This document shows, one piece after another, positions 1-64,000 of a DNA stretch of 64,000 bases. The stretch covers positions 4,836,001 to 4,900,000 of the forward strand of contig NC_016472.1 of assembly GCF_000226095.1 (NCBI RefSeq). Reading direction: 5' to 3'. Positions within the stretch are counted from its first letter, which is position 1. Each line of letters opens with the position of its first letter. The notes under the pieces were generated by a model that saw nothing but the letters and a program-made list of their open reading frames with translations, had not been told where the DNA came from and did not search any database. Origin of the DNA: Thermothelomyces thermophilus ATCC 42464 (taxonomy: Eukaryota > Ascomycota > Sordariomycetes > Sordariales > Chaetomiaceae). The position numbers were made by a program, and so were the translations under genes.

Positions 1-1
1 C

Positions 2-439
2 AGCTTCAGCTTCTCCCGCTCCTCCTCAACCAGCACAAGCACCAGTGTCAGCTCGACTCCGATGCACCACCACACCAAGCCTAACCTCTCCGGCTCTAGC
101 TCTCCAGCGCCAGCCTCGTCATCCTCGTTCGATCCCCCTTCGCCTCGCCGGCAGCAACCGCAAGCATCTCAGCACAGCCAAAGAAACAGCAGCAGGAGAG
201 ACTACCCGAGCGACCGCGACAATCACCCGTTTGGGAACGAGCTGGCGCAGGTGTCGGAGCTGGCGGAGGAGTACGGCGTCAAGGACCAGGTGGTGTCCAG
301 GGCGGAGGACCTAGAAGAGCAAGACATGGCGCGGAAGGGCCTGCTTAAGTTCAGCGCCGACGAGTATCTCTGCGAGGTCCGCGGCTTGTTTGCCCGCTTC
401 ATCGTCGCGCCGCGGCCGGTCGCTGCGGCGTGGATCTGA
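2..439 (+). CDS. 3' end of an unrecognised protein gene (partial)
   Basis: The frame is open from base 2 and ends at the stop at 437-439, so the window holds about 145 C-terminal residues and no start. The first half is low-complexity and rich in Ser, Pro, Gln and Thr, probably disordered. The last 70 residues look like a folded module: an acidic helical stretch (NELAQVSELAEEYG), then a charged linker and a hydrophobic end (GLFARFIVAP). I do not recognise the family. Codon use is GC3-rich like the other genes here. Any upstream exons lie outside the window. Confidence 0.6.
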   Translation, partial: SFSFSRSSSTSTSTSVSSTPMHHHTKPNLSGSSSPAPASSSSFDPPSPRRQQPQASQHSQRNSSRRDYPSDRDNHPFGNELAQVSELAEEYGVKDQVVSRAEDLEEQDMARKGLLKFSADEYLCEVRGLFARFIVAPRPVAAAWI

Positions 440-2228
440 AGCGAGGAGCAGGGTTCTCAAAGCGGAGTGAGAGGGGGAGGGTGTGTCGAAAGAGAAACAA
501 AGAGAAGGATGCTGTTCTTGCTAAGACAGCCGTGCTTCCACGGGCTAGACAAGGGGATATTTTTCTTTTTCGTTTTTCTCGACGCGCTCACGTTGTTTGC
601 ACCTATCTGGTGCTGTGGGTGCGGAACCCCCTCTGCCAAGATGGGGGGATTTGTACAGACAATGGTTGGTTGGGGAGGAAGGTTTGGTTGCTTTACGGCA
701 TGTGCTTATGTCTTGATGATTGTTTTCATAGTCGAAACTCGCGAAGGAAGGTGTGCCTCCCGCGCGGCGGCGGTAGAAGACCGGCCGGGATACGGCGCGA
801 GAAGCATTCCCCAGGCTCATCTGGTTGCCTTTGCGGGAAACAGATACCTAGACAACAGGGAACATAGGTTTTGGGCGGAGGGAGGGTAGGTCTACGGCGG
901 CGTTTTGGGGGAGGAAATCTCTGGGACAACTCATTATGTTTTGTCATCTAGATTCGGCTTTTTTACTTCGAGATACTCCCTGCGCTGTCTGGATGGACAG
1001 CTGCAATGCTGCTTTGCTTCACAAGAGATGTTGCTGGTTTTGCTCCCTCGAGTCTTGTGTGTGTATATTCTTCGGCTTAGTGGTAGCTGAATGCTCCACC
1101 AGGTGGCCGACCGTGATGCGACATGGCTTGCCAGTGACCTCCGTTCATGTGGATATTGGGTCACGCCCGCCCCGACCGTGGCAATGAGCACAGAAATAGA
1201 AACAGCCATGCTACGAAACCCCGGCCAGCCCGACAACCTCGGGATCAACAGCTGTTTTGAAGTCGCATTTCCGAGAATCACGAACTAGGCGAGAACTACA
1301 TGTTATCTGCCCGATCGCCGGATCTCCTTAGGGAGCTAACTAGCATGATCGCCAGGCCAGCCAGTCTGTGTGTCGACGCTCCTTTTTTATTTATTGATGG
1401 CGCCCTTCCACAAAGCAGTGGGTAGAGAATCGAGGGAAGCAACCTGATGACGCGCGACGCCTTCCAACGGCCGTTGATCGCGGCCGACGACCCGGAAAAG
1501 TGGGCCATGGCCGGCCGTGCGAGCAATCGGGTCAGGGTCGATCTCCCGACTGGATCCTCGGGTCGGAGACCCAAGGCCGGCAGCCCCGGCCGGCCGTAAT
1601 CTTCGCCCGACCGGGCTGGGGCTGCGCGGCCGAGAGTTGGGGTCACCAGCCGTTTGAGGTGTAATTATGGCAGCTACACTCATGGGCCAACATGAGAAAT
1701 CAGAACTGACATTCCGTCTTGTGAATATGTTCTTTTTTTTCTGTTCCTTTTTTTTTTCTTTTTTTCCTTTCCCTTTCCCTTTTCATCCTCATCTTTTCCG
1801 GGCTCTCAGCGTCAGACAAGGGGTTGGGCCTAAAGTGAATGCCGACGAGTTCCGTTCTACAGCTGCTTCTTTGTACGGGATATCGATGGAATGTGGAATG
1901 CTTGAAAAGCATGCTGTGTTGTACACCCGAATTCACAAGGAGCCGTAACTCGCAGGTGGCGTTTGCCAGTTTGTGTCAGGCTGACATTGCCAGCGGCGGG
2001 GCACAAAGCTCGGCGACCTTTGGTTGGTGGCGGGCATTGCCTACTTGACAAGGGTTAGGGTTATGGTTGGGGTGGCGCTTCATAACTATCCGGTACCCAC
2101 TCGACTGATCAGTACGGATTACCTTCAGTCATCCGCGTTCGCAGCGACTATCCAACAGGGCGCATCAAATCGGCATCTCCCCAACATCACCACCCCAACT
2201 CAATCGCCGCCAACTTCAATTCGGAGAA
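440..2228. other. intergenic region, no gene seen
   Basis: This 1.8-kb gap holds only short overlapping frames without domain-like content. The one notable feature is a pyrimidine tract at about 1,729-1,795 (T runs, then CCCTTT repeats), which could be part of a promoter. Bases 2,130-2,228 are probably the 5' leader of the next gene. Confidence 0.6.
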
Positions 2229-3555
2229 ATGGCAATCATCGGTGCAGAAACCGATGCCGTGCCGCAGGTAGTGTTTCGACACGGAAAGAAAGGGAAGACC
2301 TACCGGCAACGAGCAGAAGGGTCAAGCAGCGCAACGGGCAGCGGCGAGACGCCGGATCAAGCCGGACATGGCACATCAAACACCACCAATACAACGACAA
2401 TCGAGCGAGATGAGGACGAAGAAGGGCTCTCAGTCGCCGAGGTGTTGCGGAGACGCAACGCCCGAAAACACAAGCATGGCGGCGTCGGGTTCCGGGCAGG
2501 ACCGTCTGGGCCCGGCAACGACGCGGTGGCAAGCGAGGAGAATGTGGAGCGGGGGTTAGTCGCTCATGGCAATGCAGATGCAGAGCAAGGGCCGGAGGCA
2601 GCGATAATTGGCGGCATCTCGAAGCGTTTCGCGCCTCAAACGGGCTTGGTGGGCGAGCTGGTCAACAAGCACATGTGAGTTGCCCTCTTTTTTTGGCATA
2701 CAGGAGATTTGATGCGGGAAATAGCGACTGATCAAGCAAGGGAGGAGTACGTAGAATCCGAGTTGGCTAGACGAAAGCGGCACGCCGCAGAGGCCGCCGC
2801 GCAGCAGCAACAACAACAGCAGCAGATGGAGCAACGAGGGCGTGAGGAGCTCACGTCAAATGCGGCCGATGGCCAGCTCGGTTCGAGGCTGGCGGCCCCC
2901 GGTGGCCAGAATGATTCCCAGCGAGTATTGCAGGGCCGGCTGCTCGAAATCGACCTCGGCGACGAGGCGCGGGCGCGTAATATTGAGATGACAGAGCGCG
3001 CAAGAAGGCGGCTGCAAGGGCAAATCGACGAGGAAGAGGACGAAGAGAGCAAGGGCCGGTCAAAGAACGGTCGCCTTGGGCGAGATGGCAAGCCCTTGCG
3101 ATCGAGAAACCGCCGCGGAAGCGACGATATCAAACGCGATCAGCTTGTGGAGGAGTTCTTGAGCGAAAACAGACGTAAGCAGCTCTCTTCCCTCCTTCCC
3201 CCGCCCTTCTCCTTTTCCCATTTCCCCTGCCCATGCTTCCTTATTGGGAATCGGGTGCTAATAATCATCAGTCGACATGTACGACACGACACAGTCGGGA
3301 CAGGCAGGGAACTCGACTGCGCTCGAGGACGAGGAGGGAGCTGCCGACGATCGGATCGCCGAGGCGTTCCGGCGCGAGTTTATGAATGCAATGGCGCAGC
3401 GATCGCGGCGGAGGAGAATGGCCCACTCGTCCAAACCCCGAGCGAGGAAGCAGGAAGAGATCCTCCGGGGCCCGAAGCTTGGCGGCAGCCGCAACGCAAG
3501 AGCCGCCATGCGGGATCTATTGCTCAAGGAACAGGCGAGCAAGAAGAAGAGATGA
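2229..3555 (+). CDS. Hep59/Tls1 family protein (C9orf78-like)
   Basis: Exons 2229-2674, 2741-3174 and 3272-3555 encode 387 residues. The first join rebuilds the family signature NKHM-EEYVESELARRK (from residue 146) with branch point ACTGAT and acceptor CAAG; the second gives SENRRLDMYD. Members of the Hep59 family (human C9orf78, fission yeast Tls1) bind the spliceosomal helicase Brr2 and affect splicing of selected introns, including shelterin transcripts, in the nucleus. Visible features are an acidic N-terminus, a conserved block near residues 130-175 (ISKRFAPQTG onward), a poly-Gln run encoded at about 2,803-2,826, Glu/Asp and Lys/Arg tracts, and a very basic C-terminus. The function of this copy is inferred from the family only. 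The CAAG acceptor of intron 1 is weak but is the only one that restores the motif. Confidence 0.85.
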
Positions 3556-5651
3556 AGAGGCAGCGGGGGGGAAGAGGGGGGAGCGAGGAGGTTGCAAGGT
3601 CAGGTTGGCGAATCAGGACACCGGTTTTCTCTTTTGGCAACTTGTTCAATGCTCTCATCTTTGTTCGCAACACTCGCCCGCTGAAATCAGAGTATGGATT
3701 ATTCGGTAAACATACATGCCTAGTGTACTCGGCCCTTGTGAACTACCGCCGTACGCTACCAGTGGACTCCCCTCACGCCACCCTTCGAGCGGAATGCTCT
3801 AGAGGAAATATTCTGGACACACTTTGTAAACTAGGGATTAGTGTTCTGGACTGTGTCCATATTTAATTCAGTACACTAACTTTTAGGAACACACGTGAAG
3901 ACTAAAATGGTGGGGGTAACGGATGGATAGAGGCAGAAAGGAATGCGAGAATCAGCCGCTCTCCACCAGACAGCAGATCGGCTACCGAAAAGAGGCTCAG
4001 CCCCCCATGAAACACGGATTGCTGACAGGATCCCCGCTCAGAGTCCACGGTTGGGTTTCATTCTTTCGGCGGCATCCTCTGCTGTGCACTCGTGTAATCT
4101 ATACTCGTGTATGTTAAAGAGGGGCGGGGAGCGTATTCCGGTCCGGCTCAGAAAACTTGCTTGACTGTGTGAAGAGGAAGTGGCCTGTCTTTCATCGCGT
4201 CCAGTACGTGCATAGTTAATTGAAAGCAATCTACATAGTATATGCTCTTCCCCGGTAATAACATGGATCCCTCCATGCCCAGGTAAGGCAAGTCAATTGG
4301 CTGCTCCTACTGCTGCTTGCTGCGTATGTGTGTATGTACAAAGTACAGAGACCTTAAAGTGGTCCGCTTCCATTGTCCGCGTCACCAGCTCCCGCGCATC
4401 TGTTGAAGGTGTTGTCGCACCGCTGGACTGCGTGCTATTTCGGGGGACGGCGGCTGGTTGGCGGCATAACTGGCAAGTCCCCGACTCGCCCACCAACGGA
4501 AGCGCGATGTCTGGGCGGCGGGGGCGAGGGAACGTGTCATATGGATTGTGTGCAGAGTTACACATTGGAGGAGGGTCCTCGACCTCGCGCTTTATAACGA
4601 CGCTGCTCTGTCGGTAGTTTCAGGTTTGGTGGTTTCCAAGAACCGTAGTGTACTGTATGTATGTATGTACACTACAGTACGGAGTTACATAGCGTAAGGT
4701 ACTTTATGCACATGGGTACTGCACTATAGCATAGAGGGTAGTCAAGCAACACTCCACTGCAATCCGTAAGACGGGAAGAAATAAGGTACGTGTTTGGTGT
4801 CAGCCCTACTGCCAACTCGGTAGACAATCTCCACTAGTATGTACATACATACAACACTATACTAGTACAGTATCGAGGCGGAATGAATCCATGCAGCTCC
4901 TCAAGACCATTGTGCCGCTTTAGGGATGGCGCGGGCGTGTTGAACAGTGTCGGAACCCAAAACGGAGAACCGGCTTCCGTTAGGGAACCATGGTTTGGAT
5001 AGTAGGTTATAAGGGCGCTCTGGCCCACAAACAGGGACCTCTGGTTGGTGAAGCTGCGCCGCTCATCAGCGCTGGGCGAAGCAAATGAGACCGCGCAATC
5101 CTCAGATCCCAGCTGAGCGCTTGGGTTGGACCAACCGGGCAGAGTGCGGTGGGCTGCTGCAGCTGCAGCACCGCAGGGACTGTGGACGGATTCCCCCGTA
5201 GTGTGGTGTATAGTATGGATGGCGGCAGAGGGGGAAAAATGGGCTGCTGCGGTGGTTGCTCACACACACACATAACACACACACACACACGCAGGCAGCA
5301 GAGCCTCGTCGCTGCCCACACCGCAAACTCTCCTTCCCCGTCCCGTCCCCTTTGCTTTTTCCAAACTTCCAGCCAGGCTTCAAGGCCGACCGGCAAATCA
5401 GGGCATCACCTACGCACCCGGCTGCATCTCGAGCACGAGGGTGGGCGGCGAGATCGCTTCTTCGTCTCGACATCCAAGCTACGCAGCAACTGTGACGCTC
5501 CCTCGATCGCGTGTTTCCCCCCTGGTCCGACCCCGCCTGGATTTCGCACCAGCAGAACAAGCTGTTGGCCGCGCGATGAGCCGACTCGGTTTCTGAACGA
5601 CCCGACTCCAACCGGATCACAAGCACGCAAGGCCGTTGGCAAGCGGCCAGA
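3556..5651. other. intergenic region with GTAC-rich motifs and a CA repeat
   Basis: No convincing gene. Bases 4,640-4,870 carry several copies of a palindromic, GTAC-based motif (GTATGTATGTAC, GTACATACATAC, CAGTACGGAG) that recurs in other gaps of the window. A CA microsatellite lies at 5,261-5,290. A long minus-strand frame at 5,102-6,094 is a shadow of the following gene. Confidence 0.6.
5261..5290. repeat. CA microsatellite
   Basis: Two runs of CA dinucleotides separated by a short ATAA interruption, in the upstream region of the membrane-protein gene. Confidence 0.9.
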
Positions 5652-6536
5652 ATGAGGATACCCAAGGTGAGGGATTGGCTGGTGGCGGCCGCCCTAGCGT
5701 CGGGGACCGCGGGCATTCGCCAGTCCTCACCGAGCGACAACAATGCCGTACCTCCAGATCCAATGGTCATCGACACTAAACCGCACGTACCCGACACCGA
5801 CGAGGTGCTGGCTCCCATGACGCCCCAGTCTCCCGGTCCCAACGGCGGAGGATCTAGCTCGAATGACGACGGGAATCTGGGCGGGGGCCTGAACACGTCT
5901 GCGGCGGAGCCAGCCAGCGGCGGTGGCGGGCTGGCACGCGGCGCCGTCATCGGCATCGCCGTCGGCTGCGGCGTCGCCGGCCTGCTCATCGTCTTGGGGC
6001 TCGCCTGGTACCTGCTGCACCGGCGCCAACGCAAGAAGGTCCTGCAGTCCGTCGACTCCCCGTACGGCTCCGGCACCCGTGGTGAGGAGCTCATGGCCGA
6101 GAAGGAAGCCGCCGCCGACGTTGACGTGTCCCCGCACTCGCCCTATTCCGACGACGGCGTCTCCCGAGCCGGCCCCGGCGGCACCTACCCCGGAGAAGCG
6201 GCCGTCGCCGCGGATGCCGCTCCGACCGCGCCTCACCATTCGCACCTGCAGGATCCCCCGCGGTCGTTCACTCCTTACTCGGATCGCCCGAGCACCGCCG
6301 CGGCTGCCGCCGGCCCCGCTGCTGGGACGCCCAGCATACGCGCCGCATCACTCGCCCAGACCGACGACGCGCGCGTCAGCGCGCCCAGCCCAGTCCCCGG
6401 GCGGGCGACGCCCCGAGCCCTGACGACGCCGTATGCTCACTTGGTGGAGGAGGGCATGACGGAGGAGGAGATTCGCAGGCTGGAAGAGGAGGAGCGGCAG
6501 CTGGATGCTGCCATCGAACAAGCAGCGAGGCGCTGA
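5652..6536 (+). CDS. single-pass membrane protein, Mid2/WSC-like layout
   Basis: A single exon encodes 294 residues. Residues 1-21 look like a signal peptide (MRIPKVRDW, then an Ala-rich core). An outer region of about 75 residues is rich in Ser, Pro, Gly and Asn. One membrane helix spans residues 97-122 (GAVIGIAVGCGVAGLLIV core) and is followed by a basic stop-transfer stretch (HRRQRKK). The cytoplasmic tail is disordered and Pro/Ala/Ser-rich, and ends in a short acidic coiled-coil (EEIRRLEEEERQLDAA). This layout matches fungal plasma-membrane sensors and cell-wall-linked proteins, but there is no WSC cysteine domain, so the function is not assigned. The next gene on this strand is over 2 kb away. 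Confidence 0.75.
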   Translation: MRIPKVRDWLVAAALASGTAGIRQSSPSDNNAVPPDPMVIDTKPHVPDTDEVLAPMTPQSPGPNGGGSSSNDDGNLGGGLNTSAAEPASGGGGLARGAVIGIAVGCGVAGLLIVLGLAWYLLHRRQRKKVLQSVDSPYGSGTRGEELMAEKEAAADVDVSPHSPYSDDGVSRAGPGGTYPGEAAVAADAAPTAPHHSHLQDPPRSFTPYSDRPSTAAAAAGPAAGTPSIRAASLAQTDDARVSAPSPVPGRATPRALTTPYAHLVEEGMTEEEIRRLEEEERQLDAAIEQAARR

Positions 6537-7313
6537 GTCGTCTCACCCTCTTCCCAGGGTTGGAATGGGACCCGACGGGCTCTCACAAGCTGACCTCATG
6601 CCATGATGTATAGATCTTCAAAACATGCCAGTTTTTTGTTCAGGCTCTTTTTTTTCCGGGCGTGCTAGGAGTTTCAGGGGTCTCGGTTGGGCGGGAGTTG
6701 CTGCGCGCCGCGTAGTTTGTCACTCGTTCTTGGTTAGCCATGACCCTACATGCAATGTATACCCTTTAACTAGCTGCTTTCATCGCGCCAGCAGAAAACA
6801 AAACAATGAATGCATGAGTGCATGGGTGCGGAGACGAATCAGATCTGGCGGGCTTTGGAACCCCCAAACTTCTTTGGCTAATACATCTCGGTCGACGTGT
6901 GGGATGTGATCTTGTCAGTAAGAAAGAGAAACTGCAAATTGAAAACGGAATCGTGAAAGGAGAATAACTTAATGAAAAGGGGGGGGGGGAGGGGGGGACC
7001 CCCGGCTATCTCTCTCAGAGGTTGACCAGAACGTTACTGCATCCTTCTTCGCAGAGCTGTTCACGACGCGTGTTTGCAACGAGATGTGCAAGCAAACAAC
7101 CGATTCTGAAGTCCTTCTCTGCCCGGATAAACGCCAGATCCCTAGCACTCGTAATCATACACTGCAGCACCCCCACCTGCATCCTTGGTGCATCGATTAC
7201 CGGTTTCAGTCCTGCTGTCATCGTGCTGTTCTCTCGCCACATTTTCCCCCCAAGAGAGCGCCGAAAGCACATCAGGGGTCGCGGCTGGGTTGTACATTTT
7301 CGCGGCCATCTCT
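6537..7313. other. intergenic region between convergent genes
   Basis: 3' ends of the membrane-protein gene (+) and TVP23 (-) face each other here. A G-rich run occurs at about 6,980-7,000. The short frames present are not coding-like. Confidence 0.6.
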
Positions 7314-8249
7314 TTACCTCGAAAAGAACCTCCCGACCATGTTGCTCGCAATACTCCCGGCCAGGTTACCGCCGCTAAATGCGCTGCCCGCCAGATTCGA
7401 TGCCTGGCTGAACTTGTCACATCGCGAAAAGGCAAGAGTGTTTGTTATTGTCAAGACGAGTGCAATAGCTGGAGAGTGAGAGGGTTAGCAGTCGGTCCAC
7501 ACTCGGCCAAAAAAAAACACCGTGTCCATTTTGTCCCGGAATCCTTCCCCCTATCTTTCCCCCTCTCTTTCCCCCTCTAGCTGCCCGTGGCAGCGGGTAA
7601 CCTACCAACAAGCGGCAACCAGATGAACTTGAACGTCAAGAAAGCCACGATCGCAAGCAGGATCCAGAATACCGGCTGGATGTAGATGGCCAACCAGAAA
7701 AAGCGGCTGTCGGTTGGGTTGATGACCTTGGTGCCGGGCTCGCTGCTCTCAAACACCCAGTGTGAGTCGCCCGTCGACGGGTCCACCTCGTTCCACCAGC
7801 GCAGCCCGACCAGCCGGCGGCCGGCAATATTCTTGAGGTAGTAGAAGTCGGCAGCAAGGAGGAGGATGGTGATGATGAAGATCATGACACTGGCGTCGCA
7901 GGGCGCGGGTTAGCCGGGGGGGAGGAGTTCACTCGCCGCGGAAGGCAAACGTCGTCTCGTTGGGAGCTCGAGGACAGAGTCTGGGGATCTGCGGGGTGAG
8001 ATCTCTTACAGGTTATCAGTGAAGAGGAGGCCGAAGAGGTAGACAAGCAGACTGGCTGTAGGAAGGGGGCGGTTAGCAATCGCGCAGGAGCGGGAGCAGG
8101 AGGGCGCCAGAGGATGATGATGACGACGACGACGACACGGGGACATGGGACGACGCACAAACTCGAAATCCCAAGAAGGTCAGGAGTGTGATTGGGTGTG
8201 AGCTCAGGCGCCAGGTCAGAGACCCGGGCGCGGGTTGTGGTTGCTCCAT
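7314..8249 (-). CDS. TVP23: Golgi membrane protein TVP23
   Basis: Four exons on the minus strand, 8249-8159, 8055-8010, 7889-7606 and 7468-7314, give 191 residues, the usual length of fungal TVP23 (DUF846). The start MEQPQPAPG and the joins producing GFRVSSLLVY, FTDNLVMIFI and LPLVAIALVL all match the family. TVP23 is a tetra-spanning membrane protein of late Golgi vesicles that works with YIP4/YIP5-type proteins in vesicle traffic and keeps Golgi glycosyltransferases in place. Visible motifs are [17 protein letters not shown] and the C-terminal segment [17 protein letters not shown]. Donors are GTGCGT, GTAAGA and GTAGGT. The gene is divergent from the lyase-like gene, with about 600 bp between the two starts. 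Confidence 0.93.
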
Positions 8250-8851
8250 CTGAGGAGAGTCTAGTTTTTGGTGTTGGAAGCTCTGGGCTCGAGCTGGTGC
8301 TGGGGGCTGCCGCTTGGTGATGATACGTAACCTTATTTACACTAGGGGCGCCCGTGCTCCAAAGCCGAACAACAGCAGCCACACAGCCCCCCACAGCCAA
8401 TTTTGGTACTCCGTACCACGTCCAATGACCCACCACCCCAGACCGCACCAAAGGCTTGGTCTCAAACGAGCCGCTCCCCCGCCCCCGCCCCCCCCCCCAC
8501 TTGTATGAATGATGTATTGTACATACATACGAAATACTTAGGTACTCATTCATACACAACTACATTGAAGTTCGGTTCATACACGCTTCGTAGACGAACA
8601 CCTTGCGGTGTTACTCCTAATTGTTGACATAGAACTCGACATGGGAGGCGGGTGAGAGAACACATCCGGTGTTGTCTCGAGAAAATCAGCTTCCTGTCCA
8701 AGTGAGAGAGAGACTATCAGAGTTCCGAGAGCGCTCACTATTTGGACCCGCGTTCAACTCTCAAACAAAAGCTTGCGATTTGACATCCGCCAACCTTCAA
8801 CTACTCAACACCTCTTCTTCTCGGCAGACTGCGAGACAGGCCGTGTAGACG
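8250..8851. other. divergent promoter region of TVP23 and the CitE-like gene
   Basis: A shared upstream region of about 600 bp. It includes a C-rich run at about 8,475-8,500 and a GTACATACATACG element near 8,519-8,531, the same short motif seen in other gaps. No defined operator is visible. Confidence 0.5.
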
Positions 8852-10146
8852 ATGGCTTCCTCAACCATGCCTGTCCTCCGCCGGGCGCTACTCTATGGTT
8901 CGGTGCCTCTGCAATTCCCACATATTACACAGCTGGTCTCTTCAAAGAGAGAATTCCATCCGCTCACACCACCACCATGCGTTCAGTGCCCGCCTCGTCT
9001 CCCAAGTTCCTCGCCAAGTCGCTCACCCTCACCAGCGACAACGTGACGTACGACCTCGAGGACTCGGTAACCCCATCCATGAAGGCCAAGGCGCGCACTG
9101 CCCTGCAAACCCACCTCCGCTCCCTGTCCTCCAAGCAGGCCACCTCCATCGGCGAGATCGCCGTGCGCATCAACGCCGTCTCGACCCCGCACGCCATTGC
9201 CGACATCCGGGCCGTCGCCTCGCTTCCCAACCTCGACGCCATCGTCGTCCCCAAAGTCAGCGGCGCCGCCGACCTAGCCCTGGTAGAGGACGTCATCCGC
9301 CAGACGGCACCGCAGCGCGCCGGTACCACCACCACCACCACCGACAACCCCGACCCCGACCACAACAGCGACAGCAGCAACAACAGCAACAACAGCAACA
9401 CCAAGAACCGGCCCATCGCCGTCCTAGCCCTCATCGAGTCGGCCAAGGCGGTCGTGGACCTCCGCGAGATCTGCACGGCGACGCCCAACCTCCGCGGCCT
9501 CATCTTTGCGGCCGAGGACTTCGCGCTCGACCTGTCGCTGCGCCGGACGCCGCACATGCACGAGATGGCGTACGCGCGCAGCGCCATCGTCACGGCGGCG
9601 CGGGCGTTCGGCCTCGAGAGCGCCATCGACGCCGTCTGCACCTCCCTCCGGGGGCCCGGAGCTCAGGAGCAGCTGGCGTTCGAGTGCGAGAACGGGCGGG
9701 GGTTCGGGTTCACTGGGAAACGTGAGTTCTCGTCTTTTTATTTAACTATTTCATTTTATTTATTTATTTAGCCATTTTTTATCCTCCTCCTCTCTCCTTC
9801 CCCACATCTCTGCAGACGGTTACATATTTGGTCATATCGAGAGGCGCGCGCGACTGATAAGGGGCTGGTGATGCCCGCGTTTGTTGCAGAGTGTATCCAT
9901 CCCGATCAAGTACCATACGTTCAGCGCATGTTCTCGCCCGACGCGGAACAAGTTGAATGGGCAGCCCGCGTCGTCATTGCTGACGAGAAGGCTTCGGCAG
10001 CCGGTAAAGGAGCCTTCTCGCTCGGCGGAAAGATGATTGATGCTCCCGTGGTCGGAAAAGCCCGAGCAACACTCGCCGAGGCAAAACAGTGCGGCATTGA
10101 TGTCGACGCGCTGAGGGACAAGTTCAAGGATGAATCCCCCGAGTAG
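8852..10146 (+). CDS. CitE/HpcH-HpaI family lyase-like protein (CLYBL-like)
   Basis: Exons 8852-8897, 8987-9721 and 9890-10146 encode 345 residues. The joins give [18 protein letters not shown] and FTGKQCIHPDQV, both typical of citrate-lyase beta-like proteins. This TIM-barrel family cleaves or forms C-C bonds of acyl-CoA substrates such as citramalyl-CoA or malyl-CoA; human CLYBL is mitochondrial. Visible motifs are YDLEDSV (residues 37-43), [16 protein letters not shown] (metal-binding Glu) and [10 protein letters not shown] (metal-binding Asp). The N-terminus is short and basic and could be a weak mitochondrial presequence. A Thr/Asn/Ser-rich insert of about 25 residues sits just before the metal-binding Glu strand and is probably a surface loop. 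The first donor (GTTCGG) is weak but required by the phase. The exact substrate is unknown. Confidence 0.88.
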
Positions 10147-10234
10147 TCCGAACATTTCAGGGGCTGCGCATTGTCAAGATTGAGTCATCCCCGCATTCAA
10201 AGCTGACCTCCCAGCGTTGTTCTATATATGAACT

Positions 10235-12320
10235 CTAATATAACCTTCTGCCTACGCGCCACGCCGTCGATGGATACTCTTCCTGCTCTTCCCTAAGGGA
10301 CGAGCCCCATAATGAACCTGTCTTGGGCCTAGACGAGAGGGCTCCAGGGCAGTAATCTGGGTGACCACCCGATCCAAGAGTCAACATGTCCGGCTCCAGA
10401 GAAAGCCAATCTTTATCGGGCAGAAATGCGGCATCATTGGGCTCATCGAGGTTGGCGGCTCTTGAAGGGGCACGTGGCCTTCGGTCCAAATGGCTAGGCA
10501 TGTCGAATTCGGAGCGAAATGGTACACAGTGCTCTGCGGCCTGTTCAGAAATCGTCGCGGCTTCCTGTTCTATCCTTCGTATGAACTCCTCCAGATTCTC
10601 GGGCCCAAGGTTTCCTGGAGCGTCAACGTAATCATCGATCTGGTGGTGGCCTGCGAGGGCCAGGCTTTGACGAGTAGAGCCTTGATATTCTGTTGATAAG
10701 CCCGGCGATTGCAAGAGGAATCCCCTGTTCGGAATTTCCCTTTCATCCGGCAGAGAGAATCCAGAACCTCTCTCAAGGCTGAGCGCATTTTGACGCCATT
10801 CCGGTGCTGACCAGTTCTCTCTGCTTCTGATGATCGGGAGCGGTGATGCTTCTTGCACGCGATACCCCCGATTGGTCGTTTGATCTTCCACCATTCCATG
10901 ATCGTCAAGCCTCCGAGATTGCATTGAGTGTCTCTCTGCTTCTTTAGGAGTCGATTCGGTTTGGGCTGCAGCATCTTTGCGGCTTCTTTCTCTGATATTT
11001 TGAACTTTCTCGGGTGGAGAGTTTGCTTCGGCTTCGACAACCCGATCAGATCTGGCCCCAGAGAAGGTTGCTGCGCCGTGGCTGGAGCTCGCCCTCCTGG
11101 AACAGGAGGCTTCAGGGCCAAGACCTACGGCCTGACCGACATACTGTTTTGACCATGCTGAACCACCTCTAGCTTTCTCGCTCGAGCTGTCATGAGGCGT
11201 TTCTCCCGAGTCGTGGCTTCGAACTTCTGGCAGGGACCTGGAATATCGGGGTACCTCTTCTCCTTGGCTAATGGTAATGGTGCTGTACGACGGTTGCGAA
11301 CTAAGGAACGACCTGCAGCGTTCATGCTGGGTGCGTAGGAAATGCAGCTTCAAGCCGCGCGACACACCGTGATGTTCCCTTTCATGACTCGCAAATCCTC
11401 GTCGCTCACCCCGGGTTTCCTTGCCGCACGTCCCTCGAGAGAAGAACACAGAAAGCTCCTCGAGCTCTTTGTCTTCTTTTCGGCTCCTGTCGAGCCTTGA
11501 TTTAGTGACAGGAGTGTCCGAGGACCTTCGGGTCAGGCTCTTGTGAAAACGACCCTTTCTCGGAACTTGGTTGCTTCCTGTGATCCGTTAGCCTTAACAA
11601 AGATACCCGTGCCTTGTTGCTGAGCGGGTGCGTTTACCCCGTGGAAGCAAATGGCCTGTTGCAGACTCTTTCTGGAGTATGTGCATATTCATGTCAGCAT
11701 TTTGCAAACTCGTCTCCCTTATGAGTACTTTTTGGGTGGCTGGCACTAACAGTCCGGTCTCCCCCCCCAGCGACCTCTTGTGGTATATGTTTCCGAGACC
11801 CCTCGTCCGAGATTTGTCTATGCCCTTCCCAAACGTTGTGGCCACATTTGTCATCTCCGATCGTATAACGCTTTCTCTTCTCGAATCCGTATCTCGCATG
11901 CTCGGTTGCCTTCGAGGATGAAGCAGGGGGTTCCGACATTGACCTCGATCTCTTCCTGCGTCTGCCTCCACGAGTGCTTGACCGAGATTGTTCTGCTAAC
12001 ATGAGTTGTTCTCTCTTGTGCCTTCTGTGCTGGTTCTTCGAGTGCTCGGGTTTGTGGCCTCTCTCGTGGCCTGTTCCCAGGGGCTTGTGATGACTAGCCC
12101 CTGTCTGTTGCAGCCATGCTTGCACGAACTCATCATTCTCTGCTTTCGAACGTGGAACTGGCCACTCGCCCAGACCTTCAAGGGGCTTGCTGGACTTCAA
12201 GATCTGCTGTGGCCTATTTTTCAAGCCCTTGTCGTTATTTCGCGTGCGGTCTCCATGGCCGTGGCAATCGTGGTGCGCTCGAGATGCCTTCTCAAAGCGA
12301 CGTGATCGCAGGATTTCCAT
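10235..12320 (-). CDS. large disordered basic protein, unknown function
   Basis: The proposed exons 12320-11751, 11671-11638 and 11577-10235 give 648 residues. Intron 1 (GTTAGT to CTCCAG, branch TGCTGAC) and intron 2 (GTAAAC to CACAG, branch CTAAC) both keep the frame. The N-terminal 190 residues are rich in Arg, Lys, His and Ser, with a nuclear-localisation-like RRRKRSRS stretch and a possible folded patch (NDEFVQAWLQQTG). The rest is polar, with one short helical segment (NLEEFIRRIEQEAATI) near the C-terminus and a hydrophobic patch DKDWLSLEPD. I do not recognise a domain. The start is uncertain because the frame stays open further upstream without an obvious better ATG. The 3' end lies 88 bp from the end of the CitE-like gene (convergent). 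Confidence 0.65.
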
Positions 12321-15300
12321 GTCTTTTCTGGGAATGCGTGATACTAATACGATAGAGCACCAGTGTTCTTGTCAAGAGAGTGGTGATGAAGCAGAAGTTG
12401 ACATCGTTTAAGCCACAGCCTACCCGACATTCGTACCTGGAAAGCACCAGTTAACCACTGGAGAGGAGCACCTTCTCAGATGGGGTTTAGGAACCTGAGC
12501 GTAGTAACCAACTGAAAGCCACACTTGCTACCATTCAGTTTGTAGAGTCTTGCCGGGTTGTACCTGCCATTGGTCGTCCACATATGTGCAGTACCAACCC
12601 GAAGCTACTCCTGGGTCAACCCGCGTGGATGCTCGAAGCACTAGCACTAGGTTTGGTAGGTGCTTTGCCTTAGTTACACGTAGATAGGTACCTTAGTTAG
12701 GTAGGTAGCTATTTACAAACCCGAAGTCTGACATCCATCACCTCCAGTATGTTCGGGGGCTGTAATATGAGGCAGACATGCATCTACCTACTTACTTGCC
12801 TACCTTACCAACATTACCTAGGTATGTATATACCTGCACGAGGTATTCTTCGCTATACGCAGGCTGTATGACCTCGGCAGGAGCCGCTGGCAGCACTTAT
12901 TATCCACTGCGGGCGGCACGTGCGATGGTTTCCGATCTCTCTCCTCCTCAAGCGTCCATCTGAGTTCATCTCTTGTGCCCTTGTTTTTTGGTGCTCCTGC
13001 CTGCTGTTGAGGGGTCATAGGAGGCCTGCGGGTGCGAGACAACATGATGAACCAGGGTGCTCGCAACCCGTATATCAGGCAGTCGACTATAATCGCTACG
13101 TAAGCGTACCATCGCCCTGAGCTCCGAGTTGTTTTCGTCGACACAGGTTATCTTGGCAATCTCACTCCACTGGCAATACCGAGGCGCAGCTCCAAAAAAA
13201 AAACAAAAAAAAAAAAAAAAGGAGGTGACGCGTACGGAGTGCTCGAAGAGTTGCAAAGAGCTTCTCTTCGAGCTTGGATACCGAGGCTCCCAGTTCCAAG
13301 AGCCTGTCTTCAGGTGCCCCGCCCGCCGGCGTAATGTGCAAGGTGAACGAGAGTGATTTCGTCGTCTTCCGCGCCAATTAAAACCAGCAGCGTTTAATTC
13401 CAGCCAAAGAATCGGTACTTGCAATTTGTATGGATTTGCCGAAAACATGCTGCCTTAAACACATAGAGACGTGCGTTTATTAAGGATGGAAGGTACTCTT
13501 GTCCTACTACGTACCAAGTAAAAGTCAGGTATGTACTGTACTGTACATACATACATACACTATTCCACATACACTACTCCGTACTGGCAGGGTGTTCGTG
13601 CCCTTGTTCTCGATATTTGTAGTCACAGCGGGCCCGCTGACGTTTCCCACGAGTGGACGATGGATCCTCCTGACCCGAACCGAATGGATGGCCGTGCGCT
13701 TTCCCTCGATAGGTAACTAGATCATGCATCCGATGTTCTGCATGTCAGAGATGCACAAGCGGAATGAACCAGTGGGGTGCATCACCGAGATGGGCGGGAC
13801 CGCTGGGCAGTCCTCTTGCCCCTTATGGCCACTTGCAGACCAGGCTCCGGCTCCGCAATGCCGACTTGGAACTTACCTTGCAAGGCTCAGATCTTGCGGA
13901 ACGCCCAACGTGTCAAATCTTGGTAGTTGAACCGCGTAGCAGGCTGCCAATCAGGAAGGAGAACTAGCACCCCTCCTCTCCCAGAAGCAGATGCGCAGCG
14001 CATACCCATCACGCATTTACAAGACCCGGGATATGCGCTGGCGTGCGGCAGAAGCCTGGAGTTGCACGGATGGCCGACACATCGTTGGGGTCTCACCATT
14101 CTCCCCACCCGCAATCCTTCCTCAACGCGTCCGCCGATACTCGGGCAGTCGAACACTCAACATACGTTTCTCGCCGCCAAGGGCTCGAGAACCGTAGTAT
14201 GGCGGAATTTCGGTGTAAGGCGGGTGCTCGTGCTGTCTGACATGAGATAGCACCGAATGACGCGGTAGGCGATTTTATATTTGGCTGGCTCGATCTCGTC
14301 GCATCGTGCGAGCTGGAAGAAGGTAGCTTGCGGGTTTGTCGTTCGAGAATCGTCTGCTGCTGCGGGCGTGATATTTCGGCTCGTTGAACAACGTGGGTCC
14401 TTTTCCCGTGGCAGACCCCTCCCTCCTCCCATCCAACCCACGAGAGTTCCAACAAAAAATGCAGCGACGTGGGCAAGAGAGATCTGAGGCGGCCAGATAA
14501 GCGACAGCAATGGGGTCTCATAGAGGAACGGTCCGCCCGAGATGCGTCTCGCACGTTTCGCATCTCCCTAAAAACAACAATCCCGTTTCATGCTTACACG
14601 TATCCGCCTATTTTACCGCCTACCGTCAATTCTGTTTCGGCCGATCCCTGGCGTCACCAATGCGACTCCCTTTCGATTCGGGAGTTTCGATGCATACTGT
14701 GGACGGAGATCACCGCATCTGGCTTAGGGCTCTGGACTGGGTCCGGGCCTTCTCGCGACAAGGTGAGCTCAGGATGGATGGGCTGCGTAATCAGGGCGCA
14801 TATTTGCCAATGCCGGCAAAATCATCACAATGCCTCGAGTAGTCAGCCTTTCACCCCAGTCCTTGTGGGGTGGGCACCGTCGATTGGGAGACCCATGATG
14901 GCCAGGGACTGGGATCACCTGCATGGAAACCTACCTTGAGTATGTACGGATTACATAGTACACTACAGTACATACATACACATATTTGGGAACCGTGTTT
15001 CGTCCCCGATGAGCCGCAGCAAGGATGGAAATTCCTCGCAATGTGAGCGAGCTCTGGGCGTGCGACTATACCTGATCGAGCCCCCTGACGCAAATTGCAA
15101 GGGACAGTCGCAAGGGAGTAGAGTACTGTGTACGGAGTACGGACGTACAGTATTGGTCCTCGTGATGTGGGGCCCGACTCTGCAGAGACTGAACTGATGG
15201 TTCCCGTTGATGATGGTCAAAGAACTCGAGTCCAACGGTCGGTCAAAACGCTGGTTTCGGTGCCCATGGCCCGAAAAAAGCCTTGTGGTGTGGATGGGCT

Positions 15301-16198
15301 GCCGTTTTCTGAGCCGTCCGGACCCGCTGGGATACAGACCTCTCTCTCGCTGCGTCAATGCAGAAACCCCGGTCGGAACGCGTCCTACTCTTTGCTGTTT
15401 TCCTGATATGTTTGATGCTTGTCTGGGCCCCATCATGCCACCATGTTCATGCTTGTCGAAACATGGGACTAGCGCATCTTCAAGCATATCCAGGAGCTCG
15501 CAAAGGACAGTCAGGCTTGAGGCGGCGAGTGGTTCTCTCTCGTGGGCCAAGCTAGGAGGCGGCTATTATGATCCATTCTTAAGTATCCCCCCCCGCCTTA
15601 CCTTTTGGCATTTAAGGTGGTAGCGCCAGTACAGGCGGGCTTTTGCATCTTTCATCTAGAGCCCTCTTTCTCCCAACCAACCAAGCCGCTCGATAGGGAG
15701 GATACTGGAGGATCCTTGACCCTTACCACATTACGCAGCTCGGCCAGCACCTCGCTGCTCACCGGCCACCGTCCCGCTTCCTTCTCTTGCCATATCTTTG
15801 TAGTTAACTCGCCGGTCTCGACTCAAGAAGTAGGCGACCAGCTATTTGAGCTCAAGTCCCCTCTGCTCTCCGGCTGAAGTCAACAAGCCGCTGGTCTGAC
15901 GATACATCCAACCGCCGCGAAACGGTCGGCGAAACGACCTTCCTCTTCGTTAGCGCCCGGCTCCAGAAAAAAAAAAGGTGCTCTCAGTTCCCCGCCTTTC
16001 TCTCGGTCCAGCACGCTTCAAACTTTGTTGAAGTCCACTCGCTCTGTTATTCCGGATGCCGCCATCTCTCGTATTTTGACACTCTCCAGCAGCACGACAG
16101 AACGTGACTACACTTTGCCTGCTTTCAACACCTGAGACAAGAACTCGGCAATTTGGCACGTCAGCAAACTGAGGGATTCGAAGGGCTAGCCAGCAACA
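12321..16198. other. 3.9-kb intergenic region, no gene seen
   Basis: Frames here are short, overlap on both strands and lack domain-like patterns. Visible features are TAGGTA/TACCTA-rich sequence at 12,650-12,850, an interrupted A-run at 13,193-13,220, and GTAC-type elements near 13,530-13,560, 14,940-14,985 and 15,120-15,155. Bases 15,950-16,198 are probably the leader of the RRM gene. A non-coding RNA gene cannot be excluded. Confidence 0.5.
13193..13220. repeat. A-rich homopolymer tract
   Basis: Two A runs separated by a single C, in otherwise GC-balanced intergenic sequence. No target duplication was seen around it, so it is not scored as a retroposon tail. Confidence 0.8.
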
Positions 16199-17058
16199 AT
16201 GTCGAAACTCTTCATTGGGTGAGGAGTCACATCTTGTCCATGTTTTGCCATCATGAATCCCGGGCTACTGACTGACACAACCATGCGTAGCGGACTCGCA
16301 TGGCATACAGAAGAAGCGACACTGAGACAGAAGTTTGAAGAGTTTGGTGAGGTTGAGGAGGCCGTACGTTGTCCCGTCTGTCCATTCGAGCTGATTACTA
16401 TCGACTCCCAAGTCCTCCTCCAAGACCATGAGATTCTCTGTCAGGTCCAGGACGGTCTAACATCTTGTTAGGTTGTGGTGAAGGATCGCGACACTGGCCG
16501 CAGCAGAGGATTCGGTTTTGTGCGCTACATAAATGAGGATGATGCCCAGAAAGCCATCACGGCAATGAACAACGTTGAGTAAGCCAGCTTGAAGAGAGGT
16601 TAACCACCTTCCGTCAACGGCCAGCTACTGACCGACCTCTCCCCAAGGTTCGACGGGCGGCAGATCCGTGTCGATAAGGCCTCGGACACTGGTCCTAAAG
16701 GTGGTGGACGAGGGGGTGGTACCTCAAACAACTTCAATAGGGGCGGATATGCCCCCATTCCAGTAGCGGGCGGCCCTGTTCCGGGGATCGCATACGGCAC
16801 CCAGCAGCCATACGCGATGCCGACGCCCAATATGTACCACCAGCCTTACGGGCGCGGCTATGCTCCGGCAGGCCCTGCCGCGTACGCCGTCCCTTCGCAA
16901 GGTAGGTGGGAGGTGGGAGGTTAGAACGACGGAAAGGAGGAACAGGCTGTGCTGACAGGAGAATAGCATGGGTGGCTAACCCCTATGGGTATCCCAATCC
17001 GACCCAGCAAGGTCAACCCCCTCAGCAGCCAAGCCAAGGTCCCGGGCCGGGATATTGA
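16199..17058 (+). CDS. glycine-rich RNA-binding protein with one RRM
   Basis: Five exons, 16199-16218, 16291-16363, 16472-16578, 16648-16901 and 16967-17058, encode 181 residues. The RRM occupies about residues 3-78, with RNP2 LFIGGL near the start and RNP1 RGFGFVRY in the third exon. It is followed by a Gly-rich linker (KGGGRGGG) and a tail rich in Gly, Tyr, Pro and Gln. This is the layout of small glycine-rich/cold-inducible RNA-binding proteins, which bind single-stranded RNA and act as RNA chaperones in nucleus and cytoplasm. Four introns of 65-108 nt, three of them within the RRM, have clear CTAAC/CTGAC branch points. The first exon contains only 20 coding bases. The specific RNA target is not predictable. 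Confidence 0.92.
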
Positions 17059-17792
17059 GTTGATCGCCGATACCCTAATGGTATAAACGGATCCTCGGAG
17101 ACTGCCCTATACATTAAACGGAGTGCTATGAAAGAAGTGCTACTCGATAAGCTATCGACGACAACTACGACGGAGACAATGGAGATGGAGAGATGGAGAG
17201 ATTGTTACGTACCTCGACTCGCGCCTCCTTCTTCTACCGACGAAACACAAAAATGGGCCTGGATTGTCCGTCAAGGATGCTGAGCAACTAGACGTTGTCG
17301 CTTCGGGACCATTGACCGCATGATACCCCTCGCACACTCCTGTTTTCAATTTCCTTCTTTCCTTCGCACCATCACCAGCTGCGTGGAATAAGTCAACTGC
17401 ATTCACGAGTGCCGCTCCTGGCCATTGCTTTTTTTCTCTTTTTCTTTTTTCTTCCTGTCCTCGTTTTGATTTCCTCACCCACCCCGCCACCACCTGCTGC
17501 ATTCTTTCTCAACCGAGGAAGCGTAAAGAGGCAAAGCAAAAACAGGCGTCACATTACCCCTGACTTTATGGTACGTAGGGGAGCTCTACCCGAGGGCGAT
17601 TTTTACGGTCCGGAAACTTATGGAGAACCCTGGTCGGTAGACAAGGGATATGTCTATGAGAAGATCTCTCGGTTGAAGGTAACCAAGAATGTGTGGCCGA
17701 GATGATGGCCAGTCAGAGAAGGACCCAAACGGGGAAGGGTTTGCGCTTTTATTTCTCCCGTCTTAACAGTGCTTTATTCAACTTGACCTCGA
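17059..17792. other. intergenic region between convergent genes
   Basis: 3' flanks of the RRM gene and of the ChaC gene. A pyrimidine-rich stretch lies at 17,427-17,460. The one plus-strand frame here (17,409-17,705) begins inside that tract and looks non-coding. Confidence 0.55.
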
Positions 17793-19217
17793 TCACGAAG
17801 TCTTCTCGGTCTCTTCTTGCTCATCTATGTCGCCGGCATTTCTGAAGTTGTGGGGCTGCTCATGGTGCTGCTGCTCCCGCTGCAGAACCGACGGCGTTAG
17901 GTGTTCCGGACTGGTGGCAGTGGTGCCGTTGCGGACAATGACAGAAGGCGGCGGGGCGGCGGCCTCCTCTTCTTCTTCCGTTCTGTCCGCCTTGATCCCT
18001 TCCACCTCCTTTACCTCCCCCCTGTCCTTCTTCTCTTCGCGAGCTGCGATGGCTCGAACCCGGTTCGACAGGTCCGTGACATGTTCGTCTCCACTCTCCG
18101 GACTCAACTCGCCCAGCGCGGCTTCAAGGCCCCAAAGGTAGTCACGATTTAGACCGCTCGGCCCGCTGCTGCGATAGATGTGCTCGGCAAGTTTCTGTGG
18201 GTCCTGCGGGCCGACAAACTGCTCGTTGTCGGGAGTACCGATGTAGACCAGCGTCCGAAAGGGGAAGTCGTGGTGATGATTCTGCGGCAGCAGGGCCGGG
18301 TCGACGCCAGGGGCCGGGTAAAAGGGCGTGTAGTGAATTGTGTACCCGTTGATCTCGCGGATGTCCAGGTACTCTTTAACTTCGGCAACGCGGTCGGCCT
18401 TGATGCGGTAGGCTACGCCCCACACTTTGTCGGGGGCCGAGTCGTGATGATCGACCAGCTGCTCCCAATAAGAGCGCGATATCAGGGTGACAACACGGCC
18501 CGGGGCTTCGGGGGTGCCGCGGTGATCTTGACTGGTAGGGGGGACAGCGGGTTAGCAGGTCGATACACAGCCAGCCGGGAAATGCATTGTTTGGAATTGA
18601 CGCGACTGCTGGACGAATCCAGGAGGCCAGCGACTGGACAATGACGCCACAGACACCAACACCCATCACCGTTGAAAACAGTATGACATGGGGAAGTCCG
18701 AGCTTAAGTACCTTGCCTATAAGACGCTGGTCAGCATGGGAAAATCTGGAGTGGAAGACCGGCAGACAGGGTGCATGAGACCTCGAATGTTACCGAAGCC
18801 CCAATGAAGGAAGGGCAAGGGGCAAGGAACCGGTAGAGGAACAGGGGAAAGGTTGGAAAGCTTGGTGCATCGCGGGGTTGCGAACAGATATGCTTCGTCC
18901 ACTTACCTGCCAAAATCTCCGAACATAGCCCGTCACCCAGCCAGGGATTCGCCTATCTGGGACTGGTCAGCTCCTGCGTTGCCGACCCGGACGATCACGC
19001 CAACGGGGTTTAGGCCCATGGAATGGTGTTACCGAAGTGCGGTGGTGGTTTCCAGATCAGGCTTCTGCGTATGGGCGTGCCAAAACGGCTAGGAGTCAGC
19101 TCCATTCGAGTCCACGTAAGGTTCGGGAGGTAGGGGGTAGGTAAGGTAACGTCGAACGCACCCGTATCCGAACAACCAGAACTCATCGGCTTCAGCCGTA
19201 GTTCCGTTGGTTGCCAT
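17793..19217 (-). CDS. ChaC-type gamma-glutamylcyclotransferase
   Basis: The proposed exons on the minus strand are 19217-19162, 19064-19033, 18956-18907, a 5-nt exon 18716-18712, and 18531-17793, for 293 residues. The enzyme breaks glutathione into 5-oxoproline and Cys-Gly in the cytosol. The substrate-binding motif YGSLIW is at residues 18-23; the predicted catalytic glutamate is E107 in DIREINGY. Other family blocks are PGWVTGYVRRFWQ, DHRGTPEAPGRVVTLI and WGVAYRI. Without the 5-nt exon the frames of FWQ and DHRG cannot be joined; with it the protein reads FWQASQDHRG, as expected for the family. The last 100 residues are an acidic, Glu-rich, low-complexity tail not needed for catalysis. All donors and acceptors are GT/AG. 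Confidence 0.9.
18712..18716 (-). other. predicted 5-nt microexon of the ChaC gene
   Basis: On the minus strand the sequence reads TTATAG, then GCAAG, then GTACTT. The five bases GCAAG supply Ala and two bases of Ser between the exon ending in FWQ and the exon beginning with the last base of Ser and QDHRG. A CTGAC branch-point match lies about 13 nt upstream of the acceptor. The flanking introns are about 190 and 180 nt. Confidence 0.75.
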
Positions 19218-20764
19218 TCTCCGGGATCCAGAAGCGCTCACGTAGGTTTCAATGTTGAGGAATCAGACAGTGCTGCAAGGACCCGCGTAGTGCTCGGATC
19301 GAATGGCTGGATGCTCCCTCAGGTCCGGCTCGATACTCTTCAGAAACCTGTCCCTGGTCGCCTTCAGAAACACTCCCGATCGCCCAACTTAACTCGACTG
19401 CAGGTTTGATCGTTACCTCCAGGTGAATGAGAAAGGCGTGGTCGTTATCCAGACTCAAGACGCATTACCTTTCCCTTCGAGTTCGTCACAGAGCCTCAAG
19501 AAACAACTAGAAACACCGGAAGTTGCGGCCAATCGCTCAGGCTGCACATCCACTGAAGGTGCTTGAACCGTTGGGTGGGGACTAGAGCGCAAGCGTGCGC
19601 GTGCTTTGGCCCGCGTATCGCCTCATTCAATTGCTCATTCCTTTTCTCAGTGCACAGCAACCTAACAGTCAAATGATATTCATCTGCTTTCTTGAGAAAG
19701 ACGACGACGACGACGATTTCACTGCCTCGTTTCGTGAGATCATCAATTCCTTCTTCAATCACCGACGGACTGACCATCTTCCTTCCAAGGCTTGCCTGCT
19801 CGTCCCGCGTCAGATCGACTTATTGATCAACAGAAGCGAAATATAGGAAGGAAAAAAATAGAATGCATTGAGAAGTGCGCTGCCTTGTCGAGAACTATTT
19901 TGTAGCTACCGACGACGGTACGGGTTACGCTTCGAGACTCGTATAGGAGAACGATGAGCAACGACCTAAGGGGTAAGGCAGGTACGCACATACGGTACCT
20001 ACTCCGCACTACCAATTACAACCTTTCATGTGCCCAGGGGTAAGAAACATTGAACCTTCAAGTAACCTACAATACCTTACCATCTGCAATGTATTTAGCA
20101 GAAGCTCGACTCGGGAATGCATCACCTGCGCGCGATAGAATGTTTCGTTCCACTACCTTTCTTTTACGTTCTATCGTAAATCATGTTTTGTGAGGTCATG
20201 CAATCTCGTGTTCTCCGAGCCCATACCGCGGTATTCGCTCGCCCCAGGGTTCCCTACCGCCTGTTGTGGGCGTCACTGAGGGGTTTGTTACACGGGCACT
20301 GAACATAGTAGGCCCTCCTGGCTCAATACCCCGCAGAGCGCCAATAAGGGGCACGTGGTGGAATGCTAAACGAGTTTGTTCATACATCCGCAGCACTTCG
20401 GAGCAGGTATTCGATTTTGTGTCTGTTTCTCGGCCCATACAATACCGATTACCTCCATACGCATCCTGATCCCGCGTATCCTTCTCCACTTGGGCCGCTG
20501 CCAAGCTAGGTGTTGTGACGGCGCTCTGCGGCGAAGCTTGCGGCTGAGTCGACCGGCCCAGTCGGGTTGGAGCCGCAAAAGGTAACGGTTTCCCGCAGCA
20601 ACTGAGTTACTCAACTCTCCGTACTCATTAGGTTACCCTGTTTCTGTTGGCCGCGTCCAACCAAGCTCATTCTACACGCGTTCACAACACCAGACCTGAC
20701 AGAACCAGGAGATTGGCCAGCGACGACCCCGTGCTCAGTCACAACAGCTTACGCACGCACGAAG
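19218..20764. other. divergent intergenic region, no gene seen
   Basis: A gap between the 5' ends of the ChaC (-) and PEF (+) genes. Short frames only. A run of GAC triplets occurs at 19,701-19,717 and a GGTACC-containing patch near 19,980-20,000. Confidence 0.5.
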
Positions 20765-21902
20765 ATGGCCTACAACCGACCATATAACCCAGACGAGCTG
20801 CCCAGGTAAGTAGATACGCGATGCACCTTGACGCGCTGTTGTAGACGGGGTCCTGCGAACGCTGGGGGAGCCCCGCCATCGCGATTGCCGTTCTGTGTCC
20901 ACCCCGCGCGACCGACTCGGACAATCCGTCTAACAGTCTCCACCAGGTTCGCAGAACCAGAACAGGTGAGTTTCCGATAGTTTCTGCATCTTGCTGCTGC
21001 TTCGGGGCTCTTTGTCGGCGATGCGGACGCTAACCGACGCACCTCTTCCTGCGCTGTCCAGAGAGGAAGTACCAAGTCCCCAGTTTCGGCGCCGCCTCCG
21101 TCTTCACGATACGAGACTAAGCCCCCTCCGCCGCGCCCTATCGAGAGTAGAGGTTCCGGGGACCCGTACGGATCGCATCACCAGGAGCGCCTATCGCCTA
21201 GACAGCAGGCACCGCCCGACCGTTACGGCATGAGTCCACCCCCGACTTCCGGTGGCGGCCGACCCGTACATCACAATCTCCCGCCGGCCAACTCGAAACC
21301 GCCCTCGAGCCCTACGCCGCGCGATAGCTCAGCGGACCCGACACTGCTCCCGCTCTTCCGGGCTGTAGACAAAGATGGTGAGTCGTGGGGAGGAGGCGAG
21401 ATCGCCACCGGGCCGCTGCTCACATCCCCTTGTCCCAGGCACCGGCCAGCTTTCGGAGCGTGAGCTCTCGGCTGCCCTTGTCAACGGCGACTGGACGGCC
21501 TTCGACCCGCAGACGGTACGCATGATGATACGCATGTTCGACAGCGACCGCAGCGGCACCATCGGCTTCGAGGAATTCTGCGGCTTGTGGTCATTTTTGG
21601 CCTCATGGCGCTCGCTCTTTGACCGCTTCGACACGGACCGGTCGGGCAACATCAGCTTGGACGAGTTCAGCCGCGCTCTCGTCGCATTCCGCTACCGCCT
21701 AAGCGACCGCTTCGTCGAGACCCTCTTCCGCACCTACGACAAACGCAACGAGGGCGTCATGAGCTTCGACCTGTTCGTACAGGCCTGCATCAGCCTCAAG
21801 CGCATGACCGACGTGTTCAAGCGGTACGACGATGACCGGGATGGGTACATCACGCTGAGCTTTGAGGACTTCTTGACCGAGATTCTGCGCCAGCTGAGAT
21901 AA
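20765..21902 (+). CDS. PEF (penta-EF-hand) calcium-binding protein, peflin/ALG-2-like
   Basis: Exons 20765-20805, 20947-20965, 21062-21377 and 21439-21902 encode 279 residues. A disordered N-terminal half rich in Pro, Ser and Arg is followed by five EF-hands from about residue 115. Loops 1, 2, 3 and 5 are canonical (DKDGTGQLSERE, DSDRSGTIGFEE, DTDRSGNISLDE, DDDRDGYITLSF); loop 4 (YDKRNEGVMSF) is degenerate, as usual in this family. PEF proteins dimerise through EF5 and bind targets in a calcium-dependent way; yeast Pef1 acts in cell polarity and bud-site/cation responses. Intron 3 splits a Gly codon inside loop 1. Exon 2 is only 19 nt. It joins the frame between exons 1 and 3 and is less certain than the rest. 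Confidence 0.88.
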
Positions 21903-24721
21903 AGCGGTTGTCTTGAACCCCCGCGTTGCATACGGATCTAACTGGCCATCTTTTTTTCTTTTACCGGCCACAGACTGCTTGGTGCTTCATCTCAGTTCAA
22001 GTTGCTTGCTCTGGATTGTTTTCGCAAGGATGGATGTGTCGATGTCGTTGCCATCTCGTTCTATATTCCCGCTTCCTAGTCAAACGGGCTTTCTAGTCAA
22101 CCGGGCTCTCGGCACAGGGCCGAATGAGATTCGATAGATGGTCCTACATAAAGTTAGGTGGTTAATCACGTACAGACAGACAATGACAAAGTTGATACCC
22201 CCGAGCTGCCTCAACCGCTGTCTCACTCACCCAATTCTCATGCGTTCTCTCGCTCTTGGGTTGGCCTTGGCCCTTTTCTCGAAAAGACATCCGAAGCTTG
22301 ACAATCTGCTGTAACTAGTTAGCATTCACTGGCACCAGTTTACGGCACCTCGTTCCGTGCGCGCGACAGAAACAATGGGCTTTAGCTGTGCCAACCGTCA
22401 CAACAATAGGCTCCTAATTACCGTTAGGAAGCTGTGAATGATTGGCCCCCGTTTCAGGCGATGTACAGTACAATTACAGGAAACCAATTTTTTCCAAGTG
22501 GCAAGCTTTGTAGTGGGCAAAGCTACAACTAGTGTACAGTGTCACACCCCCCCAGGCCAAGTCTATTCTATTTCACGGTTCGTCGTCAGGAACAAGTGTC
22601 CCTGCCTATGAGTGTACTGTGTGAGAAAGCAGTCCTTGACTTAAGCAAGCTATTGGATCCAGGGAAGCTTCTTTTGAAGACATGCTGTCCTATCCCGGCT
22701 CGAGGTTCCGCATGTGATGCGAGGTAAAAAGCCGCGAACGGACTGTAAGTCCCTTGCCCCGCCATTGCGGCATGGAACCCACGAGCGTATGTCCGTACAT
22801 AGTGCACCGTACCCCCACAGACCCACTTAGCCTGATCTGCCCTACCGCTTCCCTGGTAATCCTGCTTCGTACGGATGTCGGTACCAAACTGGCTCACCGC
22901 TTTTGCGCACGGATCATGCAAAGTCGCTAAGGTTACAGAAGGTCAAATCGCTAACACAAATCTACAGAGCTTCTGCTATAGTGGTTTTAGTGACTTGACC
23001 CACTATACTTCAGATTGCATGTAGCGCCTTCATTCCGCCGGCCATATTTGGCGGTGAGCCACTTCTGGTGGTATGCCGAGTCCACTACACTCTACGTAAG
23101 TAGTGCAGATGATGACAGATTTCCGTGGTAAATACATAAATTTGAGAAAATTACTATGTCCCTCTATGGTTTCCTCCACTCTCAGTACCACTGTAGCCAG
23201 CCCAAACGGACTGGGCGACCCGTGTGGCAAGCAAACAAAGCTTTGCCGGCTGCTGAGTTGGGAAAGCTCCGGATCCCAGCTCCCATCAGCAGCTCTGAGC
23301 CAATCATGAGACAGTTTTTCTGGGGCAGCATGAGCAGCCCCCCACTTCGTGGGCCGCTTTCCGCGCCCTTGACCGAGTCAAGACACAATCGGTGTCATTC
23401 GCATGCCTCGCTCGCCATGACATTCTACCCCAGTTGCCCGACTACAAATAACCATTCACCAAACCATTCAGGCAGTGGCAGACCACCGCTTGAGGAGGTG
23501 GGGGGGTTGGTGTGTGGGTGAGCGGTAAGCCCATTATCAAAGAGCAGCAGCGCTCCGGCAGCTTGACCGGGGATGGGGGGGGGGGTTTGGAGGAAGAGGC
23601 TAGTGAGACTTAAACTGGGGCTTCGCGTGCGAGCTCTTTTTGCCGCGGCCATCCTATGATCCTATGTACTTGAGTACCTTATCAAGTACACTAAATGTCC
23701 CCGAGCACAGCTCAAGGACGCAAAGATGCGCAGCAATCCTGAAATTGTCCCTCATTCTGGCACGAAGCCTGAACCAAGAACTCCCCAAGCCATGCAGCCA
23801 GTTGTCTTGTCGCTTCTTCCATGCCGAGACCGATTCTATCTGGGCTCAGACTGCTCGTGGCTAAGGCTTCGGCGGTTTTGAGAAAAGCCTGGGTGCGCAC
23901 AGTGCGAGTCTAACCAGTGTTTGACAGTGCCATGTCCCTTGATTGGCATCTACAACACCAATTCCAGGTTGCGGTGCTCGAGACAAAGGAACCTCCCCAA
24001 GGCCAAGGTTGGGGCTCATGACTGGTTCAACAATCTGGAACCCCCAAGACAGCTGCATATGCACCTAGTGTCTTTCGAAGACCTGTGCCTTGTGACAAGT
24101 GATGGCAGAGACCAAGAACTGCTAAATGCCTAGTTAGTAAGCATCTTCGAACGAAACAAAGAGATTTGCCTGGCCACAGCATTGTGCATTGTCTGGAGTC
24201 GAGGTAATCGCCACCTGTACGAGGACAAGTACGTGTACTTATATGTACTTCGTACAATTTGCTTGGTTGGGTCGAGTCGCCAAGTTCACAGGCCCGGGAC
24301 CATGCCTGCCTCCGGTCCCCGCACCCTCCCCGCTCTCCTATTCGAGCTGTCCAGGTCCAGCCATTGTCCAGCTCCCGCCTGAAGGTCATTCATCGCCACC
24401 ACCTACCCTCCTTATTCTTCGAAACACCGCCTGTTACATCTGCCAGAGGAGCTTGGAGCTCTTTCCCCATGACTGCATTCCCTGACCGCGCCTTTTTCAA
24501 GCTTGCTGCCACCAACCGTCAAATGTGACACAGCTTTGGTATCGCAGACCAATTCTGCATCAATTGATACTCCCTCCCTCTTATCCCACCCGGTATCTGA
24601 TAAGATATAGCAGCTGTCTATCGTCAACTTCCCTCACTCAGCACCACCCCCCGTCCCCCCCCCTCTCTTCGACTACTTTACCGTCACTTGGCGGGACCTC
24701 AAATCTTTGTAGACGTGCAAG
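21903..24721. other. 2.8-kb intergenic region, no gene seen
   Basis: Only short scattered frames. A G-run lies at 23,574-23,585. GTAC-type elements occur near 22,460, 23,660-23,690 and 24,225-24,255. Bases 24,400-24,721 are CT-rich and probably form the promoter and leader of the next gene. Confidence 0.5.
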
Positions 24722-26247
24722 ATGCCCCCTAGGTCGTCTCTCACGTCTTCATTTTCAATCACCGATGCGAATAACGAGGTTGTCTGCCCGCTGCGCAATC
24801 AGGATGGCTCCAGCTGCCGGAAGCGCTGTATCGGGGTAAGTAGTCACCAGGCGGTTCTCGTCATGTCGCCACTCGGACCTTTCTCTAAGCGACTTGGAAT
24901 GAGTCCTCTGGAAAATGCATGCTTGTGACTGACGCACCAGGACTTTAGGAGAAGCGTTACCGCTCGATGCAGGAACATATCCGTCGAGCGCACCCGGAGC
25001 ACTACATCGCCAAGCTCCCCGCGACCGAGGAGAGCTTCCTGCTCATGATCAGCACCTCTCCGAGCGATCGATCCCAACCACCCCCAACCTCAGCACCGGC
25101 CCATCATCAGACCAAACCGCCATCGCACAGCTTTCGAAGAGACGAATCCAATGGCTCCAATACGCCACGGAGGTACGACGATTATTCTGGGGGCGCCATG
25201 CTCCCCGCCGCCGCGGCGCTCGCTCAGCTACATAACCATAAGAGCGATTCAGGTTGGGATTCGGATGTGGTGAGTGAACCGTATCATCCCAACGAAAATA
25301 TTCGTACGAGTGCTGACTCCCGGCGCTAGGAATGGCACTCGGACACGGAAGGGGTTAGGCGGCCCAGGTCATCAGTCGAGTTGCCCCCAATACATCTAGC
25401 AACGGCGGACATCATCACCAGTGCGCCCCTCCCCGGTCTCGGTTCCGGCAGGCAGCGCGATCTGCTGCCTTCCATCATGGCCCATTCGCCTCCTGGCCGC
25501 TCATCCACGCTCCCTCCGCTTCACAGGCCTCTGGGCCTCACTCGGCCGCGAAAGCAGTCCATCTCCAAGAGAGCACACCATAGGAGGAGGTCTAAAGGAG
25601 GACCGGACTGGCTCCGTCGGATCCAGAATGACGGTAATTCTGACCTGCTAAAACCCGGAGGCCTAGACAGAAAGGCCCTCTCTGCTGAACCGGCGACAGA
25701 GTATGGTAAGCGCTGGGAGGATTTGATCGATGCAGCGGCTTCGGCAACGGAAGACATAGATGAGGACAGAACTCCAGTGAGTCTCAAGTTCCCTTCGATG
25801 GTCGACCCGCGCCTGACAAGCCAGATGCCCCGATCGCCTGTGTCCATCCAGAGGTCGTCTCTGCCGCCCTTCACCCAACACGCTGTTTCAAATTACCAAG
25901 CATCCCCTCTCCAACGAGCCCTCACCCCTCCGACATACATTCCCGAAGCTCCCGAACCGTTCCCGTCGGTCGAGAGCGGCGAAAGCGGAGACACGTTCCA
26001 TATCGACTCGCGGGGGTTAACGTCTGATTCGTCCCCGAGCTACTCGTCCCAAAACACGCAGATCTACTGCGCCGCCTGCCAAGGCATCTCGCTACTTAGG
26101 GAGTCATACGCCTGCACCGAGTGCATTTGCGGCCTCTGTCAGGCTTGTGTTGATGTTCTGATGGGCGAGCAAGGCGCGCGCAGGAAGTGCCCACGGTGCG
26201 CCACGATCGGGGGCCGCTTCAAGCCATTTCAGCTCGACATTCGGTAG
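24722..26247 (+). CDS. protein with N-terminal C2H2-like and C-terminal Cys-rich (RING-like) zinc clusters
   Basis: Exons 24722-24835, 24949-25269 and 25330-26247 encode 450 residues. Both introns have CTGAC branch points and phase-0 joins. Residues about 20-60 hold a cysteine/histidine cluster (VCPLRN, then SSCRKRC and HIRRAHPEHY) resembling an atypical C2H2 finger. The middle is disordered, Pro/Ser-rich and basic. The last 64 residues hold eleven cysteines in CxxC-type pairs (YCAAC, CTECICGLCQAC, CPRC) and end in GGRFKPFQLDIR. The spacing recalls a RING or related treble-clef fold but lacks a clear histidine, so E3 ligase activity is not claimed. It looks like a conserved uncharacterised Pezizomycotina family. 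Function unknown. Confidence 0.8.
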
Positions 26248-27735
26248 TCACCGGTCGCCTCTTTCACTAACTGGACTCTTGAACAAGATTCTGCCCCCTT
26301 CACCGCTTTACTACTCAATTTTTTCTTATCCCGCACCTATTTTTTTTCCTCCTATGCCTCTCTTAGCATGAGTATGGCGTCACGGTATTTATCGATCTTT
26401 TTCAGATTAGCAGCATAGCTCTGGAGGCCACAACGGAACTCTGACGACCTCGGCGCTTGGCTCGGCGTTTATCAGGCTTGTTTCCCCTATGGGTGGAGGG
26501 GATGAGTTGATCACGACACACTCACGGAACGACCTGTGTCCCTCGTTGTCAAAGGGAAATAACAAGTTTAGGGCGTTGTTTCGCGCTTACACTCAACTCA
26601 TGATACCTCACGGCATTTCCTACCTCTCATTGCTGAGGGGGGCCTTTTTGCATTGGTGGGCAGGGGGCTTATATGGCGTTTTACGTTTTCCTACAAGGGA
26701 GAGATCAATGGGAGGCCTTACGCCCGCGCTGCCTTTGAGCCTACTCCTGGTTGGCGAGAAACGACGGTTTTTGCTTACTTTTTTGTCATCCTTAAGACAT
26801 CTAGCACGTGTTGCGAGGACCTCGTACGGAAGCAGGGCCGCTTCCCAGATATGTCGTCAGCGGTTCGATGGCTGTTGGCGCGCTCCGGCCGCACCACACG
26901 CTCCCTTGCGGATTTTTATGTTGCCATAGTTGCGAGACTGCTTTCTGCTTAACTTAGACATGTTAGGTATACAGTATAGGCTGATAGCTAGATCTTAGCC
27001 TTCGGGAGGTACACATTATGCAGAATTCTCTCTCTCCGCACCTGATCAGACCCCGAAACTCACTAGCCCTCTGCCCTCGTCCAGTGGTTTTCGCATCGGA
27101 TTTGATCACAGTGGACTCCCGGCTGGGCATTACCATTGTGTACAGATGGTAATGGTTACCTGACGGATGGCAGAGGATATTGAGGTTAGTGAGATCGTTT
27201 GGAGACAGGCTGAGCTCTGAGGCTGGACTGTGTAGGAGGCGCTTGCCACAGAGGTCTGGCTGCGGCGGTTGATGAGTTAGGAGGGGGGAGAGCTGCGAGA
27301 CTCAATCATAGGAGCTAATTACGTATCCGTGTCTGGTGCTGCTGATTGTCTGTTCGACGTGTTGGGTCGTCGTCTGTCTTCGCCGTGCCAGCCAGACTGT
27401 AGCCGGAAGAGGGTACGCGCCCCGCCTCAGGGGCGTAGCCGAGGTTCCGTTATGCAGGTGCGAGGCAAAGCTGCCCTTGAGCAAAGGGAATGATTTCCTC
27501 TTCTCGTGCACGACCAGGGCTTTGCCTTTTGATGTATCTGTGCCCGCGCGCCCCGGCGGCTGCGGATGGATAATGACGTCCACCTCTCTAAAGACGGCGT
27601 TGTGCTGGCCGACATTCCAAGGGGTAGTTGTGAGAAGTTGGTGATATCAGCACAGTGGGTGTGGCCTACCGTTGGCGAGGGACGAGTTGCCGCCGTCGGA
27701 TTATGAGGGCATACCGAGCTTTGGCATGGTGTTTT

Positions 27736-27776
<41 letters not shown>

Positions 27777-28384
27777 CATTACTTATGTATTGGAGGGGTT
27801 GGGGGCAGATGCCTGATGCAACCCGGAAGCGAACCACTCACATTAACATGAGTGTTCTGGAGAGCTTTCTGCCTTCGATCGCCTCCCCAAGGCGCGCATA
27901 CCACTTCTGTGAGTCACCTTCAATCAGGCTTGAGCTCTCCAATACGCGAATGCGATTGACGCCCCGTTTCAGGCTCCTGCGCGCCTCCACGCTGAAAAAG
28001 CGGATGATGCCAGGCACGCGCCGCACAGATGCGCGGTTCTAAGTCTTTGTGCATGACCAACAGCGAAATCTGAGGTGCAGAACGCGGGCTTGCTTGGCCG
28101 CAATCGCTTTGAATAGCATCTTGTGTGAATTTCCAAGTCGAGAAGGATCAACTGGAGTCATAAAGGAAAGAAGCCCAACCGCGCTTTCCACTTTGTCCCT
28201 CCTCCCCTTCGACTTTTTAGTTACTCAACGTAAGTTCAGATGATTACTCCGTCTCGACTCTTGCTTTAACGTTGAGACCGCAGTCCATTTACCCCGTCAA
28301 TTCAATTCAAAAGAGCCTTCAACCCAACCCCAGGTGAGCTCACGGACGTCCATTCTTCCAGATCCGGCATAGCAATTCGCCATC
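26248..28384. other. 2.1-kb intergenic region with a long T tract
   Basis: No convincing gene. A 39-bp T run lies at 27,738-27,776. An open frame at 26,489-26,929 follows directly after the upstream gene and has no family-like content. Bases 28,250-28,384 are probably the leader of the next gene. Confidence 0.5.
27738..27776. repeat. poly-T tract (39 bp)
   Basis: Uninterrupted T run. It could be an old minus-strand retroposon tail, but no matching gene fragment or flanking duplication is visible beside it. Confidence 0.85.
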
Positions 28385-29361
28385 ATGGGCACCCGGCATC
28401 TTATCTGGTAAGTCTTTCGTCCCCTTCGCCCCGTGCGCATGCAGTATATTTTCCGTTGCCCTTTGCAGTTGAAGGTCTCAGGCCAACCAGGCACCACGTA
28501 CCTAATACCCGGGAGGGGGGAGTTGGAAAGAGGGAACCAGACGAGGAAGAGAGAAGGGACAGTGAGAGACTGCTCGAAACGGCTAACCACCTGCAGCGTT
28601 TTTTGGAAGGGGAAATGGGTCCTCGCCCAGTACGGTCGTATGTGAGATGCCAGCTCTTTGTTGCCCCGCTACGGCTTAAGCGCCTGCAAAGAAACATGGT
28701 CATCTAACAATGAAGGACAGAGTTTGACGGCTACCCAGAGGGCCAGGGAGTCAAGATCTTCAATTTCCTGTCATATGCCCGCAACATCGACAATCTCAAA
28801 GCCGGCCTGGACCATTACATCTATGAGCCGACCAAGGAGGAGCTTGATGCCATATGGGCAGAGTGCGATGCCTGGGACGAGAATCGGTTGGCCCAGGGTC
28901 TTCCGTACCAACACAACATGTTTGGCATCAATCAGCTTTACCCAAGCCTGGCTCGGGAGACCTCGGCCGGGATTCTTGGTATCATCGCCCGGGCGAGCCA
29001 GACCGGCAGCGAGGATGGCACGGATGGCAGCGCAGGGATGAGAGCGAAGAAGGTTCCTGTGTCGCTGGATCTGGAGTTCGCCAACGAAACCCTGTTTTGC
29101 GAGTGGGCCTATGTTATTGACCTTGACAAGGAGATCTTGGAGATTTACGGCGGAGGCGAGCACAAGCACGATGGCCACAGATTCAAGGATGTCGGCAGCG
29201 AGGATGCGCCTGTGCCTGCCTTCATCTGCTCATTCAGCTTCTCCGAGCTTTACTTGATGAGGAGTGCCGAGGAGTTCCTGGACAAGGTCAGAGAGGCTAT
29301 CGACGAGCAGTCCGGGGCCGACGAACCAAGCGATATCATTGATGGAGAAGGTAACCATTGA
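28385..29361 (+). CDS. conserved unknown protein starting MGTRHL
   Basis: Exons 28385-28407, 28597-28637 and 28721-29361 encode 234 residues. The joins give MGTRHLICVFWKGKWVLAQY and QYGQFDGYPEGQG, a compact N-terminal domain with alternating beta-like strands. Both introns have CTAAC branch points and GTAAGT/GTATGT donors. The middle is helical (FNFLSYARNIDNLKAGLDHY). The C-terminal half has mixed strands (VSLDLEFANETLFCEWAYVID, with a Tyr/Gly patch) and an acidic tail. It resembles fungal hypothetical proteins of the MGTR-x-L-I type; no enzymatic motif is evident. Exon 1 has only 23 coding bases. Confidence 0.82.
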
Positions 29362-31382
29362 GGAGGATATTGACCGACAGGCCAACAACCCAGAGAGCAG
29401 GGCAGAGAGGCAGCCCTAAATCAGTATGGAGCTTAGTATGGAGGCGTATGGGCACTGAGAAATGATTGTTTTTTTTTTTCCCTGCAAGCTATCTGAATGT
29501 GAGCATCGGACCAATACGTTGTTCTTGCGTGGTAGCAAGTGACGCCTACTTCATGGTAACCCTGTATTATCCCCTTTTCTCCCTTTCTCTTGTCTTCTGG
29601 TTTTTTCATCCTTCTTTCTTTATTCTGCCTTTTGTTTCTTTCTGACCTAATTTACACTTCGGGTCGCCATTGATACACTTCTTCCGTACCTGGTGTTAGT
29701 AGGTACGTCCGTATATCATCCATACAGCCCCAATGAGCTGGGCCATATCAAGGAGCTAGCTCCTCTTGGCAAAGAATAAGCTCTCTTGTCCCACCTTGGC
29801 AGGTGGTTCTTGGTCACCTTTTCACCTCACGGCGGCAAGGTCAACTGGAGCCGCAATACAAGAAGGCTTCTCTCGTCGCAGAAGACCGAAATTGCCGAGC
29901 CGCGCCGAGAGCGATCCAGAAGCTTGATGGCGTGGGCAATTTGGATGAATGCCGAAAACCACTCGGGATCCAATCGGATGACGAGCTCGAAAATCATTGG
30001 AGAAACGACACCAAGACCAGTCGGACCGCGAATCCTTACTGCACCTTCTTCTTCCTGACGACCTGAGCAGGGCGCGGGCTGGAACGGCTGCCTTTTGGGT
30101 CGCCCTGCTTCCGCTTGCAACCACAACCCGCAGAAGGCAGAAGCTGGGTGCCGACCGGAGCAACCGTGGCCTTCGGTCCACGAACCAGGTTTGCCCGACG
30201 AACGAGTGAGCCCAATGCAATCTCGACAACCTTGACCCGTTTGTTCACCGCAGTCACTAGCCCCCAATTTAGCCTGCCGAGCCCGTCTCGATCCGCTGCA
30301 AGGAACGCCCCGCCGATCTTCGGCCGTCGGGAGGAGTAAATGGAACACTTCTCTCGCGAGCACAGAGATGGCAGCCCGGTCCGCCATGTAGCAGCGCAGA
30401 TGGCGTAGCGCAGCAAAGCGGGTTAGCCCACGGCCAGATGAAACCCCGACTCGTCAGCTCCCAGGGGCGGGGGGTGGGAAGAGGGAGCTGCTGTGCATTC
30501 TGTCGCGTTCTCGGACTGCCGCGATTTGTTGGGTTGTGCCACCAACCACGTCCACCCCGGTCCTGTGTGTCGATGCCGGTATCCGTGAGACGGGCTTCAG
30601 GCTGCGTACAAAACCCCAACCGGGTCTGTTCCGACCGCCAGCCTACCGGGTCGTTGCAAGGTTGGCTTCTGTTCGGAACGACCAGAAACACAGCCCACCA
30701 TCAGTTGTCTTCGTTCGCTCGCTTTGCTCAGCTTCTGTGATGCACGGCAGGCAGGCGACGGTAATTGCTTGGTCCTGTACTTTCCCTGGGCCAGCGTCGC
30801 GGTGACGGCTCATATCCAACGTCTCACAACCTGGCCTATTTCGGAACGCACCTCGCGGGTCTCTCACGGAATCGCTCGTTTGCTAATGCAGCAGTTATCC
30901 AGACCAAGCCCAAGCAAGAGTAGGCACTCTCTGGAGACGAGAATACTTCACGAAGCTGCTGTCACTCGTTACACACACTCTCGTATCCGCCAGGGAGATC
31001 TAGATCCATTCCAAGAGACCGGGTACTCGGTCTTGCCACTCGTTTGGCGAGTTACACATCGGTCGAGTGAATTTGCTGAGCTGGGCGATCTTGGGGATTC
31101 CTTATAGGGGCCGGACGAAGACACCTTGTGGTCAATCGACAGTCGGCTGCTTGAGCTGCAGCGGCAGCAGTGTTTGCACCACCTCCAGGTTTCGCAGAAG
31201 AAAAGCTGCTCTAGCTCCTCTTTGATCGGAACGCTCGCTGAGCTGACAACAAAGTCATTTGACACCATGACTGGCTATTTCTTCACGTCATGGGAGCTCT
31301 GGGAGGAGATGACCTTCGTATGCCGCACCTAGTCAACCTTCTGGGAGTCAAGCTAGAGCTCTAACCCAGCTAGGTCCTCGCC
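29362..31382. other. 2.0-kb intergenic region, no gene accepted
   Basis: CT-rich 3' flank at 29,460-29,660. Overlapping minus-strand frames at 29,822-30,416 are basic and GC-rich but have no start, domain or intron logic that I can support. Bases 31,100-31,382 probably include the leader of the next gene. Confidence 0.45.
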
Positions 31383-32433
31383 ATGGGGATTGTGTCTGTC
31401 TTTTGCGCAGGTCTAGTCAAGCTTTGGTGGAACAACCGTTTGATGAAGAAAGAGGAACGGCTCGACGCGGAGAAGCGGGCCCGGGTCGAGGAAATGCGCA
31501 AGTCGGGAATTCCAATCAAGCGTGCCAATGCGGTTCCCTTTGGCGTTAGGGCAATTCAAAGCGGTGTCGAGGTCGAAGGGATCTGGATATCTCGGCCGGC
31601 GTCGCTGAACGAGCTGGGAGAGAAGCTAACTTCCTCGACCACACTAGCTGGCGGCAGAGACTCGGACTCGCAGAAAAAGGGGCAAATCTCCTCGGAGGAT
31701 GAGAAGCCGGTCCGGGTGACCACGACAGCAAACCTCGGCTCCAAGCAAAGCCAATCGACCGCTTCCGTCTTGCAAAAGCTCACCGACGCCGAATCGATGG
31801 ACAGCTCGAGCTCGGCCGCGCCCCCCCGTCTCGCAGTTCGCGTACATCAGACAAATGACGCACTCTTCCCGCTCCCCGGGAACGCTAAACGAAGATGCCC
31901 TGCGCCGACTCGAGGGCCGATCCCCCTCACCAATCTGGACCTACGAGACCTATATACCAAGCACTACTACCAAAACCTCCTCTCCACACCCGCCCAACCA
32001 CCCACGCCGCCCCAGCGAGCGGAGCTCGGCGACATCCTCCTTGGCGGACTCGGTGGATTTGCAAGCCCGCTCAGCCAGAAGCACCAGCGGCCGGAGCTAC
32101 GCCTCGTCGCACAGCGCCCAGGTGTACGTGGCAGCGACGGCTCGGTACCCACACGCCCCAGGGCTGCGGCCATGGTCTGACAAGGAAGGGCGTCGTCCGT
32201 CCAACGAGGCGCCGCCGCCTGGCCGGACGTCGAGCGGGTTTTTGGCCTTTTCACCAAAACCAAAGCGACAACACCAACGCCATCAGCAGCAGGGCGAGAC
32301 AGGCGCAAGGTTGAGGTCTGGGTCCGGGTCCGGGTCCGGGCCGAGCCATGAGATGATGGCGATACCCAAACCGACGCTTGGGCCGGGCGAACTGCACTAT
32401 AACAGGGCCTCGAGGAGGAATAATGGGGCGTAA
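31383..32433 (+). CDS. unknown basic/disordered protein gene with an apparent frame break
   Basis: The first part (from 31383) begins MGIVSVFCAGLVKLWWNNRL, a short hydrophobic anchor followed by a charged helix (KKEERLDAEKRARVEEMRK) and the block AVPFGVRAIQSGVEVEGIW. The second part, ending at 32433, is in the +1 frame and contains TLNEDALRRLEGR, WTYETY, SGRSYASSHS and the C-terminal GPGELHYNRASRR. The two halves look like one protein. They can be joined either by one base too many in the C7 run at 31821-31827, or by a 121-nt intron from a weak donor GTGACC at 31716 to the acceptor CGCAG ending at 31836. I cannot decide between these by eye. Family function unknown. The stop codon is 227 bp from the transposon block. 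Confidence 0.6.
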
Positions 32434-32660
32434 TGAGGTCCTTATCTGGCGAGTAGTTCTGGTTGGGGTAAAAGGGGAGGGGGGTGGTGCCGTCGGCGGC
32501 GGAGGCGTTAAGAGAAAGCTATCCTGAGAGCGATGAGCTGGTGCGGATCACAGCCGTTAGGCGAACAGGTTGCAGCAGTCCGTAGCCGTCGGCTCTCATG
32601 AGAGGAGCGGGGAAGGTAGCTCATAGGGGTTGAGGTCGTTTGCTCTTGTGGCGATATTTA
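32434..32660. other. 3' flank up to the transposon block
   Basis: Normal-composition sequence with no RIP-like pattern, ending at the LINE target duplication. Confidence 0.6.
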
Positions 32661-32670
32661 CGATGGAAAA

Positions 32671-32673
<3 letters not shown>
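32661..32673. repeat. LINE target-site duplication, left copy
   Basis: CGATGGAAAATAT. The same 13 bases occur at 60561-60573, on the other side of the 27.9-kb block. Confidence 0.9.

Positions 32674-32714
<41 letters not shown>
32671..32714. repeat. (ATT)n microsatellite = (TAA)n tail of the LINE
   Basis: About 14.5 ATT units, directly after the left target duplication and before the LINE body. On the minus strand it reads (TAA)n at the LINE 3' end, a tail type known from some non-LTR elements such as the I factor. Confidence 0.9.
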
Positions 32715-32727
32715 GTCCTACGCCGTT

Positions 32728-32757
32728 ATGCTAATAAGCATGCCAGAGCCTCTCTGG
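32728..32757 (-). other. two small stem-loops at the LINE 3' end
   Basis: ATGCT-AATA-AGCAT (32728-32741) and CCAGAG-CCT-CTCTGG (32743-32757) lie within 45 bp of the (TAA)n tail. They are candidate recognition structures for the LINE reverse transcriptase. Confidence 0.5.
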
Positions 32758-33899
32758 TTATATACAAAGGAAACCGTGCCTAATAGGCCGGATGAAAACC
32801 TCTGTCCCTCCTTTTAACGCCCAATCCGGAATACTAATACACTACAGAGAAAAGGAGAAGTGGCCAGAATAGCACTATAGAGGCCTTGCCTCCCGGTCTA
32901 GCCTCCTTATGAGGCAGTATTCCGGGAACCTCCCTAGGTCTATTAGCCACTATAGAACCCTCCTTACTAAACGATGGTTATAGGTCCCTATACCCTGTAA
33001 AATAAGGTCTAGGTCCCTTTACGACCGTATTTCCTAGGATTCCTACGTTTAGCTTCTTGGTAGGTTTAGGTACTATATAACTAGGTGCTCTATAGTCTCC
33101 CTCCCCTAGCTATAGGCATAGTAAAGGGTACTAACCCCTAGGACTTAAACCCTAAAAAGGAAGTTATGGAGGCTAATAGCCCCTATATAGGCCTATACTA
33201 GTAAGGAGCTCTAGGCCTTTATTAGGCCCTAGTGCCTTTATAGGCCTTCTTCTATAAAAACTAGATATAAGGGGTCTTTATCTAATATATACTATATCCT
33301 CTTACCGGTTTAGTTAGCCTTTTAATAATTACTTTAACTAGTTACTATAGCTAGTTCTATAGTCTATAGCCTCTTCTATAGGGTCTATAGGGGGGGTAGA
33401 CCCCCTCTATAGCCTTTCTAGACTTATTACTAGACTATCGATCTTACTACCTCTAGGGCTATAGGCTTTAGCTCTTAGCCCCTTGCCCTAGTCTTCCTCT
33501 TCTAGAATCTCTAGCTTAACCTATTATAGGCCTATTAGATAAGAGCCCTTATAAGGACCTAGGAAGCCCCTAGGCCTGCCCTAGTTTATAGGAGTAGCTA
33601 GTTAAGCTTAGCTTTAAAGTTAGCTAGCCTCTTATTAAGATAAAGGTTAAGGGGCGGTACCTAGGCTTCTATTTTGAGGCACCGGATAGGGGTAGCCTTA
33701 TAGGCCTTAGTAACTACTCGAAGGGCCCTATATTAGGCCTTTAATAGTTCCCTAGTAGGGCCTTCTAGCTTACCCCCTGGCTTGGTAGGCTTATGGAAGT
33801 TTAAAGCCCTATAGGTAAAGGCATTATAGATATACTTAGTATAGACCTTATAGGCCTATAGGAGGCTAGGGCCTTAGATCTTTATAATAATCCTAGTTA

Positions 33900-34400
33900 G
33901 AGTAAACTCCTAGGTCTCTAGCTTCTTAGCTACCCTTGTATAGTAAAGGCCTTACTATAGCCTCTAGTCTAGCTAGACCCCTAGAAATCTTACTAACTTT
34001 AAAGGGGCTATAGTAGTAATACCCTCTCTAGGCTATAAGAGCTCTAGTAATTATAATTACTTAGTAATACCCCCTCTAGGCTATAAGAGCTCTAGTAATT
34101 ATAATTACTATTTCCGGCCCTTGTTAAAGTAGATAAGTTTATACTTTTCCAGGGTAAAAGCTATACCCTAGGTCTTTACCTACTATAGGTAGGCCTTCTA
34201 GGCCCTCTATAGCTAACTATTATAGGCCTCCTCGGCCCTCCTAAAGGCTAGAAGGTTAGTATCGTTAGTAAAGCCTATTAAACTAACTATAGGGTAAGCC
34301 TAGTAAATAGCCTAATAGAGAGAAGCTATATAGAGGATAAATAGTATAGGGGAGAGGGGTAACCCCTATAGGACCCTAGCCCTTATTACTATATCCTCTG
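33900..34400 (-). pseudogene. LINE reverse-transcriptase remnant
   Basis: The palm motifs can be read in order on the minus strand (PLSPILF, then GFTNDTNLLA, then EKYKLIYF), but with stops between them. The second residue of the F-x-DD metal site is Asn (GAT to AAT, a C-to-T change on the plus strand). A tandem duplication of about 48 bp at 34,014-34,109 lies in the downstream part. Confidence 0.7.
34014..34109. repeat. tandem duplication, about 48-bp unit
   Basis: Two adjacent near-identical units, each containing CTAGGCTATAAGAGCTCTAG and the palindrome AGTAATTATAATTACT. They lie inside the LINE reverse-transcriptase remnant. Confidence 0.85.
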
Positions 34401-35299
34401 TTTCCTAGCTATCAAAGTAGAGGATAGCTACCTTATCCTATAGCTATTCCTTGACCTAGACTACTACCTACTTTAGGAAGCCCTAGCTCTATAAAGTAGC
34501 TAGTAGCCGAGTATAGTTAATAGTATCGAAAGCCCTTAAGATATCGAGCTATAGGAGGGAGGCAGCTGCTTTATACCTCTAAGCCTTCTAAACTTAAGCT
34601 ATAATAAGCTAGATAGCTAGTTCTATAGACCTATATTCTTAGTTACCTATTTACTTAACTAGGAGAAGCCTATAGGCCTCTATAATAGCCATCACTTTCT
34701 AAGCGACTATAGCTTCTAGTACCTTACCTACTATTAGTAGGAGTGCTATAGGCCTATAGCTACCTAGGGTAAAGTAGGCCTATAGGGGTTTACTAGGCTT
34801 ATAAAGGACTACTGTCTTAGCCCTCTTAAACTAGGCTAGAAAATAGCTAAGCTATAGACTCTCTAAGGCTAATATAGCTAATATCCGGTAGAGCGGCTGT
34901 CTATAGGCCTTTAATAGACCTATAGGAAGGAGGTCCTCCCCTAGGGCTTTCTATAGGGCTGCTCTAGCTAGTACTACTCTAACTTTATCTATTATAACTT
35001 CCTAGCTTACTTTGAACTTCGGCTCCTAGTGGCTATTTAGTTCTAGGTCGTTAATATCTGACAGGTCTACTTCCGGGTTTAGAAAGAACTTATCGGCTAA
35101 TGCTCTAGCCTTCTATTAATAGGTTATAAGCTCCCTTTCGAAGGCTAGGAGCTTTAGAAGGTCGACCGGTAGGTAGCTTTATAGCCTTGCCTATCGCTCT
35201 AGCCTCTATAGTAGGTCTGGCCGGTTAGTTACCTCCTATAATATAGCTCTCTAGCTCTTAGTCTTTACGGCCGTAATAGTCTTAGCCTAGTTCTATAGG

Positions 35300-36300
35300 G
35301 CCTGCCAAAGTGCCTCCTACGTATAGGGGTTTAGGGTGCCCCTATAGGCTCTCTCTACCTCCTTAGCCCTCTTCTAGGCCTCTTAAACCTCCTTCGTCTA
35401 CTATCTAGCTCGTTTACCACCTATACTAACCTTCTTTACCGGAGCCGAGACCGTAGCTATCTCCTTAACGGCCTCTATAAGCCTATCGAAGGCCTATAGA
35501 AGCTCCTCCGGGCTCTAGAAGACAGGCCCGGCCGGGGCCGAAGCCTATCTACCGAGCCAAAGTAGGAGGTAGGCTACTTCGGCCTATGTGACCTCTGTGT
35601 CTAGGCTCTTCTAGTCCTACCCTCTACTAGCTAGTATAGGTCCGCTAGTCCCCTAGAGGGAGACGTATAGGGCCTATAGGTAGTAGTCGGATTTCCCTTG
35701 TTCCGTAATATCCTTATAGGTTGCTTCTAATCCGGCCAAGGCCTAGAATAGGTTTATCGTGGAAGGCTAGCTACGTTAGTCCCCCTAGGGGGCCTTAGTA
35801 ACCTAGCTATAGGGCGTATATAGGTTAAGGTCCTACTAGTCTATAAGGCTAAGGAGGTCCCTAGCCCCCGAGCTAAGCCTATTAAATAGGTCCTAAACTA
35901 GGTAGTAGAGGTTAAAGTCACCTATAGGAACTAGGGGGTAGGTTAGCTAAGGTAAGGCTAATAGGTCTTATAAGAGGGCCTACTCTCCCTTATTATTATG
36001 GATTAACTAGAGCTCGAACCTCCTCTCTCCTAGGGCTAGAAAGGTTACCCTATACTAGTCTTCCCTTACTAAATAGTTCTACCAGCTAACCGGAAAGTGC
36101 TTAGCCACTAGGATAGCCGCTTTACCCTTAGGCTTATAAATAAGGTAATATTTCAAAGCCTAGGGGTAGTATATTAACCCTATAAACCAGTTAATCTATA
36201 GTTCCTAAATAACTAGTAGGTTATATTTAGCCTTCTCTAATAGGACCTTAAAGGCCTATTTATTACCTTAGGTGTTTTACTAAAGGATCTTAATTTATAT
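35300..36300 (-). pseudogene. LINE endonuclease remnant
   Basis: The minus strand keeps the AP-endonuclease motif P-I-GDFN at 35,901-35,937. The rest is crowded with RIP-type stops. Limits are approximate. Confidence 0.55.
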
Positions 36301-36699
36301 TTGAGGTAGCTAGAGCAGAAGACAAGGGTATAGTAGTAGTAAGCTCTATAGCTATTACCTCCTTAACTAGTTACAAGAGGGAGGGGGCTCTAGGCTATAG
36401 GAAGGAAATATAGGTCTATTAGGCATTATGGAGGGCGCTCTTAGCCGCCTACTAGGCCAGAGTAGGCCTTTTATAGGGACGTTTAGCCTCGGTTTAGTAA
36501 TAGTCGTCGTCCTCTAGGGGGCTACTAAACTTAAAGGCTACCTTCTAATATAGCTATTCTAGTAGCTAGAAGGTTTGGGGCTTATATTAGTAGGCCTCCC
36601 TAGCCCTCTCCTAGGCTTTGACTTTCTTTAGGTAACCCCTATACTAGGCTATATAAGGGCTACTATAGGCTATATACCTATAAAGGAGCTAATTAGAGT

Positions 36700-36900
36700 A
36701 GGTAAGGTACTAGGCCTCCTTAGTTTTCCCCCCCTCTCTATAGGCCTTTATACTGTACTAGCCGTAATAGGCTAGCCGCTAGTAGTACCATTAGGTATAG
36801 CTAAAGCTCTAGTATCTATAGCACTACCTTAGCTCTAGGGCATCTTAATAGGGCTTATAGTCTAGCACCTAGGCGTCCTAGACTATACCCTCGTTATAGG
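36700..36900 (-). pseudogene. LINE ORF1 zinc-knuckle remnant
   Basis: A minus-strand frame shows CX2CX4HX4C spacing with Tyr at three of the four metal positions and TAG/TAA at Gln positions, exactly what C-to-T mutation of TGC, CAC and CAG codons would give. A second CxxC-like pair may follow at 36,745-36,773. Confidence 0.55.
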
Positions 36901-37688
36901 CCTTCCGAGCCTCTTCAAGGTTCCGTAAGCCTAGGAGTACTATAGCCTACTTCCTTTATAGGCTCTTTAGCAGCTAGAACTTAACCGTTTCGATCGACTA
37001 TAGGCCTATAGCCCCTTTAAAGTCTTATTTGCTAACCCCTTATAGTTCCTCCCTTTAGATCCCTTTAGCTAAGACTATATAGGCCCTACTAACCTCCCTA
37101 GCCTACTCTCTAAAGGCTATAGCTACCTATTACTTATTAGGTAAATACTAATCCTTAATAGCCTTATTCTTAAAGATTACTATTATATCCCTACTTAGGA
37201 GCTTCCTAGCCGTAACGGCTCCCTAGCGGCTAGAAGCCCTATTAACTACTTAGACTATCTTAGCTAAGGTTCGAGCTTTAAGGTCTTCCTATAGGCTTAT
37301 ATTCCGTATCGTAACCTCTTATAAGGCCTATAATAGCACTACCTTAGCTAATAATAGGCCTCCTTAGGGGCCTACTATCTCCTATTACAACCCTATAGCT
37401 ACCTATGCCTAGGTAAGGCAAGGGGTAGCCTTAAGAGCTTCCTTAAGCTCCTTTTTAACTTCCTTCGCTATAAGTTCTTATAGGTTTAGAACTAGGCCTA
37501 TAATAGTAGTTATAAGGCTCTATAAGAGTCTATTAGCAAGGTCCTATACCTTGCCCTATTTAAGGCTTAGTATAAGGTCGACTAGTTATATAATAAGACC
37601 CTTTAGTTCCTTAATATCTAGGGTAAGGTAGGCCTATAATAGGCCCCCCTTTAATTAGTTCGAAGCTATAGGCCTCCCTACTTAGTAG

Positions 37689-37693
37689 CTTAG
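37689..37693. repeat. element A target-site duplication, left copy
   Basis: CTTAG, matching CTTGG at 60294-60298 apart from one RIP-type G-to-A change. Confidence 0.75.
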
Positions 37694-38054
37694 TGTCAGG
37701 GCGGCCTACCATTAGGCTAGTTATCAAGAGAGGTAGCACTATCATAAAGGCCTTTCTAAGTAGGTTCACACTAATCGTAGGGGCAGGGAAAGTTAATTGT
37801 TCTAGGGCCAGCAGGCTGTCTATTTATATCCCTTTTGAATCGTTATTATATAGACTAATCCTTAGGGAGGAAAACCTCTCTTTCGGATCTATAGGCTAAT
37901 AGATACATCTTATACTACGGATCGGCTATCCCCTTTTCCCGGCTATACCCCGATCGTACCCGTCATAGCAGGGTCATACCCATTGGTGCCCGGGCGTAGG
38001 CCCTCCGGCCGCCGCGGCCTAGCTATGGGCACGGGTCGGCTTACGTTTGTGATA
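37694..38054 (-). repeat. element A 3' LTR (left)
   Basis: Begins TGTCAGGGCGG and ends GTTTGTGATA (TGACA before mutation). Aligns end to end with 59,933-60,293; differences are mostly transitions. Confidence 0.92.
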
Positions 38055-38876
38055 ACTTACTCTCCCCCTTAGTAGGCCTATCTGTAGGCCTATAGGTTCT
38101 ATCGGAATAGCTTTATCCTAGATGCCCATTCCGTAGTAGTAGATCGCCATTGTTTCGGCGCTTTGTTATTACGGCTTTATTCGCGATTATACGTAGAACC
38201 AGTAGGTGCTAGGTACCTTTGTTTTCGTATATATATCGCCATTATTATAATTGCCGTTCGAGTGTTTTCGTCTGAAGATTTGCTTTATTATAAATATATC
38301 TAGTAGTTACTATAGCGTTAGGAAGGTCTCTATTATAGTAATAGAAATAATATTTGACTTTCTTAGAGGGCTGCCTTTTACTCTTGATTTTCTTTTAATC
38401 TTTAACCTTATCTTCTTTATATTATTCGCTCTTTAGCCGCCTATAATTTAATTTTCAAATTTTAAATTTTCATTTTTACGTCTGTAGTAATACTATAGAG
38501 ATTTAGTAGCTTAGTACGGCCGACTTGCTACTATATATACGGTGCTTATATAATGCTATTAAAGATCAAGGCAAATGATAAGGTTCCCCTTGACATTTAG
38601 TATATATTTCTTACTATTAGCTTGTTTAAGTGTTTTCGATGCCGTTAGGGCTACTAGACGAGCTGCTTCTTAATAAGTATATATTTTAAGAGCGATTCCC
38701 TAGGTATTGATAATTATTTAGGCTACCGGTGCTATAACTAGTAATATAGTTAACCTTATAATTATTATCTAGTTTACTTATAAGGTTATTTCGGCCCTAA
38801 AGCTAGATATAGCCGACTCTAAAGACTTATTTATACTTAGTAAGCGCCATTATTATTATATTATTATACTTATAAA
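38055..38876 (-). other. element A internal 3' region
   Basis: RIP-altered, mostly 3' untranslated part of element A between its 3' LTR and the insertion point of X. The polypurine tract lies at its left edge. No motif is visible; the small plus-strand frame at 38,251-38,436 is not a gene. Confidence 0.6.
38872..38876. repeat. element X target-site duplication, left copy
   Basis: ATAAA, identical to 54065-54069. Confidence 0.85.
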
Positions 38877-39158
38877 TGTGACAAACCCAACTTAGACTTC
38901 TTCTAAAAGGGTTTAGACAAAGGTAGATTAAGCGAGACAAGCGTATAGGTCGTCTAAGGGATTTAGTAAAGCTAAAGGGTTTATAACAACACTAGAGTTG
39001 TCTCTTACAATAGTTAGCAATACTTAGTATAAGTACTGTAATTATAGGGTTACTATCACTAGTAAACTCCTAGAGTCCACTATAACGAGTAACTATCTAT
39101 ATATATATATAATCCTAGGATTACTAATAGTCATAGTAATCCTCCATACTGGCTTACC
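38877..39158 (-). repeat. element X 3' LTR, part one
   Basis: First 282 bp of the left X LTR, ending in TTACC where Y is inserted. Continues at 46,789. Confidence 0.9.
39154..39158. repeat. element Y target-site duplication, left copy
   Basis: TTACC, identical to 46784-46788. Confidence 0.9.
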
Positions 39159-39616
39159 TATGACAAACCTAACTCAGACTTCTTCTAAAAGGGTTCAGAC
39201 GAAGGTAGATTAAGCGGGACAAGTAGGCAGGTCGTCTGAGGGATTTGGTAAAGCCAAAGGGTTCACAACAACACTAGAGTTATCTCTTATAGTAGTCAAT
39301 AACGATGCTTGGTATAAGTACTATGATTATAAGGGTTACTATTACTAGTAAACTCCTAGAGTCCATTATAACGAGTGACTATTTATATATATATATACTT
39401 CTGTCGGTCGCTTATAGTCCCCTTCTATCCTGTCCTTAGATTGCCTTCGGTAGCTAGCTATCCTCTGTTATCTTTCCCTTTTTGGCAATTGTTCGCCTGT
39501 GGTAGCCCGCGCTCTCTAGCGATCCTATGTCAGCCTCGCTTCGTGCCCTTCTTGATTGGTAGCTCATTTAGCCTGCTACACCCCACCGGGTCGTGGTATA
39601 TAGTTAGCTTGTAACA
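39159..39616 (-). repeat. element Y 3' LTR (left)
   Basis: Starts TATGACAAACC and ends GCTTGTAACA. The first half aligns with the X LTR; the second half is unique to Y. Confidence 0.92.
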
Positions 39617-40427
39617 CGATGCCCCCTCTTTAGGGCTTTTAACCTAAAAGCTTCTTATAACTTATCTTAAGTACTACTAATACCCCCTTTTCCTAGTAGG
39701 TAATATCCTTCTTCTGCTAACTTCCTTTCGCTATAGCTAATCGTATTCCTAGGAATCGTCGTAATCTTAAACGCAAACGATATACTATTACGATTAAGAT
39801 TAAGCAAGAGGGTTATAAAGTCGCTATACCTTATAAGTATTATTAGAATACGAAGCTATAAAAGCATTATATAATAATAGAAGGTTTAAATAAGTATTAA
39901 AACTATATTTATATAGGTAAGAAGTATAGTAGTCTAAACGTTATAGATGCCTATAGGTTCCTCATTATTTTCCTTTATAGTCTTAGGTTACTAACTATCT
40001 TAGTCCTTTCGAATTTGTTAGAGTAAGAGAAGGTTTCGAGGGAGATTACTAAGACTAAGGCGTTACTTACTTAGATATTAAGCTATTTAAGTCGATTACG
40101 TTGTTTATAGCAATCTCTATACGATTATAGTACCGAAGTTTTTCGTCATAGTATAGCTCGTCTAGAGGAGGAAGAAGAGCTAGATACTCCTCTGCCGATA
40201 TCGGAGACGTAGACCCTTGCGGGTTAGGCTTAGGCGTTAGGTGCTTTTGACGTGCTTAATTAGGAGTCGATCGGGTTAGATCCCGGTTCTAATTCTAGTA
40301 GGTTCCCCTCTTTTTCTATTAGGGAATAGGCTTTAGAGCCGGTTTTTATAGCTAGTTAAGATTCTACCGGTAGAACTATTTTAGTTTCTTAAGGTAATTT
40401 AGGTTCTTAATAGGTTCTTATAAGTTA

Positions 40428-40540
40428 TCTTCTAGTCTGAAATCAAGCTATTTAACTAGGTATTATAATTCTCTATTAATGATATATAAATCTAGAATCT
40501 CTTCAACGTCTTATTCTTCCTCTTTATCTTCTACTTCGAT
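40428..40540 (-). pseudogene. Y chromodomain remnant
   Basis: The minus strand reads DVEEILD, then YLVK-stop-LDF and EDNL. The stop replaces the conserved Trp (TGG to TAG). A chromodomain at the pol C-terminus defines chromoviruses. Confidence 0.75.
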
Positions 40541-41049
40541 ATATATAATAACCTTAGCGTTCTTTAGTGCTAGTTCGAGAAGTGAAATATGAAAAACATC
40601 TATCTATAGTTATATAGATAACGGTAATGATAGTCGGTAGTTAGATGTTAAAATTCGTTCTTTAATAATGAAGGGTCTGACCTTCTTAAAGTCTAGCTTT
40701 GTATTTAGTCGTTTGGTTCGTAAGTTTTATACAATTAGGTAGACTTTGTCTCCCCTCTCTAGGTAAGGTCCCTCGAGCCTATGTTTGTCGTAGTAGTTCT
40801 TCATTCTAGTCTTAATAAACTCGAGTTCCTTTTTAAGCTTTTTATATAGTGTATACATTTGTTTTGCTTTGATTACTGCTCTTGGTACTATGACCTCTAG
40901 TCCTTACCTAAGGTCTGCTTTATATCTATAATTCGCGAAGAATGGTATAACTTTAGTCGTTTCTATTAGCGTTATATTATAAGCGAGTTATACTATTAGT
41001 AATAGTATAACCTAGTCGTTTTGCTAGTAGTTAATAAAAGAATAGAGAT

Positions 41050-41200
41050 ATTACTTAATAACTTGGTTTAGTCGCTCCATTTATCTGTTAGTCTACGGGT
41101 AATATGCTATTGATAGCTTACTATTAATGCCTAATCGTTATATTAACGCTTGTTAGAACTTCGACGCGAACTTAGTATCTCTATTGATAATCTATTCTTA
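41050..41200 (-). pseudogene. Y integrase core remnant
   Basis: Contains INRDTKFASKF, LGIN-x-KLS, AYYP and MERLNQVIK in one minus-strand frame, with TAG/TAA at expected Gln or Trp positions. Confidence 0.75.
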
Positions 41201-42599
41201 CGGCTAAGTATATACTAATATAACTTGCTAATAGATTATATCTACTAACTATTCTACTATCTAGGACTCCTTATAGAGAAAGAAATATACCTATTTAGTT
41301 AGGTAATCTACTACGGTAAGAATACTATTATAGGTCACTCCTATAGCTATATCCTTAGATTCTAGTAGCTTTGTAATAAAGTCTATTATAACTAAACTCT
41401 ATAGTTTATTAGCTATTAGTAGTAGCTAAAGTAACCTATACGGCTTATATTATGCCGTTTTGCTTCGATTATAAATGTTATAATTCTATACGACTTCCTT
41501 AACTTATACCGTTAACTGTAGAAAGTCATAGTGTTTCCTGACTTATACGATAGTCTTTGTAACTCCTTTATATCCTTCGAGTTTCGACTTATAGAGTTCC
41601 TAAATCATTTATAGCTATTGATCCCCGTTATAGATATATACTTTGCCTTGGTACTAGAGTTTCCTATCTCTTTCTTCTACTCTATTAGATACTAATAGTC
41701 TAGGTACTACTTGATACTATATCTTGTTAATCCTTTCTTCTCGAAAGATTACGTAACACTCTAGGAACGAGTTAAGTAGATTATCTTCTACAGGTGTTTA
41801 CATTTCGTAATATAGCGTTCCGTCTGTTCGTTCCTTGAACAACGGTAGTGTTGTTTCCGTTCGTCCTTCTATATGATCCGTTCGTCGGCTTAAGATGTCT
41901 GCTCATACGTTCTCTTTGCCCTTCTTATAGCGGATCTTGAAGTTAAATTCCGCGAGGAATTCTGCCTATCGTATTTGTCGTTCGTTAAGCTCCTTTGTTG
42001 TCGTAAAGTATTATAAGTTCTTGTAATCTATATATACTTATACTAGTTTAATTATACTACTAAGGTATAGTTACCATTCCTTGAAAGCTTTGATAATCGT
42101 AAGTAGTTCCTTGTTATAGATCGGATAATTAAGATATAGTCTATCGAGCTTCTTTGAAAAGAAGGCTATAGGATATAGCTTTCTTTGTCTATCTCGTTAT
42201 CCTAATTATCCTCTAATAGCATAGTCTGAAGCGTCTGTTTCTATCTTAAATAGCTTCTTAGGATCTAGTAATACTAGTATTAGATCTTTAGTAATAGCGT
42301 TACAGATCTATATAAATACTTACTTGTGCTATTCTTTCTATTGGAATTTAGTGTTCTTCCTAGTAAGTTTATATAAAGGTTATATAATCGCTCTAAAGTT
42401 CCTAATGAACATCCGGTAGAAGTTTGTAAATCTGATAAAGCTTCGTACTTCTGTAACTAACGTTAGTTATAGCCAATTCTTAATAGCTTTAACCTTTAAA
42501 GGTTCTATCTAGATTTGTCCTAGGGATATCTCGTATCCTAAAAATACCGTTTTCCTAATATGGAATTTACTCTTTTCCTTATTAACTAATAATTTATAT

Positions 42600-42760
42600 A
42601 TATATAGCGTGTCTAGCACTGCTTTTATATACTTCCGGTGTTCATCTATTGTCTTAGAGAAGATAAGTATATCGTCAAAATAATATATTATAAATTTGTC
42701 AAGAAAGGGTCGGATAGCTTGATTAATTAGGGCTTAAAATATTACTGGTGTATTTATAAG
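42600..42760 (-). pseudogene. Y reverse-transcriptase active-site remnant
   Basis: IIYYFDDILIFSKTID can be read on the minus strand, so both catalytic Asp codons are intact here. Confidence 0.8.
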
Positions 42761-45700
42761 TCCGAATAGTATGACAAGGTACTTATAATAGCTATAAGGT
42801 GTCCTAAAGGCCGTTTTCTACTCATCGCCTTTTTTGATCTATATATAGTTATAGGCCGATAATAAGTCAAGACGTGTAAAATATTAGGCTCCTGCTAACT
42901 AATCTTAGAGCTATAAGATTAGTAGTAATAAGTATCGGTTTTTCACGGTCTATTTGTTAAGTTACTAATAGTCAATATATAACTATAGCTTTCTGTCTTT
43001 CTTAGGTATGAATAGGATTAGATAGCCTACTAGTAATATTAATAGGCGGATATATCTCCTTCGAAGGTTCTCTTCTAAATATTACTTAAGTTCTTCGTTC
43101 TAAGTTTAGCTTATATAATAGATTTTAAAGAACTTTAGTCATACTCCTTCCTTAAGCTTATTCTCGTAATCCTATAGGCTATATTCTAGTAGTCCTTCTA
43201 GATACTTCGGTTCGAATGCTAGGTATCCTTTATATTCTTTCGGTACTTCCCTAGTCTTATCTCGTTTCTCGGTTTTCTAATAATATACAAACTTGGTTCC
43301 GTCTATAGCGATACTAGCGATTTCTCTTGTCTTAACCTACTACTCCTATTATAGTGCTCCGTATTTATTAATAGAGAGAATAGCTATCAGCGGTTTAGCT
43401 TGTTCCTCTTATTGTAATATCGATGTCGTTATACTGCCTCTTCTAGAGTCTATAGTGGTCTATCTACCACTATCTATCTCTTATAATAGATCTATAGGAT
43501 ATGCCTTCCCCTAAGTATCGTCTGCTTGTAATCCTTATATACTCCCTATTTTGCTAGTTAAATACGACTCCGTTTAGGGTCATAGGTAGCTACCATTCTT
43601 CTAGCTAATATCTAGGTTATAATCTTTATACTATAGTAACCTTAATATTATATCTTTGTCATTACCTATATCTATAATACTAAATATGACTACTATAGTC
43701 TTTCCTACTATAGTAATATTAATCGGTTCGGTTTCCTTATATACCTATTATGTCGGAAATGGCCCTTTGACTATGCCATGCTTCTACTTTATTCTCTAGG
43801 GTATCTATAGCTAATTTATAAGCGTTGGCGAAATTAGGTTTATCTCTACTCTACTATCTACTAGTATAAGTATTTCGTGCTATTTCTATTATACTGTTAT
43901 CTATAGTCGCTTATCTTACCGCCGTCGTCTAAAGATTGTAGCGATTTCCTATATTTCTACTAGGAGGTCTTGATATAGTGGTCTCTTGCGCTAGTTCCTC
44001 CTATACTACGTTACTACTTGCCACTACGCGGGCGTTAATAGTTTCTAGGCCCCTCGAAGGGCCCTAACCTATTTCCTAGGTTAGTGCTAACCTCTTCGGT
44101 TATTTGGCTAATAGCGGCTTTGTTAATCGTGCTCATTTCCGTAAGCCATTAAGTGCTTATAGCTTTCTACTATTAAGTCTATTCTACTTTTTATTATATA
44201 TGCTATAGCTTTATCTAAAGCTCCTGAATTCGCGATTTCTTTTCGTCTATATAATAGAGGTAATTGTTGCTCTAGTATAAGTCCTATATATCTTGTCTTA
44301 TTCCGTAGTACCTAGGCTAGGCTCGTTTTAGAACTATCGTAATGCCTTCTAGATCACGAGCTTCGATCTTCTAGAGCAATTTGGCTGCTCTGTTTCTTAT
44401 ATCGTAGACCTATTCCATGGGATGTAAGCTTCTGTCCTCATTTCCTTGTTAGGTCGGCTAGTAATTATTTTTAAATTTGTCGTAGAAGTGGTATCGGCAT
44501 CTGTATACTATATACTAGAACCAGGGCACTTATATATATGCCTTATGTCGAGGATGTAGTTGCGTAGTGTTACCTAGGAGGTATTAGAATTCTTTCCTAC
44601 ATCCTTCCTATTATATATAGACTATAGGTACTCTAATGCTATAGTAGGAGTGTTTCTTCTAGTAGCTCTCCTATATATACTCGTCTTTTCCGCGATTCGT
44701 ATATATAAATTAGTATTCTAAGTTCTATATATCGTTACTAAGTTACTAGTCATTAAGGTACTTAGTATAATTATTAGGCCTATTATATATTATAGGCTAT
44801 CTTCCTTTGATAGTTTCTACGATACGTTAGAGTTCCCTTGTCTCGTCTCTTATCTTATTACTCTGCTAAATAAGTCAAATCAAGCGTCTATCCCATTCGC
44901 GTAGTTCTATATTAAGCCGGAAAACTTTATTACGGTACCATTTAATTTGTTCCTAGAGGAATAGAATATTAGGTCTAAGTCTTTTGATTCCTTAGGTGTC
45001 GGTTGTCTACGATCTATCCTACCTCTATATAACCGTAAAACCCTACTGCCTTGAGGCTAGGAGAATCGAAATTAGCGGTATATATTCTCCTACTATATTC
45101 TATTTAGCAAGACCTGTCTCTAGGTCTATAGTGACCAGTTTGGAGTATAGTGCTTGTTCGTCTTTACCATTGCTATCGTATCCGAAACTGTCCGTATTAC
45201 TACCCCTGTCTTCGTAGCTCGTGGCCGCTACTTCGATAACGTCCTTAGTAGTTTCGTTAATAGCCGTAATTTCCTTTCTAGGGACTATCTTCTACTCTTT
45301 CTTTAAGCTTTGACATTCTTGCTTATAGTGCCTTTTCTTTCCATAGTTATAGTAGATAATATTAAACTTATCTCTAGTTATCTTCTTCTAATCTTACTTT
45401 TATACTATATCTATATCTATAGCTCTAGGGTATGTCCTATACAAAGTACTAACATACGTTTACTTTTTCTTATTATTAGCCTTAACCGTAGTTCTATTTA
45501 TTCGACCTTATTTTTACTACTCTTATATATAGAGTTAATTATTAATTCTAATAGCCTATATAATATATTTATCTAGAGTTTTAGGCCAATTATACTTATA
45601 TAGCTTATCTTTAACCTTTTTCTTTAAGCCGTTATAGAATAATTATATTAATACTTTGTTATTAAGCTAAGACTTAAGCATGTCCTATCTAAACTATATA

Positions 45701-46310
45701 GCGTAGAAGACTACTAACTTAGTTTATCAGAGATTAGTAAGTCTTTCTTATATATAAATCTTCTTATCTTTGTCGCTAAAAACCTTCTAAAGCTCTTCTT
45801 TAAAACGGTTATAGGATCAAAAGACTACTTATATAAACGCGTTCCGGTCGTCTTCGTCTTCCTTAGTAAGATAGTCATTCTACGTAGGCTCGAACCATCT
45901 AAGTACCTTGCCCTCTAGTCTTATAGCTATATAGAGAACTTTGGCTTTATCGTCCGGAAACTTGTCATTATTAAGCTAGAAGTAGGATTAGAGGTTTATT
46001 AGGAATCCTACGAGATCTTCCTTAGTTCCTCTATATTTACTAGGTAGTTTGATCTTAATATGGCTCGCTTTAGCGCCCTTAAGTACCTTGATTTTGGTAT
46101 AGGCCTTGTTAACCAATTTCTATAAGTGCTTTTCGCCGTTCTCGAGTTCCTTGATTCGAGCTTAAGCAGCCTTATCTCTCTAGTCTAACTCCTAGATTTA
46201 CTAATAGAGTTAACTAAGCTAAGCAAGTAGCTATTCGGCTATGACGTTAGTAGCTATATCGATGTCAAGGTCAAAGTCACCTCCATTCTAAACTATAATA
46301 GAACAAAGGG

Positions 46311-46322
46311 AGTAATAGCAAC
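46311..46322 (-). promoter_or_regulatory. Y putative self-priming primer-binding site
   Basis: GTTGCTATTACT on the minus strand, one base past the 5' LTR. It can pair with the LTR sequence at 46,500-46,511 apart from one C-to-T (RIP-type) difference. It does not start with the TGG of tRNA-primed elements. Confidence 0.6.
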
Positions 46323-46323
46323 G

Positions 46324-46783
46324 TGTAACGAACCTAACTTAGACTTCTTCTAAAAGGGTTTAGACAAAGGTAGATTAAGTAGGATAAGTAAGCAGGTCGT
46401 CTAAGGGATTTGGTAAAGCTAAAGGGTTTATAATAACACTAGAGTTATCTCTTATAGTAGTTAATAACAATGCTTGGTATAAGTACTATGATTATAAGGG
46501 TTGCTATTATTGGTAAACTCCTAGAGTCTACTATAACAAGTGATTATTTATATATATATATATATTTCTATCGGTCGCTTATAGTCCCCTTCTATTCTGT
46601 TCTTGGATCGCCTTCGGTAGCTAGCTATCCTCTGCTATCTTTCCCTTTTTGGCAATTGTTTGCCTGTGGTAGCCCGCGCTCCCTAGCGATCCTATGTTAG
46701 CCTTGCTTCGTGCCTTTCTTGATTGGTGGCTCATTCAGCCTACTGCACCCCACCGGGTCGTGGTATATGGTTGGCTTGTGACA
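46324..46783 (-). repeat. element Y 5' LTR (right)
   Basis: Starts TGTAACGAACC and ends GGCTTGTGACA. A TATA-rich box lies at about 46,547-46,566, upstream (minus strand) of the presumed transcript start near 46,511. Confidence 0.92.
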
Positions 46784-46788
46784 TTACC
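46784..46788. repeat. element Y target-site duplication, right copy
   Basis: TTACC, directly after the Y LTR and before the X LTR resumes with TGGCTTATAT. Confidence 0.9.
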
Positions 46789-46935
46789 TGGCTTATATCG
46801 TAAGCTAGTGATCCTTTGCTAGGATCATTTCTTACTAAGTGTGATCCTATCCTAATTGGCCTATTATTCCTACTATCCTATTAGCCTATTAGGGAGGCGG
46901 CTTAGGTAGTATTCTATATATATATTTTCGTAATA
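46789..46935 (-). repeat. element X 3' LTR, part two
   Basis: The remaining 147 bp of the X LTR, ending TTTTCGTAATA. With part one the total is 429 bp, the same length as the right copy. Confidence 0.9.
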
Positions 46936-47699
46936 CGATGCCCTTCCTTTAAGGCTTTCGACCTAAAAGCCTATCTTAGGCCGTTTTAAATAGCGCTAAT
47001 ATTCTTTTCTACGTATACCTTGTAATTTTTCCCTTTTTCTGTATTACTAGTAACTAATAAGATAGTAGATTATATCTCTAAGCGTCGATCTTCGAAATCC
47101 TAATAGCATGCTACGCTTGCTTCTTTTATTGATTCTTCTAGTATAGACGTTATACTGTATTTGTAGTATTTTAAGCGGAACTTGGCTTGTCGTATAGCGT
47201 TAGGCTCTTCTTGCTATAGCAAATACATACATTAGGGTCGTTCTTACGATAGTTCTAATGTAGCATCTGCTTATTTATAGCCTTGTTTGTTACCTTAGTA
47301 TTTATAGCTAATTTTTCATAGTAATGAAGATTATATCTAAATAGAAACGTATAGAATAAGAAGAGGCCGATACTAAAGAGGCCCTTTTTATTCTTTAGAC
47401 TTAACTTTAGATAGCTATTAGTCGATTAGCTTATCTTCGTCGCTAGAAACGTTTCTTAAAGAAGCGGGGTTCTAAGCTATTTCATCGAGGTATATAGTCT
47501 CTAGAGGAAATAGAGGCAGAAGAACGGAGGGTATAGAATTCCAAGGCACATATTATTAGTAACGTACGGTCCTAGGGTGCTAACGTCCTGTTTAATTAGT
47601 CCTCTTTAGGCCTAGATTTATTAGAGGCTGACTTGGCCGTTTTGTCTAAGCTAGTGCCTACGGTCGATCTAGGTTCTAGTAGTAGAACTATTCTAGTTT

Positions 47700-47830
47700 C
47701 TTAGGGTAGTTTAAATTCTTAACTAGTTTCTATAAGTTGTCCTCTAATCTAAAATTAAGCTATTTAACTAGATACTATAGTTCCCTATTAATAATACGTA
47801 AATCTAGAATTTCTTTAATATTCTATTCTT
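47700..47830 (-). pseudogene. X chromodomain remnant
   Basis: The minus strand reads IKEILDLR, then YLVK-stop-LNF and LEDNL, with TAG at the conserved Trp. Confidence 0.7.
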
Positions 47831-47921
47831 CCTCTTTGTTCTCTGCTTCGATATATATAGCAACCTTAGCGTTCTTTAGTACTAGTTTGAGAAGTGAAAT
47901 ATAAAAAACATCTGTCCGTAG

Positions 47922-48200
47922 TTATATAGATGATAGTAACGATAGTCGGTAGTTAGATGTCGAAATTCGTTCTTTGATAACGAAAGGTCTGACCTTTTTA
48001 AAGTCTAGCTTCGTACTTAGTCGTTTAGTTCGTAGGTTCCGTGCGATTAGATAGACTTTATCTCTTCTCTTTAGGCAAGGTCCCTTAAGCCTATATTTAT
48101 CGTAGTAGTTCTTTATTTTGGTCCCGACAAACTCGAGTTCCTTTTTAAGCTTCTTATATAATATATATATCTGTTTTACTTTGACTACTACTCTTGGCAT
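47922..48200 (-). pseudogene. X integrase C-terminal remnant (longest surviving frame in the block)
   Basis: An open 92-residue stretch containing YYDKYRLKGP, DKVYLIARNLRTKR and KLDFKKVRPFVI, the usual end of a gypsy integrase. It is a piece of the element, not a host gene. Confidence 0.85.
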
Positions 48201-49939
48201 TATAACCTCTAGTCCTTGTTTAAGGTCTGCTTTGTATCTATAATTCGTAAAGAACGGTATAACTTTAGTTGTTTCTATTAGCGTTATATTATAAGCGAGT
48301 TATACTATTAGTAATAGTATAACCTAGTTATCTTACTAGTAGTTGACATAAGAACAGAGGTACTACTCGATAACTTAGTTTAGTTACTCTATTTGTCCGT
48401 TAGTCTATAGGTAATATACTATTAATAGCTTACTATTAATGCCTAATCGTTATATTAATACTTACTAGAACTTCGATACGAACTTGGTATCTCTATTAAT
48501 AATCTATTCTTATAGTTAAGTGTATATTAATACGACTTGCCAATAGATTACGTCTACTAGTTATTCCGCTATCTAGGACTCCTTGTAGGGAAAGAAGTAT
48601 ATCTATTTAATTAGGCAGTCTACTATAGTAAAAATACTATTATAGATTACCCCTATAGCCGTATCCTTAGATTCTAGTAGTTTTATAATGAAGTCTATTA
48701 TAACTAAACTCTATAGTTTGTCAGCTATTAGTAATAGCTAAAGTAGCCTATATAGCTTATATTATACCATTTTACTTCGATTGTAGATATTATAGTTCTA
48801 TATGACTTCCTTAACTTGTATTGTTAACTATAGAAAGTCGTAGTGTTTTTTGACTTATACGATAGTCTTCGTGACTTCTTTATATCCTCCGAGTTTCGAT
48901 TTGTAGAGTTCTCGAATCATTTATAGCTATTAATCCCCATTATAGATATATATTTTGCCTTGGTACCAGAGTTTCCTATTTCTTTCTTTCACTCTATTAG
49001 GTACCACTAGTCTAGGTGCTACTTAATACTATATCTCGTTAATCCTTTCTTCTCGAAAGATTATACAACATTCTAGGAACGAGTCGAGTAAATCGTCTTC
49101 TACGGGTATCTACGTTTTATAATATAGCGTTCCGTCTATTCGTTCCTTAAATAATAGTGGCATTATTTCCGTTTGTCCTTCCGTATAATCTATTCATCGA
49201 CTTAAGGCATTCGCTTGTACGTTCTCTTTACCCTTCTTATAGCAGATCTTGAAATTGAATTCTATAAGGAATTCTGCCTATCATATTTGTCGTCTGTTAA
49301 GCTCCTTCGTTGTTATAAAGTACTATAAATTCCTATAATCTATATATACTTATACTAGTTTAATTATACTACTAAGGTATAGTCGCTATTCCTTAAAAGC
49401 TTTAATAATCGTAAGTAGTTCTTTATTATAGATCGGATAATTAAGATATAGTCTATCGAGCTTCTTTAAAAAGAAGGCTATAGGATGTAACTTCCCTTGT
49501 TTGTCTTGCTGTCCTAACTATCCTCCAATAGCGTAGTCTAAAGCGTCTATCTCTACCTCGAATAGCTTCCTAGGGTCTAGTAATATTAGTACTAGATCTT
49601 TAGTAATGGTGTTATAGATCTACATAAATGCTTGCTTATATTACTCTTCCTATTAGAATTTAGTATTTTTCTTAGTAAGTTCGTATAAAGGTTATACAAT
49701 CGCTCTAAAGTTCCCAATAAATATCCGGTAGAAGTTTATGAACCTAATAAAACTTTATACTTCTATAACTAATATCGGTCGTAGCTAATCCTTAATGGCT
49801 TTAACCTTTAAGGGTTCTATCCGGATTTATCCTAGGGATATTTTATATCTTAAAAATACCGTTTTCCTAACGTGGAATTTACTCTTTTCCTTATTAACTA
49901 ATAGCTTGTACATATATAACGCGTCTAGTACTACTTTCA

Positions 49940-50030
49940 CGTACTTCTAGTATTTATCTATTGTCTTAAAGAAGATAAGTATATCGTCAAGATAATATAT
50001 TATAAATTTGTTAAGAAAGGGTCGGATAGC
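49940..50030 (-). pseudogene. X reverse-transcriptase active-site remnant
   Basis: IIYYLDDILIFFKTID on the minus strand; the catalytic Asp pair is intact. Confidence 0.8.
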
Positions 50031-53000
50031 TTGATTAATTAGAGCTTAGAACGTTACTAGCGTATTTGTAAGTCCGAATAATATAATAAGGTACTTATAG
50101 TAGCTATAGGATATCCTAAAGGCCGTTTTCTACTTATCGCCTTCTTTAATCTATATATAATTATAGGCCGATAGCAAGTCAAGATACGTAAAATATTAGG
50201 CTCCTACTAACTAATCTTAGAGCTATAAGATTAGTAGTAACAGGTATTAGTTTTTCACGGTCTATTTGTTAAGTTACCGATAGTCGACGTATAACTATAG
50301 CTTTCCATCTTTTTTAGGTATAAACAGAATTAGGTAGCCTACTAGCGATATCAACAGGCAGATATATCCTCTTTAAAGGTTCTCCTCTAAATATCGCTTA
50401 AGTTCTTCGTTCTATATCTAGCTTATATAGTAAATCTTAAAGAACTTTAGTTATACTCCTTCCTTAAGCTTAATCTCGTGATCCTATAGGCTATATTCTA
50501 ATAATCCTTCTAGATATTTCGGTTCAAATGCTAGGTGTCCCTTATACTCCTTTAGTACTTCCCTAGTCTTGTCTCGTTTCTCGGTTTTCTGATAGTATAT
50601 AAACTTGGTTCTGTCTATAGCGATACTAGCGATTTCTCCTATCTTAACCTACTACTCTAGTTACAGTGCTTTATATTTATTAATGGAGAGAATAGCTATC
50701 GGTAGTTTAGCTTGTTCCTCCTATTATAATATTAGTATTATTATATCGCTTCTTCTAGAGTCTGTAATAGTCTGCCTACCATTGTCTGCCTCTTATAGTA
50801 GATCTATAGGATATGCCTTCCCTTGAGCATTATCTGCTTACGATCCTTGTATACTCCCTATCTTGCTAGTTAAATACGACTCTATTCGGGGTTATAGGTA
50901 GCTACTATTCTTCTAACCAATGTCTAGGTTATAATCTTTATACTATAATAATTCCAATATTATATCTTTGTCGTTACCTATGTCTATAATACTAAATACG
51001 ATTACTATAGTCTTCCTTACTATAGTAATGTTAATCGGTTCGGTCTCCCTACATATCTATTACATTAGAAATAGCCCTTTGACTATACTATACTTCCGCT
51101 TTATTCTCTAGGGTATCTGTAGCTAATTTATAAGTGTCGGCGAAATTAGGTTTATCTCTACTCTACTATCTACTAGTATAAGCATTTTATACTATTTCTA
51201 TTATACTATTATCTATAGTCACTTGTCTTACTACCGTCGTCTAAAGATTATAGCGATTTCCCATATTTCTGCTAGGAGGTCTTAATATAATAGTTTCTTA
51301 TGCTAGTTCCTTCTATACTATACTACCACTTGCTACTATATAGGTGTTAATAGTTTTCGGACCCCTTAAAGGGCCTTGACCTATTTTCTAGGTTAGTATT
51401 AACCTCTTTAGTTATTCGGCTAATAGCGGCTTTATTAATTATACTTATTTCTGTAAGCTATTAAGTGCTTATAGCTTCCTACTATTAGGTCTATTCTACT
51501 TTCTATTATACGTACTATAGCTTTATCCAAAGCTCTCGAATTCGTAATTTCTTTCTATCTACATAATAGAGGCAATCGTTACTCTAGCACGAGTCTTATA
51601 TGTCTCGTCCTATTCCGTAGTACCTAGGCTAGGCTCATTTTAGAACTACTATAATGCCTTCTAGATCGCGGGCTTCGATCTTCTAGAGCAATTCGGCCGC
51701 TCTGTTTCTAGTATTATAGACCTATTCTATAGGGCGGAGGCTTCTATCCTCATTTCCTTGTCAGGTCGGCTAGTGATTGTTTTCGAATTTGTTACGAAAG
51801 TAGTATTAGTATCTGTATAATATATACTAGAACCAGGGCACTTATACATATGCCTCGTATTAAAGGTATGGTTATATAGTATTACCTAGGAGGTATTAGA
51901 ACTCTTTCTCGAATCCTTCCTACTATATATAGACTATAGATATCTTAACGCTAAGGTAGGAATGTTTCTTCTAGTAGTTTTCCTACGTATATTTGTTTTT
52001 TCCATAGTTCACGTATATAAACTAGTACTCTAGGTTCCGTATATTATAGCTAAGTTGCTAGTCGTTAAAATACTTGGCGTAGCTATCAGGCCTATTATAT
52101 ATCATAGACTGTTCCTCTTTGATAGTTTCTACGATACGTCAGAGTTCCCTTATCTCGTCCCTTATCTTATCGCTCTACTAGACAAGTCGAATCAAGCGTC
52201 TATCCTATTCGCGTAGTTCCGTATTAAGCCAGAAAACTTTATTACAATACTATTCGATTTATTCCTAGAGGAATAGAATATTAGGTCTAGGTCTTTCAAT
52301 TCCTTAGGTATCGGTTATCTATAATCTATCCCGCCTCTATATAACTATAAAACCCTACTACCTTAAGGCCGGGAGAATCGAAATTAGTAATATATACTCT
52401 CCTACCATATCTTATTTGGCAAGACTTATCTCTAGGTCTATAGTAACTAGTTTAGAGTATAGTACTTATTCGTCTTTACTATTACTATTATATCTAAGAC
52501 TATCTATATTACTATCCCTATTTTCGTAGCTTATAGCCGCTACTTCGATGACATCCTTAGTAGTTTTATTAATGACTATAATTTCCTTTCTAGGGACTAT
52601 TTTCCATTCTTTCTTTAGGCTTTAGCATTCTTATTTATAGTGTCCTTTCTTTCTATAGTTATAATAGATAATATTAGACTTGTCTTTAGTCGTCTTTTTC
52701 CTATCCTACTTCTATACTATATCTATATCTATAGCCCTAGGATATATTCTATACAAGGTATTAACGTATACTCGTTTTTTCTTGTCATTAGCCTTGACTA
52801 TAGTTCTATTTATTTGACCTCGTTTCTACTACTCTTATATATAGAGTCAATTATCGATTCTAATAGCCTATATAATATATTTATCTAGGGTCTTAGGCTA
52901 ATTATACTTATATAGCTTATCTTTAACCTTTTCCTTTAAGCTATTATAGAATAGTTATATTAATATCTTATCGTTAAGCTAAGACTTAAGTATGTCCTAT

Positions 53001-53622
53001 CTAAACTATATAGTATAGGAGGCTATTAACTTAGTCTATCGGAGATTAACAAGTCTTTCTTATATATAAATCTTCTTATTTTTATCGCTAAAAACCTTCT
53101 AAAGCTCTTTTTTGAAACGGTTATAGGATCAAAAGACTACCTATATAAATATATCTCGATCGTCTTTATCTTCCTTAGTAAGATAGTCATTCTATATAGG
53201 CTTAAACCATCTAAGTGCCTTGCCCTCTAGTCTTGTAGCTATATAGAGGACTTTAGCTTTATCGTCTAGAAACTTATTATCATTAAGCCAAAAGTAAGAT
53301 TAGAGGTTTATTAGGAACTTTACGAGATCCTCCTTAGTTCCTCTATATTTACTAGGTAGTTCGATCTTAATACGGCTCGCTTTAGCGCCTTCGAGTACCT
53401 TGATTTTGGCGTAGGCCTTGTTAACTAGCTTCTATAAGTGCTTTTCGCCATTCTTAAGTTCCTTAATTCGAGCTTAAGCAGCCTTGTCTCTCTAGTCTAA
53501 CTCCTAGATCCGCTAATAGAGTTAACCAAGCTAGGCAAGTAGCTATTCGGCCGTAACATTAGTAGTTATATCGATATTAAGGTCAAAATTACCTTCGTCC
53601 TAAACTATAATGGAACAAAGGG

Positions 53623-53634
53623 AGTAATAGCAAC
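53623..53634 (-). promoter_or_regulatory. X putative self-priming primer-binding site
   Basis: GTTGCTATTACT on the minus strand, one base past the 5' LTR. It is an exact 12-nt complement of the LTR transcript sequence at 53,808-53,819. Confidence 0.65.
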
Positions 53635-53807
53635 GTATAACGAACCTAACTTAGACTTCTTCTAAAAGGGTTTAGACGAAGGTAGATTAAGCAGGACAAG
53701 CGTACAGGTCGTCTAAGGGATTTGGTAAAGCCAAAGGGTTTATAATAATACTAGAGTTATCTCTTATAGTAATTAGCGGTGCTTGGTATAAGTACTGTGA
53801 TTGTGGG

Positions 53808-53819
53808 GTTGCTATTACT
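53808..53819 (-). promoter_or_regulatory. X presumed 5' end of transcript, complementary to the primer site
   Basis: AGTAATAGCAAC on the minus strand. In Tf1-type elements the first about 11 nt of the RNA pair with the primer site and act as primer. The position relative to the TATA box fits a transcript start. Confidence 0.5.
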
Positions 53820-53856
53820 AGTAAACTCTTAGAGTCTACTATAACGAGTGACTATC

Positions 53857-53871
53857 TATATATATATATAA
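53857..53871 (-). promoter_or_regulatory. TATA-rich box in the X LTR
   Basis: Alternating TA run in the LTR, just before the shared R-U5 part on the minus strand. Present in the Y LTR too. Confidence 0.5.
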
Positions 53872-54064
53872 TCCTAGAATTACTAATGGTTGTGGTGATC
53901 CTCTGTACTGGCTTACCTGGCTTATATTATGAGCTAGTGATCCTCTGCTAGGATCATTTCTTGCCAAGTGTAATCCTGTCCTGATTGGCCTATCATTCCT
54001 GCTGTCCTATTGGCCTGTTAGGGAGGCGGCTTAGGCGGCGTCCTATATGTATATTTTCGTAACA

Positions 54065-54069
54065 ATAAA
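54065..54069. repeat. element X target-site duplication, right copy
   Basis: ATAAA, directly after the X LTR end. Confidence 0.85.
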
Positions 54070-55044
54070 CGATATAGTTATTACTTTTGAGGTAGTTAAG
54101 AAATACTACTAGTCTAATATAGGCTTTATTAGTAATAGTAGTAAGAAGATTACTTTTATAGGAACCTGTTTGTTTTTGCTTATAATTTAGTATAGATATT
54201 AATATATTTATAGGAGTAATAGCTAGTATATAGTAAGTTTATAACTAATTATGAGTATATAATTATAGCTACTAATCTATAGCCTAAGTTTAATATTAGT
54301 ATAGTATATTTAATTACATTTTAGTTTACCTAATTATTTATTAATATAGTATAGGTACTATATAATCTTATAATCTAGTAGTATTTACTATTACCTTGTC
54401 TAGAGCCTATTAATAAAGGTTATATCACTTGGTAAATAGCTAAGTATAAGTTCGTTATTAAACTAGGTATACTTATAGTAAGAGCCCTAGGTAGTAAGGG
54501 CAAGGCAGCCCGATTTTTAGGCAAATATACGGTAGACTTAGAGTTTATCTTCTATAGTAGCTTTTAATAGGGTTTTTAAGGTAGTAAAACTTTGTCTTAT
54601 TTTCATTTTTTTTAATTATATAAAATAGATACCCTTTTAGCCCCAAATTAGTATTATAGATTTACTCTACTAGTTCATAGTACTATGATATAAATGTTTT
54701 TTTTTACTAATTTTAGTATCTCTAATAAGGCCTTCTTTACTATAGTTTCAATATAATGTTAATTTATAATATAGTTCTCCATAATATAGCTTAGGGCCCC
54801 TCCTAGGGTGCCCTTCTCTAGGCATTTTCTACAGTATTTCGATTACAGTCTTAGGGTATATTACTATAGTAACGCGCTACCCTACCTAGCGTACTTTTCC
54901 TTAGGATATATATCCAGGCGTTTTCCGCGGGCGCCCTCTTCCTAGCCTCTTCTTATGCTTTTCCGTACCGTATTATAGGCGCTCTATAGTCATAGTACGC
55001 TTTTTAAACTTATATACTTTACTCTATATATTGGCGATGTCTTC

Positions 55045-55180
55045 TTTGTCTACCTATTGGTTAAATTTAAAGGGCTATTCCTTCTACTTTACTAGGAACT
55101 AACGGGTTCTACTACTGGCCTACTTTGCTAAAACCTCCTTAACCTCCTATTCTTTATCGTCTTTAAGTTCCGGTATTGGT
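55045..55180 (-). pseudogene. element A chromodomain remnant
   Basis: The minus strand reads EVKEVLAK, ASSRTR-stop-FLVK-stop-KE and PFKFNQ. The stops sit where the family has Trp. Confidence 0.75.
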
Positions 55181-57009
55181 ATTTATTTTGTCTTATTTTG
55201 ACTATATAAGTGTTATAGTTCGAGTAGGGAAATAGGGAAGACGTTATATAGCTAGGTATATTATATAGGTAACGTTAGCCAATATACTAGTAAACTAACT
55301 AAGTCAAGTACCTAAAATAGGTTAATAAATTTAGAGGTTAATTTTTTAGGTATCTTTAGCTTAAGATTCTAGGTCAAGAGTAGGACAAAGTTGCCTCTCT
55401 TAAATACCTTTCTTTAATGCTTTCGGTCGTAGTAAATTTTATAATTTTAGATAGCTTCCTTCTAATATACTTTTAGTTATTTTTATAGTGCTTGTAATTT
55501 CTTGATTTTTTTTATTACGTTAGGGTGGTACCTCCCTTTTAGCGAATTGTCCCTAATTCGTAATAAAATTAGAGGGTTATAGCCTATTAATGCTCGAAAA
55601 AAGGGTAGTCTAGTGGTTATATTAATAGTATTATTATATATAAACTCTACTTCTAAGAGGATTTGTACCCAAATTATAAGGTTTGCTATAGTAAAATAAT
55701 AGAGGTATTATATAAGTGTTTAGTTACCTTACTTGGTTTAGCTATTAGTTTAAGGGTAAAATGCTATAGAGAGCTTCCTAGTAATGTAGTTTAGGTAGTA
55801 GAGATCTGCCTAAAATTAGGAAGTAAATATAGAGCTATAATTACTTATATAGCCTTCTAACATACTATACTTAAGTTTAATCTCCTTATAAATTAGCTTA
55901 GTAAGCCGGTAACTTATAATATTTAAATTAATAACAAAGAATCGGTTTATCTTAATATAGTAGTCTATAACTATAAGTATAGTATTCTTTTCCTTTACTT
56001 AGAAATTTACTATAGGAAAACCTATAATTATATCTATACTAATCTCTTACTAGGGTTAGTTAGGGATCGGTAGGGATTCTAAGCTACTATAACCTTAATA
56101 CTATCTTAGCTTATTTGTTTAGTAAATATAGTAGGTTTGGTACTAATGTCTAACATCTCTTATTAGGCCTAGCTAGTCAAACTTCCTTTAAATAAGTTTA
56201 CTAGTTCTTTTAGGGCCAAAGTACCTAGCTTTAGCATTATTATAATATAACTAGAGGATTTCTTGCCTTATAGCTTCTTCTTTAGGAATATAAAGTGCTC
56301 TTTTATAGAGTAGCTTGCTATCGTATCTTAAGGACTATAGTTTAGCTTTACTACTGTTTCGCTAGCCTTTTATTATACCCTTTTCTAGGCCTTCCCTTAC
56401 TCTTTAGATTAAGAGGTCTGATCTTTAGAGCTCTGAAATATACTCTCTAAGTATTTATAATAGTTAGATAGTAGAAGCTAATTCTAGTCTTACTATCTCT
56501 TTAGCCTATCTTTATAATATAATTAGCTTTCTTTTAAGGTATACTTGTTCTATATCGTATAATCCCTTTGGATTAACTTTTAATAACTAGACTCTAATTT
56601 AATATTAAAAAGATCATAAAACTCTCTATACTTCTTATACCTTTTTATAGTTTACTATCTTTCTTTAGATTATAGGTAATTATTCTTAGTTCCCAAAAGA
56701 ATTATCTTCTTTATAATCTAATCTTCTTAAAGGGCTATCTATAGGATTTTACTTCCCTAGCTAGTACTTAATAGTAAAATCAAAGCCTAATAAATATATA
56801 TATTATCTAGCTTAATAACTATTAAGTTAGATTTATCTTATAAATCCTTATAAATTATCATAATTTAAATAGACTATAATTTTATAAGGATTTCCTATTA
56901 AATAGTATTACTAGTGCTTAAAGCCTTTTATAATCGCTATTATTTCCTTGTTAGGGGTATTATAATGGTAGGCTAGTCTTAAGAACTTAGCTAACCAAAA
57001 TATAATGAG

Positions 57010-57560
57010 ATGTTTTCGAGAGTCCTCTACTTATTATAATAAGACGGCCCCTATTATAAACGTAGAAGCGTCTATTTCGATGGTTATCGGCTTTTTAGAA
57101 TCGAAATACCAGAGAACCGGTGCCGATTTGAAGTAGTTCTTAATTTCTTGAAATGCTCTTTGTTCCTTAAGGTTAAACTAGACTTCTCCCGGTTTCTTCC
57201 CCTTTTCTAGCCCCTTTAGTAGACTTATTAGGGGGTAGGCGATCTGTAAAAAATTGCGAATAAATTTCTAATAAAAATTAATAAATCCAAGAAATACCTA
57301 AATATCGTAATGGGTCTAGGGTTCTGGCTATTTCTCCATTATTTCAATTTATACTAGGTCTATTATGATTCCTTGCCGATTTACTATAAATCTAAGGAAG
57401 TTAACTTAATCCTTATAAAATAAACATTTACTAGGTTTATAATATAGTTATATATTCTATAGTTATTTAAGGATCTTTTAGATATATTTTATATATATTT
57501 TACGGTTAGGTGAAAAAATCAAGATATTATCTAAATAAACTATATAAAATTTGTTAAGTA
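57010..57560 (-). pseudogene. element A reverse-transcriptase and RNase H remnant
   Basis: YIVYLDNILIFS (57,510-57,546; the second Asp is now Asn) followed on the minus strand by IEIDASTFIIGAVLL (57,041-57,083), the start of RNase H. Confidence 0.8.
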
Positions 57561-59932
57561 GTCTACCTAATGCTTAATAAATATAATTTTAAAAAGTAGC
57601 TAATATATTTATTAGACCAAATAGTATAACTAAATACTTAAATAATCTATAGCGAGTTTGAAAGGCGGTTTTCTATTTATCCCTTTCTTATACTTGAATC
57701 TGGTAATAAGCGTCTTTAATATTAAGCTTAGTAAAAAATTAAACGCCGGAAGTATAGTTAAGGATCTCCGAAATAAGAGGTAATAGGTAGCGATTCTTCT
57801 GGATAATCTTATTAAGTCCTTAGTAATTAATATAAAAATAAAGGCTTCTATCTCTTTTAGATATAAATAGGACTAGACTAGCTACTAAACTCTTGGAAGG
57901 TTAAATCCTCCCCTTAGTAAGGTTTTTATCAAAAGTAAGGTTTTTATCTAAGTATTCCTATAGTATACTAAGTTTATACTAGGATAAGGGGTAAATCGGT
58001 CTAATTAGAGGAGTCGTCCCTAGTTATAGGTCGATCTTATAGTTAGTTACTTTAAACGAAGGAAGGATACTCGAATTTAATATATCTATTATATCGGGGT
58101 AAAGTCTCGTAACTTAGGGGGAATTTCTTCCGGGTTTCCTAAGGGTTTTGGTTCTTCCTTGTCAAGGACTGGATCTATAGGGACATCTAAGATAGTAATT
58201 AATATAAAGACCTAGGCTCCCCTTCGGCAGTCCTTTTCTATTCTTTTAAAGTACTAGAGTCGGGCTATCTCGGTTTCTAGTAGAAACTACTAGCGATTCT
58301 CTATTAGGAATAATAAGATGGTAAGATTACTAAGTATAGGTACTTCTAATAAAACCGGCAAGGTTTTAATATCATGGCTAATGATAATATAGGGGTAATT
58401 ATATTAATATATAATTCTATATTTGTCGGTTAATATAATTAGTACCTAATATACTTTATAGAATGCTATAACCATTTCGTTAAATTATTAAATTATAGGT
58501 AGAATATAGGTAAGTTATTTTAGTTAGTATTTCTAAATAAGGTTAAAGTCTATAATATTTACTTCCATATAAGAATCTAGGTCTACTATTGTCGAAACGC
58601 CTTTATATATATTTATTATAATAGCTATATATATATATTCTCTTTTTAGGTCATCCCTTATAGCTATTCTTATAGTATTAGGGTCTACTATAAGTAACTC
58701 CTATTTCCCTAGTAAAAATAGCCTAAACCCTAGTAATTAAGGTATTAGCCCTGTTAGTAAGAGGTAATCTATACTATTTCTAGGCATTCTCTTGTAAAAT
58801 GTCCCTCCTTTCTATATTGGAAATATGAGCTATTACTTTATATCTTTAGAGTAGGGGTTAATATAAGGTTTAAGGCACCTTATAGGGCTAGTTATAGCTT
58901 CGTTATAGGTTTAGTTTAATAGTAAGACAATAATATATAAAAATGTAATATATTAGGCATATAATGTAGTTAATCTTAAATTAGTAGTAAAAAGAGGGTA
59001 GTCTAACCATGATTTGGTCATTAGAAGCTATATTAGATTTATAATACTAACTATACCATTCCTTTTCATATCTCTAGGCAGTAGGTATAATAATAGTTAA
59101 TATATTAAATAAGGAAAGGTAATAGCTTAGTATAGAAGCTTAAGGCTTAGCTTTTCTTATCCTAGTAGGGAAACTAAGCTTTAAAGAATTCGAGGTAATA
59201 GTAAAGATCCTATAAAGACTAGCTATTTTACTAGTAAGCCGAATTTAAAGCTTTAGCTACTTAAGATACCTAGTCCATAAGGTCAATTATATAGGCGTTT
59301 ATCTGCTCTTCGAATAGAGTCTAGTTACCTTCTAACTAATTATACTCTTTAGGTAATATATTCTAATAATAGCTATATTAATAGTTCTAAGGTTACTTAT
59401 TTATATAATTAAATATAAATAGGATATAATTCTACAAAGTCTTAAACTACCTAGGGTCTCCCTAAAAAGTATATTATAAATCTTAAAGCTACTCTTACTA
59501 TTACTAATAGATTATTATATTAATAAATCGAATTAGATTAGTAACCTTAATAGCCTTAGAATAGTATCTTAAGTCATTAGAATTAGAGGATTTAGTAGGT
59601 AATCGGGGTCATTTTAAGCCCTTTATACGGTCTAGTAGTCCTAACTTCTCTAGTAAGAACTTTTCCTAATCTTATAACTACTATAGCCTTTCTAGCTCCT
59701 TAACCTAGCCTTCTAGATTCTAGATAAGCTCTTCGCGGTTAGGGCCTTACATTAAGGGCTCTAAATTAGGGGATATTAGGATATAAAGAGGGGGTTTAGA
59801 ATGGTTTTACGGCCGATATTAGGCTAAAAGGGTCTTACTTTAGCTTAAGGGTTCTTCCTCTAGTCTTATAGGCATTAAATGGCTAAGTGACGATACTATC
59901 TCGATTAACAAAGGGTAGGAAGGATTAGAAAC

Positions 59933-60293
59933 TATTAGGGTAGCCTGCTATTAGGCTAGTTATCAAGAGAGGTAGTACTATTATAAAGGCCTTTCTAAGC
60001 AGGTTCGTACTAATCACGGGGGCAGGGAGAGTTAATTGTTCTAGGGCTAGTAGGCTACCTATTTATATCCCTCTTAAATCGTTGTTATATAGACTAATCC
60101 TTAGGGAGGAAAACCTCCCTTTTGGATCTGTAGGCTAATAGATATATCTTATACTACGGATCGGCTATCCCCTTTTCCCGGCCGTGCTCTAATCGTGCCC
60201 GTTATAGTAGGGTTATACCTATTAGTGCCCGGGTACAGGCCTTCCGGCCGCTACGGCCCGGCCGTAGGCACGGGTTGGCTTGTGTTTGTGACA
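59933..60293 (-). repeat. element A 5' LTR (right)
   Basis: 361 bp, matching 37,694-38,054. Starts TATTAGGGTAG and ends GTTTGTGACA; its outer third is less mutated than the left copy. Confidence 0.92.
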
Positions 60294-60298
60294 CTTGG
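60294..60298. repeat. element A target-site duplication, right copy
   Basis: CTTGG; the partner of CTTAG at 37689-37693. Confidence 0.75.
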
Positions 60299-60560
60299 CG
60301 GTAGGCTTTAAATTAATGTTACATTTAGGGGCGCTAGGTAGTCTGTGTGGTGAAAATTTTAACGGGCGCGCGAGGTGTGGTCGGATTGCGGTCGGGTCCG
60401 GTTCCAACGCCTGCGATGCCTGTTGCACACCCGCAACGGCTCGCGCGCGGTTGAGAGTGGTACCGTTAGATAGCGTTTTTCGAGAGCTTTCTAGCGATGA
60501 TAGTTTCGTAAGTTTTGGTGGGGTATTCGTATAGGGTGTAGGGTAGGTAGGCCGGGTGTT
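60299..60560 (-). pseudogene. LINE 5' segment that escaped RIP
   Basis: 262 bp of normal composition with CAA, CAG and TGG-type sites intact, open in one minus-strand frame with no ATG. The frame continues into the mutated LINE body at 37,688 when element A and one duplication are removed. Confidence 0.65.
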
Positions 60561-60573
60561 CGATGGAAAATAT
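60561..60573. repeat. LINE target-site duplication, right copy
   Basis: CGATGGAAAATAT, identical to 32661-32673. Confidence 0.9.
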
Positions 60574-61105
60574 GGTGGACGCATCATTTATTAGGAAAGA
60601 TAATATGCATATTGGCGTTGGTTGAGGCGCGGGTTGGTTCAGATTTATGATAGTTTGTGTGGCGTTTGGGGGGGGGGGGGGCATGAGATGATGCATTTTT
60701 GAACCACAAGTAGTAGAGACGCATCTGTTGCTTTCTTACCTAGCACATGCTCACTCACAAATATCGAACCAAGCCTATGACTCCGGCGCGTCATAGCAGC
60801 CTCAGATTTGACTGCTTGTTGTCGTATTTGGTATTGCCAAATACTCCGTGATGCAGGTGGCTTCCCGATTTATCAAAACTGTTTTTGGTCGAGATGGCCT
60901 GGGCCGAAGGGGAGTGGGGCCGCGTTGTTGGTTTCCCCTAAGTGGTCACGGGGTTGCGCGTCGAACTCCAGACCCACCAAACGCGTTGGTGCCTGGCTGA
61001 TTTGCCTCTGTCAACAGCCCCAGGCGCGACCCTCCCGAGACTTGCGGCCTTTTCTTCGCCTTCAATCTTTCCACACGCGACACACAGCGAAGCTGCACTG
61101 TGAGG
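60574..61105. other. RAD51 upstream region
   Basis: 532 bp between the transposon block and the RAD51 start codon, of normal composition. A G12 run lies at about 60,668-60,680. No clear TATA box or MluI-type cell-cycle element is visible. Confidence 0.6.
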
Positions 61106-62236
61106 ATGTCTGGACGTGAAGAGTACGATGACTCGGCCAATGCCGAGGAGATGGGTCAGACTGGGCCAGGCGCGCCTACCCCTCTTTCGGCGCTGGAGGT
61201 GAGCCTTGATATGCTCCACGCCAACTGGCGTGTTCCAGGAGTCGGCCAAAAAGCCACTGACCTTTCTGATATTTAGGGGGTCGCCGGGCTTACCAAGCGT
61301 GATATCCAAGCAATTGTCGAGGCGGGCTACAATACGGTCGAGTCGGTCGCCTACACACCACAGCGGATGCTGGAGCAGATCAAGGGTATCTCGGCGCAGA
61401 AGGCAGCCAAGCTCCTCGCCGAGGCTTCCAAGCTTGTCCCGATGGGCTTTACCACGGCAACAGAGATGCATCTGCGACGCAGCGAGCTGATCTCCATTAC
61501 CACGGGTTCAAAGCAGCTGGACACGCTGCTCGCCGGCGGCATTGAGACGGGTAGCGTGACCGAGATCTTTGGCGAGTTTCGGACAGGAAAGTCGCAAATT
61601 TGTCACACTCTCGCTGTAACATGTCAATTGCCATTCGATATGGGTGGCGGCGAGGGGAAGTGTCTTTACATCGACACAGAGGGCACTTTCCGCCCCGTTC
61701 GGCTCCTCGCCGTTGCCAATCGCTACGGGCTCTCCGGCGAAGAGGTCCTGGACAATGTTGCCTATGCACGCGCTTACAACTCGGACCATCAGTTGCAGCT
61801 GCTGAACCAGGCAGCGGCTATGATGTGCGAGACCCGCTTCAGCCTGCTCATCGTTGATTCTGCCACCTCGCTCTACAGAACAGACTTCATTGGCCGTGGC
61901 GAACTGAGCTCGAGGCAAACGCACCTTGCCAAGTTCCTGCGGACTCTGCAGCGACTTGCCGACGAATTCGGCATCGCCGTCGTCATCACCAACCAGGTGG
62001 TATCCCAGGTCGACGGCGGCCCTTCTGCAATGTTCAATCCCGACCCCAAGAAGCCGATCGGTGGCAACATCATCGCACACGCCAGCACGACGAGAATCAG
62101 CCTGAAAAAAGGCCGGGGCGAGACGAGAATTGCAAAGATTTACGATAGCCCGTGCTTGCCAGAGGGCGATTGCCTGTTCGCCATCAACGAGGACGGCATT
62201 GGCGACCCGAATCCGAAAGATTTGGAGAAGGAGTAG
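61106..62236 (+). CDS. RAD51: RAD51 recombinase (MEI-3 type)
   Basis: Exons 61106-61198 and 61277-62236 encode 350 residues, the usual fungal RAD51 length. The protein forms ATP-dependent filaments on single-stranded DNA and drives strand exchange in homologous recombination in the nucleus. An acidic N-terminus is followed by a helix-hairpin-helix domain (GLTKRDIQ to [11 protein letters not shown], residues about 35-80), Walker A GEFRTGKS at 130-137, [10 protein letters not shown], and Walker B LLIVD at 221-225. The DNA-binding loop region [13 protein letters not shown] is present, and the LAGG, HLRRSE and TTATEMH blocks show RAD51 rather than DMC1 or an XRCC paralogue. The intron is 78 nt, in phase 0. 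No broken residue is seen. Confidence 0.96.
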
Positions 62237-62790
62237 AGGATGAGCTGACTTGAGGCTGTAGCTGTCCTCGTCTCCGGAGCTTGAAAATGTTTGCTTTGAC
62301 ATGACTGTTTCATGATGCATGGCAGGTGGTTATGGAGCAACCGCGATACAGCATAGGAGGTTCTGTTGGTCTTCGGAGTTAGCTAGGTTATGAATAATGG
62401 GCTGGAGTTAGATGGTAGCTGTTTGTTTGTGGCATACTCAATTCATGTCTAAGTCGCTTGGTTCCTTTGGGATTGGAGCGTGATGACGTGCCAGGAAGGA
62501 GAAACCAAAGAGCGCCGAGACCCACTACCGTCGTTACAGTTACATACTTGTACGGGGTAACGTTAGCGTAATCCGTACTTGTAAATCCGTATAGTACGTC
62601 CGTACATATTACAACCTCGAGCGAGCACAAGCAAGGGTGCTGTGAGATCAAAGCTCCCCGCCAAGGTGCCCTGCAAAGGCGGCCAGAATTCTGCCATTTG
62701 CAGCTTCAGACCGCGTCTGCACCTCGACCAAGCCGCGACTACAGCGCCAGCCCCGTCAATAGTCCCCCAAGAACGGCACACGGGGCTAAG
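62237..62790. other. RAD51-NUP120 intergenic region
   Basis: Contains a cluster of GTAC/TACGG motifs at 62,545-62,610 (TTGTACGGGGTAAC, TCCGTACTTG, GTCCGTACAT). No other gene. Confidence 0.55.
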
Positions 62791-64000
62791 ATGGCATCAA
62801 GAGACTTTGAAACACTCTACAAGGAGACGCGACTCAATCTCGAACCCGCGTCGCAATCGCTGACGATCCAGGTCCGTGTCGCACCACAGAACGCCTATGG
62901 GCGATCGAGCTCAAATCGGGGCGGCGCCTCGGCCGACGACGAGAAGGGATACCGATCGAGAAGTTTGGCGACAGCGTCTTCCATTTACTACCGGAACCAC
63001 GGTCACTCTCCACGATCCTTCTTGTGGCGAGTCCTAGAAAACGGGACCGTCCTCAGCCTTCGCGTGGCCGATGTTCGCAAACAAGAGAAGGAGGCGGATG
63101 CGCCGTTGATTTTAAATCTCAGATTTCCGGTCGCGATTAGGACACCCTGCATTGGCTTTGGCGATTACCCAGACAACGATTTGCTCTGCGTCTATGTCAT
63201 CGATCACTCCAAGCAGCTGTGGTCGCTCACACTGCGACCGGATCACTTCCGGAAAAGGATCGCGACCGACGGGGGGCTGGGCGATGCTTGCAAGTCGTAC
63301 TCACCACCAGGATTTGGGTTCAAGCACCCGCATAGATTGGCAGTCGTCAACCCGGATCAGTTGATAGTTACCATGCATGATGGTGGCATCCTGAGACTCG
63401 ACAGGAACAGATCCTCTGACAGTGAGTCCCCGATTTCCTTCCTAGCTTTGTTGCGGCCAGCCTGCAAGACACTGACCCGTCTTCAATAGCAAACGGAGGC
63501 ACATGGAGAGAAACTATCTACAATGTCGCGGGATGGGGCCAGAGTCTCCGGGGATTGGTCCCTTTCCAACGAAACCCGACGGTCAGATACGACAAGATCA
63601 ACATGGAGTTGACGGCCGCCGCTTCTACAGCAGTTACGGCAATGGGCCACTCCGGGACTGCGTTCCTATTCACCATATGTCTCGATCACCGGATGAGAGT
63701 ATGGGATGTGGGTACAGGCCAGATCCTGTACACCGGCGACATCTTGAATGCGATGCGCGACCCACAAGACGTTGGAAAGTGGACCGTTGATCCATCACAG
63801 GGCAATTTGATCCGGATAATGGAGAACGGCCGCGGCCAATGCTTGGTGGTAACATACTCACCCGTCGGGGCCGGCGAATTCAAGTTCTGGAAGGTAAAGG
63901 CGAACGACCAGGGTTCGCTTCACGTGGCGGATTGCTTTCCGGACGCCCATTTGATCCCGCCGAGCCCGTCGTCTCTGGATGTGTGGATCCTCGCGGATTT
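62791..64000 (+). CDS. NUP120: nucleoporin NUP120/NUP160, 5' part (cut by window end)
   Basis: Exon 1 is 62791-63421; exon 2 starts at 63490 and runs off the window. NUP120 is a scaffold subunit of the Y-shaped (Nup84/Nup107) complex of the nuclear pore, with an N-terminal beta-propeller followed by a helical domain. The start MASRDFETLYKETRLNLEP fits the family. Visible propeller pieces include SFLWRVLENGTVLSLR, LLCVYVIDHSKQLWSLTL, LIVTMHDGGILRLDR and LFTICLDHRMRVWDVGTGQIL. The donor GTGAGT and acceptor AATAG join in phase 1. About 380 residues are visible. A start further upstream in the same frame has no ATG before 62791. Confidence 0.9.

What the first reader, a model, noticed from the sequence alone, without database searches (positions are those of the whole stretch)
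32661..60573. Four mobile elements nested inside one another, each with its own target-site duplication
Boundaries can be read directly. LINE: 13-bp duplication CGATGGAAAATAT at 32661 and 60561. Element A: 361-bp LTRs, CTTAG/CTTGG. Element X: 429-bp LTRs, ATAAA/ATAAA. Element Y: 458/460-bp LTRs, TTACC/TTACC. This fixes the order of insertion as LINE, A, X, Y. Without the inner elements the three LTR elements are about 7.4, 7.6 and 7.6 kb, a normal full length, so nothing large appears to be missing. A complete four-level nest with all duplications readable despite RIP is a rare record of insertion history.
Basis: seen in the sequence. Interest (0 to 1): 0.85.

Follow-up and report, generated by a model that had tools for sequence, protein, structure and literature searches.

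The report
Four nested, RIP-mutated fungal retrotransposons
A stretch of fungal chromosome really does hold four jumping genes inserted one inside another, each with its insertion scar still readable, but the same genome holds at least one more nest just as deep, so it is a clear example of something ordinary.

Summary
The four-level nest is real and the coordinates are right. A LINE (13-bp duplication) holds LTR element A, A holds X, and Y sits inside X's own LTR. The flanks of each insertion are contiguous elsewhere: 10 LINE copies across the A site, 25 of 26 A copies across the X site, X's other LTR across the Y site. This fixes the order LINE, A, X, Y. Rarity is not supported: 28 of 54 classified X/Y LTR copies lie in DNA of these same families, 16 of 16 paired elements keep a 5-bp duplication, 10 of 16 have LTRs over 8 kb apart, and the one further nest opened, on C6, also has four levels and six elements with five readable duplications. 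The three LTR pairs differ by 153 transitions and no transversion, so LTR divergence cannot date them. More interesting: X, Y and a third type Z share gag-pol and R-U5 (interior transversions 0.2-0.3%) but carry distinct, linked 3' modules (about 740 bp plus U3), switching just behind the chromodomain. This resembles Podospora crapaud, with a longer exchanged block.

The parts
32661..32673 (.). LINE target-site duplication, left copy CGATGGAAAATAT
60561..60573 (.). LINE target-site duplication, right copy
32674..37693 (-). LINE body with (AAT)n 3' tail at its left end (read on the minus strand); about 34.0-34.8 kb corresponds to the reverse transcriptase of a homologous copy
   Evidence: RVT_1 match at C6:3995863-3996642 overlapping a LINE copy, mapped by coordinates
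60299..60560 (-). LINE 5' end, cut off from the body by element A; the last 26 bp or so (60535-60560) do not align with ten other copies
37689..37693 (.). Duplication of A, CTTAG
60294..60298 (.). Duplication of A, CTTGG (one transition from CTTAG)
   Evidence: single CTTRG in ten uninterrupted LINE copies
37694..38054 (-). A LTR, left
59933..60293 (-). A LTR, right
38055..38871 (-). A interior, left part (strand inferred)
54070..59932 (-). A interior, right part (strand inferred)
38872..38876 (.). Duplication of X, ATAAA left
54065..54069 (.). Duplication of X, ATAAA right
38877..39158 (-). X LTR, first part (R-U5 side), interrupted by Y
46789..46935 (-). X LTR, rest of the interrupted copy (U3 side)
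53636..54064 (-). X LTR, uninterrupted copy, control for the Y site; U3 53871-54064
46936..47670 (-). X-specific 3' interior module
47671..53635 (-). X interior shared with Y and Z (gag-pol); integrase SH3 piece 47925-48299, chromodomain position about 47679-47819
39154..39158 (.). Duplication of Y, TTACC left
46784..46788 (.). Duplication of Y, TTACC right
39159..39616 (-). Y LTR, left (458 bp)
46324..46783 (-). Y LTR, right (460 bp); U3 46563-46783
39617..40358 (-). Y-specific 3' interior module
40359..46323 (-). Y interior shared with X and Z; reverse transcriptase piece 42512-42733

Best explanation
Four successive retrotransposon insertions into one site, 0.5 kb upstream of a RAD51 gene. 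A LINE inserted first by target-primed reverse transcription. LTR element A then inserted into the LINE, X into A, and Y into X's LTR, each integrase making a 5-bp staggered cut that was filled in as a duplication. RIP mutated the elements. Shown: the nesting, the duplications, contiguity of the outer elements elsewhere, transition-only divergence, RT and integrase pieces in X/Y, and a chromodomain in genome copies of the X/Y block. Inferred: elements with a chromodomain integrase pile up in the methylated, RIP-mutated chromatin of earlier insertions, which makes nests the expected outcome in this genome. The confidence given is for the nest and its order; for the targeting step it is about 0.6.
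For: Duplications and LTR ends. Contiguity with un-joined flanks: 10 LINE copies carry a single CTTRG, 25 of 26 A copies reaching the X site are contiguous (overlap of 5 bases, 8 either way allowed), and the other X LTR is uninterrupted. RIP: composite index 0.87 to 2.30 in the element parts against -0.46 and -0.67 in the flanks; the three LTR pairs differ at 153 of 1,248 sites, all transitions, 85 of 153 in CpA/TpG context. RVT_1 (E 1.4e-11) and SH3_Tf2-1 (4.6e-7, 30.3 bits against a cut-off of 30) in open pieces of Y and X. Four PF00385 places that I chose from the 150 listed (32.4-42.3 bits, cut-off 25.1) are all homologous to the X/Y block at 80-86% identity. Chromodomain targeting of H3K9-methylated chromatin shown for MAGGY: PMC2832683, passages read.
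Against: The transversion clock cannot confirm the order: there are none in the three LTR pairs, so only topology orders them. The chromodomain pieces of the window itself, read with X at stops, gave no Pfam match, and the window's own places are not among the 150 PF00385 matches listed (150 of 330 candidates scored). Three A pieces matched no Pfam family, so A's class rests on LTRs, duplication and weak similarity. Heterochromatin targeting is inferred; no histone data exist here. 68 of the 153 LTR differences are not in a plain CpA/TpG context (30 mixed, 38 other). No other strain and no long reads were available.
Confidence: 0.95

Rival explanations
1. Assembly artefact: repeats collapsed or joined wrongly so that they only look nested.
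For: All parts are multi-copy, which is where assemblies fail; no reads were available.
Against: No N in the window. Every junction carries a matching duplication, and the outer sequence on the two sides continues in register as in other copies. A wrong join would not be expected to make duplications at all four levels.
Confidence: 0.03
2. The nest arose by segmental duplication or ectopic recombination that copied an already nested block from elsewhere.
For: Other nests of the same families exist in this genome.
Against: The outermost LINE has its own 13-bp duplication; the left flank 32000-32660 has one genome match and no listed hit of the right-end query reaches past the LINE into the right flank. 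The duplications of the C6 nest differ from those here.
Confidence: 0.02
3. The nest is real, but nesting reflects chance and tolerance: insertions survive where no gene is hit, without any targeting. (Rival to the targeting step only.)
For: C6 insertions lie in both orientations and at scattered sites. This nest itself starts only 0.5 kb from RAD51. PMC4522978 saw no obvious insertion preference in M. graminicola (passage).
Against: 28 of 54 copies lie in DNA of just these families, and a chromodomain is present in the family; neither fact excludes tolerance.
Confidence: 0.4

Closest known systems
Nested transposon clusters of Mycosphaerella graminicola (PMC4522978; passages read)
   Same: LTR and non-LTR elements nested to several levels, 5-bp duplications verified, RIP-like AT-rich block, genes nearby
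   Different: Another fungus; here a LINE is the base element and Y lies within an LTR of X
crapaud LTR family of Podospora anserina (PMC10787394; abstract, sections 8 and 12 and passages read)
   Same: Subfamilies differ in the U3 half of the LTR, share R-U5, and interiors do not follow LTR type; RIP-mutated
   Different: Here the type-specific block also includes about 740 bp of 3' interior next to U3. Whether X/Y/Z are crapaud relatives was not tested
Chromodomain Ty3/gypsy elements such as MAGGY (PMC2832683, passages; PMC3248453, search listing only)
   Same: RT, integrase with Tf2-1-type SH3 fold, chromodomain at the end of the shared block
   Different: Distinct 3' modules directly behind the chromodomain

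Membership tests
Nested transposon cluster | Inner element interrupts the outer one and is flanked by a target-site duplication | tested here: met
   for all four levels; one transition in the A duplication
Nested transposon cluster | Outer element is continuous at that site in other copies | tested here: met
   10 LINE copies, 25 of 26 A copies, X's other LTR
Nested transposon cluster | Empty site in another strain | not testable with these tools
   no relatives of G000 are held (note)
Chromodomain Ty3/gypsy element (X, Y) | LTRs with 5-bp duplication | tested here: met
   16 of 16 further elements
Chromodomain Ty3/gypsy element (X, Y) | Reverse transcriptase and integrase with SH3/GPY-F module | tested here: met
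   open pieces, RVT_1 and SH3_Tf2-1, the latter just above its cut-off
Chromodomain Ty3/gypsy element (X, Y) | C-terminal chromodomain | tested here: inconclusive
   no Pfam match for the damaged window pieces; PF00385 over the cut-off in four homologous genome copies that I chose
Ty3/gypsy element (A) | RT/integrase domains | tested here: inconclusive
   three open pieces of A gave no Pfam match; 55-73% nucleotide similarity of interior stretches to X/Z interiors in the C6 nest
LINE | No LTR, longer duplication, simple-repeat 3' tail | tested here: met
   13 bp and (AAT)n tail
LINE | Reverse transcriptase | tested here: met
   RVT_1 103.2 bits with 12 TAG at C6:3995863-3996642, overlapping a LINE copy; no such match or motif in the window's own pieces
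LINE | Endonuclease domain | not tested
   -
crapaud-like U3 subfamilies | Divergent U3, conserved R-U5, interior not following type | tested here: met
   the interior comparison rests on four elements
crapaud-like U3 subfamilies | Sequence homology to crapaud | not tested
   no crapaud sequence was fetched

The most novel reading that the evidence does not exclude
X, Y and Z are one chromodomain retrotransposon whose whole 3' end, from just behind the chromodomain through U3 (promoter side of the LTR), is exchanged as a linked block between copies. Copy-choice between co-packaged RNAs would do it: one switch at R, forced by strand transfer, and one at the end of pol. The family would change its promoter while keeping one homogeneous gag-pol.
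Probability: 0.55. Interest if true: 0.5.

Novelty: new member of a known kind. Interest (0 to 1): 0.33.

Why it matters
It gives a fully legible insertion order at one locus and shows that a nest of this depth is not unique in this genome. The 9-15% divergence of its LTR pairs is made of transitions only, so ages taken from LTR divergence would be far too old. It also exposes a linked 3'-module polymorphism that can test whether LTR elements change promoters by RNA recombination.

Full report
The window lies at G000:C1:4836001-4900000 of a 38.74-Mb, 7-contig genome. Size and chromosome number match the published description of Myceliophthora (Thermothelomyces) thermophila (PMC4061905, one passage), but identity was not proven. 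GC falls from about 0.55 in the flanks to 0.28-0.45 over most of 33-60 kb. RIP indices mark the block: the composite index is 0.87 to 2.30 in the element parts against -0.46 and -0.67 in the flanks.

Anatomy. The LINE lies on the minus strand: its (AAT)n tail is at the left end next to the left CGATGGAAAATAT, and its 5' end is at the right. A Pfam RVT_1 match with 12 TAG stops overlaps a homologous LINE copy on C6 in the matching orientation. A (361-bp LTRs) interrupts the LINE 262 bp from its 5' end. X (429-bp LTRs) interrupts A's interior. Y (458/460-bp LTRs) interrupts X's left LTR after base 282. Open pieces of Y and X on the minus strand match RVT_1 (E 1.4e-11) and SH3_Tf2-1 (30.3 bits, cut-off 30); three pieces of A match nothing. 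A's minus orientation and Ty3-like class are read from pieces by eye, with motifs recalled, and from weak similarity, so they are inferred.

Test of the nesting without splicing. Each flank was searched separately in the genome. For the A site, 39 left-flank and 40 right-flank LINE places outside the window were compared (lists capped at 40 scored of 208 and 126 candidates; the window itself and one 38-bp hit were dropped). Ten places appear in both lists and abut, and in all ten the alignment shows one CTTRG and no insertion. For the X site, 31 left-flank and 32 right-flank places outside the window were listed; 26 left-flank hits reach the junction and 25 of these continue directly into the right flank, while one has no right-flank hit. 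For the Y site, X's other LTR is uninterrupted. The nest and its order are therefore confirmed. The last 26 bp or so of the LINE's 5' end (60535-60560) do not align with the ten other copies, so its exact 5' end differs from theirs.

RIP and dating. The three LTR pairs differ at 53/361, 57/429 and 43/458 sites, all transitions; 85 of these 153 lie in CpA or TpG context, 30 in mixed and 38 in other contexts. The 16 further pairs have 688 transitions and 3 transversions in 7,020 sites. LTR divergence here is therefore best read as RIP and not as time, and the order rests on topology alone. The insertions are young in the sense that almost no transversions have accumulated.

Mechanism. Inferred: a chromodomain integrase directs new copies to H3K9-methylated DNA, as shown for MAGGY (PMC2832683, passages), and RIP-mutated transposons are commonly such DNA (recalled), so nests grow. 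Chance and tolerance remain a fair rival. For the 3' module, copy-choice between two packaged RNAs with one switch at R and one behind pol explains a linked block on a homogeneous interior; recombination at the LTR template switch was put forward for crapaud of Podospora (PMC10787394, section 8). The alternative is old subfamilies whose interiors were homogenised by gene conversion. Both are compatible with the data.

Verdict. The 3'-module pattern is the part worth following.

Noticed in passing
window 61106-62236 (+): A RAD51 gene (Pfam Rad51, 437 bits for the piece 61277-62233; start codon inferred) begins about 530 bp to the right of the nest; the gap between shows no RIP (composite index -0.76 in 60574-61100).
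   Followed up: partly
G000 whole genome: 30 of the 150 listed chromodomain places lie in open frames of 1,264 aa (18) or 1,287 aa (12) with only three different scores, so other chromodomain elements exist in many near-identical undamaged copies, unlike X, Y, A and the LINE.
   Followed up: no
window 39617-40358 and 46936-47670, with U3 46563-46783 and 53871-54064: Type-specific 3' modules linked to U3 type; a third type Z occurs in the C6 nest and elsewhere.
   Followed up: yes
window 60535-60560: The last 26 bp or so of the LINE 5' end, just before the exact 13-bp duplication, do not align with ten other copies.
   Followed up: partly
C6:1813149-1828738: An X element appears inserted into an X LTR of opposite orientation (LTR parts 1-135 and 130-429 on either side).
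   Followed up: no
L074, C6:4019331-4019421, and L075 near C6:4034156-4034225: Both LTRs of the nested Y on C6 have 70 bp outside the U3 match; in the left one these 70 bp begin almost like the U3 start that follows, i.e. a likely tandem duplication.
   Followed up: no
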